64,000 nucleotides of DNA from Dicyema japonicum. Its lineage: Eukaryota > Dicyemida > Rhombozoa > Dicyemidae. Below the pieces are notes generated by a model. That model saw nothing but the letters and a program-made list of their open reading frames with translations. It was not told the origin of the DNA and ran no database searches. A program made the translations under genes and the position numbers. Shown here piece after piece: positions 1 through 64,000 of the stretch (position 1 is its first letter; the number at the start of each line of letters is the position of its first letter). Where the stretch lies: contig RDEW01000069.1 in assembly GCA_011109175.1 (NCBI GenBank), forward strand, positions 40,184-104,183, written 5' to 3'.

Positions 1-2
1 GC

Positions 3-185
3 GTGACCATTAGGAAACCCCGAAGCAATTCCAAGGCACGAGCGGCAGTGCCATACCCCAAGAGCACGGATAGAGGCCTGAGAGAGCTTCAAACACCCGA
101 TGTGAAAGAAGACTCCACAGGCAGAACAAGAAATTCCAAACTTTCTCAAATTGCTCATGTTGCAGGCAGAGCAATTAGACGATGA
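3..185 (+). CDS. 3' end of an unrecognised gene or open fragment
   Basis: An open frame runs in from the left edge and ends at TGA. The last 60 residues are basic and rich in Arg, Lys, Ser and Thr, and finish with an AGRAIRR-type tail. I do not recognise the family. No start codon is inside the window, so if this is a gene only its last exon is seen. It could also be a chance frame. The AT-rich stretch just after it (248-271) carries a 24-nt exact copy of sequence from CCT1. Confidence 0.25.
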   Translation: MTIRKPRSNSKARAAVPYPKSTDRGLRELQTPDVKEDSTGRTRNSKLSQIAHVAGRAIRR

Positions 186-425
186 CTTTTCGAGTAACAT
201 TCCACTGAATCAACAATAGGCGAAAATCAAGAATAGGAGAATAGTCTCAATCACAACACTCACCCACTGAATCATTTAATTAGATAATTTTGTATAAATA
301 TAATACTAAATAGTAGCAAATCAGTAAATAAACACTTAATTATATTTAAATATAATTAATTATTAATAATTTTTTAAAATATGAAATAAATATTTTTACT
401 ATCAAGTTCATATATCATCATTCTT
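186..425. other. AT-rich spacer with a 24-nt copy of CCT1 sequence
   Basis: No gene is seen. Positions 248-271 match positions 3132-3155 exactly; the latter straddle the donor boundary of the fourth CCT1 intron. The rest is AT-rich and lies upstream of the reticulon-like gene, so any promoter would be here, but I see no specific motif. Confidence 0.6.
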
Positions 426-1060
426 ATGCGTCACTCTTTTATGGATATAATCATGTGGAAGAGTCCCATTTATTCAACCACCATTCTCACATTCGTTCTA
501 GGGGTCATCATTCCTTTTCAAATGAGCTTTTTTCTTCATTCATTCTCCAACCTTCTTCTTACCATTTTACTCCTCTCTATGGGAAGCAAAATCTACAATC
601 AGCTGACCTCCTCGACGAACCTCCCGGTCTGTCCAACCAACTCTCAGTTTTGTATTCCCTACTATTTCAGATATTTTGACGACTTAATTTTCTTTGTCGA
701 AAACTCCCTACAAGACTACTTTGCAGGATCCTACTCAAAGTTTGTAGAGGGAGTGAAAACCACGATGGGTCTCCTCTGTTTTGAAGATATATTTACATCT
801 CTCAGAGTGAGTTTGTCGTTAATTTGCAGTATGTGGCGATTCTTTGGGTGACCTCTTGTATTTTCCGTTACCTTTCTCTGCCAATAATATTGATCATCAG
901 TTTGTGTGTGTTTATAGTCTTAGTGATCATTTCCGTGATGACTGTGCCTTTCTTATGCGACAAATACAATATAGAAATGAGTGCCTGGAGGGTTTATGCC
1001 AGAACAGTAACCGATAAGGGAAGTGAGATTACCTGTAATATCTGCCAATTGATGTTCTGA
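426..1060 (+). CDS. Reticulon-like ER membrane-shaping protein
   Basis: Reticulons insert hairpin membrane segments into the ER and curve it into tubules. Three exons are inferred: 426-806, 830-899 and 924-1060, with introns of 23 nt (807-829) and 24 nt (900-923), giving 195 residues. The order matches a reticulon homology domain: an MDIIMWKSP start like the family's DLLYWR, a long hydrophobic stretch, a KIYNQL segment like the RIY motif, a polar loop, an EDIFTSLR segment, then a second hydrophobic stretch ending VPFLCDKY like the family VPxLYExY. The second intron is a multiple of three, but removing it restores the usual spacing between the WV and VP landmarks. There is no long N-terminal extension. 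The downstream ATG at 441 is an alternative start. The family call is by pattern only. Confidence 0.68.
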
Positions 1061-2099
1061 TTGATTGTTATACATAGACGCAACAGAGTACCCTTTGTGG
1101 AACAGTTTTCAAAGAAGACTCAATAATTTAGTTAGTTGACTTAGCTTTGGTTTATCCTATTATTAATGTTAGGATTATTAATGACGATTGTTTGGCGTCA
1201 TTTACTCGATTTTCATTAAGTCATTTTAGCTTGGTGGTCAAGAATGTTTAGTGTTCTTACTATCTTTAATGTTGATTATAAGCAGGGGCGTGCAAAAGCT
1301 TTCTTCATTCCGAGGCGTGTGTATGATGCCCCTTATAACAAACTTATTCGTGACTAAATAAATTGTTACAATCATTCATGAAAATAAAAAAAAGTAAGAG
1401 TGAGGTGCATCACTATCTAATTTATTAAACAAAAAGTCACTTACTTTCACGTCCAATCGCTCCTTTGCTGTCTACAAACTCAGCCAAGCTCAACTAATAA
1501 AGCAAGAAAATTCTTCGCATTTTTTGGAAAAGTTCTGTTTTCACTTGGGAAAAGTGTAAGACAACTATTTTCTTGTAGAGAGAAGATAAGTTGTCGCCAG
1601 TGTCAAAATATTTGCAAAATTATGACATTGTCGTTTCAGCATTTTCAAATGTTCCTTGTTTTCAGCATCAAATGAAACCAGCTATACCAAGAATGATAAC
1701 TTATTAGAGAGTCTACGAACAAAGTAGCTTTCAGAAAGCTCGGCCTTCAGTCTGTTTGCGATTCATTTTCGTCTTCGCACTCTCTCGTTGTATAATTTTC
1801 TTTCTCCTGGATCTTGCCAAGGTTACACTCCACTTCTGAAAGTATTCTGATGCCGATCCAACTTGACTCTTAATGATGACTTAGATTTAAGGTCAATAAT
1901 TTTATTGAGCCCATGAAGGTAATCGCTTGTCTGAATTAAGTGAATCTTGTACTTTGTAAACGTTTTTTAATGTTCAAATGATATTAAGAGTATGATAGGA
2001 TTTACTAAATGCTTAAGCCATTATTAAAATTGTTAACATTAGTAACGAAAGAATATTTCAATATTTTAATAAAACAAATCCATAACGAGAAACAATCAA
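1061..2099. other. Intergenic; possible decayed coiled-coil exon remnants on the minus strand
   Basis: No intact gene is seen. On the minus strand, roughly 1890 down to 1540, short frames are rich in Glu, Lys and Leu (for example one reading SEVECNLGKIQEKENYT and another FDAENKEHLKML), interrupted by stops and frameshifts. They look like pieces of a coiled-coil protein, possibly a myosin or paramyosin-type tail, but the match is weak. The rest is AT-rich sequence without features I can support. Confidence 0.25.
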
Positions 2100-3898
2100 T
2101 TAATGACAAGGAGGTTCCTCCTTTGGTTCAGGAGCCAATTTAATATAATCATCAATCCTCAGTATAGTAATAGCTGCCTCTGTGGCCATCTTCAAACATT
2201 TAATCTTATTTATTGCAGGTTCTAACACTCCCGCCTGTTTGTTGTCCCTCACACAACCAGCATCCAAATCCAATCCATACCTACATTATACCAATTACAA
2301 CCAAGCCGGTAATCCCTTAGTTGCCGCCTCATAGTGGTAGGCCCTCAGTTTTCCAAGAAGATCAATAGCATCACAGCAAGCATTAGAGGCCAAAACTGAT
2401 GGAATAACGGTCATAGACTCAGCAAACATAGCCACAGCCTCTTGTTCTTCGGATGACTACACAATAAGATACATGACTACAATAGTGCTGGCAAAACTAT
2501 CAATATATACAGAAAGTGCGGCCTCTACACAACCTCCCCCTGCCACACATGTCTTAGACTCCATAATACGTTTAGTGACACACAGAGCATCATGTATTGA
2601 TCTCTCAATTTCATCACATCCAAAGTAATTTGGTCCTCTAATGATAATTGAGGATGCAGTCCTCGCCTTTGTCCCAGTAACCAAAATAAGTTCGTCATCC
2701 CCGACATACTGTTGTGATACCTGTCCAGCAAATCCCACAAAGGAAGACTCAAATGACTCCCCTCCGTCAGAAGACGTCAAATCCTCCACAAAAGTAGCTA
2801 CAATAAAGACAACTAAAACCCCCGGTTGCCTTGGCAATTCTTTTGACATCATCCTTGAGAACTCTTCTAACAGCCATAGCTCCCACACTAATAAATTGTT
2901 TCATGTAAATATCGTCGATTCCCCCAGTAGTGAAAAGCACCTTCACTCCAGTGTCCAATATCTTCTTTATCTTGTCACTAGTCAACGAAATTTCCCGCCT
3001 TCTTATCTCCTCCAACTTCTTTGGGTCTTCAACCAACACCTGCACTCCCAATTTAAGTTTAGATTTCATAAGACCAAACCCAATGCAGGCAATCTTAGCG
3101 TTGGTGATCACCTTTGGCATGTCTATCATGACAATCACAACACTCACCCACTGAAGCCACCTTACAGTTGATGGCATATCCGTTCACAAGGAAAGACTCT
3201 TTGGTGTTCTTCCCGTGGGCCTTCAGTATGTTCACAGCCTTTATGGGGACTCTCACCGCACCCGATCGCTCATATTTAACCTTTGCACAAGCATCCACAC
3301 ACATTGGGCCAAAAAAGTCAGAGTTTCTGCAAATAAAAACTTTATTATTACGGGCCAATGACTTTGCTGTTGAGAGCTGTTTTGGCGGCATTTATTAGAC
3401 AATTTCTATCGATATCACTCCCACTTATGATCATACGCTCTTCTATAAACTTGCAGGCCTCCTTGCAAGCCATTCTGTAACCCCTTATGATTGAAGTTGG
3501 GTGAACGCTTTGTTTTATCAATTTTTCTGAGTTTTTGAGGAGTTCAGCAGCAATTATTACCTTTAATGTTTAAATTGTGACTACCACGGACGTTGTGCCA
3601 TCTCCGACCTCTTCGTCTTGCAAATTAGCTAGTTGGACTAAAATTTGGGCGGCAGGATGTTCCACGTCCATCATACTAAGAATCGTGGCTCCATCATTGG
3701 TGATGGTAAAGTCCCCGACCTCATCGACGAGCATTTTGTCGAGTCCCATTGGGCCGAGACTGGATTTGAGAATGTTGGCGATTGCACATGTCGAATTCAC
3801 TATAATGAGTGATGTTAGTTACCATTGGCTGTTCTCACTGAAACTCCACTATTTCGTTCTCCGTTAATGAGTAAAGGGTTACCACCAACTGTATTCAT
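2100..3898 (-). CDS. CCT1: T-complex protein 1 subunit alpha (CCT1) of the TRiC/CCT chaperonin
   Basis: CCT1 is one of eight subunits of the cytosolic chaperonin that folds actin, tubulin and other proteins with ATP. Eight exons are inferred: 3823-3898, 3585-3799, 3352-3560, 3148-3326, 2820-3122, 2481-2797, 2302-2456 and 2100-2280. The seven introns are 23, 24, 25, 25, 22, 24 and 21 nt. The spliced frame is 1635 nt, 544 residues, close to the usual length of about 550. Visible family motifs include [24 protein letters not shown], the ATP-binding [29 protein letters not shown]-like [24 protein letters not shown] and a C-terminal [11 protein letters not shown]. These fit the alpha subunit rather than the other seven. 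The start is the only ATG giving the NGERNSG-type N-terminus just before the equatorial domain. Stop is TAA. No disabling change is seen, so the gene looks functional. Confidence 0.96.
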
Positions 3899-4462
3899 AC
3901 TGCTCACCAACTAAAGCGTGCTTTTTAATTAATTTTTAAATCAATAATATTAAATATTATTTTTTGTGTTATTTAATCATAAAATAAATTTCTATTGAGA
4001 CAGGGAGTTATCCAACTTAGCATTTTTGTGAGAAGGTTAAATACCAAAGAAGATTCTATAATGAAACGGTTTCTGTTGATTTCGCGATATTAAAGGCTAA
4101 TTGTAATATATTACGAGTCCATTGATATTTAATTAAACTTTTTATGTTTTTTTTATCAATTTTCTCTAGATTTAACAAATTTATGAATCGAATCACCATG
4201 GGTTTTCGTAACTAAGCAGCGTTATATTATGGTCAGCCGCCAATTGCCTAAATGTCTGAAAATTATTTACACTAATTATGAGAAGTATCTAGATAAAGAA
4301 TATTCTCGAATAAATTGTTAGGAGTATATATGGAAGAAATTATATTGTAAGCTAAGGAAAATAACTACTACAAACGACATTAGTTATTTTAATATATGTG
4401 TCTCTGAAATAACTACATGACACGCGTTTTTTAATTTTCGGATATTTTATCGCAGACCTACT
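3899..4462. other. AT-rich intergenic, no feature seen
   Basis: Upstream flank of CCT1 and 5' flank of the family B element. Homopolymer-rich AT sequence; nothing specific is recognised. Confidence 0.6.
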
Positions 4463-6140
4463 TTGGTTGAGGTAGTGACGTCCTTCTCTGGAACTATGTC
4501 TAATACACATCCTGGAGAACTCGTCCTAATGACATTCATTTTGAGAGGAATCGCGACCTTACTGCAAAGGACACAACTGAAGGAAGATCTCACTCGTTAT
4601 GAAGTATCTGTAGCCTACCTTCAGGAAACCAAAGTGAAAAGGAGACTTGATGAAGTCGTGGGAGCATACAGAGTCATACTGCTAGAACCGGAATCTAGAC
4701 AATATGGACGGGGATTCGCTATTCATCAACGTTATGTCAATACGATTTACAGATGATGGAGTGTAAGTGACAGGATCTCTGTCATTTAATTGAAGTTGAG
4801 CAAAATGCTGACTACTATTAGTAACGCATATGCCCAGACTATGGGCATAGCAATGAGATATCCAGATGAAGCTGAAAACTTCTACACGGAACTCGCGTTG
4901 ACAATAAACAATATTTGTGCTTCCCCCTTCGTTTTTCTTGCTGGTGACTGGAACGCAAAAGTTGAAACACGTAATACGGACGAAAACTTTATTGGAATCC
5001 ATAGTAGAGGGAAGAGAAAGTCTAATGGTACTGCACTCGCAGGATTCTACTGTGCATTTGACCTCTTTCTGTGCAACACGGCGTTCAAACACCCCGCAAG
5101 GCACATGACGACATGAGTCGCACAGAGAAAAAATCTGGATAGTGAGATAGTCCCGATTTACAATCAAATTGATTATATACTGTGTAAGCGTGAATTCAAG
5201 TGCATGCTTATGGACTCGCGATCTTATGGAGGCACTATTCTACTGAGTGATCACAAAGCGGTCATATCTCGCTTTAAACTACGAAGAAGCCAAGGAGTAA
5301 TCAAGAAAAAACAAATACAACTCTAGAAGATTGTCGGTAGATAGTCTGAACACAAATATCGCCACCCGCAAGAGATTCGCTGACAAAGTGGACGTCTTCG
5401 TCGCAAAAATGGACATAAGAGGCCCACCAAATCAGCGGTGGGCTGAAATATCCAATTGACTTGGAAATATTGCCTGCCCACTATTGAAGGATGTCTCAAG
5501 AAGGTCACAATCGGTTCGTCTATTCGATAAACAGACAGACTTGCTATCGAGAACACAAAAAATTTGAGACTCCGGGCTGAGAATACATAATGTCCAAAAA
5601 AGAAAGCATTATTAAAAGAAAAAAAGGAACTTTATTCTACAGAACATTTTGGGCCGAAAATGTTCAGAGCAATCCGGTTTTTAAACAGAGTGAATAAACC
5701 TAAAGGATTGATTGTAAATGACAAGAGTGGAAGACGAATAATAGACAAAAAAGAACTTGCGGAGAATATTGCTGATTATTTTGAATCGCTTTTCAGGAGT
5801 GACGACGAACGCATAACTCAATTTGTCGGACACTACCTGCAAATCCGAAAGCTTAGGGACCACTGTAACGAAAACTCGATGGGGATTATTTGGGCATATA
5901 CTTAGGATTGATCCTGCTGCTCCTGCAAATGATATCATGGAACTATACTTCCTAAGCACTGGTTCAGTTCGGGGCAGACCACGGACAACACTTTCTCTGA
6001 CCTTAAATAATGACCTAAAAATGCAAAATGCGACTGGAAAACCTTGATGACTTTGACGACCTTCGAAAAATCGCACTCTCAAGAGGAGCGTGGAGGCGTC
6101 TGACGGCAAGAATTATCCGGGATGCGGCACAATCGACGTC
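4463..6140 (+). mobile_element. Family B non-LTR retrotransposon, broken copy with endonuclease and C-terminus, RT lost
   Basis: The 5' half encodes an APE-type endonuclease in two frames: a VAYLQETK motif near 4610, a GFAIHQRY segment near 4710, AGDWNAKVE near 4940, NQIDYIL near 5165 and SDHKAVIS near 5250. After about 5280 the frame is broken by many stops. A C-terminal block typical of this family follows: LFGHILRIDPAAP near 5895 and RGAWRRLTARI near 6090. The reverse transcriptase domain expected between them is missing, so the copy has an internal deletion. The same C-terminal block (LFGHVLRMNPDAP, RRW) occurs in the minus copy at 43963-45030. Confidence 0.75.
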
Positions 6141-8120
6141 AATTAACTATGTTGTTGTTGCGAATGTGAACCTAATCAACTACGTGCATAAAGTATGGAC
6201 AGTCAATGATCGTGTGGCTGTTGTGCAATTCCGTTTATCGCCCACGAACAATACTATAATGACTGTTATCAACGTATATGCACATGGGCAGAGTTTAGAA
6301 AAATATGGACGAATTGGACGAGTTTTACAAAATCCTGTTGAAAACACATATACAAGTTCATAAATCTACACTAACGTTCATATGTGGTGATTGGAATGCT
6401 ATAGCAGGCATGAGAAGGATAAAGAAGTCTGTATGGGAAAACATGGCAGAGGATATTGAAATCTCTCTGGACACTCTCGTTAATTTTTGTAATTCGTCAA
6501 ATCTGTATCTATGCAATGCCACGTTTGACACCCTGCAAAACACAAAACCACCTGGGTTGGCACAAGAAGGTCCAAAGACGGCGACAATACGTATATTTAT
6601 AACCAAATAGATTGTATTTTCTGCACAATCTCTGTAAAGAGACTGTTGTCGGACTCAAGGAGTTATGGAGGAACTATAACTGACAGTGACCATAAATTAA
6701 CAGTTTCCAGATTAAATCTAACTTCGGAATTGAAGCAGTAAAGAGGAAAAGTACCTCTCTAAATAGACGTTTGACTGTGGAATTGTTGACTTTTGACACT
6801 TGGCAAAAGAGATACCAACAAAATGTCTCTAACCGATTGTGGGGTGTTGAAACCAGTAGCACCCCCTCGACTGACCTTGGGAAGATATTGGAAATCTGAA
6901 AACTGTCGGCGACAGAGACTATACCAGGGAAAAGACCGGAATAGACGTATTATTCATGACCCTCGTAATAAGAGAATTGTCGGAACAGCAGAAGGAAATA
7001 AAAGCAAACCATATTGCCAAACACTTCAAGGCAAAGTTTAATTCAGTTGGGGTGAATATACCTAAATTTATTGGAAATTCAAGACCTCTTACAAACAAAA
7101 TTACACAAAGGAAGTTCAAATGTATTCATACACCTATAAGGCAATCGTTCAGCTGGCTATGATGGCATCCCGGGCGAGTTACTAAAATATGCTCCGGTTA
7201 TTGTTGGGAATATAATCACGGATATATTAAACGAGTCGATGGAACATCACTGTTCACTTTTATTAGGACATGGAGTCTTATTTCCGATGCACAAAGCAGG
7301 GGAAAAAGATGGATCGCTGGATGGATTAAGGCCTATTATTCTACTGTCATTGCGGGGTGTTAAAACCAGTAACACTCCCTCGAAGGAAGACATTATCGAT
7401 CATAGTGCTTAACCGTATACGAGAGCCAGTGGAAAAATACTCTTCCCAAAGTCAAAGTTGGTTTAGAATAAGTCTATTACTTTCTGAAACTGATCTATCT
7501 GTGAGAATAGGAACTAAGCATTCAGAGAGTTTCCGCACCAACATGAGAACCACACAAGGTGATTCCTTTTCCCCAATTCTATTCATCATATACCTCGAAG
7601 CTGCCCTCAGGGAGCTGAGAAACGAAATGGGTTCTAAATACAAAGATATAATTGAATTGTTATACACGGATAATGTAGACTTGTATGTACTGACCAGAAA
7701 AGCCCACTTGACCAAATTTTAGTCCCAGCCGAAATTATTTTAAATAAGTTAGATCAGCGCATTAATATTACAAAAACGGACTACACACGAATCGAACGAG
7801 CCAAGTCAAGAAATGACGAACTCTGGAGGCATACAAAAAACTCGGCTCACTACTAGGTGACGCCAAGTTTTTTTGACGAAGAAAAATGCTGGCCACCATA
7901 TTCTTCAAAAAATGTACAACATCTTGATTAGAAAAAGACGTATTTCATTTAAAATTCGTGTCAGATTATACGACACGTTAATACTGATATTCAATTCCGG
8001 AACATCGGGAACCTCTAAAAACGATTTAGAGGCTAGACACTTTCCACAGAAGCCAACTGCTGACTGGAATCTTCTGGCCGAGAAAAATCTCAAACGGGAA
8101 ACTACATGCTCTATGTAAAT
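6141..8120 (+). mobile_element. Family B non-LTR retrotransposon, second broken copy with endonuclease and RT
   Basis: The copy starts inside the endonuclease: VINVYAHGQ near 6270, CGDWNAIAG near 6385, then an IDCIFC and SDHKLTVS pair near 6610-6710. The RT follows with a YDGIPGELLKYAP segment near 7160, GLRPIILLS near 7320, TTQGDSFSPILF near 7550 and YTDN near 7665 in the place of the catalytic Y-A/G-D-D box. Frameshifts and stops separate the blocks and the catalytic box is damaged, so it is a dead copy. It directly abuts the preceding copy in the same orientation. Confidence 0.75.
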
Positions 8121-9194
8121 CTACACCAATTAGCATGGACGTTATTCTTTACTTACTTACTTTGGAATAAATTTGATTTGATTTTGATTCATAGAATTAC
8201 AGATGACTTTTTAAGTGGATTAGGAAAAATTGTTAACTAAGATCAATGTACAAAAAAATCTAAATTTTAAGCTTGAAAAATGATTCTATTCTGTATTTTA
8301 AGACATAATAATTTTTTTCACATTCTCTCAGTCATATTTTCTGGAAAAACCATTGAAATTTTGATTAAGACATACCTCCCCAGTCTCCCATATTATTGGT
8401 CTCTCTAATAACAAATTTGTTGCATCTTTACGAGGCAAAACTTACTTATTTGTGTGTTAATTTTGATTGGTCAGTCACTTAAAGACATCCGTTGTAAGAG
8501 AATAAGAACTTAATCATTACTTACAAAACATGTTGATAACTCTTAAAATTCGAATGCGAGGGAGTTTGCTTTAGTCATCTAATCCAATACAGATTAATAT
8601 TTATATGGCCTTTTACCGTTCTATTTCCATATTGTGGATGGAACGAGTAATACTGTATTCTAACAAACCGTGCCTCCAATTTACTGAGAGCCTTTAATTT
8701 AAATCATTAGTCCAATTTTTCCCAAATAGAAAATATTTTCAATTGGATTCAGTATGGTGGTAAATAGACAAAATGTTTTGATTAACATTTAAGGCAATAA
8801 TGATGTATTTTGGAGATATCAACTATGAAACTTCCTTTTATTGTACATTGATCTTTACAATTCATCGTGATATGTTTTAATATTCTCTTCATTTAAAGTC
8901 GATTTAAAATTTTCTAAAAATCATATTTGTTACTGGCAATAGTCGAAAAACATGGCACAATAAGCAATGTTTCCTGGTAACACGGATGTGCTTTAACTAA
9001 CTGGCAACACAGAAATGTCTTATCCACAAGCAGCAACAACGTGAAAAATATCTCTGATCATGATAGGCCCATTTACAACTGAAAAACCCAGCTTAATCCG
9101 GAAATATAAAAGTTTTCGAATTTTGTTAGACAGATCTGGTCATTTCAATTGAATTATTGAATGAATGACTGTTTTATAATTAAAATCTAAAAAC
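8121..9194. other. AT-rich intergenic, no feature seen
   Basis: No coding potential, RNA gene or repeat structure that I can support. Confidence 0.5.
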
Positions 9195-9440
9195 TTGGTT
9201 TTTATTGAAATTCCGTCCAAAATTTTTCATATTTCGACTTCTTACAATGGTTGCATAGTTAATGTTTATCCGCAAAAAACTGATAGCTGTCCTGAAGAAG
9301 ACAATACAAAGCCTCGGATCTTTATTGTTTCCACTGACCAATCACTAAGCGAATTCAACAACGTCAATAAAATTAAAAATATTAAATCAATTACAAAAAA
9401 TAAAGTTGATTATTAATCAATAATTCTGATATTGATAGGG
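9195..9440 (+). repeat. Older dispersed repeat, split copies at 9195-9440, about 9690-9755 and about 11570-11710
   Basis: A phrase beginning GACAATACAAAGCCTCGGAT occurs near 9300 and 9722. A block of about 65 bases starting CAACAACGTCAATAAAATTA occurs near 9358 and again near 11605, followed by the same AATTCTGAT. The partial copies flank a minus-strand family A element, which suggests the element landed inside one copy of this repeat. Confidence 0.6.
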
Positions 9441-9602
9441 AAGCTCTCATCTGTCGTTTATTCAGGAAATCCGTGGGTACTCTGGAGGAACACAGGAAAA
9501 ACCTCTCGATCCTGTTGAGGCGTACCGGGATCACTTAATTAGTTGGATTACTCCTTCTTTCTTGGTGTTCCCTTTTCGGGGTTATTAAATAATAATAATA
9601 AT
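9441..9602 (+). mobile_element. Family A retrotransposon, 3' end only
   Basis: A 5'-truncated copy of about 160 bp. It encodes only the last residues of the RT protein (a leucine/arginine-rich stretch ending TGIT and stop at about 9540), then the shared 3' tail with GGTGTTCC and TTATTAAATAATAATAATAA. Severe 5' truncation is normal for target-primed reverse transcription. Confidence 0.7.
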
Positions 9603-9739
9603 AATCTGTCAATTGGAACTGGATCTTTTTGAAAAAAACTTTTTGGTATGCATGGTCTGTGTTGACGGTTGGTCCATAATGAGAAGTCTGACCGAACCTA
9701 CGATTAGACAAAATCTATTCCAAGACAATACAAAGCCTC

Positions 9740-11577
9740 GGATCTCTATAGTTTATTATTATTGTAACCCCGAAAAACTGGAAAGAGGAAAAAGTTATCA
9801 TCTAATTAAGTGATCCCGGTGTCAGTGCGTCCTCCTTTGTTTCGACTTTGCCTGCAATTTTTTACGATCATCCAAAAGGGGGAAGGTTTGATCTCAAATT
9901 TGGAAGCATACTTCTGGTAGGCAAGAAACTCATCTTCAATGGGGTTACCAGAAAATCGCACCATTTTCAAAAAATTTTGTTGTTCGTCACCGAGATGTTC
10001 CATAACTTTATTGGGATCTAATGTGTTCCTCATTTGTGACGTAGGCGTCATTCTGTCACATTTAAGAAGGATCCGGAGGCATTGGTTTTGTATGACTTGA
10101 GGAGGGTGTAGGCCCTACATGCATGTTCTATTGTGGGTAGAATATACTGTTTGTATAATAATTTGAGATGAGAAAGTGAAGATATTGGATATCTAGCAAA
10201 GGTCTTGAGGATTTTGAACTTTTGAAATTATTGTGTCCACATGATGTGTGAACGTCATCAACGGGTCATATGTAACTCCAAGGATTGATGCGTTCTTATT
10301 AACTGGGATAATCTTTCCATTCCAAGTTAATTTAGAATCGAAGGATGTATGTTTCCTGTAGGAGGAGATAATCGCAGTGCTCGACTTCCCAGGGGATATT
10401 TTGGTTTTTGAAGAACTATGAGTTTATAATGTTGAGGGTCTCCTGAACATTTCGCTTAGCTTCTTTATGGTCTTGGTGTTTTGCTGCGACAATGAGATTG
10501 TCGGCATAAGACAGAAGAATGGTATTTTAAATGTTTGGATTTGGAAGGTCTCTTGTAAATAAAATGAACAAGGTTAATGATGAAGGGGATCCTTGAGGGA
10601 CCCCGTTGGGGAGGTATCGTTGGCCTTTTCTACCATTAATGTAATTGGCCAGCCACATCTGGATTTTCGGTGTCAAAAATTTTTGTTGTTAGAGTCTTCC
10701 TCGATACGAATCAAACACCTTCTCGATATCCAGAGCGACAAGTACCGCTCTTTTATGTGGTTTTTGGTAGTTCAGTCCATCCGAGTGAACTGAGTTAGTT
10801 TTGTTAAATGTGTTAAAGTTGAGTATCCCGATCTGAAGCCATATTGGAAACTTGCAAGATCAAGCGAATGAGTAATCTTGTGGAGGATTAATTTTTCCAA
10901 TGTTTCTGAGAAGTCACAAAGAATCGATATTGGACGATAACTCCGGGAGTTGTCTAAAGCTTTGTTCTTTTAATGGATGTATAAGTGATTTTTTCCATAA
11001 TGAGGGAATTTCATTTCTAATCACTGAGTAATTGAAAATCTCAGTAAGGGCATCGATTGCTATTGGAATACTTCAATTCAGTTATTGAAATGTCATCCGC
11101 CCCTTTGGATTTTGTATTTTCCTGTATTTAATTGCATGAAATACCTCCAGTGGTTTGAAATATTCGATGTATGGATATTTTTTCTTCTTGTGTTTCGGAT
11201 GATGATTCAGTTTCTAATATGGTTTGTGGCTTAAACTGACATAAAATTTCATAATTGTGTCAGGATTAATACCTGGTGTATGTTGTATTGGAATCTTTTT
11301 GAGTTTCCGTAGTGTTCTCCATAAGGATGATGTCGTTGTGTGTCTGTTTACAGACATCAAATCAGCCTCCCATTTTTTCAAATTCCATTTATGTTGATTT
11401 GGGCAATAATCATTGGAGGTCCTGGATTCGGTTTGACATCGCTGGAAATAAGTAGTAATGCACGATCCACGTCTCAATGAAGAAGGGATAGGGATTTTGC
11501 GGCTCTTTTTCACATAAATTGTGCAATGCCACCACATCGTAGGTGAGCCATGCAACATTTTTTTTGGATGTTGGATA
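9740..11577 (-). mobile_element. Family A retrotransposon, decayed RT copy
   Basis: Reading the minus strand from about 11577, remnants of the linker between endonuclease and RT come first, then RT motifs: a YLPNGVPQGSP box near 10610, a LLSYADN box near 10515 (third Asp of YADD replaced by Asn), and a C-terminus ending DTGIT and stop at 9806. The 3' tail runs to about 9745 and ends in a TTATTATTATT-like tract as seen on the plus strand. There are many stops and frameshifts. Confidence 0.75.
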
Positions 11578-11732
11578 TCTATTATTTCCACTGACAGCAG
11601 ATCCAACAACGTCAATAAAATTAAAAATGTTAAATCAATTACAAAAATAAAGTTGATCAATAATTCTGATTTACTGATTAGACAAACTCTATTCTAATCT
11701 AGTATCACTAACAATTCAATTTACGCGCGTTC

Positions 11733-12044
11733 AAGATTGTACACCTACTCTGATATCTGAATATTTTATTTTGCGTAACTACAATAAAGATATAACAACC
11801 ATAAAAAAGATAGCCTTTCCGACGATACCCTCTATGAAAGCTCAGAATTCTGAGATACTCTTCTCTTTGCCTTCAAGGAATCGTTAGCAAGATTGTACAC
11901 CTACTCTGATATCTGAATATTTTATTTTGCGTAACTACAATAAAGATATAACAACCATAAAAAAGATAGCCTTTCCGACGATACCCTCTATGAAAGCTCA
12001 GAATTCTGAGATACTCTTCTCTTTGCCTTCAAGGAATCGTTAGC
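11733..12044. repeat. Perfect tandem duplication, two 156-bp units
   Basis: The units are 11733-11888 and 11889-12044 and read identically, starting AAGATTGTACACC. They contain no gene. The junction is clean, as in a recent duplication or an assembly error. Confidence 0.85.
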
Positions 12045-12099
12045 CATCACTCTTTTGGATGCGAGGAGTGGCTTTCAGGGATAGTTTTTTGTGTGTGGT

Positions 12100-12560
12100 G
12101 GGTAATACAATTGCTACAAAACAAATCCAATCTTAAAGAAGAAATGGAGAATACCGAAATGTCACTTGTTAGACTTGGTCAGATGTCTAGCACCCTCAGC
12201 CAGCTTTGTAACCTGTTGTGTCAAAGCGGAGAAGAAATTATTTGAAGCAACGTGCGATTATGGAAGATGATCCGTTGTGACTGGTCAAGTTACCTAATTT
12301 TTGATGTTATAACTGTCAATCCTTCGGGTATGTTGTCCAGCATTGCAGACTGAAAGAAGATGCCTCTGAAGTGTTGGACTACATTACTTGAAGGACTGCA
12401 TGCAGAATAATTAGAGTATACAACTTTGGCACTTATGGATATGGTATGGGCTACGGTGGTTGCCATGGATTCTATAAAGGAAACGGACGGCAGAATTAGC
12501 TAAAGGAAACTGAAAGGGCCTGGAAGAAAAGCGAATGGAATGCTGCTCCCCAGAATTCTC
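12100..12560 (+). pseudogene. Remnant of a zinc-knuckle, glycine-rich protein
   Basis: Short plus-strand frames encode, in order, an acidic leucine-rich stretch (MENTEMSLVRLGQ near 12143), a CYNCQSFGYVVQHC segment near 12308 that resembles a CCHC zinc knuckle with its first His replaced by Tyr, and a GTYGYGMGYGG stretch near 12430. Stops and frameshifts break it up, and I could not join the parts with short introns. It may come from a retroelement gag or from a host RNA-binding gene. Confidence 0.25.
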
Positions 12561-12867
12561 CTTAGAATACCAAGATTTACTTAATTATGGAGTATACATG
12601 TGTTGTTTGCAAGACCTAATCAGACAGTATGAGTAAATAAGACATAATATTAATAGAATCTGATTCCTCTCACTTTGGGATTAGTTTTTCTCCCCACAAG
12701 AGTATACGACCAAGTGTGAGCACGACATGGACAGTAAACAATCGAGTTTCATTGATGGGGGAAGGATTTAACAAAAACTATTAATTTGTATAAACACAGC
12801 ACAGGTAGATAAGCAGATCTACATGACAGCATAATTGGAATATTAATAAGTATTGTTTGGTAGTGCT

Positions 12868-13379
12868 TTAATTGTCCTCCTTAAACACAAATCGATGCTT
12901 AAATAGTGATAAATAGACACTTAGAGACAACCTTGGAAACTCATTAATCAAACATTGACTTTGATATGCTCTTGCAAAGAGATATTTATTGGTACGAACT
13001 GCAATACTAGACAACACTACCTTTAGTCGGTTTCTTAGTGGCAATTCATGCTCAGTCTTGCAAATTTGGCACTTGACCGTGAAGGGACAGGTCGCCAGTC
13101 TAATACGCAGACACGTGGAACAAATGTTGTGCCCACAAGCCATTCTGTGAGGATTTCTGCTATTTTTACTAAATCTACAATTTAAAGAAAAAAATACAAA
13201 TATTCGCAAGTTGAGCACAGTAAATGAGCTTTAGTCGTCTCTGACTTGGTGAGAATGTCCTCAAACACATACTTTCTTGATTCCTTAGCAAAGTAATTGA
13301 CATTTCTGTCATTAAACACAACATTTGGTTACCTGCAATAGTCGGAAGAATAAGTTGAATCTATAATTATCGAACTCAT
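12868..13379 (-). CDS. Small RING-finger protein, probable E3 ubiquitin ligase
   Basis: Three exons are inferred: 13333-13379, 13198-13305 and 12868-13174, with introns of 27 nt (13306-13332) and 23 nt (13175-13197). The spliced frame is 462 nt, 153 residues, stop TAA. A complete C3HC4 RING forms across the second intron: C46-x2-C49-x15-C65-x-H67-x2-C70-x2-C73-x13-C87-x2-C90. The core reads PHRMACGHNICSTC. RING domains of this kind recruit E2 enzymes and usually act as ubiquitin ligases; the substrate cannot be told. No second domain is visible after the RING, only about 60 residues with basic and hydrophobic stretches. The start was chosen because the frame is open only from that ATG once the first intron is removed. 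Confidence 0.75.
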
Positions 13380-15123
13380 ATTTCAAATTTAAAAATATAT
13401 TATCAATTTTATACAAATTCATTTTCTATTTATTTATTAAAAATATAAAATAAAAAAGTGACTTTAGCATTGAATGTTCAATAAAACGTAAAATTTGATT
13501 TTCAAGAAGATTTCTATCCCAAATCCGTTCGGGACATTGCTGTCTCTAGGATGGATCTGAGATTTGTCTCCTCTCACCTAACCAACTTATTATTAATTCC
13601 TTTCTTGCCTAGGGATAATAATGACTTTAAAAGACTTGCGTGGATCCCACCACTTTCATATGCACGTTAAATGGCAGTTGGCTTCCTAAGTCTGAGCAAC
13701 AAATATATTATCACAGAATCTTAAATTATATTAGTGATAATCAGTATTCTCATAATTTAATAATTATTGTACTTATTGACATGGCGCAGTGTTACAAGTG
13801 CCAGGCACAAGTTCTGATGGTCCTAGTTAGAATATCGATGCTGTATATTCCAGCTGAAAGTTCCATGCATCTACGATGTTTAGTTGACGAGTGACCCCAT
13901 CATCGATGAAAATCTCATTGTGGAACCGGGGCATATATAAAAAGACTCACACCCAACAAAAAGAAATAAAAATCATTTGTTTTATATTTGTCCTTGAATT
14001 GAGTTTCTTAATGAGTTTGATATATAAGTAATCTGAACATATAGTACAGTTTAGGGAAACTAATAAAGTAAAACAAGAGAAGCGACAACTAAATAAATAT
14101 GAGAAACACGACGTTAAACACTAATAAGAAAACGTTAAAACACTAAACTCATTATGACTGTCAAACATGCTGCCATCTGCTACCATCCGAGATAGACATG
14201 ACCATCTATTCGCAATGTATACAATTGTTCGGAGTTGTAAAAGAGGTCCTTAACCCAATATTCTGGATTAGTTTGGTGATGTTGACAGAACAAACAAACG
14301 GGACAAAAAGACATTAAAGAGTTATAAAATTGGACACAGAGTGTGATTAAGATGCCATGGTTATAAGATGAACCATTTAGTAAGTTGTCAACATTAAAAC
14401 AAAAGTATTCTCGGAATGGGGGAAACACTGAGATGTAAATTGAACAGTGCTGAGTCCAGGGATAGATGTGAGATTATGACAATGACAAAACAGTTCCCCA
14501 ATTCTCCTGAAATGAAGTCATCTTTACAAAAAATGGGTTTGCAGAGGTCGACGGTGACAAATACCGTGGAAAGAAAATTGAATTAGTCAAAAATATGACC
14601 GTGTAGAGAAAATCTTGTTGTGAATGAGTGGAATTGATGTATAAATAAAAACATTCATAATTTTGAGTACAAAAAAGAAACTTTGTGAGAAAGACCATGG
14701 ATCACAAAATCAAAGTATTAGAACTGGTATATGAATAGAGTGAAAATTACATAATTTCTTTGTTTTCCCTATATATAATTATTATAGTTGGTCACAATGT
14801 GCGCATTACATAATTTACATCGATGACTACTCTCATCTAAATAATATATTGCATTTGCAAAATACGTGAAACTCGTGACTATTCCTGTTGATATTTTTAC
14901 TGTTAGACATTTTAATAATAAAAATTCACAAAATGAAATCAAATTTAACAAAAATAAACAAATCAGTCAAATTCAATCAACATTGTCAATGAAAGACCTC
15001 TTAGAAGAACTCTCAGGAATAGGAGTGGATAGTCTTTTTCTAGCAAAATCAACCACATCTTCATCACTTCTAACAATATGAAAATCATCCCCCATCCCAA
15101 TTCTACCAAATTATATGAAAACA
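13380..15123. other. Intergenic with several unsupported small frames
   Basis: Small frames occur on the minus strand at 14180-14428, 14474-14698 and 14769-14951, and on the plus strand at 13640-13894 and 14866-15081. The minus frame at 14180 contains FCPVCLFCQHH and the three minus frames lie close together, but I could not join them with plausible GT-AG introns and do not recognise any family. The rest is AT-rich. Confidence 0.4.
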
Positions 15124-16939
15124 CTACGAATGTTGTAATTTAACGATAATCTTAAAATCCTGAAAGAAGTCGTCACAAATAAGTTCCGAAGAGTCCATAA
15201 TATTAAAACACGTCATTAGCTTCCCATCAATCTCTACAAATAAATAGATAAGGGACCCTTTTGGTCGTCTTCATCAAGATCACAGGAAATCAGAATTGTC
15301 CCGGAACCGTCGTAAATTTCCACATCGGGGAAGACCATCCCTAATCCTTCTTTGAGGATCTACCAAATCTAACCGCATATAACCTTATCCCTGAAAAATC
15401 CGACTGTCACTGAATCCAAATCGAGAAGAACGGTGGCAATATTGGATTCCGAACAAGCATAACAGTCACGATTTGGCTTGGGAAGGGAGGTAGGAACGAT
15501 GATGCAGCCATTTGAAGTTGGGTACCGAGATAAATAAATAGACCGGCATTTTTGGGGGTCACTAATGAACTTAATGAGTTCAATCACGACCAATCCAGCA
15601 ATAGTTGCATTTGTAAACGCAATGGCGGGGATAATATTTCCGGCCAAAGCTAAAATAATTATAAATTATTTTTAAATCAAATGATTAATAAAACTAATTT
15701 TAATTAAATTAAAAAAATAATAGACAATACATTTGGCGGTAAATTTTGACAATTTTTCTATTGAAAAAACGTGTGAACGGATATTTGAGGCAGCAGTCAC
15801 AAAATTAATACAATCCTCATCATCCTACAGGAAATAAAACATTTTGACTTTATCCCATCCAATTTCTCCCTTCTCATACAATCTGGCCTTTAGGATGCCC
15901 ATACTTTTGTTAAAAACAGAGATAGATTCCTCCAGTGACCAAACTAAGTAATTGCAAGCCTCCACATGTCCATTGCTGAATGAAAATTCTCCAATAGGAG
16001 TGGGAGGTTTTCTTCCCTTCCACAAATCACCCAACGAAAGCAAGTAGTTAATATCTGTATAAAATAGCTAATTCATCGATAAACGAGCAGAAACCTTAAA
16101 AAGTAGTTTTTCAACATCATAGTCACAATTTTCAGCCATTTTCTTTATACTAATAGGTCCATTCGAATTCTCCCCAGACTGAATTGACACATTCTCAGGT
16201 GAGATATCCTCGTTGAGGTCCTCCTTAGAGAACAATTGACTAGGATCAGTAGACGACCAAACTTGAACAAGTACTTAGCCCATACAACACAGTGAATAGG
16301 CTTTGAAGGAGTATTTCTAATAGTACAACTGGCGTAGGTTTTGGTAGACTTGTTAGGTTTACATTCGTAACAGGCAGTCTCACCCTAAAATAGTCAGAAA
16401 AGTTAACCATAGATATTAGATTGAGATTCCCTAAATACCCAGCTGTTCCACTGTCAATAAAAGGGACTGATGATCTCAGGCACATTCGGTTAATGTGAAT
16501 ACGAGCAGCCACATTGTCCAAAGCACAGAGAACAATGTAGAACTGCTTATAGAAACTTGAATCGTATTCTCGCCTGTATGATAGATATTATTGTTTACTT
16601 GGTTATGTCGTCATAGTAGGCGTGGAGAGTTGTAGGTTTCCCATACAACTTCTCAACAGATTCTTTAGCCACCTTATATTCAATAAAAGCAAAAACCAAT
16701 GCTTTAGACATTCCCACGTGATGTGGACGAAACAAAAACTGACGATTAAGATTACTGACCTCAATTGTGTCCAAGTCGATCTAAACTGTGACCAACTTAG
16801 TTACAATGTGAATACTAGTGAAGCCAGAAAAGACCAACGACTTTAATAGCTCACAACCTATTCCTCCAGCACCTACCAGCAAAATTTTATATGAGGGCAG
16901 TTCTCTGTCAATTCCTATCAATTTAGCATATTCCTCCAT
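15124..16939 (-). CDS. UBA2: SUMO-activating enzyme subunit 2 (UBA2/SAE2)
   Basis: UBA2 with SAE1 adenylates SUMO and takes it up as a thioester before passing it to UBC9. Eleven exons are inferred; in gene order the introns are 16781-16804, 16673-16696, 16574-16598, 16385-16407, 16240-16262, 16068-16094, 15825-15848, 15650-15730, 15360-15383 and 15234-15256. Nine are 23-27 nt and one is 81 nt. The spliced frame is 1518 nt, 505 residues. Visible are the nucleotide loop [30 protein letters not shown], zinc pairs CYEC (158-161) and a later CYAC, and the catalytic segment [14 protein letters not shown] with the active Cys at 173. The ubiquitin-fold part ends [13 protein letters not shown] and the protein stops there. 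The longer C-terminal tail of vertebrate UBA2 (about 640 residues) is absent. The gene starts 80 bp after the POLE4-like gene on the same strand. Confidence 0.96.
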
Positions 16940-17019
16940 TATAGCACAAGGTTAAAAATTTAATTTAAATAAAATAAATTAATAAAACATTTATTACAAC
17001 AAATCAGTAATCCCTAACA

Positions 17020-17356
17020 TTAATAATAATAAATACCTTCAAGGAACTCAAACCGAGAATCAGTGGAGATAAGATGAGCTAAATAATAATACTAATAATA
17101 CTAAGATCACTTTTTCTCATTACTTTTCTTTTCTCTATTGACATATAAAATACTGCCTCCTTTGCAAAGTCAATTACGAATAGTTCCTTAAATAAGTAAT
17201 ATTAGGTACAGCAGCTTTCGCCATGAGAGTAACATAGTCTGCGGACACAAGGTTGACATCAGGGTCACTCTTTATTATCTTGCTGATTGTCCCCACTCTG
17301 AATGTTGGTCGACAATGAGTATGCAATTTCCCACTTTCATTAGTAACATCAACCAT
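17020..17356 (-). CDS. Histone-fold protein of the POLE4/CHRAC1 group
   Basis: These small NF-YC-like histone-fold proteins pair with POLE3-type partners in DNA polymerase epsilon or in the CHRAC remodeller. Three exons are inferred: 17210-17356, 17102-17186 and 17020-17078, with 23-nt introns at 17187-17209 and 17079-17101. The spliced frame is 291 nt, 96 residues, stop TAA. The histone-fold pattern is clear: FRVGTISKIIKSDPDVNL, then LMAKAAELFVIDFAKEA, then a KRKVMRKSDL strand and a C-terminal RFEFLEG. The DPDV and FLEG segments favour POLE4; the AKAAELFV segment fits both. A minus-strand AATAAA lies shortly after the stop. UBA2 follows 80 bp downstream on the same strand. Confidence 0.85.
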
Positions 17357-17479
17357 TTTTAATTAATATAAAATTAATAACTTAAATTATAAATTTTAAT
17401 TAAAAGTAAATTACATGTAATAAAGGTACTATTAAAAGTAGTCACCACATGGATTTACGTTTCTATATGAACAGAATCA

Positions 17480-17665
17480 GTTTTTAGATGGGTATCCCGA
17501 TCGAGTTCCTTTGTAGTCCTTCGAGGAGGTTACACCATTATACAGTAGGGACATTGGAAGACAACGCAAGGAGGATCCGTGAATTAATGGAGGCTGAGAT
17601 CACTTAGTGTTTTTTCTAACATCATTATTGGTGATCTTGGGGTTCTCAAATAAATAATTAATTTG
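17480..17665 (+). mobile_element. Family A retrotransposon, 3' end only
   Basis: A frame ending RIRELMEAEIT and stop near 17608 is followed by the shared 3' tail (ATTATTGGTGATCTTGGGGTTC, then AAATAAATAATTAA). The 5' side is truncated within about 130 bp of the stop. Confidence 0.65.
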
Positions 17666-18534
17666 AACAAAATCAGTCATTCTTTATCACTTTGCCCATC
17701 ATGCCTTATTGACGACCAAAAGACAAGTCACACCTCTTGTCTGGGTCCACCTCCGAGTTATGCACATAACCAAATCTCTTTCCGGAAAGTGGATAAATCA
17801 TTCGCATTTATGTAAAAAAAATATCTGCAAATTTAATCGACCTTAATGGTTTACTGCAAAAAGCATCATATGGGCCTAAAAACTGTGAGTAACAAACATC
17901 AACAACCTCAAACAGAGATTGTTAAATGCCACAAACTGTCTGGAATCTGTGAGGATTCTTGCATATCAAGACTGCATATTGGTGACGTCGGAAAAGTTCC
18001 ATAAAACATCCATTTAATGACACCCAAGTACCTTTAAAGTCCAACAGACCCTACTTTCCCCTGAAAAACAACTAGCCTACTTTTTCAGAAGAGGATGTAA
18101 GAGATATGATACTCTTTTTCATCAAACAGTAGAGGTCTCTCTTTCGGACATCATTTTCAAGGATAGGCTCGGCTAAACTCCGAAACCATCACTTCGTGAA
18201 AACCAATGGCTCCTCAAGTTGATCTTATAGCTCTCGTGAGTGGCAACGATGCGTCAATTATGTTGGAGGGGATTTGTGGATTGAGAAGTTAAGTGGATTT
18301 GAATGTAGAGCTGTTTGTGTTGTGTTAAATAATGTTAAAGAATATATGTGTGTTCGATCTCCTCAATGAGGAATAGGAGGTCCGATTTTTATTATTAGAG
18401 CTTTAAGCTGGTTCAGCATTCACTATCATCCAGTCCGACTCCATGAAGTTGGATAACCAGTTGATTGGAGTAATATTTGTAATTCCTTTAGTTGTTAAAG
18501 TAAAATTGTGTCCACGTGAAGGTGCACAACATTG
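17666..18534. other. Intergenic, unassigned decayed sequence
   Basis: Broken short frames with no family I recognise. Probably old repeat sequence. Confidence 0.4.
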
Positions 18535-21190
18535 ACAATTGTCGGTAGGGATAAATAGTCAGAGCTTAATTAATTAATTTAAAATTAATTCCAAGAAAAA
18601 ACTAAGTGATGGCTTTCATCTTTGCTCGGTGTTGATCCCTTGAGCCTACACAAGTTCGCTGCGGGCAAGCACTTCCTTCTTGGTGTTGGTGTCTTTTCTC
18701 ATTTTTTTCAATAAGTGTTTCCAAGGGCGTCGGTGATTTGATATTTTCCCCTGTATATATTTTTCAGTTAGTTTGAAGGCCCTTTTCTGGATTGCGTGGA
18801 TTTTCTGAGTGTTCGTATAAGAGGCCAATGGTACCCATGAAGCACACTCATATGAAATGCATGGTTCGATGTATTGTGAGTATAGGTTAATGTCCAAAGG
18901 AATTTCAGAAGGTTGATTTTCTTCTCATATTTGTTCACCACGTTAGTGATGTGTCTCGAAAAGTTCATGTGCGTATCGAAAGTTAGACCCAATATTTTTT
19001 GCCATTTGCTGAATGGCAATCCTCTTTTCTCCGAGGTGACTTCTATTGTCCTGTTTGACAATCTTTTATCCGAGGTATAAAGAGTTGTAACAGTTTTTTC
19101 GGTGTCGATTGACATCCGATTTTCATTAAAACACTCGAGTACTCGATCGAGGTGTTGTATTTTTCACGTGGCTGTTTGGATGTTCTGATCCCGTGAGGCC
19201 AAGACGATATCGTCTTCATAAGCCAGAAGCAAATCGTTTTCTCCATTCGGCGTTGGAATGTCAACCGTAAATAAATTGAATAAGAATGGTGATAGCGGCG
19301 AATCCTGGGGTACTCCAGTTGGGAATAAACAAGAGACAGAACAAATGGTTCCAACGCAAATCTTCCTCTTTATCTGATAAGGAAGTTAGTCAGCCATCGT
19401 TTGAGATTTTCAGGGATATCTGATTGGTAGATTTTCTATGCTAGATTTTTTCTCGGCAGAGTCAAAAGCTTTGTAAATGTGAACATAACACAGTTTTCTG
19501 GTGTTTTGGCTTGCACAGAAATCCAGAGCGAATAAGATCGTTGGGATTGAATTATAGTTGATCGACAAGTTGTAGATTTTGGTCAGGGTACTGATTCAAT
19601 CATTGCCTAGGTTTTTCAGGAAGATTATGGGAATTCCCTCTGGACCATGTGAATGTGTTATTTTTGTTTGGCTTAGGGATGCCATTACCTCCTTTTCGAT
19701 GGAATAAGTTAATTGATCCCCTTTCGGTTTTCTTAGCGGCGGTTTGGGTGAGTCAGTCTTCATCTGGCTTTTATGAGAGATTTTCGCGGAGTATTTTATT
19801 AGGGCGTTTAGGTCCTTTTGGCTGAATTCGTCATTTCCATGTGTCCCCTCATCCACTTTCGAGATATTTCGTGTAGTTTTCCAGACTTCGGATGTTGACT
19901 GGTTACATTTTGATAACGTAAGGACCATTTTCCATTTTGCTCTCTGTATTTTGAATTCTTTGGCTTTTATTTCCTCGTTCAGCACTTTTAGACGGATCCT
20001 TGCTTCGGAGGAACGGATCCCTGATTTTTTGAGACGGTTTCTTTTTTTGAGCAGAGCCTTCTTTTCGTAATCACTCGTGTAAACAGCATATCTTTCAGGG
20101 ACAGCCATAGATCTTGCTTCCAGAATGACCTTGTTAACGTAAGCAACTGCCATGTAAAGGGAGGTAAAGATTTTAGCTGTATATTAGCCAAATGTTGATC
20201 TGTAACTGATCGGAATAATTGCCAATTTGTAAGATTGTATATATGCAGGTTTCTTCTTTCCACTGGTAATTTCTTTTTTGATTTTTAGCAGAAGTGGGTT
20301 ATGATCATTTCGGTTGTCGTAGATGAAGGATCAATTAATTGTTGTTGAAAGCTGTGGTGAACAGAAGGGGATATCTGGGTAGGTTGAATTGTCAGAGTTA
20401 TTTTGAAATGTTCTTGTGTTTTTTGATGGGTCATTGATGATTGTCAGATTGCCTGACTGCGACAACTGCAAATTTCCTCTTGTATCTGCTGATGATTTAA
20501 CAGCTAGAGAGGATGTTTGGTATTCAAATCGCCGCATATCACAACTTCGTTCCAACTCTCCAGTGCTGATATTATTATTATTAAAGATAATTCCAGCATA
20601 GTGTAATGTGTCGGACATGAGCCCGGAGAAGATATATACATGTTTATAAAATATAGTCTTCCCTTTGTTGTGCCAACAGATATTCCGATTATCTCCGTGG
20701 TTTTATCACTTCCAAAGAGTTTCTTCACTTCGAGTGTATGGTCCTCAAACTTTAGGCCTTTTCTGATTAATGTATGTATTCCTCCACGTTTATAGTGCTA
20801 TCAGCACGCATTATGTTGTATCCTGAAAAAAAGTGGGCGTAGTATCTTTTGCTGATAGCTTCTATTCTTGGATGAGCACGATGTCAACTTTGAGTTCAAC
20901 AATCAGAGTTCTAAGTTCAATAATTTTTCCTTTAATTTTATTCATTTAATTGTATAACAGAGATCTTGTCCTTTGACATGTGTAGGTCACGAATCCGAGA
21001 AGCTGATGTCAGACCAGTAATCAGTCTACCAGGAGCGACATGTGCACCCGGTGGAAGAGAGCTAATGGTTCTTTTTCGAAATGCTTTAAGAGCATTCTGA
21101 ACGCCTCCAGAATTGTTGTATCTGGTGAACCACATGACGCCACGCCAAAATTATTGTAATGTTATATGTCCTGTGCAAATTTTTGTAAAC
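18535..21190 (-). mobile_element. Family A retrotransposon, near full-length but decayed copy
   Basis: Read on the minus strand from about 21135, an N-terminal basic segment leads into an endonuclease with a VDIVLIQE motif near 20890, a TTEIIGISVGT strand near 20690, a SSPGSC turn near 20625, CGDLNTKH near 20535 and INDPSKNTRTF near 20430. A linker rich in Lys and Arg follows (20153-19780), then RT pieces: GPEGIPIIFLKNLG near 19640, KAFDSA-like remnants near 19470, a PVGTPQDSP-like box near 19310, LLAYEDD near 19230 in the place of YADD, and KILGLTFDTHMNFS near 18985. The end is an Ala-Ile-Thr-stop near 18607 and a TTCTTGGAATTAATT tail. The frame is interrupted repeatedly and the YADD box is altered. 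Confidence 0.8.
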
Positions 21191-21446
21191 TATAAAAGTG
21201 ACCTACAATGATTATATGTGTATTTTATAAATAATGATTTATTACAGTTGCGGATGGAAGACAAAATTAAGTTATTATTTTTCGGCTGTCTCTCCTTATC
21301 ATCTAATAGCATGTAAGAAGAAAATGTTGGGGTCTTAAAATCCCATAGGTTTCAGTTGCAAAGTGCTTGAAACGAACTGTCCTTCTAAAGTCGTGTATTT
21401 TTAAAGGATTTTGGCACTCACTGTGGACGATTATGGATGAATGGAT

Positions 21447-21758
21447 GTCAGTGTTTGGTTGGAAAAGAGAAGCCATCAACACAAGTGGCGCCCAAGCCAG
21501 TTATGACTTAATAATTACAAATATAAATTAACAATATCTTTGGCTCAATGGTCATTTCCCATTCTTTTATACAAATTTAACAAAATTAAAAAAGCTGTCA
21601 ACGTCAGTGTTTGGTTGGAAAAGAGAAGCCATCAACACAAGTGGCGCCCAAGCCAGTTATGACTTAATAATTACAAATATAAATTAACAATATCTTTGGC
21701 TCAATGGTCATTTCCCATTCTTTTATACAAATTTAACAAAATTAAAAAAGCTGTCAAC
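21447..21758. repeat. Perfect tandem duplication, two 156-bp units
   Basis: Units 21447-21602 and 21603-21758 read identically, beginning GTCAGTGTTTGGTTGGAAAA. The unit length happens to equal that of the unrelated duplication at 11733. No gene is inside. Confidence 0.85.
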
Positions 21759-22333
21759 AAAGTCATCCAATTTCCGAATCTATGACGCTTGAAACATTTC
21801 TACTTGAACAAAAACGAAAATTTTGAGGACATCAAACCTACTAAATAGCCCCCTCTACGACATCCTTATCAAATACATCAAAGACACCCAAGAGATTCCA
21901 AGTTCTTTACGGAGGGCGGTCAAAGATGCCCATCTCCGCCGGTTTTGACTTCCCAGTCGTCGGTCTGATATTACTAAATTGGATGGGACATCTTTTTTAA
22001 TCCAATGGTCCTGTGCAATATTAATATCTTTTGTAAAAGCAAAAATATAAAATGGAGTAATATGACCACAAAGAAAACTTAAAGATTTAGGCTGAAAACA
22101 CCTAAAAACCCTACGACCTATAAAAATCCCAACAACAAACTCAAAAACACATTAAATTTAAAAATCAAAAAGATACGACGGGTAGCAAAAAAGGTTATTT
22201 TTGTTTGGGAGAAGGCTCCTGCTTTCTTTTCTTATTTTTTACGCCTTGCCGTGCACGTGCGATAAAATATTCTAAAGTATTCTCACTTTGTTCCTCCGCT
22301 TCTATTTTGTAACAATAATTATCATTGCGATTC
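21759..22333. other. Intergenic, no feature seen
   Basis: 3' flank of the La-motif gene, with AT-rich and A-rich stretches. Nothing further is recognised. Confidence 0.5.
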
Positions 22334-23320
22334 CTAAACAATTTTATTAGCAACAAACTTTTTCCGTTTCTTTTGGGGAGAAGACCGTCTATTTTGCTCT
22401 TTAACTGTGGGAGGTTGTCTTGTATCCTGATTATACACCGAATTTGTGTTAATTAATCTGTTTGAGTAGATAATATATGGGGTTGGAATGAAATACAAGA
22501 GCTGATCAGTCATATTGGGATACATTGGTGTAATATTGAAGTAATTCATATTATTTATAAAATTCATTAATTCATTTCGACAAGTCCTATAGTATACTGG
22601 TATAGGGACATTTGGATCCGGTAATTTTTCTGCAATAACTTCTTTATGACTGAAAAATAACGAAAGCCCAAACTTAACAAACTGAGTTTGATTATTTTTT
22701 GATTCAAAATGTGTAGTTTTCACTAAGTCTGGCATACGATGACATAACCGTGACTAAATTATGCTACACTTACCCCATAATTTTTTAGTTTAGCTACACA
22801 ATCGATTGCAGTCAGTTTTTCGTCAGTGTATAACTCCCAGATATGTTTGTCCTCTTCTTTTGCCATTTTACAATGTTCATATTTTATTCCATTTGGTGTT
22901 AGTATCGACTCCCATAATTCCTGAAATCAGCGTTCATGTTACCTCCTCTGTGTTTATACCTTCCGGCGCTTTTATTTTCGTTATAAATACAAGGCGACTG
23001 CTCCTCACCCGACTCCCAGTCTCATCTAATTTTAGTTTGTCGGACTCTAAAACATGCAAAATGAGCAACCTCTAGCCACATTGGCTATATCTTCAAGGGA
23101 AGCGTTATTTTCTCTCATTTTGTTAAATCTTAGGATTTCATCAATCGCCACATAATTGAAAAAGTCCATCAGTCTCTTGAGGTACCAGTCTTTAATAAGG
23201 TTTTTTCTAAAGATAATCAATTCAATGAAACTCAGAAAAATAGTATTCGAGGTAATACTTAAGAATATCATCCTTTTTAGGAATTTCTATTTGAACTTCT
23301 GTCTTAGAAACAACAACCAT
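22334..23320 (-). CDS. La-motif RNA-binding protein (LARP family)
   Basis: La-motif proteins bind RNA 3' ends, poly(A) or 5' regions and control RNA stability or translation. Five exons are inferred with introns of 25 nt (23207-23231), 23 nt (23047-23069), 22 nt (22921-22942) and 20 nt (22754-22773). The spliced frame is 897 nt, 298 residues, stop TAG. The La motif lies at about residues 15-85: YYLEYYFSEKNLIKDWYLKR, then VAIDEILRFNKMR, then an EDIANVARESDKLKLDE stretch and RVRSSR. An RRM-like region with weak sequence follows (KIKAPEGINTEELW, IWELYTDEKLTAIDCVAKL). The C-terminus is basic (SSPQKKRKKF). The La motif followed by a divergent RRM and an NxEE phrase recalls LARP4, but LARP1, LARP6 or LARP7 cannot be ruled out. 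The first intron splits the FSE-KNL core and must be removed for the motif to appear. Confidence 0.78.
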
Positions 23321-23639
23321 TTATGAACTGATCATTCACAATATCTTTTATACTACATTTATGTTAATCTTTCACAGTTTCAATCTATATTTACGTAATT
23401 GTTATTTTAGCAAGGACATTCTGACAAAGTGTTAGAAAAGGTTTTGTAAGTGATAAAACGGGTTCAATCTCTTATCGATGAAGCCAACCTCAATGGTTAC
23501 TGTGTGTCTACTAATTGTAGTATGTCTATTACATCACAGCCTTCTAGAGGAGTATAGCATAGCAGACAATTCATTAAGTGTTCGGTTACAATCATCAAGT
23601 GCTATCTCTTTTTTCCTATAATACAACTAAAACATTAAA
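23321..23639. other. Upstream flank of the La-motif gene, no feature seen
   Basis: AT-rich sequence with no coding potential that I can support. Confidence 0.5.
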
Positions 23640-25445
23640 AACGCTCTTTCCTGCAAGAGGAATGCTGGAAGAAGCTGCTGGATTTCCTGTCTAATTGGAG
23701 CCTCTCGGACTCGCAATAGCCAACCACAGACCGGACGGAACTACTCTCTTCCCATGAAAAAATGGTAGATACCTTGCCTGGGACGCCACCTGTGTGGGTA
23801 GCCTCTCTTTTTACAACCTTGTTATGTCAGCAAGAATACGTATGTCTTAATGGAAAGTTCATTTTTGAACCAGTTGCAGTAGAAGACGTCAGAAATCATA
23901 GGAAGTAGGTCACTGATCATGCTAAACAGAAAGATGATAGGAGAGAAAGGAGCTGGCTTATTGAGCGCATTTCTTTGCAGTCGTCAATATGAGAGCAGCC
24001 AGTAGTTGTCAACTGTTAGTTTTTGCATTAAATTTTTTTTCCATTCGTATTTTGGAGTGCAACAGGGAGATCCCCTTGGACCCCTTTTGTTTTTTCTTTC
24101 ATAGAGAAAATCACCAAACTTCCGCGCTCGCCGCTCAACCTATGGTATCTGGATGATACTGTTTTCCGGAGAACCCTTAGATACTGTTTTCCGGGATTTA
24201 GAAGTGATTATTCCAGCACTGTCGGAAGCTGGACTGGAATTGAATCACACTAATGCGAAATCTACAATTGGGACTTTCAGAATAGAAGTATTCAAAAACT
24301 TTGTCATGTTTCGGAAATTTACTGCCTAGAAGTATTTCCACACCAGATGAAGAACTTCCTCGGATCCCCAATCACAATAAATGCAATGGGAAGAGCTATG
24401 TGTGAAAACTGCTACTCGGAAAGACACTGGACCACTTATGTCTACTTGAAATGCATACGTCATTTTTCCTTCTGAAGAACAGTCTCAACGTACAGAGGCT
24501 TGCATGTGTTCTGAGGACTGCTCCCTATTTCACCCTGTGTGACAAACTCTCACAGATTAACGAGAACTTCCGTACAACAGCGGAGCGTATCTTCAACGTC
24601 CGGTTCGAGGATCACTCATGGAAGTAAGCCAAGCTGCCAGTGAGACTCGGAGGATTCAGTAGACCATTCTCTTCCTGCATATCTATCGTCTCTAATAACC
24701 TGTGTCAAGAGGATTCTACACTCCTCCCTGAATTCCCTATTGACAAAGACGCCACCCATGCTCGTGAGACCTGAAGCCGTGCCTATAAGCTTTCCCTGTC
24801 TTACCCGTACTCTCAGCATGGCCTGGACGATGCTATATGCTGGAATTCTTTCGAAAATTTGCTAGTGTCATCTATCCAACATTGCCGTGCTTGTTTGTTG
24901 TTGAGAGCGTCTTCCGAGAGCGGTGCCTGGCTCAACACCGTTACCAATGGAGTTTTGGGTACCTTTCTGGATGATGAATGCGTTTGTATTGGGATCTCAT
25001 TACGACTGAAATTAAAAGTCTGTGTTCCAAATCCGTGCCGATGCGGAGACCAGATCGACTATTTTGGCTTACATCCTCTTTCCTACAAGAACAGAGCAGG
25101 AAGATTTCCCAGACACATGGCCTTGAAAGAAGTCGTTAGGAGAGCTTTGGACGCCGCCGGACACCCCTCCGTGACCGAACCAGTCGGTCTTTGCAGGCGG
25201 AGATAGAAAACGACCAGATGGGATGAAAATCTTCCCTTTTAAAACCGGTAAACTTCTTGTCTCAGACGTCACCTGCTCCGATACGTTTGCCTCTTGCAAC
25301 GTACTCCTGAGAGCCTCTGGAGCCTGTTCTGCCGCTGAGAAAATAGAGAAGTTGAAGCGGGAAAAGTATGCGATCCTACCTAAGGATTTTTTGTTTGTCC
25401 CACTCGCCCTTTGAGACGTCTGGTTCCCTTGCGCTTGCGACACTG
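23640..25445 (+). mobile_element. Family C retrotransposon, two decayed pieces
   Basis: The first piece (23640-24000) encodes the endonuclease-like end: ANHRPDGTTLFP near 23715 and YLAWDATCVGSLS near 23768. The second piece (24030-25445) starts in the RT: FGVQQGDPLGPLLFFLS near 24052, then WILFSG-type remains of the YLDD box near 24140 and LEVIIPALSEAGLELNH near 24200. It continues to the knuckle region near 25030 (PCRCG...GLHPLS, with the last Cys changed to Tyr), RFPRHMALKEVVRRAL and EPVGL. The last ~230 bp encode the KREKYAILPKDFLFVPLAL-type C-terminal segment. Stops are frequent, so both pieces are dead. Confidence 0.7.
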
Positions 25446-26319
25446 GAATTCTTGAGTTGTCTAGGGAATCAGATTGCTACATGATCAGGAGACCCTCGTG
25501 ATCGCTGCTAGTTATTTGAGCGAATCTCGCTCGCTATCCTAAAAGAAATAGCCACGTAGTCAGGGCAGCCGCTATATGACCATTTACTATTTTGCTGTCC
25601 ATTTTTAAACATCACATATCATTATCGTTGCATGATCTCCTTGTAATATCAAAGATACCTAAAAGTAGGCTTATTTTCTACTAACTTCATAAGTTTTTAA
25701 AAACCCAACTCAATATTTATTCCCATTTTGTAGATTCTTTGAAGGAAGGAATCATTGAATTTTTTCATAATTTTTAATAATACTTACAACATCCGATAAT
25801 ATCAATTTAATTACTTTCCAATCGTATAGTAACAGTCTGTTTGGCGATCAATTATATTTTATAAAAGGTTTCCAATTCTTCTAAAAATTAACTAGCACAC
25901 TAACTATTAGTTTTTTAATCTTTGTATTTTTGTTTGACTGTAGGAGTTAATTCAGATATTTTATAAAAGGTTTCCAATTCTTCTAAAAATTAACTAGCAC
26001 ACTAACTATTAGTTTTTTAATCTTTGTATTTTTGTTTGACTGTAGAAGTTTTTAAATAGTTCTCATTTAGTTTTTCAAAGGTTTATCATGTTTACTTGGA
26101 AAATGCTGCAATGGTATTGATGGCTTCATTTGACAAAGTAACATTTAACATTAGACAATACAGCTTTGTTTCACCAATGGGAATAAACCAAATGCTGTGG
26201 TAATTTCGGACTGAACTCACGAATAAATTCAAATCACGCTTTTTAATAATTTATTTAATTAACAAAAACACAAAAATCATTCAAAAATGATCCATACCAA
26301 CATAATCGATGTTGCGTTG
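25446..26319. repeat. AT-rich intergenic with a 102-bp tandem duplication (25855-26050)
   Basis: Units of 102 bp start at 25855 and 25957 with TATTTTATAAAAGGTTTCCA and are identical over about 90 bases, with one G/A difference at the end. The remainder of the stretch has no gene that I can see. Confidence 0.75.
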
Positions 26320-26490
26320 ACTCTCATGATTACAACGGAAATCAACAGGAGAATCCACTGACTCGTGCGTTGTGGCTTTATTGTGTAGCTAGGCGTCCCA
26401 GTTTATTTATGATACGAAGCGATTTCCCGCTGATTCCTTCTGTTGTCTCAACTACGATGAGGCAGAACGTGAACCGATCGTGCAATAACA
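26320..26490 (-). mobile_element. Family C fragment, C-terminal region
   Basis: On the minus strand a short frame reads DRFTFCLIVVETTEGISGKS and continues RIINKLGRLAT. This matches the C-terminal DRFTFYPIVIETTG segment of the copy at 63130-63290. Only about 150 bp is preserved. Confidence 0.6.
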
Positions 26491-26846
26491 AATTAGCCTT
26501 AATTCATTCAAAATAAAATAGTAAAATTAGCAAAAATTAAAATTTACTTAAAAATAAAAAAAAGATTATTTACCACAATTACTAATAAAATATAATACAT
26601 ATTTTAATTTATGCCATACTTTATTAGTAATTTTTAACAAACGGAATTAATGATATCAACTGCCTATTGGTAGTTAAGTGGCATGTACGATAGTTGATTG
26701 GTAAAATACGAATAAATTTCAATGCAAGAAAGAACAATTTAAAATAATCAAATACTGCAAACGAGCCATCAGTAAAAATGGAGGTTATTGAAACCCGAAA
26801 AAGATTATTGGACGAATAAGGATAATGTGATTATTTTTATTAATAG
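26491..26846. other. AT-rich intergenic, no feature seen
   Basis: No feature recognised. An ATG at 26778 opens a 13-codon frame that might be a first exon of the kinase fragment, but no GT-AG junction joins the frames. Confidence 0.4.
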
Positions 26847-27167
26847 TTTATTGAATCGGCTAAAAATACATACATTCTAAAGGAGTTAATAAGTGAGGGA
26901 TCATTCTCTAAAGTGTACTGTCCAATTGATGAAAACAATGATGGAGAAGTTGCTATCAAAATTATTTAGACAAAAAGTAAAGTAAATATCTGGAACGAGG
27001 TAACAACCGTCAATCATTTTTAGTACAAAAATTTGATGAAACATAACAAAGGGGAAATTTTTTATATGTTCACAAAAAGATGTATTTTTATACAAATCCG
27101 TTTTCACATAGTAACCGAAATACTTTCCATTAATTTGGAACAATTTATTCAAAATTGGTTTAGCTAA
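26847..27167 (+). pseudogene. Protein kinase N-lobe fragment
   Basis: The frame encodes a kinase glycine-rich loop and the lysine strand: YILKELISEGSFSKVYCPID, then GEVAIKII. A TAG follows at 26967-26969. Beyond it the same frame continues KSKVNIWNE, a 24-nt GT-AG intron (27000-27023), then EYKNLMKHNKGEIFYMF and a VTEILSINLEQFIQN segment that looks like the hinge (TE-x-L). It stops at TAA (27165-27167) before any catalytic loop. With the 24-nt intron removed the whole stretch is one frame except for the TAG. No start codon or C-lobe is present. I read it as a truncated pseudogene that kept its short intron; a real gene with exons I have missed is possible. Confidence 0.45.
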
Positions 27168-28204
27168 CTAAAATATTTTTGCGGTTTTACGTCGCAACGA
27201 CGTATTAACGGCAATATCGATTTGGACTGATCGTTCTCAACCTGCAATCGTAGTCAACTGGTCACAATAATTTTTAAAACATTTTTAATTAAATTATTAT
27301 TATTTATTTTTATTGAAAATTAAGAAACTTAATAATCAGCTAAATGTATCTGGTGTGGAAAATTATGTTCGCCTTTTTTATCGCACGTCGTATCGTCGCG
27401 GACATCACTTCATTCTTAAGCATAAGAGTTTTCATAATAGAAATCTAGTTGGTTAGGGAGAAGGTATGAAGATCCTATAAACTGTTATCGTAACTGTCTC
27501 TGTAACCATTCATATTTGCAATTTCTAAGTAAATTCTCCAACAATTGAATTGAAAGACTTTTCTAATTAGTAGCTTAAGGTGGCATTTAACTTTTCCATA
27601 ATAGCTAGCTGACTTAACCTCATTCCTTTATGGAGAAAATACCTAATGGTTTGCTTAATAGTGACTACGGGACGAACGTTAAATACTGTCCCAACCTTTT
27701 CACAGAGTCCTTGTATCTATAATTCACTTTGTGAGATTGAATTTTATTACCATTCATATGCTGGAAATTACCTAATTTCTCCTGAATATCTATTTGAAGC
27801 AAAAATTTTATCTTAAATTAATTTTAAAGGAAAAAGCCTGAAAGTAACTAGTTCGAATCCATATACATTTCGGTTAAAGGTTCCATCTCAATGTTTTGGC
27901 TTGACTAGTGACGCCAAATATCGATTAGTTTTGATAACTGTTCTTTGCTTAAAAAAAGATCATTAGTCAACAACCATCTAGAAGAATTCCCCCTGGACGG
28001 CACTTTTTTCAAGTCCGAGTACGCGATGACTGCTGAGGGAGGGCGGGATCACCTGTAAATTTTTTATTCTAGCTATGACGGCGATATCTGGTTCAATAAA
28101 TTTATTTAAATTTAAATCAATGCTTACATTTTGTTGAAAATTTGATTTTTAAGAGCCATAGTTACACGAGTTACGTTTTCTTAACAGAGTGGTGTCTTCA
28201 TTAA
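27168..28204. other. AT-rich intergenic with a short dispersed repeat near 27400
   Basis: No gene is seen. The phrase ATCACTTCATTCTTAA at about 27403-27418 recurs near 57609, followed in both places by similar AAAAG...CATAAT and GGGA(G/A)AAGGTA words, so a diverged repeat of roughly 80-100 bp is present. Confidence 0.4.
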
Positions 28205-28458
28205 TATGGCCATCTTCACAGAATATGTGGACTTAGTAAAGAAAAGACCATTTTTTACGAAAGTGAAGTTTTCTATTAATCCCTCCTTCGTTTTTGAGTA
28301 GTATGCATTAGGGAACCATAGAGTGGAGGTTGAAATTGATTTTTTCTATGATAAGTCATTGTCCGTTTCTTGTGACTTACCTAGAATGCCAATCACAACT
28401 ACCGACCAACACATACCAGTTCTACAGGTTGATTGGAAAAATATGATATATAATAAAT
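28205..28458 (+). pseudogene. Unrecognised short frame, possibly decayed gene
   Basis: An ATG at 28205 opens a frame (MAIFTEYVDLVKKRPFFTKV...) that meets TAG at 28299-28301, after which the same frame continues open for about 50 codons (VEVEIDFFYDKSLS, then MPITTTDQHIP). There is no GT-AG pair that removes the stop. I do not recognise the family. It lies just upstream of PABPN1. Confidence 0.2.
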
Positions 28459-28510
28459 AATAAAATTAAAAATAATTTAATAAAATTTAAATAATTAATA
28501 AATATTGCTC

Positions 28511-29241
28511 ATGTCTGATGATAGTTTTGGTGGTCCTCAATTCGCGGTCGCACGTGACCAAACTATTGGTGTCAAACGGCAGTCCGCACCTGAAAATGGT
28601 CAGAACCCCTCTAAAAAGGGTGTCTCTTGTGAATATGTAAATTATTTCCATTTATCTTCCAGAATCTAGAATCCCTTCGTCGCAATATGGAATATATGAA
28701 CGCCGAGACTGAACGCTTGAAAAAGCTCAACGCCCTCATTAGCGCCTCCACTGATGATGTAGTTCCAGATGAATCTGTGAAAGAATACCCAGAATCTAGT
28801 CCATGTAAAGAAATATTTTATTTCTAGTAAAACTAGACCTTAACCAAGTCGAGCTTCCATTCGACGCCCAGGAAGTCGATAAGAATTCAATTTACATAGG
28901 TAACGTCGACTACAGCTCAACGGCTGAGGAGGTTGAAGACCACTTCAAGAACTGTGGAAAAATTAACCGAGTGACCATAATGGTTGACTCCAGAGGTCGT
29001 CCTAAGGGGTAATTTGCTTATTTACAGTAGGTACGCGTACATGCAGTTTGAGGACGAGATGGCATTACAAAATGCCCTGGAATATAATGAGACCGAGTTT
29101 AAGGGAAGAACCATTAAGGTGACCATAAAAAGAAAGAATCAGCCATTCCACGTGAGAAGGGGGTCGTTTCCTGTTAGACGGGGATTTTCAACGTTCAGGC
29201 GGTTTCCTAGATATAGGGGAAGACGAGGGTGGTTCTATTGA
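28511..29241 (+). CDS. PABPN1: Nuclear polyadenylate-binding protein 2 (PABPN1)
   Basis: PABPN1 binds growing poly(A) tails in the nucleus, stimulates poly(A) polymerase and controls tail length. Four exons are inferred: 28511-28636, 28663-28804, 28828-29008 and 29031-29241, with introns of 26, 23 and 22 nt. The spliced frame is 660 nt, 219 residues, stop TGA; human PABPN1 is about 306. Residues 43-75 form the expected acidic/leucine-rich helix (ESLRRNMEYMNAETERLKKL). The single RRM starts near residue 108 with SIYIGNVDYSSTAEEVEDHF (RNP2) and has RPKG-YAYMQF (RNP1) split by the third intron, then IKVTIKRKN. The C-terminus is Arg-rich (VRRGF, RYRGRRGWFY), like the methylated tail of the family. 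The N-terminal Ala/Gly-rich part of vertebrate proteins is missing. Confidence 0.95.
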
Positions 29242-30049
29242 TTTTTAAATTGTTCTTTCCTTATTGTTTTGTTTTTTGATTTGTTGATTTATGGAGATGT
29301 ATTAGGATTTGTTTATTGGTGGAGTTTCTTTGGTATTCCGGTAGATTGTAGGTTATTGTGTTTGTACTATTAGAAATAATTTGGCCGAATGATCACTATG
29401 GTTATATTCTTGATGCTACTTCTGAATCGCATTATATTCCCTAATGAATGGTTATAAACACAATGTCACTTATTTATTAAAAACCCGAATATACCAGAAA
29501 AGTGATAGATTGAATGATTGTTAATTTCTGACTGATACACATTTGAGGATGATAAAAGTGATTATGAAACTAAATTATTTAAGTGAAATATATGGGAATG
29601 TTCTTGGTTAATGAGAGAAATATGTGAGGATAATTTGATAAGCTTTAATTATATATTTTTATTATTAATGTTAGTTTGTGGATTAGTCATTTGGTAGATT
29701 TTGATCACATTGTTGGGAGATTTGTTATTAAGAACTAATTATACCAGGATATACTGTATTTATAGATGTACCATTGGATTGCTATGAAGATTGAGGGACT
29801 TTAGGATACACGTTTCAATGCCCAGTCGATACGAAAAGTTGACAATAATAAACTAAACAATATTTTGACTATTATTTGGGTGTCTAATGAATAGGTAAAG
29901 ATATGAATCCTCACATTACGAAAATGAATAGAATTAAGATATCCTAAAATATTGACAATTTTTATATTATTTCACCTTCTTTCTTAATACTATTAAGATG
30001 GGTTTTCAAAACGAATTAATTTAATTTGCGCGTGTATAAATGGAGTCTT
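29242..30049. other. 3' flank of PABPN1, AT-rich, no feature seen
   Basis: No coding potential or RNA gene recognised. Confidence 0.5.
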
Positions 30050-30970
30050 GTGACACTGCATATCTTAAATTATGATCGTATCGAGAAAGTTATACTGCCT
30101 TTGGTTTCACATGGATTGCCCTCTACCACTTTGTGTTGTTTGCTGTGAAAAACTTGTGAATAGTGCTATGGCTCCAACGAAACTTAGACGTAATGTCTCC
30201 ACCAAAGACCCTGAACTTTCAAAGAAAAAAAAAGAATATTTTATGGGGAAATTGGACCAGAATAAAGTTCATCATGTTTTACAAAAAATTCAAAATAAAC
30301 GAAAAAGCAATGCATGCTAGTTTGCTGTTGCTGAGATTGCCGCAAAAAAATATGAAATCGCATACTCTCGCCGAAACTGTTATTTTTCCTGAATGCAAAG
30401 AAGTAGTGAAGATAATATTCTGAGAAATCGCTGCCGCTAAGCGCAACTTAATTCCTATTTCTAACAATTCTGTGGGCAGACGCATCAAGGATATAGAAAT
30501 CCTTTTGCTGAGTACGAAATAACTGGAGAAGAGCTATCATTAAAAGAGGAAGAAGAACTTGCGTTTGTTTCAAGTGACAGAACGTTAAAAGTGGAATATT
30601 ACATTGATTCGTTTTGGCTGATTGTTAACAAAGAATATTTTATTCTGGCAAACAAAGATTTAAGAGTTTTTGTTCAGTTTTCAACGACTTATCTCCGTGA
30701 AAGTGGATTTTCTGCATTAACAAATATAAATCATAAAAAACGCGCGAACCTAGTATATGTGGAAAATGACCTATGTTTATCCCTGTCAATGCCTAATATT
30801 ACAGAACTATGCAAAAGACGTCAATCATCTACTAACTAGCATTTTATTTTTGTTATATTATTAAAATACTTATAATTGTTGGAAACTATATAAGGGTTCC
30901 ACGTAAAATGAAAACTGTCGATAGGGTTCCGTGCTCTCAAAAAGGTTGGGAACTACTGTTAATAGTTCTG
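30050..30970 (+). mobile_element. hAT (ZBED/Charlie-like) transposon with a large internal deletion
   Basis: The left part encodes a BED-finger-like start (PLCVVCCEKLVNSAMAPTKL, near 30119) and the region after it (SHTLAETVIFPECKEVV near 30360, then SNNSVGRRIKDIE near 30460). It then jumps to the C-terminal dimerisation domain: SFWLIVNKEYFILANKDLRV near 30610, FSTTYLRESGFSALTNI near 30680 and ENDLCLSLS near 30765, ending at 30839. The catalytic core, more than 300 residues in intact hAT transposases, is absent. A GGTTGGGAACTACTG end near 30943 resembles the terminal repeat CAGTGGTTCCCAACC of Charlie-type elements. A matching left end was not found. Confidence 0.7.
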
Positions 30971-31639
30971 ATGTAATCTGTATTGCGTAACAAGAGGGGT
31001 AATCTCTGCCAGAGAAATCCTTTGGAACAACCATTCGGTTTCCCCCAATACTAAAGAGTTTTGAAAATTAATTCAGTTATATTCCCTCAGCCGATTAATC
31101 AAATTTGAAGTTTAATATATAACACCTGAATATATATTGATTTAATTTTCAAAGTTTAATTTATATATTGTGTTGCCACATGATCTCTGCGTTAAAAAAG
31201 AATGTCCTCAGCTAGCTAAATGCTCTTGGATCCACAAGAGCGAGGTAGATAGCGGATGAGAATAAGTTAATCATATTTGGGGAGTTTTTAAGCTATCTGA
31301 GAAGGATTTAGTGGAGAGGAATTTTGGAATGTTGACAATAATTAGCAATGTTTGTCGTTTGAGGGGTGCTTCAATAGGCATATATCTGAAATTAGATTCG
31401 ATTTGTCTGTTGGCGAGTTTCTTGATTCTGAATAATATGTACTGAAAAATATATATTGCAGGGAAGATCATATCCGACATGGACGAGACTCTTGGAAGAA
31501 TCGCCAGAAAGTACATTTGGTTATCCGTATCTAGGATGGTTTTTAAGGTATTTGTTCATAGCTTCACAAGGAAGACTGTTAGGCAGAGAGGCTCCCCTCA
31601 CCATCTTTTCTTTCAATAAAAACTTTCTTCTAGAGGGGC
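30971..31639. other. Intergenic, unassigned
   Basis: Short open stretches on both strands without a recognised family. The family A copy to the right is entered at about 31640. Confidence 0.35.
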
Positions 31640-34430
31640 AGACAAAAAGTTTCATCCAATTATTCTTTTGGCGGATAGATAGTAGAGAGCCATATCTTCA
31701 GGATAGAAAGGATAAACGTTTCAAATATCTTTTTCGATATAACACAGTAAGATCCGACCGCCAATCTGGCCAAGGAGGGGGTCTACTGACTCTTGTGAGA
31801 AAAGGAATAAAATACCTCGAGAACCCTTCTCTTTACAAGAGCTTAATGGAAAACTCGAACACGGAGATAATTGGAATCTCTGTTATAACTTCCATTGGAA
31901 AAATTGAAATTGCGAATGTTTATGTTCCTCCTCCTGGCTCCTGCAAGAAAAATTTCTCCTTTGACCTATCTACCTTGGACAAACTGGAGAACTTACTTTT
32001 ATGTGGAGACCTGAATGCGAAGCACCTTTCTTGGTTCCGCTACCAGTCCGCTGATAACAGAGGAAACCTGCTATTATCCCAAATGCAAAACTTAATAATC
32101 ATCAACAACCCGAAAAAGAACACTAGGACACCATACAACACGAAGGACATGGTGACATCTCCGGACTTATCGTCTGCTCACCTCGTCTTTCCACGATCAT
32201 TAATTGGACGGTCCGTTAAGACCTCCGGAGCGACCACCATTAAATGTTAATGAAGCTGAACTGCGAGCCAGGCTTTGTACCGAAGCCTATTCATTTCTAT
32301 GATTACAAAAATGCAAATTGGACTGGCTTTACAAATTTCGTTGATTCAAAACTGCAACATTTCCAACCTGAAAATTTCTCCTCCATAGACAAAGCTGTAT
32401 ACTATTTCAACAAAACAATCATTGACGGGAGAAATATTTTTATCAGAAAAGCATATATAAAAAACGAAAAATTGAAATACGACTCAAAAACAAAGAAAAT
32501 AATTATGGAAAGAAACAACCTTAAGAGAATGATACATCGTTCACGAGAGGTCATTAATCGAATCAGGTCACTAAACATTCTTATCACGAAAAGCACAAAC
32601 AACACCCAAAGGAAGAAATTCATGCGAATCTCTGCTGCCATGAATAATCAGACCTCAATTTCCAACATGTGGAAGATGTTGAGACGTCTGAAGAACCCAG
32701 AATACGAAGATAACAAAGAACAATGCTCAATCTGAATAAATATATGAAACATTGTATTCGAATCAGTCACATTCCTTATAAAAAGATTAACACACAAACG
32801 AAAATAAAGAGAAAGCCATCCAAATTTGCCACGCTGATTTATTTTCTTCCTAAAGATGTATCCAAAGAAATATCAAATCAGAAAAAAACAAACTCATGTG
32901 GTTCAGACGGAATTCCTCTTATTCTGCTGAAACACTTGGGCTCAGCATCAATAAATGCATTAACAAACATCTACAACACATCGCTGAACATAAATACCAT
33001 ACCGACTTTATGCAAAAATTCGACCAATATTGAAGCCGGAAAGACCGAAGAACGATCCCGGCTCTTACAGACCAGTTTCCCTTATATGTGTTTTGTCGAG
33101 GATCCTGGAGAAACTTGTCCTAAAAGTTATCCACCCTTCTCTCCCACAACCTACATTCCAACATGGCTTCAAGGAAGGATTATCACAACCTCCTTCCTAA
33201 CAACATTAATGAAGTTCATAACTGAAGGACATAAGAACAAGCCAAAACAGGAAAAATCGGTCATATGTACGATCGACATTCAAAAAGCTTTCGACTCTGT
33301 CCCAAGAAAGATCCTCATACGAAAAATATTTTTGACAAAAATTGATGCACCATTAAAGTTATGGTTAGCAAATTTCGTAAGTGGACNNNNNNNNNNNNNN
33401 NNNNNNNNNAAAAATCGGTCATATGTACGATCGACATTCAAAAAGCTTTCGACTCTGTCCCAAGAAAGATCCTCATACGAAAAATATTTTTGACAAAAAT
33501 TGATGCACCATTAAAGTTATGGTTAGCAAATTTCGTAAGTGGACGCCGAGGGAAAGTGTCCGTCGGAAACAAGAGTTCCAGATCAGGATTATTACCCAAT
33601 GGTGTACCCCAAGGATCTCCTCTGTCACAAATCCTTTTTAATTTGTTTTTGAGTGATCTCCCCGTACCTATGAATAATAATGACATGCTAATTTCTTATG
33701 CCGATGACATAGTTGTCGCATCTAGGGACGTAAATGTCGAACATGCTAAAGAAAGACTACAAGGAATACTAAATAACATATTTGGATGGTTGTGCGAAAA
33801 TCGATTAAATGCATGTTCCGAAAAGTCAGCAGTCACTCTATTTACTAAGAATAGAAAGATGGGAACGCAAACAATTGATGTCACGTTAAATGGAGTACCT
33901 ATACCACAAAAGAAATCGCAGAAGATACTGGGAGTAACTTTTGATACTTTCCTCTGCTTCTCAGCCCATGTGGAATCTATCATATCAACCTGTGCAAAGA
34001 AGATCAATTTTGTAAAGGCCTTCCTTTGGAACTGTGGAGGAATTTATCCGCCAGGTATCGGGACCCTCTACAAGCAGTATGTCGAGCCAACAATAGGCTA
34101 TGCATGTGCTGCATGGGGATCTAACCTGTCGGCAACGAACCTAACAAAAATTCAAGAGATCCAGTCAAGAGCAAAAAAATTACTAGAAAAATATACAGAT
34201 AAAGAAATTGCCCCCAGAGCACTCGAGTCTATCATAGAGCCAACTGGAGGCAATTTCAGAAGAGGAAAGGAAAAAGACCCCTGTCCGTATAGGAAATGCG
34301 TGGGATCACGGTCGGAGCATCGCGAAAAAATGGCCCGATTATTGAGAGATGCCGGGATCACCTGAATATTAGTTATTGGTTAAGATGGTGTTTCTTTGGC
34401 TTAAATAATAATAATAATGGAAATGGGTTT
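31640..34430 (+). mobile_element. Family A retrotransposon, long copy with endonuclease and RT
   Basis: The endonuclease part (31680-32250) shows GQGGGLLTLVRKGIKY, EIIGISVITSIGKI, VYVPPPGSC, LLCGDLNAKHLSW and INNPKKNTRTP. A basic linker follows (32244-32735). The RT part runs from about 32850: CGSDGIPLILLKHLGSA, KAFDSVPRK near 33280 and again near 33440, LPNGVPQGSPLSQILFNLFL near 33592, an intact ISYADD near 33690, KILGVTFDTFLCFS near 33925 and ACAAWGS near 34110. The protein ends LLRDAGIT and stop near 34365 and the shared 3' tail ends in TTAAATAATAATAATAATGG. A frameshift lies near 33000-33200. About 134 bp is repeated on both sides of a 23-N gap, so part of the damage is assembly error. 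Jockey/CR1-like by motif order; the clade is not assigned. Confidence 0.88.
33250..33543. repeat. Duplicated RT sequence flanking a 23-N gap
   Basis: The sequence from about 33250 to 33386 reappears at 33410-33543 after the N run at 33387-33409. Both copies start AAAAATCGGTCATATGTACG and end GTAAGTGGAC. The gap therefore probably has negative true size, meaning the contig ends overlap. Confidence 0.85.
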
Positions 34431-34439
34431 CGTGTTCAG

Positions 34440-35660
34440 AAGAACCTTCCAAAAGGACTGGGATGAAATCCTTTGTGAAAAAAGCTAAATGAACTTGGAA
34501 AGACCGCGGATACCCATAGTCGCACATGTCTAAATGCAGCATTTGCTGAGAATTCTGGGTCCTGGCTCAATGCCCTCCCTGTACTGACAGTTGGCACTCT
34601 GCTTGACTGGAATACAATCTGTATTGGAGTTGCTCTTCGGCTAGGGTTGATGTCTGCTCTGGATATCGATGCCGATGTGGTGAGATGGTTGACAGGAAAG
34701 GACTACACCCGCTGTTATGCAGATAGAGCTCCATGAGATTAACATGTTAAACACGATTGTCATGAGAGCTATCGAAAACAACCGGTTTACTTGAATCCAA
34801 AACCTGTCGGTATTAACTGAGGTGATTGCAAAAGGCCGGATGGCGCAACGACCATGATATGAAATCAAGGGAGGTATCCTTCCTGGGATNAGTCCTGGCT
34901 CAATGCCCTCCCTGTACTGGCAGTTGGTACTCTGCTTAACGGAAATACAATCTGTATTGGAGTTGCTCTTCTACTAGGGTTGATATCTGCTCTGGATATC
35001 GATGCCGATGTGGTGAGATGGTTGACAGGAAGGGACTACACCCGCTGTTATGCAGATAGAGCTCCATGAGATTAACATGTTAAACACGATTGTCATGAGA
35101 GCTATCGAAAACAACTGGTTTACTTGAATCCAAAACCTGTCGGTATTAACTGAGGTGATTGCAAAAGGCCGGATGGCGCAACGACCATGATATGAAATCA
35201 AGGGAGGTGTCCTTCCTGGGATTCAACATGCATGGACAATTTCTCAATTGAGAATTTGCTCAAGTCATCATTGCGCGCGGGCTCCGCAGCGAGCACTGCT
35301 GAAGACTTGAAATGGATGAAGTACCGTGGCATTGGTGACCGGTTCGCTTTCAAGCAGATCTCCGTTGAGAGATCATTTACCCAAACGATCTTAGAAAAGA
35401 GACCGTCTTGGGCCCGAAGACAACACTCGTCTCGACAACAATGGGCTGAACGTGGAATCTTGTAGAGCAGCTGTCGTATTCTTTTATTTTGAAATTCTCG
35501 AAAGTCCAAGCAATCTCCCCAACTTTCAACGCGGAACCAGCAAGTCTCGACTGTGACAAAGTGTCGGTACAAGAAAGCGCTTCACAACTCCGTTGATGGC
35601 TGCATGCATAGGGAACCGGCCTCTGCTCTGGCGGCATGAGAGCGGGTGAAGACCTTTGCA
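34440..35660 (+). mobile_element. Family C retrotransposon, decayed, with a duplicated block around one N
   Basis: Short plus-strand pieces match family C: near 34560-34730 the region before and at the knuckle, and near 35310 the C-terminal KYRGIGDRFAFKQISVE. A block of about 332 bp is present twice, 34558-34889 and 34891-35221, separated by a single N at 34890. The two copies differ at several sites, as two alleles would. Confidence 0.55.
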
Positions 35661-36199
35661 GTCCACAATGGCATGGATAAGTCTGGCACAGGTCAATTTT
35701 AGATGGATAAAAATTCGACTCCGGAGGATGTCCTGATCAAAAAAGGAACCAATTGACGATGATAAGAACGTGTTCAGTCAATCATCGCCGTGAAAGGAAG
35801 AGGCTGCCAGAATGTAAGCCCTATGGTGCAAGACTTATGTTAATAAATTGTTTTCATTACAAAAGTTTATAAAGTCAACAAAAATAATAATCAAACCTAT
35901 CCTTAATATAGATAACCAAATTGTCAATCTAACTATTCTGAATAGTAAGGAATCAATAAGTACAATGAATGGCTTATGACAATTTTACTTAGCAAAGACG
36001 TGTTTCTTGCAGGAATTTTAACGGCTGTCTTCTATAATTACACATAAAACATATTTCGTTCATGAAATGATGCCGCTATTCCTTTTGAACGTGAATCCAC
36101 AAGATTATGAACATTTTGAATAAATTATTAAAGATATTAAAGCTTATTTGAAATCATATTTAATTAAATAATTTATTATAACACAAAAACTAACAGTTA
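35661..36199. other. Intergenic, AT-rich, no feature seen
   Basis: No recognised feature. Confidence 0.45.
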
Positions 36200-38690
36200 G
36201 CAACTGATGGATTTGACTATCCTCAATGACCCGGACCCCGACCCGCAGAAGGGACAGTCCAACATCCCCAGACTTATCTCTCTGCTCTCCTTCTATGGCT
36301 GGATGTATTTCATGGAATGTTCGTTATGGTTTCTCAAGCTACCATAACCCCATTGTGTTGAGACTTAGAAGGCCTATTTGTTCACTGTGTTGTTCTACAA
36401 AGTTCAAAAATTATTTGAAGGTTGAATGGCAAGGTTTCAGGGCGTATGTGGACAATAGTCTCTTGATCTTACTATGGAAAATTGTACAGTAGAGAAGACG
36501 GCCAAGATTTTGTCTGCTATCATTTTAAAGCTGATAAATTATTTATATCTGTCGCCTCTTACAAGAAGTTCAATCCAAGATTATCATCACAAATTGTGTC
36601 ACTCATCAAGAAACTAGATGCACTACCAATAATAAGAGAAACAGGACGCAGTCCAATAACTCCTTTTATTCTATACGTTCACTAGATACCAAATTATCTG
36701 AACTTATCCGAATTAACAACAGACTCAAATGGAGCCGTTTAGTTGGACGAATATGTCACGAAAACTCTTGTGCCACATTTTGGAAAACGCTATCAATGCT
36801 TCGGAACCCACTCGCAAATTTGCAAACAAGATTATGAAGTAATACTTATCGATCAGCAATAAAGTTTTTTCTCGCTCTCCACATGTTGAACGGTGGAGGC
36901 CGAAACAAGAACCGTATTCCACCTTCTTCACTCCAGGCTATTAAATTGCTACGTCTCACTCGTGCTTGTGGTCCCGACGGTATTTGAACTATTTACCTCA
37001 AACACCTCGGACCTCAGGCACGGACCATACTATCAAGACTGTAAAACGACTCTATCAACTATTATACGTTACCTAATATATGGAAGAATTCCCGGATTAC
37101 GCCAATTCTAAAGCCTAGAAAACCAAAAGACTCTTACCTCCCCATCTCAATAACTTGTGTTTTATCTTTCCTGTTCTACAACTACCAGATTTTCTACATG
37201 GTTTCAGGGCATACCGTTATACAAAGAGTCATTTGAATTCTATCTCCCAGTTTATTACTGACGGCTTCAACATGATAACACACTTACGGACGGTATCAAT
37301 CGATATACAGAAAGCCTTTGATTCTGTTCCGAAGAAGCTCCTAACGCAAAAGATTTTTAATTCGAACTTACATCCGAACATCAAGCTATGGTTGAAAAAT
37401 TTCTTAACTGTGCGACGCGAAAGGGTCCGGATTGACAAAACCACTTCAAAATCGAGACTACTTTCCAATGAGGTCCCGCAAGGCTCCCCTTTATCTCCTT
37501 TTCAACCTATTTCTACATGACCTACTACCAATGACTAGGACACTGTTTTTATCCTATGCGGATGACCTAATTATCGCTGAAAGAGATAAATCTCCTTCCG
37601 TGGCTGTAGTAATTTTTCAGTCACATCTTAACCAGATATGTGACTGGCTATCTGCAAATATGTTATGTGTGTCAGCATCTAAATCCCAGTTCACCATTTT
37701 CACTACTGATAAAAAATACAAGGATGGACTCGAACTGTTTTTTGGAGATACTTCTATCTCATCTACGCGGACCCTAAAGATCCTTGGGGTAGTTTTCGAC
37801 TCTCTGATGACGTTCTCGAATCACGTGGAGAAGGTGCTTGCCAAGGGTCTTCGGAAATGGAACAATTTAAAAGAGATCATAAAAAAGAACCCCTTTCCCC
37901 CTGTTGCNGACCTAATTATCGCTGAAAGAGATAAATCTCCTTCCGTGGCTGTAGTAATTTTTCAGTCACACCTTAACCAGATATGTGACTGGCTATCTGC
38001 AAATATGTTATGTGTGTCAGCATCTAAATCCCAGTTCACCATTTTCACTACTGATAAAAGATTTAAGGATGGACTCGAACTGTTTTTTGGAGATACTTCT
38101 ATCTCATCTACGCGGACCCTAAAGATCCTTGGGGTAGTTTTCGACTCTCTGATGACGTTCTCGAATCACGTGGAGGAGGTGCTTGCCAAGGGTCTTCGGA
38201 AATGGAACAATTTAAAAGAGATCATAAAAAAGAACCCCTTTCCCCCTGTTGCTTGCGTCAACACGTCATTGTTCCTACTATTAAATATGTCTGCTCCACC
38301 TAAAGATTCCCTCTTCGAGAATTGATCGTTTGAACTCTCTCAGGAAAAAAGTTATCCACCACACTGACATCTTTATTGGCGTCCTCGTTTCTGTGAGGCG
38401 ATGTTGAAGAATGGCCAGGTTTTCCTACGTTTTTGCAAAAAACTGGGAAACCTATCCAAGGAAAAGGTGGCCCATGCAGAGGAATTTCGGTCGGTTATAA
38501 AAAAAGTGCACGCCGATTGAATTCCTATGCAAAAGGAAGAGAAGGCGCTACCAAAATGCGGTTGGGTCATCAGAAGACCAGGCAAAGAGAGTTCGGATGT
38601 TGTTGGAGGCTGGGATCACCCGATTTGTTAGTTTTGACCTATCTTTTTTGGTGGTCTTGGAGTTAAATAAATAAAAACTGATGGCTGCTC
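36200..38690 (+). mobile_element. Family A retrotransposon, 5'-truncated copy with duplicated block
   Basis: The copy begins in the endonuclease C-terminus (LTILNDPDP near 36213, SPTSPDLSLCSPS near 36245). The linker and RT follow in several frames: CGPDGI near 36970, KAFDSVPKKLLTQKIF near 37310, LSNEVPQGSPLSP-like near 37462 and LSYADDLIIAERD near 37550. The block 37563-37907 is repeated at 37909-38253 on the other side of a single N at 37908, with a few substitutions. The end reads VRMLLEAGIT near 38595, and the tail GGTGGTCTTGGAGTTAAATAAATAA ends near 38680. The usual stop after Ile-Thr is replaced by CGA (Arg) in this copy. Confidence 0.82.
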
Positions 38691-38759
38691 TTATAATTGA
38701 AAACACATTTCCTCTTACGATTCTGCATCGACGAAATAGAGTGGAGCCTGGTTAAGAGC

Positions 38760-39540
38760 ATTACTATGTACTTTACTTGAGACACTATTGGATGACGACG
38801 CGACGAGGATTGGGGCTTCCGTCCGCCTCCGATTGGATGTTCGCACGATCCATCGGTGTAGATGTAGCAGAATGGTCGACGCGAAAGGTCTTCACGCTCT
38901 CTCCTGCCGGAGGAGTGCTGGAAGGAGTCCTAGACACGCCTCAATCAATGGAGTCATTGCTTGGGGACTTGAGGCTACCGGATATCCTGTCCAACTGAAG
39001 CTGCTTGGAATTGCTCAAGCCAACCGAAGACCGGATGGAACCACTCTCTTCCTATTGGAGAGTGGTAAATATTTTGCCTGGGACGCCGCCTGTGTCGATA
39101 CCCTCTCTCCCTCCAATTTCTCAACGACAGCAACTGACCTAGGCTCAGCTTCGGAGAAGGCTGAGACCCTAAATAAAAAAAATACGCATGTCTTGGAAGA
39201 CAATTCATCTTCGAACCAGTGACAGTCGAAACGACAGGAATAATTGGAAGCAGGTCACTGACCTTTCTAAACATAATCGGCTCGCTTCATCGCGAAGAAG
39301 AAAAACGATAAAAGAGAAAGGAGCTGGCTCATTAAGCGCATTTCCTTGCAAATCGTAAGGGGAAATGCGTTTTCAATTATGAGAACATATTTTAATGATT
39401 TTATTTTCTTGGGCAGATGGATGATCTTCTCGGCTTTGCATATATTCGGTGTCTTCTGCCAATCCAGTTTCTCAAGTGAGCAAGGAAAAGGTAAGACTCA
39501 ACGTTGCCAGGGTAAAGAAGAAGCAACGTTATACTGATAG
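38760..39540 (+). mobile_element. Family C retrotransposon, C-terminal fragment
   Basis: The frame at 38788-39222 shows the knuckle and endonuclease-like block best of all copies: IHRCRCSRMVDAKGLHALSC, then GRSPRHASINGVI, NRRPDGTTLF and YFAWDAACVDTLSPS. Across a frameshift the C-terminal part continues (HVLEDNSFFEPV-like, ETTGIIGSRS) to about 39330 and may run to 39440. No RT is present, so it is 5'-truncated. Confidence 0.72.
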
Positions 39541-41389
39541 ATTTCCCAATTGGATTTGATAAGATACAATGTGAATAGCTTCGGAAACCAATAATCAAAT
39601 GATATAATTGTCAACGCACTTGGTGTCATAGATTTCTCTGTTTTGCTGGTCCACACGACTTGAAAGACTACATTCATAATGCGACTGATATAATGGTCTG
39701 CATCAAATGCGAGTTACGGTAGATGTCCTTTAGCAATGAACCCAAACCGCAAAGATCATAAAAGGAAAGTGTAGGCGAAAACAGGGATGACTCTGAACAA
39801 AGGAGGACGGACTGACTCCTAAAATACACTTGAGAATACGAATGAGATAGTTACATATATCAGAAGGGTGAAGGTCTTAATCAACAGAGAAGAGAATCAG
39901 ATCCATGAGACTCTGTTGACCAAAGTCTAATGGAGCTGAAATCAAATTATCTTTAGTTTCTCACGAATATAAGGAATATTAGTAATAATAACATATCACA
40001 TTAATTGAGTTACACGATGATAGAATCCTGAAAATAGCCAATTAGGGCTATAAGAGTAGTTCCAATTAATAAACCAGCTGATTCGGTTATGATAACTTTG
40101 ATTACTGTTTCCTTGAAATCAGCTGAATTAACGAATAGTTGGGAACGTAACTTTTTGAGTTCAATGACCTTAAACGTGTTGTTACAATAAAACCNATTTG
40201 CTTATTGATACAAAAGGTGATAATCTGAGACTATTCATTCTCCATTCCAATGTCTTTATTGCCTATAATGTAAGTCTTAGAAAACCACTTGTAACCTGTC
40301 ACCAATAATACCACTATAAATTCATACCTCTGTTAATTTCTTACTAAAGATCTAGGTTCGGTTTCCCACGTTGTCTATTTGGTCGAAGGTTTCCTTCTTT
40401 TTTCTGTATTTTTCTTCTTTCGTTCTTAGTAGAGTGATATCATNAATCTGAGACTATTCATTCTCCATTCCAATGTCTTTATTGCCTATAATGTAAGTCT
40501 TAGAAAACCACTTGTAACCTGTCACCAATAATACCACTATAAATTCATACCTCTGTTAATTTCTTACTAAAGATCTAGGTTCGGTTTCCCACATAGTCTA
40601 TTTGGTCGAAGGTTTCCTTCTTTTTTCTGTATTTTTCTTCTTTCGTTCTTAGTAGAGCGACATCATGTGATTTACTCGTGTTAGCTGACCCCAAGTACCA
40701 TGATAGCATTAAAAAAAGTCATTTTTCTTTTCCACTCTATTAAAGGGGTTCCCATAACTGCTAAAAATTTTCCGTTGGTTGTGAATAAACTTGTATGTGA
40801 TATTGTAAGGAATTTCTGCTTATGTGACCGTTGTAATTGAATTCATTTAACTAGTTGTTGACCAATATCACTCGGTACATGAGTGATAATAATAAAACAT
40901 GACATATATGCATTAAATATGGAAAAAACTTGGCAATCGTAGTTTTTTAGTTATGGCATGACTTTAATACTAACTGATACCTTCAAAAAAGGCTAGTTTT
41001 TTGGTTATGCCATGACTTTAATACTAACTGATACCTTCAAAAAAGGCAAAATTAAACTAGATGAGAACAACGTTTACCAAATCATCATTCTTAGTTGTGC
41101 TAATATAGATTATTCTAAAAAAGAACTTATTTAATAAAAAAAGTTCATAATAGTTTTGGGATGAACTCTACAAATAGCACTATGCTTACTACAACCGAGT
41201 TTGATAATTCTAAATTTACTTGTTTACGCGTTCTCTTTTTCTTTTCGTTCAAAGATTAACCTAAATTCTAACTATACTTATAAATCTTCGTATTCCAATG
41301 GTTGGAAGGAAAAATGGCAAGGTTGGCGGAAATATCAAAAATCTTATTCGAGATTTCAAAAACCGCACTAAAGTATCTGAAACATATCT
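39541..41389. repeat. Intergenic with an allele-like duplication (40214-40667) and a 54-bp tandem pair (40941-41048)
   Basis: No gene is recognised. About 225 bp beginning AATCTGAGACTATTCATTCT (near 40215) recurs directly after a single N at 40444, with small differences such as CACGTTGTC against CACATAGTC. Another single N is at 40195. Near 40941 and 40995 a 54-bp unit (AGTTTTTT(A/G)GTTATG...) is present twice. Confidence 0.7.
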
Positions 41390-42750
41390 TCAAAGATAAC
41401 TATGTTTTTTTTGATTTCTTGGGGAGAATGTCTGGATAGAAGTCGGTTGCCAAATCATACCGTTTCGTATTATGTCGTGAGCGCGGAGCGCACATATCGT
41501 ATTTTTTAAAAATTTATAGATATTTCTAATCTCTCGAAGATTTGGAAATTTTTTTAATAAATTTCCAGCTGCTGACATTACGGAGTAAGCTTTTCCGTGG
41601 ACAACTGCAATCCCAAATCGTTGCCTCAGCCAGACCGCTTCCCGCACGCCTTTCTAACGATGGACCAATTTACTTTGATTTCCTTCAGAAAAGAGGCTGT
41701 ATTACTTCCGACCGCACCAGACGTTTCAATTGCCACCGGTACAAAACGAAAGCGATCTCCAATTTCGCCATATTTTTTAATCTTGATTTTCTCGGCCTGA
41801 TCGGCTGCCGATCCAGCAGACTGCGCCGAGCTGAGCATCATCGAGTTCTAGAAGGAATCCACAACAGTGCAGTCCCATACGAGCGATTTTCTCTCAGTGA
41901 ACAAAAAGATTGTTAATCCATCCGGTCTTTTCCCGTCTCCGCGGTCCAATCCCATGGGCTCCAGTATTGCCGGGAAGCCTGCAGCTCAAAGAGCAAGCAT
42001 GACAATGTTGTTCATAACAGCGTGGCGGGGTGCTCTGGTTGCACTCCTTTTACACGAAAGCGTATGCAGCACTTTGGTATCTACGATCCCTGCACAACGG
42101 CATTGGTGTTCGACGCAAGCATCAACTTCCAGGCGTTGTACGATCCCAATCCGAATACAGTCATCGTCCAAAAGGGTTCCCAGGGTGCAACAAGGGAGTG
42201 CATCCAGTTATGCTCCGCTCCCATGGTTGGCGGCGGACACGAGGCATGCAAGACGATGCTGGTTGGCCTCAGACTTTAGCACGTAGAAGATATTCTTGGA
42301 GTAGATATCATCCCAGTCACGTTGCCTCGAAAGACACCATTTACGACGAGCTTCGTCAAAAACTATTTCCCAAGAAAGTGTGGTTGGAAAATCTTGGACC
42401 AAAAGGCTTCCATTTGATAGCGATGACGCATATGCTGGAAAGGCGATTTCCAGCGCCGACCTGAAACCCGTACCTCCGAGGCGTTTAGGAAGCTTGCATT
42501 GGTTCCAACTCGGCACATCAAAGTGGATGTTAAGAAGCAATTCAGCTGATTTTCTCAATGTCCTATCCAGTGACAGGAGGATGTCACGATGTTTGAAGCA
42601 GGGAGAACATCGGAGAGCATATAGAAGATTGGGCAAGTCGATACTGTTCTTCAAGAGAAAGAACGCTGTATGGGCATCGAGTAAGGAGAGTTTCTCAGTG
42701 ACTCTAGAGAGTTCATCCTCTTTTGTTACTAGATGGCTCCGCAGTTTTTT
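41390..42750 (-). mobile_element. Family C retrotransposon, RT C-terminus through knuckle and C-terminal domain
   Basis: Read on the minus strand from about 42750: a region after the RT (PSWNQCKLPKRLGGTGFRSA near 42480), a SANQHRLACLVSA-like segment near 42240, the knuckle HQCRCAGIVDTKVLHTLSC and APRHAVMNNI near 42000-42100, then DRFRFVPVAIETSGAVGSN near 41720 and a terminal RFGIAVVHGKAYSVMS near 41590. Frames shift several times. The neighbouring Tigger element begins within a few bases of its 5' side. Confidence 0.75.
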
Positions 42751-42754
42751 TTAG

Positions 42755-43930
42755 TCAAGTGGGCACCCAAGAAAATATGTCCACTCCCTGTGTACGACGG
42801 TAATTTCAGGTAGTACCGAGTTGAAAGACTCGACCACGTTGATAAAATCACTCTCCGAGTATGTGATATTTATTTCTTCCTCATTAGCAAGTTTTTCTAG
42901 TTCTTTTTTGTACACATCCAAAACAGGATCTTGCATTATATCTTCATTGGCATATGAATCAAAACTTTTTATTGTCCCTGTCTTTTTGAAACAATTTATT
43001 TGCATCCATTGGTTGAAAATGAGCAGATGTGTTTTTTGCAAGGAATAAAATTTCACTGTTTTCAAAAAATGTCGTTAAAACGAGGCTTAGAGTTTTCAAA
43101 AAATTTCGTCATTATCAATGAGTAAAAAAACTTTTTTCCATTGAATTTTAATTCATCACTAAGATGTCTGATGGAAACTTCAAAAAGTTCTGCTGTCATC
43201 TTTTATTTGCGTACTACGATATTTTTCAAAATCGAAACCTTTTAAACATCTTGGTCTTTTACTATGCCCAACAACAAAAGGTTCAATTTTTAATGTTCCA
43301 GTTGCATTAGCACAAAGAGCTATAGTGATCCTCATTTTTGATTGCTTAATGCCTTTTCTATCTTGATATGAAATCGTTCTCGAAGGGAAAGATTGAAAAA
43401 ATTCCACTTTCATCCATGTTTAGCAATACTTCAGGGTCAATTTCTTTTAACTTGTCAATTATATTTTGTCTATTGAAATTAATTTCATCTTGTGTTAAGC
43501 TGTTATCTTTTCCATGAAGAACTTTTAGATTAAGATTAAATCTTCCTTTAAAACTGTGTAGCCTTTGCTAAATTCAAGATCGTTGATTCCTAACTTTTCA
43601 CCAAATATTTTAGCTTTTGAAATGATGATATCTTCAGTAATAAAGCCATTGATTGCATCCATTCTTGAAATCCATTCAACAAGGGAATTATCAAGTTGAT
43701 GATGTTTACCAGCTGGCTGTCTTGACTTGTTTTCCCATTTTTCACGATTTTTAAGAATTTCTGAAAGTGTTGAAATTCCCAAATAAAAGTTCTTTTTTAT
43801 TTCACAGATATTCTCTGAGAGTCATTTTTGATGTATTTTTTATTCCACAAATCTTTCTTTTCTGAGCAAAGAAATTTCAGTCCTCTTTCTAACCATTTGG
43901 TACTTATTATTATTGCACTTTCACGAAAGC
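42755..43930 (-). mobile_element. Tigger/pogo (CENP-B-like) DDE transposon, decayed
   Basis: On the minus strand the 5' part encodes a helix-turn-helix region (STLSEILKNREKWENKS near 43760), then a CENP-B-type segment (NSLVEWISRMDAINGFIT near 43680, GEKLGINDLEFSKGY near 43600). The DDE core follows with FFQSFPSRTISYQDRKGIKQ near 43400, MRITIALCANATGTLKIEPF and VGHSKRPRCL. The C-terminal acidic stretch (DPVLDVYKKELEKLANEEE, DFINVVESFNSV) is at 42830-42940. The frame is broken at least three times. No terminal repeats were identified. Confidence 0.8.
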
Positions 43931-43962
43931 CACAATGTTTATAGCCCCCCCATGTGCAACAC

Positions 43963-45030
43963 TCAAAGAAACAATGTTAGTCTTTTCCATCTTCTTTCGT
44001 CCAAGTCGTCTCCCGTTTTTAGATTTTTTCTCACACGATTTAGATCTTTGTTTAAGGCAGTCGGAAGTGTCGATCTAGGTCGTCCGCGGAAGGGTTTGTC
44101 GCAACTGTCAAAGTAATCTTCCATCGATTTGTTAGCGGGTGCGTCCGGGTTCATTCTTAGTACATGCCCAAATAGCCTCCACCGGGCGTCTATCACATCC
44201 TTGCTGATGTGTGAACACATACACTTGTTGTAGATAACAGTGGTTGATATTCTACGTGGACACTCCATTCTGAGTAAGCTTCTTAGTTGCCTTCTATGGA
44301 ACGAATCCAGTTTCAATAGTTCGTTGAAGGAACTTCCCCATATCCCAGCGTTGTACAGTAGGATCGGTTTCATAAACGCGTTGTAAAGCCTGCATCTGAT
44401 GTCAATTCCAAGTCCTTTGGCTCTTAGCCATCCTTTCTTCAGTTTAGCCAGTGTTTTCCTAATTAGTAAATCTTCAGCGTCTCCTACTAGAGAGCCGAGC
44501 TTATTAGTACGTCTTCATCTTTCATGAGTAACATCGTCTTCTCTTTTGATTTCCGAAATTTCTGTTTTGTTAATATTTAAGCCGAGAAACCATTTCTCAA
44601 GCTCCGCAGGTGCATTTTCTAGTAGGTGTTGGAGTGCGGTCACGTCCCGTGATACGAAATCCACATCATCCCCATAAGATGTCTCTTTATGTCTCCTATA
44701 TAGCATTTGCGGAGGTCGCGGAGTGCAGATTCAAGGTATATGGTGAATAGTAAAGGGGAGAGGGAATCACCCTGGGGTGTCCCAATCGTTGTTTTGAAAC
44801 TGCGGGAAGTTGCTCCTTCTGTCCTCACAGATAGTCTTGTGTTCGCAAGTAGTAGTCTGATTATCCTAACCGAGGATTCATCCAATATTTGCTCAAGCAC
44901 ATTCATCAGTTTCTGTTTGTTTATTGAGTCGAAAGCTTTGGAGAGATCTATTCCCAACATTGGTATAAATATTATGGCTTTAGTGAAAAAGCTGTTATTA
45001 TTACAGGAACACAATCTCATCCATAAGAAA
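43963..45030 (-). mobile_element. Family B non-LTR retrotransposon, RT and C-terminus
   Basis: From about 45020 on the minus strand: DLSKAFDSINKQKLMNVLEQ, then RLLLANTRLSVRTEGATSRS, the RT box TIGTPQGDSLSPLLFTIYLE near 44770, a GDDVDFVSRD segment near 44670 with Gly in place of the usual Ala of YADD, and GLNINKTEI near 44570. The 3' part (43963-44373) has LYNAGIWGSS, a LFGHVLRMNPDAPANKS block and DDLDERRWKRLTLF. Frameshifts separate the parts. This is the best family B RT in the window. Confidence 0.8.
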
Positions 45031-45034
45031 ACTA

Positions 45035-45320
45035 TCGAACATAAGCCTTTTGACTTCCAAGAAAATTACTTACAAAAAAGATCTTTGTCTCAAATATTTT
45101 AAACAAATTGTAAAATATGGATTGCAAATTTCCTAACGGACGAAGAGGAAGGGTAGTTTAACGTTCTATAAAATCTGTTACTAAGTTTCTGTCAAACGGA
45201 GTCCCACAGGAATCAGCCCTGTCACCCGTTTTGTTCAACCTCTTCCTGAACGATTTGCCCACCCATACACTTTGGATATAATATTCGCATTTTCCGAGGA
45301 GCCATATCAGTTATAGCTCA
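45035..45320 (+). mobile_element. Family A retrotransposon, RT fragment
   Basis: A KPFDFQENYLQKR remnant near 45044 (from KAFDSVPRKLLTQK), then WIANFLT near 45119, FLSNGVPQESALSPVLFNLF near 45187 and LNDLPTH. It lies head to head with the family B copy. No ends were identified. Confidence 0.65.
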
Positions 45321-45544
45321 CCTCAGACAGAACACACTTTGATTTCTGTAAGCTGTAGCTATTTGTTATCCGCCTTCTAATCTTCAGAATATTATTTCTA
45401 AGGTGCCGTATATCTGAAGCATTTGTTTACTTAATACCTATTTATGTAAAAGGGGAATAAATAATAATTTATAGCCACTATTCCAGTATTATAAGAAAAT
45501 GATTGCAAAACAATAAAATCATGTAATTTATTAAAAGCCAAAAT

Positions 45545-47864
<2,320 letters not shown>

Positions 47865-48070
47865 TTTGGTAAGTAGCCTGTATTTAATTCCATGGGAGAG
47901 ACGTTGCTGTAAGGCAAGTCTGAGTGGTGACTTCAAATGTTTTAATATATTAGTAATCTAGTTATTATGGTTATATGTAATGATTAAGGTATTATTTGTG
48001 TTACCATATGTCACAATGATTCGTTATTTTTTAAATTTAACTGTTATTATATTTATTAGAATATGTAAAA
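47865..48070. other. Upstream flank of the AFG3L2-like gene
   Basis: On the minus strand the frame of the chosen start stays open upstream to about 47956 without an ATG. It encodes a stretch rich in Leu, Arg, Lys and Ser with no acidic residues, such as KHLKSPLRLALQQRLSHG, which would suit a mitochondrial presequence. Confidence 0.4.
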
Positions 48071-49370
48071 TTGTGTAAATTATCATTAATGGAGTTTCTA
48101 GTTCCCCTATTAGTTAATTTCTTCGTCCACCATCATTGGATGAGTACAATTCTTGTTGTACCGTTCCTTCCCTTCAGTTCCTCTCAACATTGCTTCAGAA
48201 AGTTCTATTCAATGTCCACCCACCTTACTTCTCTCAATCAATTTATCCTTGATGGCTTCAACTCAAGTCCTCGTCACCTCAAAACCATCGTCTGCTCTGT
48301 GGATCTGCGTAAAGCCTTTGACTCTGTCTCCAGGAAAATCTTAACCAGGAAATTATTTGGACTCTCCATTAACCCCAATCTAAAACTCTGGCTTTCGAAT
48401 TTCCTCAGCGGAAGAAGGGCCCGGGTTTGTATGGATGGGACCAAATCACTTTCGAGACTACTTCCCAATGGTGTTCCGCAAGGCTCTCCTTTGTCCCCCG
48501 CCTTATTCAACCTTTTTATGTCCGATTTGCCACGATCAGTTGATAAAGACGATCTTCTCCTCTCCTATGCTGATGACATTCTAATTGGATCCCGTGACCA
48601 GGATCTCCTAAAAGCCTCAGAAAGAGTTAAAAAACAACTGCACGTGATTCAAAATTGGTTAATCTCCAACAGACTTGATATATCTCCTGAGAAGTCCTCC
48701 ACATCACTATTTACTTCAGAGAAACGTCTTGGAAAAATGACCGTTGACTTATTTATCAACCAAACTAAAATACCTTTTACGAAGAAATTGAAAATCTTAG
48801 GAATCGCCTTTGACACGCACATGACCTTCTCCCCTCATGTCGAATATATCTCCGGAACCTGCTCAAGAAAGCTTGGTTTGATCAAATCTATTTTTGGTGG
48901 CATCAGAACCCCTTTCCCAGCATTGAAACTACTACATAAACAATTCATTGAGCCATCTATCAGCTACGCCTGTGCGTTTTGGGGAATCAACCTATCCTGG
49001 ACGAACAAACAGAAAATCATTGATATTCAGTCCCTATCAGCTACAACTATCGGCAAGCTCATGAGAACAGTCAGTCTCACACCCACCTCTCTGGAAGACC
49101 TTATCGGACAAAATGGGAAGGGATTCACTGCTCTGTGCCGAAAATCCAACTTCCTACAATGCTCTAATGGATTGGGTCTTACTAGAAGACTTTACATCAC
49201 CCCTCTTGTATTTCTTTCAAAACCCTCCCGTCCTCAGATAAGCTGTGTTGGATCTCGGAAGGTCCACCGGAAAAGATGAGAGACCTGATGGAGGCGGCCG
49301 GGATCACCTAATTAGTTTAATACAATTAAATTAACTATTGGTGTTCTTGGATTAAATAATAAAAAAAGTC
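48071..49370 (+). mobile_element. Family A retrotransposon, best-preserved RT
   Basis: An uninterrupted 402-codon frame covers the RT: LNQFILDGFNSSPRHLKT, VDLRKAFDSVSRKILTRKLF near 48300, LPNGVPQGSPLSPALFNLFM near 48460, an intact LLSYADDILIGSRD near 48560, NRLDISPEKSSTSLFTSEKR, KILGIAFDTHMTFSPHV and YACAFWGINLSW. The first residues before about 48150 look like replaced sequence. The last part shifts frame and ends RDLMEAAGIT and stop near 49310, then the shared tail GGTGTTCTTGGATTAAATAATAA. The endonuclease is missing, so the copy is 5'-truncated. It is probably the youngest family A copy here. Confidence 0.85.
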
Positions 49371-49439
49371 TTAAAAATCATATTTCTGTTCCTCCTCTTT
49401 CTTCCTATTAGTGGTGTCATGTGATACACCTGTAAAGGT

Positions 49440-49645
49440 GGCGCCCAATGCCTGGCTGGCACGAAAAAGGATCTCTCCCCCACTCCACTGGAGGGGTTTC
49501 CACAACTGCAAGTATAGATGTCTTTTACCCTTTATGTTGATTCTAGATGGACTCTGTTTCTGTATGGAAACTTGATACACTTAATTAGTTGTTTACTTTA
49601 ACTTCTTTCTCGGTGTATCCGGGGTTAATAAATAAATTAAATAGG
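49440..49645 (+). repeat. Dispersed repeat, 3'-tail-like; second copy at 58587-58755
   Basis: The stretch from about 49476 (CCCCCACTCCACTGGAGGGG) to 49640 matches 58587-58753 with few differences. The end of both copies (ACACTTAATTAGTTG, TTTCTCGGTG, GTTAATAAATAAATTAA) resembles the family A tail in layout, with GATACACTTAATTAG in place of GGATCACTTAATTAG. It is likely the 3' end of a related LINE or of a SINE that borrowed such an end. Confidence 0.65.
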
Positions 49646-50654
49646 GGGGATTCTCTGCCATTTTATTTATGAGATGTCCAAACGCCACCACTTGAACGAC
49701 ATTAGTTAACTGGTGATTGGACTGAAATAACTTTTATGGTACAGTCATTGTTAGAGAGAAAATTTAGTTAACTCAGAATACACCAAGAAATAAGTTAACG
49801 GTAAACAACAGATTAAGTGTATTCAGCTTCCACTGTCACACAAGCAGATTCCTTCAAAGTCACACGAGTCCATTCGGAACCAGCATAAAAAATAAAAGAC
49901 GTCCATTCATTGTAGTAGTAGAGAGCAAATGACCCTGTTTCGTAATAGCCTGGCACTGGGCGACACCTGAGACAGCTGGATGACGTCACTCTAGTAAGAA
50001 AGGGAAGAGGAAGAACTGCCAAAAAAACTGAAACCTTCAACTAATTAGCAAAATAGCACCACATGGTGTCACATGGCAAATTTAAAGTTGAGTTTTACAT
50101 AACAAAAAATAACTTTAAAGAAATTAATTGATAATTATGCCTAAAGCACTCGGTAATTTTCCTCCATGTCTAATAGTTATAAATTTGTAATAACTTTTCA
50201 GTGTTTGATGTGATTTTTGTCTCTCTGGATGGTGAGCGAGATTAGCTCAAATAGCCAACAGCGCTTACGGGTATCTCCTGTTCGCGAGAAATGCGATACC
50301 TTAGACCAGGAATGTCAAACATGCGGTCCTTTGCTAGCAAAAGTGCGGCCGGAACAAATGATTGTTATAGTCGACAATATTAGGGCGAACCGTGTCGTTA
50401 AAATGAGACCACTAGAAAAAGGAAGTAAATTTCTGTCAAATCGAAAGGCCATGGTTACGAGCGTTCTACGTGGTCAGAAGACGTTCATATGCTTAAACTC
50501 TACGCTCGCCATTATATACGAACGTTCTCACAACAATGAAACTGTCCTAAAAGGTGTGTTCTTCCACGTATTTAACGGAGCCCTGGGCGCTTACGTCCAT
50601 AATTATTATTATTATTATTATAAGCAACTACATAGAATCATATAAACTATAATT
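49646..50654. other. Intergenic; possible hAT-end remnant near 50306
   Basis: A plus-strand frame at 50217-50645 has no family I know. The bases near 50306 (GACCAGGAATGTCAAACATG) and the GCGGCC soon after resemble hAT-type terminal sequence (CAGGGGTGTCAAAC...). A run of TTATTATTATTATTATTA lies at about 50602. Confidence 0.3.
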
Positions 50655-51896
50655 CTATTCGTGCCGCGTCTGAACAATCCTCTTAATTAGCATTTCCCAT
50701 CCCCTCCTGTCCGATGCCAAGTGCCGCAGACTACTAAGGTCTTCACCGTCCTTTAGTTGTCTGGTTACTGATCTCAGGTCACCATTAAGNNNNNNNNNNN
50801 NNNNNNNNNNNNNNNNNNNNNNNNNNNNNNNNNNNNNNNNNNNNNNNNNNNNNNNNNNNNNNNNNNNNNNNNNNNNNNNNNNNNNNNNNNNNNNNNNNNN
50901 NNNNNNNNNNNNNNNNNNNNNNNNNNNNNNNNNNNNNNNNNNNNNNNNNNNNNNNNNNNNNNNNNNNNNNNNNNNNNNNNNNNNNNNNNNNNNNNNNNNN
51001 NNNNNNNNNNNNNNNNNNNNNNNNNNNNNNNNNNNNNNNNNNNNNNNNNNNNNNNNNNNNNNNNNNNNNNNNNNNNNNNNNNNNNNNNNNNNNNNNNNNN
51101 NNNNNNNNNNNNNNNNNNNNNNNNNNNNNNNNNNNNNNNNNNNNNNNNNNNNNNNNNNNNNNNNNNNNNNNNNNNNNNNNNNNNNNNNNNNNNNNNNNNN
51201 NNNNNNNNNNNNNNNNNNNNNNNNNNNNNNNNNNNNNNNNNNNNNNNNNNNNNNNNNNNNNNNNNNNNNNNNNNNNNNNNNNNNNNNNNNNNNNNNNNNN
51301 NNNNNNNNNNNNNNNNNNNNNNNNNNNNNNNNNNNNNNNNNNNNNNNNNNNNNNNNNNNNNNNNNNNNNNNNNNNNNNNNNNNNNNNNNNNNNNNNNNNN
51401 NNNNNNNNNNNNNNNNNNNNNNNNNNNNNNNNNNNNNNNNNNNNNNNNNNNNNNNNNNNNNNNNNNNNNNNNNNNNNNNNNNNNNNNNNNNNNNNNNNNN
51501 NNNNNNNNNNNNNNNNNNNNNNNNNNNNNNNNNNNNNNNNNNNNNNNNNNNNNNNNNNNNNNNNNNNNNNNNNNNNNNNNNNNNNNNNNNNNNNNNNNNN
51601 NNNNNNNNNNNNNNNNNNNNNNNNNNNNNNNNNNNNNNTCTGGGGAGCAAATTCTTGTGAACAGCGAAACCCTGTCCATAGTGTTTACAGTACGATGGAA
51701 GGAGGATTAGTCTGTAGTCTCCAAGGTTTTCATCGAGTCCTTTTCTGAACTTCGTCTCATGGAGACAGCAAACAGAGCATCCATATTTTGCAAGGTCCAG
51801 ACATAGTTGGTGCCTCTTCGACCAGTCATTAAGGCCCCTGGCATTGAAGGTAAGGGTAGAAAACCAGAAAGGATTATTCAAATACGTATTAGACAT
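50655..51896 (-). mobile_element. Family B non-LTR retrotransposon, ends kept, middle unsequenced
   Basis: The 5' end on the minus strand encodes the start of the endonuclease: TLTFNARGLNDWSKRHQLCL, then CSVCCLHETKFRKGLDENLG and YGQGFAVHKN. The 3' end (50655-50790) encodes LKDGEDLSSLRHL and RRGWEMLIKRI, matching the family B C-terminus. Between them is an 849-base run of N. The visible parts have no stops, so this could be the least damaged family B copy, but an element with endonuclease and RT would need more than 849 bases, so either the gap size is wrong or the middle is deleted. Confidence 0.75.
50790..51638. other. Sequence gap, 849 N
   Basis: A run of N inside a family B retrotransposon. 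Nothing can be read here. Any frame drawn through it is artificial. Confidence 1.
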
Positions 51897-52019
51897 ATGT
51901 GCTATAGAGGGACGTCACCACCTCAACCAAAAAACGTCCATAATATGATACTGAAATTGTTTCCAGATGCACGCAATTTTAACAAATTTTAAAACAATAA
52001 TAAATTTTATCTTTTGGAA

Positions 52020-52480
52020 TTATGCCGGTTATTATATTGTTTCTATAAAGCACGTCGCAAACCCATTTCTAAGAAAAAAAGAAAAATTGAAGAAAAACGG
52101 ATATTTCAAGAAAATTTGAATTACAGTACTTTTAACAATTGTTAATGCAAATATGCATTGTTTAGTTTGTAATAACAGCATTGCCACATCAAAGGAGCAC
52201 AACTTAAAAAGATTTATGGAGCTATTCATCGATCTGCGATAAATACGAGTGCATAATGCGTTTTTCAGACTCAAAGAATTGAAGGTTAAGTTGACAAGGC
52301 GACAAGAATTTTTTACAAAAATAGGCATGTCAATTAAAACCGAGTACTTTTCCAGTTTTGTCCTCTTGACCTTCTCACCGGCAGAACAGACTCCAGAGGC
52401 ACTCTGATGTAGGTTGTAAAAGGCGAATGTAACATGGGTAGCTTGAAGCCTATAGGCAGCCTGTTTTTTACGTGTTGCCA
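52020..52480 (+). mobile_element. hAT transposase N-terminal fragment (BED finger)
   Basis: Plus-strand frames read SKKKRKIEEKRIFQENLNYS near 52070 and, in a shifted frame, HCLVCNNSIATSKEHNLKRF near 52157, followed by RLKELKVKLTRRQEFFTK near 52267. This is the N-terminal layout of ZBED/GTF2IRD2-like hAT transposases: basic start, C-x2-C of the BED finger, and a QQxFFTK segment. A stop follows and the catalytic core is missing. Confidence 0.6.
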
Positions 52481-52559
52481 GAGATAATAATATGACTGTC
52501 TTGTAACTATTATAAGAACAACATTAACTAATTCATTAATAAATTAAAAAAAATAATTC

Positions 52560-53690
52560 AATTGCCTCTAAATATGCAATTGCCGACAGGGAAAGTAAGA
52601 CACTCAAGGACACTCAGAGGAAATATTTATTAAATAAAATATATTGCAGAACACTACACTCAATTATGTTCAAATGTAATGGTGAAGCAAATGTCGACCT
52701 ATGTACTTCCTCGGAATGGTTATCCAAAGGAAATAACGGCCCACGGAGCGAAGCATTATACTGTCTTTTGCAAGATAGGAATTTGTTTTTTGCACATACA
52801 GGGTCATTATGCAACTATTGTAAAAAAAGCAAGAAAACTGTTAATCATTTGTCCACTCAGTGTGGTAAAATGCTAAATAGTGATTATCTCCGAAGACATA
52901 ATGAAGTGGTAAAGTGCATCCATCTTCATCTTTGTCGAATTTATGGAATCAAAAGAAGCAGTAAATTGAAAGGACATTCGGTTCAGTCAATATTGACGAA
53001 TCAAAATGTCGAAATTAGAGTTGACACGTCAATTTTGACAGAAACAAAAGTCCAATACAATAAACCTGATATTTTTGTGTATGACAAAACAAAGAAGGAA
53101 GTAACGTTAATTGAAGTGGGGATTACCTCACAAGACCGACTAAAGCAAGTTGAAGTTGAGAAACTTCACAAATATGACTTGTCCAATACAATAAACCTGA
53201 TATTTTTGTGTATGACAAAACAAAGAAGGAAGTAACGTTAATTGAAGTGGGGATTACCTCACAAGACCGACTAAAGCAAGTTGAAGTTGAGAAACTTCAC
53301 AAATATGACTTGCTAGCAAATGAACTTTGGCTGCTCTATGAATGCCAAGTGAAGATTATTCCAGTGGTTTTGACATGGGATGGAGTTGTCTCAAGATGCT
53401 TCAAGAATCATATGGATAAATTATCTATTGAAGAATCAACGAGGACTTACATCCAATCGGTTGTACTGAAGAGAACGCTCGAAAGTATGCTCATTGAACA
53501 TAAGCATGGGATGAAGGTATACGATGAAGAGTACGCCTCTGCTACTTCCCAACTTGTGGAACTGGCATGCCGTGAAGACAGCCCACTGGACTCTAACGGA
53601 GATATTTGACTGAATCTGATGTGGAGATGAGGAGTAACAGGGAGGTTATGGCACACTCTTCTTCTAAGAAAAAGCGATAATTTTAATTCT
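52560..53690 (+). mobile_element. Family D non-LTR retrotransposon C-terminus with restriction-like endonuclease
   Basis: The frame starting near 52640 encodes a zinc knuckle CNYCKKSKKTVNHLSTQC (C-x2-C-x8-H-x4-C), then RRHNEVVKCIHLHLCRIYGI, SVQSILTNQNVEIRVDTSIL, NKPDIFVYDKTKKEVTLIEV and GITSQDRL. Knuckle followed by KPD and then E-V is the layout of the restriction-like endonuclease in R2, R4 and related site-specific LINEs. The RT is absent. A 131-bp stretch is tandemly duplicated (53051-53181 and 53182-53312); because 131 is not a multiple of three the frame breaks in the middle. Apart from that both halves are open to a TGA at 53609, so this may be a recent copy. Confidence 0.75.
53051..53312. 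repeat. 131-bp tandem duplication inside the family D frame
   Basis: Both units start TCCAATACAATAAACCTGAT and end AAATATGACTTG and are identical by eye. The duplication shifts the frame. Confidence 0.9.
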
Positions 53691-54059
53691 GATTTAATTT
53701 AACCATTTCTTGAAAGGAAACACAAAAAAATAGGTTATTCTTCTGGATTGTGAGTCTGAGATGGAAACCCATGCATCCCTCCATCAGATCTCACACGGAG
53801 GGATCAATAAAATCGAATTTCTCTGCCGTCGAACTTTTTTATAGTAAAGAGTTCCGTAATAAGAAAGGTTATTAATGAATGTGAGGTTTGTAAGTTTTCG
53901 CTTCTTTTAAAGTTATCTTTTTTAAATAACTGCTTAGACTGTTGACGAGAACAATCATGTTTTTGCGTCTGCTCCAAATGAGCGTTTTCAGAATTATCTA
54001 ATCGATCTGAAAAAAAATTCAGTGTCAACCAAGGATATAAATGGATACTATCCGTAATT
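53691..54059. other. Intergenic, no feature seen
   Basis: AT-rich sequence between family D and the Tigger derivative; nothing recognised. Confidence 0.4.
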
Positions 54060-54880
54060 GATGTATAGTCCGATCTCAATTTGGAACGGCCCTCGGGGCT
54101 GGAACACCTCAGTTTTGGAACACTTTGTTGGATATCTGCCAAAAATAAGGAAAACTTCGATTTGGAACTGAATTTATTACTATTTTTTATTTCTAGTCAT
54201 TGAAAAAATTAATTATTTTTAAATAAAAAAAACTTTACACTAAATCATTATGAATCTTAGTTACACAAAAAGATGAAATTGCTCGACTACATCTGAAAAA
54301 TCATTCACACAGAGTACTTGCTCCGAAATATGAGACGAGCATTGGCACAATAGCTCGAATAAAAAACGATTATGCCGTACATAACCCGTGGGAACATTAT
54401 CCATTCATTGATAATAGTATCGAAATCTTGGCAAAATGTATCCTGTGAAATAATTTCTGAGATAATACCTTCGGCTATGAAATACCTGTTGTGTCTGATA
54501 ATCTGAAAGATGAGGTTATAGAACAAATTGTAGACGAAGTTTTGGAAAGTCCGGAAAGCTGCGATAATGATGAAATTTTTTATAATGGTATGCAAAATAA
54601 AAAGACGAAGATCAAAGAAGTAGTAAAAAATAATGAATTGGACGAATCAGTTCTAGATATTGCTCCATGTTCGTTATATGTTTTTTCTGCGTCAGACAAA
54701 ATTTATTCAGTAGTTTAAAAAAAAAACTATGGATATGTAAATAATTTACGATTATTTTTCAATAAATAATGACTTTCTTGCATTAATTAAATTATTAATT
54801 TTATATTGGTGTTATTTTTTTGACATAACCTCGGTTTTTGAAACAACCTCAATTTTTCTGAGGTCTGACTGTATATAGTC
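54060..54880 (+). mobile_element. Tigger/pogo deletion derivative carrying both protein ends
   Basis: The left part encodes a Psq-like helix-turn-helix (DEIARLHLKNHSHRVLAPKY near 54270, TSIGTIARIKND near 54335). The right part encodes a transposase C-terminus (PVVSDNLKDEVIEQIVDEVL near 54490). The DDE core is missing. Outer bases are compatible with pogo ends: TATAGTCCGATCTCAATTTG near 54064 and, inverted, CTGAGGTCTGACTGTATATA near 54857. Loss of the core while keeping both ends is how non-autonomous derivatives arise. Confidence 0.6.
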
Positions 54881-55529
54881 GGTATTAAAATTATATATAA
54901 CCACGTTAATTTTGCTTTTGCAAGGGCGCTGTTAAATAAGTATACCAGAATTGAAGTATACCAGAATTTGGAGTCCCTTTTCCACTTACCCTTGTCAAAA
55001 TCTACAGTCGGGCAAAGGGGCTGAATTAAAAAATGCCAACATTCAAGCTTTATGTGGGAAATTAGAAAACGTCACATTTATGGAAGACTAAACAATACTA
55101 GATCCCAGTACAAATTTGTAGAATCCCCTTCCGGCGCTTCTTCTGCAGGACAGCGGGTGCAATCCTTTCGCATCGACTGTTTTCCCGCATCGGCATCGGT
55201 GCTCCTGGCAAACGTCTAGTCCCAGCCTTTGTCCGATTTTTAAAATAAAAAAAAGACAAAACATCAGTTAGCTGCCGCCCTTACTGCATGGCTTTAAATA
55301 AATTCTTGTTAATTCTAGCAATTGATATCAGGTTATCATGGCAACACGTTAAAAAACAGGTGCCCATAGTCATCAAGCCACCCACGTGACATAATATGAT
55401 TGCATAAAATTTGAAGAGTTTCACGCTGTTGAGAGTTGTGAATTTTAATTGTGTTTCTCTAATTTTAATTAAAAAATTTTTTATTTCTTTTTTATTAACA
55501 ATAAAATGCTATTTATTGACTTAGGGGAG
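54881..55529. other. Intergenic, no feature seen
   Basis: Nothing recognised. The sequence near 55125-55215 (CTGCAGGACAGCGGGTGCAA) may be an old LINE piece. Confidence 0.35.
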
Positions 55530-56216
55530 AGCGGCTGCTGACATTACGGAGTAAGCGTTCAGCGGACAACTGCGATCCCAATTTGTTGCCTCAGCCAGAC
55601 CGCTTTCCCGCACGCATTTCTTGCGATTTTCCCTCAGTGAACGGAAAGATTGTTAACTCATCCAATCCCATGGGCTCCAGTACTGCCGGGAAGCGTGCAA
55701 CTTAAAGAGCAAGCATGACAATGTTGTTCATAACAGCGTGGCGAGGTGCTCTGCTTGCATTCCTTTTGCACGAAAGCGGATGCAGCCCTTTGGTATCTAC
55801 GATCCCTGCACAACGACATTGGTGTTCGACGCAAGCATCAACTCCCAGGCGCTGTACGATTCCAATTCGAATACAGTCATCGTCCAAAAGGGTTCCCAGG
55901 GTGTAATAAGGGACTGCATCCAGCTATGCTCCGCTCCCATATTCTTGGAGTAGATATCATCCCAGTCACGTTGCCTCGAAGGATCGTACAACATATCCAA
56001 ACCAGTTTGACACCATTCACGGCGAGCTTTGTCAAAAACTATTTCCCAAGAAAGTCCGGTTGGAAAACTTAGGATATCTTTGACCAAAAGGCTTCCACTT
56101 GAGAGCGATGACACATATGGTGGAAAGGCGATCTCCAGCGCCGACCTGAGACCCGTACCTCTGAGGCGTTTAGGAAGCTTGCATTGATTCCATCTCGGCA
56201 CGTCAAATATAAATTT
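55530..56216 (-). mobile_element. Family C retrotransposon, decayed fragment
   Basis: On the minus strand: a PRWNQCKLPKRLRGTGLRSA segment near 56190, an RQRDWDDIYSKNMG near 55950, then DACVEHQCRCAGIVDTKGLH and PLSCKRNASRAPRHAVMNNI near 55710-55850. It is closely similar to the copy at 41390-42750, with a deletion between knuckle and C-terminus. Confidence 0.72.
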
Positions 56217-56415
56217 CAGTCCTCTTTCTAACCATGTGGTATGTACAATAAAAACAAAATAAATTAATCCGAATTTTTTAATAAATGTCTTTCGGATTGC
56301 GGATATAAAGTTTCGGTTTATTGAAGCCTGTTTGTATGGAATCTTTGTAAAATTTTGCTGACTCATCAAAAAATTCGGATTATTGAAGTTCGGATTAATG
56401 AGGGTTTACTGTATA
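56217..56415 (-). mobile_element. Tigger-like terminal fragment
   Basis: The first bases (CAGTCCTCTTTCTAACCAT) match the start of the Tigger copy near 43878. The right end reads TTCGGATTAATGAGGGTTTACTGTA; inverted, the terminus starts CAGTAAACCCTCATTAATCC, a pogo/Tigger-type terminal repeat beside a TA. Only about 200 bp remains, abutting family C. Confidence 0.6.
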
Positions 56416-59359
56416 TTATTTTGTAATTTATAAGAATTAAACTTGACAGCATCATCATGACTAACACAGATTTTTATGACAGAACAGTTAACCCAAAACG
56501 ATGGCTATTAAAAACATTACCCTCATTATAAAGGTAACTCTTAGTGTCTGCAAATTCTAAAAACATAAATTTTGACTTTTATTACTAGGCAAGTTGTTTC
56601 GAACACTTAAATTTTATTAGTGCTAATAACTCTTATACTTAGCACTTATAAAATTCTTAATATCCGTCTTGTCATTTTCAAAATATAGTCCTTGAAAATG
56701 AGATTAATTGAGTGATCTTATATTTTTATGAGAGTAATTATACTTTGCATGCAAATTCAGAAGGAATATTGAATGTTTTAAACATTTCTAGATGCAATCA
56801 TTAACTGGTGAAGAATAATGTTAGCTTTCACAGAAGCTTTTGTGATCGATTCTTTAACTGAAGCTAGTTCAGTTGTTTCAGTTAAAGTAGTTTGTACTAA
56901 AATTGTTTCTGCATATTTATTCTTATATTACTCTAATGATTTTAGGTTGAATAATGCGAGTCGACCAAAATAGATTCCTCTCATTAGTAATGAATAATTC
57001 ATCTTTGAATTCAGAGCTTTATAACAGTGAATTGTTCAGTTTTGGCATAACAAGATGACATTTCAACTAACGTAGAAAATAATTTTATTATTATTTATGG
57101 TTGACACTCATAAAGAAAAATAAAAAATAGCACTATAACATTGAAAGGGTTCTTGACTTAAACCTCACCTTAGGCAGAACTAATTTTATTTTAAAAAGTA
57201 AGAACAAAAATGTTAATTAATCCAAGGCATATCCAATACATTGAGAGAGTTCTTGAATTTTAGTTCTTTTCTTTTTGTCATATGTGAATTTCAGAAGACA
57301 ATCTAGTTCCACAGTGTTTGAACACTGATGACGGCGTCACCCATCAACCCAATAATAAGATAAAATGAAAACAAGTTCTAGCATCATAGCACTTAAATTT
57401 CCCTATTTATTACTAAAATTAAAAAAATCCTTTAAGTTGAGTATTACGTGAGGTATACTATTGTGGCCTATTTAATTACTTCTTTACTATAATTTTTATT
57501 CACAGAAATAGCATTTTACGTGATTCATTGACTTTGCTAATGGTATTCTATTTCTAAGAAAAAATTAGTAACCACAGGAGTCGACCACTAAGTTGCAAAT
57601 TATCGGATATCACTTCATTCTTAACAGAAAAGCTTCATAATTGTAATCTTCACTAGTGGAGTTAGTCAGGGAAAAGGTAGAAGGATCCCTTTCAAAAGAA
57701 GGACGTGTCGCGAGTTTATTCCGGTTGTCGAAAATTGAACTAGACAACTTTAATTATACGTTATCGAAGACGTACAACGAATACAAGTCGTCCTCATTGA
57801 TATTAATTGGCGATTCGAAAATTGGGTAAAAATAACCTATGAATATCATTTTTGTTCCACTTTAGGAATAACTTTACTTTGGGGATCTATCCCACGGGGT
57901 CCTTAATTCGATACCGTCGTCCTCATTGATATTAATTGGCGATTCGAAAATTGGGTAAAAATAACCTATGAATATCATTTTTGTTCCACTTTAGGAATAA
58001 CTTTACTTTGGGGATCTATCCCACGGGGTCCTTAATTTGATACCGATGAATCAAATTTACCCCATTCTGAAGAAAAATTTTGACCTCTTTAGCCTGGAGA
58101 CAAATCCATTCTTGGTCCTTACTATGGTTATTTCATTTTAGGACGATGTATAGACGGACAGATAAATACGCAAGTAAAGACGGTAATCCTCATTGGGAGT
58201 GTTGAAACTTCCATGAGTATAATTGTTTATAAAACCTATTCTGTGAATGATAAAATATTCAATGACAATACAAGACTAAGAAGAATTGACATAATCTCGA
58301 ACAATCCTTATTGTTTGATATTCTAATTTAATATGTGACATTTAAAGATATTTCAACTTTTATTTTAATGAAGAATGCATATTTTTTAATCATTAAAATT
58401 TCAATCAATTTGAATAATATCTAAATTATATACCATTCGCATGTCTCTCACATTTGACAGTGCAATAGCCATGAGTAGTTCTTATTAAAAAATCCCATAC
58501 ATAGAGCATCTGAAAAAAATTTACCAAGGTCAAGGGTCATGTTAACGATTTTTAATACAATTACTAATTATAACCTTACTAGTGACAGCTCCCCCACTCC
58601 ACTGGAGGGGTTTCCACAACTGCACGTATGGACGTCTTTTTCCTTTTATGTTTATTTTGGATGGACTGTGTTTCTGTAAAAGTGAAAACTGGATACACTT
58701 AATTAGTTGTTTACTTTAACTTTTTTCTCGGTGTTAATAAATAAATTAATTAAATGACAAAAGTTAGGAGTTAGTCGGAAGAGTAAAATATCTATAGGGA
58801 CGATAAAAAGGGCGATACAAAAATGGTGAGCAACATTGGTCTACAGCGATCTCCAAAAAAGTATTCAATCTGTTGTGTTAAAAAAAACTTTGAAAACGTG
58901 TTTTGAACAAAATCATTGAATTCAAAACTTCGTTAGGAATCACTGCATATAACCTCATTTTGAACTGTAAGTTCAATTTGGTTGTCTAGTCCAAGGAGAG
59001 AATAGAATAGGCCAAGTAGATTATTTTTATAAAGTCTGTGATATAATTATTTAAATAGTTAACCGTAAACTTATACAATATAGAATCTCAACAAAGTCCT
59101 AGATCGATCGGGGTATTCCTTTTAGACTAATCAACTCTTCTGCAGAAATATCGATTGGTAAATGATTTTAGTAACATCACCGTCACCCGAAAGTCTCATT
59201 TCTTTCAGAAACCACCATCACTTCTTTTTGTTCGATCAGCAAGCATAGATTATAGATAAATAATACAGCGTGAGTTTTGGCTTGCCAGAAAACCAGTGAA
59301 TAAAACACCTTAATCCCATTAAAATAGAAGATTAAGATTGGTTTGTTTTTCATGTTCTA
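56416..59359. other. Long AT-rich intergenic stretch with a 129-bp tandem pair (57787-58044)
   Basis: No gene is recognised. A 129-bp unit starting GTCGTCCTCATTGATATTAA is present twice (57787-57915 and 57916-58044), nearly identical. A diverged copy of the short repeat at 27400 lies near 57605, and the dispersed repeat shared with 49476 is at 58587-58755. Confidence 0.6.
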
Positions 59360-59450
59360 TTTATTTTAAATCTCCAAAACCACCAAGAAAGAAAGGTTAA
59401 CTCACTAATTAGGTGATCACAAACTACAAGATCTCACGGATTCTCCGACC
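59360..59450 (-). mobile_element. Family A retrotransposon, 3' tail only
   Basis: On the minus strand a GTGATCACCTAATTAGTGAG sequence near 59420 is followed by CTTTCTTGGTGGTTTTGGAG and then AAATAAA. This is the family A end with almost nothing of the RT left. Confidence 0.55.
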
Positions 59451-59695
59451 CAACTGCCTTCCGGAAGTGTTTTAATTTGTGTCTGCAGAGGAATTCTATC
59501 GGAGTACACTTCTTTATGGTCGATCTGATTTCCTCTGTTTTTCATTCTTTGTGTGAGAAAACCTGAAATTATTTAAAATTATTTTGGTTATAATATAAAA
59601 AAATAAAAAAATAAATATTTAAAACACTTATTAAAATATAGTAAAATGATTTAAACTTGTGTCAATTAGTGTAGTTAACATACAATACGTCAATT

Positions 59696-62600
59696 ATGCC
59701 AAAATCCAATTACTTGAAGGAACAATCTCTGACCTTCTCACTCGCCATTCCCGTTAACAGTCCTTCCATTGTTAATATTGTTTGTGGATGTGTTCTACCT
59801 TCAGGCTATATAGTCTTGTGCTCTACAAACGGGTCAATTTTTGTTTGTGGTCCTCAAACAAACACTTGTCACCTAATTTTTGCGCTTTATGGACATTCTT
59901 CCACAATTCTGCTCGTCTCGGGTGGGCCTTCAATAGTCGGAAAGGACTGTTTCCTTACTTTCTCAAGGGATCGTCGACTGATTTCCTGGTCCATCACCCA
60001 AAACTCCGTGAAATGTCTTCAAAATTCAGTTCAACCTTTGGATCATCGAAAATTAATTTTTACTGACATTAAATTAACGGATTCCTTAATTTCCGATGAC
60101 ACGCTCATTATCTGCCACGGATTGTATTCCTTTATTGTGGGAATGAGTTTCAAGACTTTTCACGTGCTCTTTCTACTCCCAGTCGAGGACTCTGTAAATT
60201 TTTTAAAGTCTTGCGATTTATTTGTGGATTCTTCTGGTCTCATGATTATGACAGCGACTGAGAGGATGCTGTGGGTGTGGACTTTTACTGACCTTAATGC
60301 GAAACCTGTTGAATTTTACTCAAATATTGATGATTTCGGAGGTTTTTCCGTCAACTTCATCTCTCAAAAATCGACCCCTTACATTCTTTTGTCTTCCAAT
60401 GCGTATTCCGCCGTGTTCGAAGACGGAGATGAGATTTACCGGTTCGAAACCAGGTCTGATCTTGGATATCTTGTCGAATCAAGGGTTTTTCTCGAATTTC
60501 ACCTGGTACTCTTATACGAGGACGGAATGGTTCTCCTGTTTAGCATGGATATTGAGAGGAGAGATGTTGAATTTGTTAAGTCCCGTAAATTATTCGGCAA
60601 ACCTGTATTTTGTGACCGAAATTTGTGTTTTTTCGCAGATTCTGAGATTTATTTCGCTGACCTGTATTCCCTGGAAGTTGTCAAAACAATTGAAATTGAC
60701 CACACAACATGTCAGAGGAACACCTCATTTTCCCCCTTTTTTGTTTCCTGTCTTATTTACTACTCTGCTATGGATTTTATAATTTGTGGGGGAAACGACG
60801 GTTCTATTCGTTGTTATCGGGGATTTTTATTGCTTATTGAATCTACTGTGGAGGAACATGTTTTCTTTTTCGCTGCCCACGTGGGATCAGTTACCGCTCT
60901 TTTGACCCCTCGAAGACATGAAAAAGACGTGAATATTCTGTACAGTGGGGGGGAAGATATGTCAGTGGCTGTTCACGATTTGGTAGAGCAGACGTTTCTG
61001 CGCCGATTCCACGCCAATGGAGGCAGTATTGTCTCTCTATCCTTCCCAGAGTTCACAGAGACGTACTGTCTTTTCCACAATGTTGTCTGTTCTTTGGGGG
61101 ACGACTGTTCACTGGCTCTGTTTAGACTGGATAAGTGTATTTTCTCTGTGTTTCATTCCACACCCGTTAAATGTGTTTATTTTAACCCAGACGTTGAGTA
61201 TTTGTACGTTCTTTGTGAGAACGGTTTGCTGTATATTTGGAATGCACGTGGTGGTTACCTCTCTAATACGTTTTCGGACTGGAAGGTCATCAAAATCCTC
61301 ATTTCTTCTTTACCACGTTTTTATACCGACTGTGATTCCGGGTTCTGTGCTGATTCCTTCCCAGAGGAAAGTCAATTTGCCCTGACAACATGTGATGAGG
61401 TTGGCTTTGAGGAAGTAAAGACGACTGGAGTATTAAAGTCACCTTCTATGATCTTTCCTCTCCGTATTAGAGCACTCCATAACTCTGAGAAATGTATCGA
61501 CTGGATTGTGGTCACTTTTGATGTCGACCTCCTTGTTCTCCTTATGCACCGAAGAGTGGGGATTTATAACGTCCCGGAATGCCTTAGTCCACGTGGCATT
61601 TGTGAGACTCTCCTTTATTTGCTCAAGAGTGATGTACCTAACTCTATCTGCTATCAAACAGGATTGGAGACACTTTGTATTGTCGTCTCTTGTAACATTT
61701 CTCTGCTTGATCCCGTAATGAGATGTGCTATGTTTGTGATTCGGTCAACAGTCGCTGATTTGACGGAGAACGATAACTTTGATAGTTTTACTCATGATTT
61801 TGTGGGAGAAGCTTTTTTTGAATGTCTGGAACTGCTGGTTTATTTGGAACAGCACTTCTCGGTCGTTGTTCGCACAATTTCCGAGACTTTACTGAGACAC
61901 CTTCTCTTAAATGACGCAGAAACTGCCCTGAAGCACATGTCAGAGAAATATTTGTCAGATTTATCTGAGGGAAATGGAATATTTTTTGGTTTTACACTCG
62001 CAAACTGTCCTCAAGAGTTGCTGAGTTCTTTGTTGGCAAGTGAATGCTTCCAGGAAAGTGTAATTCAGTTTAGTCAGCAGTTGTGGATTGTCTTGGATGA
62101 TGCAAAGAGCTCATTTCACGTTCAATCTGCTTTAAATATTGTCGGGAAATGCTTCAGTGTGGTTGAGTCATACATTCCCGTTCAGTACCTCATCATAAAA
62201 ATGATAAAAATTGCTGACTGTGCTGAATTTGAAGATTTTCCACATGTCGGGGACCAAAACCCGTCTGACCGTGAACGGTTCTACGCCATGTCATCTCTCA
62301 TGAAGATCATTTCTAACCACCCTTTCATGTTTGTGACCACTATCACTCGGGAAATCAAGAAAGGAGATTATGTGGTGGAGAAATTTTTTCCAGTCATCAG
62401 ACTTTTGGTGAACTCCTCACCCTTCTCTTTAATATGGGGGAAAAAAGAGATTATCAATGATTTCATAAACATTGTGAGTGTTGTGTCTGTTCATTACAAA
62501 GACTACCATTTTTATGACTTGTTCCCAAACTTTCGCGACTTTTCTCAAATTGCATGGAATGAAAAATTCAAAATCGTGGCAGTTGCCTTGGTCACTGGTA

Positions 62601-62908
62601 AGATTATATTTTTTGATTTGAAAAAGAATAAAATATATTCAATAAAATATCACCAAAAGTGTTGTGATTTTGTTAAATTTTCTCCAAGTTGTGTATTATT
62701 TGCTTCTGTTTCAAAAGAAGAGGGAAAACTCGGAATATGGCGGTTGGAGAATTTTTATACAATCTTGTCTTCTCCCGTCTTACGTCTGGTGATGGGCTCC
62801 AAACTTGAAAAAATTAATGTCGTTGGCCTTGAGTGGAGGAGTAATACTTGTGTTTCTGTTAGTTTTTTAAATGACGATGATGTGTGTTTTGATACTGCAA
62901 ATAAATGA
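59696..62908 (+). CDS. WDR7: WDR7 homolog (rabconnectin-3 beta)
   Basis: WDR7 pairs with DMXL proteins in the rabconnectin-3 complex, which promotes assembly of the vacuolar proton pump and acts on vesicles. One uninterrupted frame of 1070 codons, stop TGA; human WDR7 is about 1490. N-terminal WD repeats cover about residues 20-540: GHSSTILLVSGG and FLTFSRDRRLISWSI near 75-105, AHVGSVTALLTP near 400, LYSGGEDMSVAVHD near 420, SLGDDCSLALFRLDKC near 470 and YLYVLCENGLLYIWNARGG near 505. A helical middle follows. A C-terminal WD part has VALVTGKIIFFDLKKNK near 965, VKFSPSCVLFASVSKE near 990 and a KLGIWRLE strand near 1010, then LEWRSNTCVSVSF, like the LIWTSNRNVILM end of the family. The order of motifs fits WDR7 better than DMXL. 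No introns are needed, unlike the other host genes, though in-frame short introns without stops cannot be excluded. Confidence 0.85.
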   Translation: MPKSNYLKEQSLTFSLAIPVNSPSIVNIVCGCVLPSGYIVLCSTNGSIFVCGPQTNTCHLIFALYGHSSTILLVSGGPSIVGKDCFLTFSRDRRLISWSITQNSVKCLQNSVQPLDHRKLIFTDIKLTDSLISDDTLIICHGLYSFIVGMSFKTFHVLFLLPVEDSVNFLKSCDLFVDSSGLMIMTATERMLWVWTFTDLNAKPVEFYSNIDDFGGFSVNFISQKSTPYILLSSNAYSAVFEDGDEIYRFETRSDLGYLVESRVFLEFHLVLLYEDGMVLLFSMDIERRDVEFVKSRKLFGKPVFCDRNLCFFADSEIYFADLYSLEVVKTIEIDHTTCQRNTSFSPFFVSCLIYYSAMDFIICGGNDGSIRCYRGFLLLIESTVEEHVFFFAAHVGSVTALLTPRRHEKDVNILYSGGEDMSVAVHDLVEQTFLRRFHANGGSIVSLSFPEFTETYCLFHNVVCSLGDDCSLALFRLDKCIFSVFHSTPVKCVYFNPDVEYLYVLCENGLLYIWNARGGYLSNTFSDWKVIKILISSLPRFYTDCDSGFCADSFPEESQFALTTCDEVGFEEVKTTGVLKSPSMIFPLRIRALHNSEKCIDWIVVTFDVDLLVLLMHRRVGIYNVPECLSPRGICETLLYLLKSDVPNSICYQTGLETLCIVVSCNISLLDPVMRCAMFVIRSTVADLTENDNFDSFTHDFVGEAFFECLELLVYLEQHFSVVVRTISETLLRHLLLNDAETALKHMSEKYLSDLSEGNGIFFGFTLANCPQELLSSLLASECFQESVIQFSQQLWIVLDDAKSSFHVQSALNIVGKCFSVVESYIPVQYLIIKMIKIADCAEFEDFPHVGDQNPSDRERFYAMSSLMKIISNHPFMFVTTITREIKKGDYVVEKFFPVIRLLVNSSPFSLIWGKKEIINDFINIVSVVSVHYKDYHFYDLFPNFRDFSQIAWNEKFKIVAVALVTGKIIFFDLKKNKIYSIKYHQKCCDFVKFSPSCVLFASVSKEEGKLGIWRLENFYTILSSPVLRLVMGSKLEKINVVGLEWRSNTCVSVSFLNDDDVCFDTANK

Positions 62909-63129
62909 TTTTTATTGAATGTCCTCCTAACTCGGTGCCGTTTTTGTCTTTCGTCGACGCAAAAGACCAATGTTGATTCTTGCATGTAGATTAATTAGTT
63001 GGCATTATTTTGAATAATGTAACAAATGTTTTGAAATACAGTCTGGTCTAATTACACTATTTCAGTCTAGTAAAAATTAATCACTTAATATTGATTATTA
63101 CTCCACCTCCATTACTGATGCAGCCCTCA
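62909..63129. other. 3' flank of WDR7, no feature seen
   Basis: AT-rich; nothing recognised. Confidence 0.5.
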
Positions 63130-64000
63130 ATATATAACGGAGATCAACTAGAGAAGCCACCCGGTCTCATGTGCGTCTCGGCTTTTTAGTGTAGCTTGGC
63201 GTCTAAGTTTCTTTAGGAAACGAAACGATTTTCCACTTATTCTTCCAGTTGTCTCGATCACAATGGGATAGAAAGTGAACCGATCGTGCAATGCTTCATA
63301 TTTTTTCTCTTTTGCTTTCATTGTTTTTTTCATCATATAGTGAGTCTACCGCGCTCCCACAATGTTGGATTGGCAAAGTTGGTCGACACAGGTAGCATCC
63401 CAGACCGAAGGTTTCCCCTCTTCGAATGGGAAAATTGTGATCCCGTCAGGACGTTTACCGTCTTTTCTGTCCAAGCCAACAGGTTCAAGTATGTCGGGGT
63501 ATCTCGCTTGACAATTCCGTTGATCGCCTTATGTCTTGAGAATCGTATTGCACTTCTTAGACAAGAAAGGGCATGGTGTCCATAACAGTCGACGGTAGCG
63601 CCTACATTTGTGAGTCCGGCAAATCTCCAGTCTAAGTCTGTTGGAGGTTCCGATTTCACATCTTCCAGTGACTGGACAGGCACGTCTGTGTTGATTTGAT
63701 TGGTTCAGAAGTTTCTCATATTTATCTCCGCAGATGGTCCTGTAACGTTTTTTCTGCTCAGGCATCATACCTTTCAAATGCTCCATATCTGTGATTTCAA
63801 ATGATTATGTTTGGAGTTGAAGAATCATCCTGATCAACAGTCGGCTGGAGCCCAAAGAGGACAGATACGGGGGCAAGCCAGATCTTTCGGTAAAGAGATT
63901 CCCAATCAGCCCAGGGTAACGGGAAAGGTCGCTTGGTCCCACCCTCGGTAGTCAAATTTCACATTGGTGATGTTAATAGTGGTCCGGACGAGGGAATCGA
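63130..64000 (-). mobile_element. Family C retrotransposon, C-terminal part, running off the window
   Basis: On the minus strand: a region before the knuckle (KYEKLLNQSNQHRRACPV near 63710), a knuckle piece (VGATVDCYGHHALSC near 63590), RFSRHKAINGIVKR near 63530, and a C-terminal KKYEALHDRFTFYPIVIETT near 63285. The RPDG-WD block is poorly kept. The 5' side continues past position 64000. Confidence 0.65.

What the first reader, a model, noticed from the sequence alone, without database searches (positions are those of the whole stretch)
1..64000. Nearly all host introns are 20-27 nt
Seen directly: in eight genes (reticulon-like, CCT1, RING, UBA2, POLE4-like, La-motif, PABPN1, AFG3L2-like) I place 44 GT-AG introns, 43 of them 20-27 nt. 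After removal each gene closes as a single frame with an integral codon count (for example CCT1 544, UBA2 505, AFG3L2-like 666, PABPN1 219 residues) and conserved motifs that were split become whole. Introns of this size leave almost no room for separate branch-point and polypyrimidine signals, so the spliceosome must recognise them by intron definition at the physical limit. Many end in TTATTGTAG- or TTTTAG-like sequence.
Basis: partly seen in the sequence, partly recalled or inferred. Interest (0 to 1): 0.9.

Follow-up and report, generated by a model that had tools for sequence, protein, structure and literature searches.

The report
Tiny introns of a dicyemid parasite
The window comes from a dicyemid, a tiny parasite of octopuses and their kin whose genes are already known to carry introns of about 25 bases; the sequence confirms this and adds a likely branch point squeezed to about seven bases from the intron's end.

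Summary
In the window I model 49 introns in the eight genes, 46 of them 20-27 nt. In 317 kb of the same genome 229 of 252 modelled introns are 20-27 nt, mode 23. The peak appears under a flat length prior. GT-AG gives 66 such introns against 8-18 for ten mock dinucleotide pairs. Homology alone puts 34 of 47 exon junctions at 20-27 nt.

It is already known. The genome's Pax6 has Dicyema acuticephalum Pax6 as best hit, and three introns share domain and phase with published cDNA-checked ones. Dicyemid introns of about 25-27 nt were reported in 2007, 2008 and 2019.

What goes beyond the passages I read: an A concentrated at position -7 (52%, against 22% in matched decoys), often inside YTNAY; a 2008 paper saw no branch-point signature. 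U1, U2 and U6 recognition sequences are canonical; SF1, U2AF65 and RED are encoded; U12 and U6atac are present. The machinery looks ordinary while the geometry is extreme. No RNA data were available.

The parts
441..1060 (+). reticulon-like gene, weak model; introns 504-526, 652-670, 807-829 (23, 19, 23 nt)
   Evidence: Pfam Reticulon 28.3 bits, under its cut-off of 31.8
2100..3898 (-). CCT1, 544 aa; introns 3800-3822, 3561-3584, 3327-3351, 3123-3147, 2798-2819, 2457-2480, 2281-2301 (23, 24, 25, 25, 22, 24, 21 nt)
   Evidence: spliced protein residues 7-540 align in one stretch to solved CCT1
12899..13379 (-). RING-like gene, weak model; introns 13306-13332, 13175-13197, 12999-13020, 12932-12953 (27, 23, 22, 22 nt)
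   Evidence: Pfam zf-RING_5 23.1 bits, under its cut-off of 27.9
14973..16939 (-). UBA2; introns 16781-16804, 16673-16696, 16574-16598, 16385-16407, 16240-16262, 16055-16084, 15825-15848, 15650-15730, 15360-15383, 15234-15256, 15103-15127 (24, 24, 25, 23, 23, 30, 24, 81, 24, 23, 25 nt)
   Evidence: residues 16-520 align to solved UBA2; intron 16673-16696 rests on that alignment, where the model carries 8 extra residues
16994..17356 (-). histone-fold (POLE4-like) gene; introns 17187-17209, 17079-17101, 17014-17036 (23 nt each)
   Evidence: Pfam CBFD_NFYB_HMF 45.2 bits, over its cut-off
22759..23320 (-). La-motif gene; introns 23207-23231, 23047-23069, 22921-22942 (25, 23, 22 nt)
   Evidence: Pfam La 47.4 bits, over its cut-off
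28511..29210 (+). PABPN1-like RRM gene; introns 28637-28662, 28805-28827, 29009-29030, 29152-29177 (26, 23, 22, 26 nt)
45545..47864 (-). AFG3L2-like gene, 666 aa; 14 introns: 47823-47845, 47739-47761, 47516-47539, 47366-47387, 47260-47283, 47145-47167, 46988-47010, 46857-46880, 46680-46702, 46528-46549, 46296-46318, 46158-46179, 45935-45956, 45625-45645 (21-24 nt)
   Evidence: residues 165-661 align to solved AFG3L2, so the introns before residue 165 are not tested by that homologue

Best explanation
The window is nuclear DNA of a dicyemid (probably Dicyema japonicum; the species is inferred). The 20-27 nt segments are U2-type GT-AG spliceosomal introns shrunk to one narrow length class. Mechanism, step by step: (1) U1 pairs with a weak donor, recognised mostly by its GT (donor statistics shown, pairing inferred). 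(2) U2 pairs with a T-rich, YTNAY-like site whose A lies 7-9 nt from the 3' end, mostly with 15-16 nt before it (position and motif shown statistically, use as branch point inferred). (3) The intron is T-rich on both sides of that A and only some six nt follow it, so branch site and AG are probably bound as one unit (composition and spacing shown, binding inferred). (4) The fixed length of the whole intron is the recognition cue, i.e. intron definition (inferred).
For: Length peak without a length preference (75 of 132 at 22-25 nt, flat 15-80, first part: 71 of 132 at 20-27, flat 15-400). Mock-dinucleotide control. Homology-only junctions, 34 of 47. Spliced CCT1, AFG3L2-like and UBA2 align to solved homologues. 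Dicyemid: Pax6 best hit D. acuticephalum, E 8e-94, next E 2e-80; introns of 24, 23 and 25 nt with phases 0, 1, 0 in the same domains as published introns a, c, d. A at -7: 52% against 22 +- 3% in decoys, z 10.2; YTNAY with A at -7: 39 against 11.2 +- 3.0 shuffled, 0 of 500 reach it. U1 ACUUACCUG in 4 of 5 copies, U2 GUGUAGUAUC in 8 of 8, U6 ACAGAGA in 8 of 8 copies read. SF1, U2AF65, RED encoded.
Against: No RNA was seen: no junction, lariat or branch point is measured. Only 87 of 229 introns have YTNAY with the A at -6 to -9, so the motif is a tendency. Longer introns exist: 30 and 81 nt in UBA2, 68 nt in U2AF65, about 41-43 nt in three actin genes, and introns over 100 nt were outside the models. 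The finder was trained on the same loci. CCT1 and actin searches showed no Dicyema among the 120 hits listed of about 8000 each. U1 bodies are divergent: none of 11 matches reaches the Rfam cut-off.
Confidence: 0.92

Rival explanations
1. The segments are not introns but reading-frame patches: assembly indels or decayed genes that can be closed by cutting out some GT..AG piece.
For: Pieces can be cut at mock dinucleotides too (69-146 per pair), and at least one sampled gene, Pax6, has an apparent frame break.
Against: Mock pairs give only 8-18 pieces of 20-27 nt against 66 for GT-AG, and no length peak of that size; junctions from profiles alone cluster at 22-25 nt; spliced proteins match homologues; position-specific A.
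Confidence: 0.02
2. Length is not sensed. The introns are merely the end point of deletion bias in a compact, fast-evolving parasite, and the spliceosome would accept longer ones as readily.
For: Introns of 30-81 nt occur in the same genes and 41-78 nt in others. Donor information beyond GT is small: mean 4.6 of 9 matches to CAGGTAAGT, G at +5 in 23%.
Against: The length range is very narrow. In Paramecium bursaria introns of 23-26 nt are spliced better than shorter or longer ones (passages), a precedent for length sensing. The A at -7 sharpens as introns get shorter.
Confidence: 0.3
3. The segments are removed as DNA in somatic nuclei, like the short eliminated sequences of ciliates, not as RNA.
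For: Dicyemid data hold many circular contigs (passage), and ciliate eliminated sequences can be of similar length (recalled).
Against: GT..AG ends are in excess over mock pairs, with a spliceosome-like A. The 2007 authors cloned genes from both genomic DNA and cDNA and call the difference spliceosomal introns. TA..TA ends were not among my mock pairs.
Confidence: 0.01

Closest known systems
Short introns of dicyemids: Aruga 2007 PMC2222250, Irimia and Roy 2008 PMC2483917, Lu 2019 PMC6736024, Zverkov 2019 PMC6543705 (passages of each; one section of the first); Ogino 2010 seen only as cited
   Same: Same animal group and the same length class: 26.2 +- 1.9 nt (16 introns), 24.93 nt (41 introns), median 27 nt; weak donor
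   Different: Mode here is 23 nt. The 2008 paper reports no branch-point signature; here an A is concentrated at -7. Lu reports a mean of 38.2 bp, longer introns included
Ciliate tiny introns: Stentor 15-16 nt (PMC9505925), Paramecium bursaria median 24 nt (PMC12862383), Nyctotherus 21-29 nt (PMC2633312); passages
   Same: Length class, T-richness, weak motifs; in Stentor the branch A sits at position 10 of 15, i.e. -6, with U2 and U6 recognition sites conserved
   Different: Not animals; Stentor introns are shorter still
Trichomonas vaginalis type B introns (PMC12316389, passages)
   Same: Introns down to 23 nt, with the branch site fused to the 3' splice site
   Different: Strong conserved motifs and few introns (63); here motifs are weak and introns many
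Human short introns and Smu1/RED (PMC6692369, passages)
   Same: Sets out the geometric problem, about 52 nt between 5' splice site and branch site for an unaltered B complex; RED is encoded here
   Different: Dicyemid spacing is about 15-16 nt; Smu1 was not searched

Membership tests
U2-type (major) spliceosomal introns | GT..AG ends | tested here: met
   66 introns of 20-27 nt against 8-18 for ten mock pairs
U2-type (major) spliceosomal introns | branch-point-like A near the 3' end | tested here: met
   A at -7, z 10.2 against decoys; also in 87 introns called without splice matrices, 14 against 3.8 shuffled. Statistical only
U2-type (major) spliceosomal introns | U1, U2, U6 RNAs with canonical recognition sequences | tested here: met
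   U1 4 of 5, U2 8 of 8, U6 8 of 8 copies read; U4 and U5 were not searched
U2-type (major) spliceosomal introns | removal from RNA as a lariat | not testable with these tools
   no RNA data for this animal
Dicyemid short introns | the genome is a dicyemid's | tested here: met
   Pax6 best hit and intron phases; CCT1 and actin listings were uninformative
Dicyemid short introns | uniform length near 25 nt | tested here: met
   229 of 252 at 20-27 nt, mode 23, cap 100 nt
U12-type introns | RTATCCTT donor with a TTCCTTRAY branch site | tested here: not met
   40 donor-like sites in about 355 kb held, one poor 91-nt candidate in L020, none in the window
Ciliate-type eliminated DNA | TA-bounded ends (recalled) | not tested
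   TA..TA was not among the mock pairs

The most novel reading that the evidence does not exclude
An animal spliceosome with unchanged U1, U2 and U6 recognition sequences splices introns whose 5' splice site and branch A lie only about 15-16 nt apart, with the A some six nt from the end of the intron. Branch site and 3' splice site are then read as one fused unit, against the printed view that dicyemid introns carry no branch-point signature. The adjustment must lie in proteins; one candidate is the SF1-U2AF65 hand-over, since the tryptophan of SF1's U2AF65-binding motif (role recalled) aligns to phenylalanine here. The same genome keeps U12 and U6atac RNA genes, so a minor spliceosome may persist next to this extreme major one.
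Probability: 0.45. Interest if true: 0.65.

Novelty: already known. Interest (0 to 1): 0.4.

Why it matters
Dicyemids are animals whose introns fall in the ciliate length class. Work on human splicing puts the spacing needed without restructuring the B complex at about 52 nt (PMC6692369, passages); these introns offer about 15-16. A dicyemid spliceosome with standard RNAs makes it testable which proteins set the lower limit and whether branch site and 3' splice site can be recognised as one unit. The position of the A is a concrete prediction for lariat sequencing.

Tried and rejected
Letting introns range to 400 nt while also learning the length distribution joined neighbouring genes into one chain (later iterations); rejected. 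The final models cap introns at 100 nt, so longer introns are not measured. In one search, 9 of 34 models were dropped before the count (8 retroelement-like or tandem-repeat models picked by eye, 1 under the score limit), 5 of 33 were dropped likewise. One of the 23 introns outside 20-27 nt, the 93-nt one, only links the POLE4-like gene to UBA2 and is an artefact.

CCT1 and actin searches did not reveal the organism among the 120 hits listed each; Pax6 did. The SSU rRNA search failed five times and was given up. A test for avoidance of stop-free introns divisible by three is unfair here, because the finder misses just these (one search counts 7 such, against 48 divisible by three with a stop; one missed case is known, in UBA2).

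One search used 40 of 40 rows, 60 of 76 and 4 of 32. Of 73 adjacent pairs I kept 47 with a profile gap of at most 6 residues: 34 are 20-27 nt, 3 are 28-29, 5 are 41-78, and 5 are impossible as introns (-10 to 10) and count as misses. Two gene pairs there look like duplicates and count twice. The U12-intron scan gave one poor candidate.
Full report
WHAT WAS CLAIMED.

CHECK OF THE OBSERVATION. I wrote a spliced gene finder (codon model plus GT..AG introns) and ran it with a flat length prior. With the prior flat from 15 to 80 nt a sharp peak appeared: 75 of 132 introns at 22-25 nt, mode 23 (splice-site matrices were used from its second round on, and its first round, without them, has 43 of 92 at 22-25). 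With the prior flat from 15 to 400 nt, 71 of 132 fall at 20-27 nt (first part). With one coding model and no splice matrices, GT-AG gives 66 introns of 20-27 nt of 117; ten mock pairs give 8-18 of 69-146. The final set has 229 of 252 introns at 20-27 nt in 28 of 33 models, from 317 kb that include 20 kb of N; an earlier set has 212 of 234. These last two sets use a learned length distribution and a cap of 100 nt.

Independent of the finder, I took consecutive exon matches of the chaperonin, actin and U2AF65 profiles and estimated the gap between them: 34 of 47 usable junctions are 20-27 nt, median 23; 3 are 28-29, 5 are 41-78 and 5 are impossible values. Spliced CCT1 (residues 7-540), UBA2 (16-520) and the AFG3L2-like protein (165-661) align to solved homologues. 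One 24-nt UBA2 intron without a stop was missed by the finder and shown by the homologue. In the window, 46 of 49 introns are 20-27 nt (plus that case). The RING and reticulon models are weak.

WHICH ORGANISM. The genome has 64.7 Mb in 191 contigs, the window 37.5% GC, small N gaps and reverse-transcriptase-like reading frames (recognised by eye, no family search). This resembles the Dicyema japonicum assembly: 67.5 Mb, 36.7% GC, 4.1% gaps, 48.9% repeats (PMC6736024, passages). The decisive point is Pax6: the best of 6604 hits is Pax6 of Dicyema acuticephalum (E 8e-94, 63% over 81% of the query), the next E 2e-80 at 44%. Introns of 24, 23 and 25 nt lie in the paired domain and homeodomain with phases 0, 1 and 0; the 2007 paper gives phases 0, 1, 0 for its introns a (paired domain), c and d (homeodomain), from genomic and cDNA clones. 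My Pax6 model is incomplete (306 of about 408 residues, 5 introns against 7) and crosses an apparent frame break. Searches with CCT1 and actin showed no Dicyema among the 120 listed hits each. The species name is inference.

WHAT IS ALREADY KNOWN. Aruga 2007: 16 introns, 26.2 +- 1.9 nt (passages). Irimia and Roy 2008: 41 Dicyema introns, mean 24.93 nt, weakest known 5' score, no signature of branch points (passages). Zverkov 2019: median 27 nt, about two thirds under 30 (passages), citing Ogino 2010, which I did not see. Lu 2019: mean 38.2 bp (passages). The main finding is therefore known.

WHAT IS ADDED. (a) A branch-point-like signal. A at -7 is 52% in 229 introns against 22 +- 3% in decoys matched for length and T content, z 10.2; -8 (z 4.6), -9 (z 3.4) and -11 (z 2.8) are raised less. 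YTNAY with its A at -7: 39 against 11.2 +- 3.0 in shuffles; at -8: 22 against 11.1; at -4 and -5 it is depleted. It is also present in the 87 introns called without any splice matrix (A at -7: 14 against 3.8 +- 1.9). It tightens with shortness: A at -7 in 11 of 11 introns of 21 nt, 73% of 51 at 22 nt, 54% of 81 at 23 nt, then spreading to -8 and -9. YTNAY with A at -6 to -9 is found in 87 of 229; in 58 of these the A has 15 or 16 nt before it. The intron is T-rich over its whole length, on both sides of the A.

(b) Recognition sequences are unchanged: U1 ACUUACCUG in 4 of 5 copies, U2 GUGUAGUAUC in 8 of 8, U6 ACAGAGA in 8 of 8 copies read. U1 bodies are divergent: none of 11 matches reaches the Rfam cut-off, best 69 against 69.5. 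The donor is weak: mean 4.6 of 9 matches to CAGGTAAGT, G at +5 in 23%.

(c) SF1, U2AF65 and RED are encoded, with introns of 22-26 nt except one 68-nt intron in U2AF65. The U2AF65 model matches solved RRM1-RRM2 and UHM stretches; its part before RRM1 is short and may be incomplete. In SF1 the tryptophan of the U2AF65-binding motif (role recalled) aligns to phenylalanine.

(d) U12 (85.4 bits, cut-off 53) and U6atac (37.0 bits, cut-off 33) genes are present, one match each. Of 10 papers listed of 205 in my literature search, nine on dicyemids or orthonectids hold neither minor-spliceosome term; the tenth, PMC2483917, holds both kinds of term, but its passages do not connect them.

HOW IT PROBABLY WORKS. 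Human B complexes would need about 52 nt between 5' splice site and branch site if unaltered (PMC6692369, passages); here about 15-16 nt are available. Stentor (A at position 10 of 15) and Trichomonas (branch site fused to the 3' splice site) show similar geometry. The economical reading is that the whole intron is bound as one object of fixed length, with donor, branch site and acceptor close together. That the A is the branch point, that recognition is by intron definition, and which proteins adapt, are inferences. A rival, that length is only the end point of deletion bias, is not excluded.

VERDICT. Observation confirmed; interpretation partly supported; phenomenon already known in dicyemids. 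The branch-position signal and the retained minor-spliceosome RNAs are modest additions worth testing.

Noticed in passing
L057 (G000:C68:163471-163599, -) and L055 (G000:C34:237761-237858, -): U12 and U6atac RNA genes over their Rfam cut-offs: a minor spliceosome may be kept in this compact genome. No convincing U12-type intron was found in the DNA held.
   Followed up: partly
L052 (G000:C45:1290000-1292500), N-terminal part of SF1: The tryptophan of SF1's U2AF65-binding motif aligns to phenylalanine, while the KH domain and the U2AF65 domains are well kept. One gene model only.
   Followed up: partly
window 59696-62908 (+): A 1070-residue WD40-like gene modelled without any intron, among neighbours with many.
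   Followed up: no
G000 actin genes on C159, C132 and C115: In three actin genes the junction near profile position 41 is estimated at 41-43 nt, not about 23: possibly a second, longer intron class.
   Followed up: no
L053 (G000:C13:1406300-1408350), Pax6 paired domain: Apparent frame break inside the Pax6 paired domain, perhaps an assembly error; not mended.
   Followed up: no
window, e.g. 31432-34365 and 48041-49279: Broken reading frames that look like reverse transcriptases of non-LTR elements (by eye only).
   Followed up: no
L026:8305-9811: A tandem repeat in which the finder placed alternating 28 and 25 nt 'introns'; dropped from the counts.
   Followed up: no
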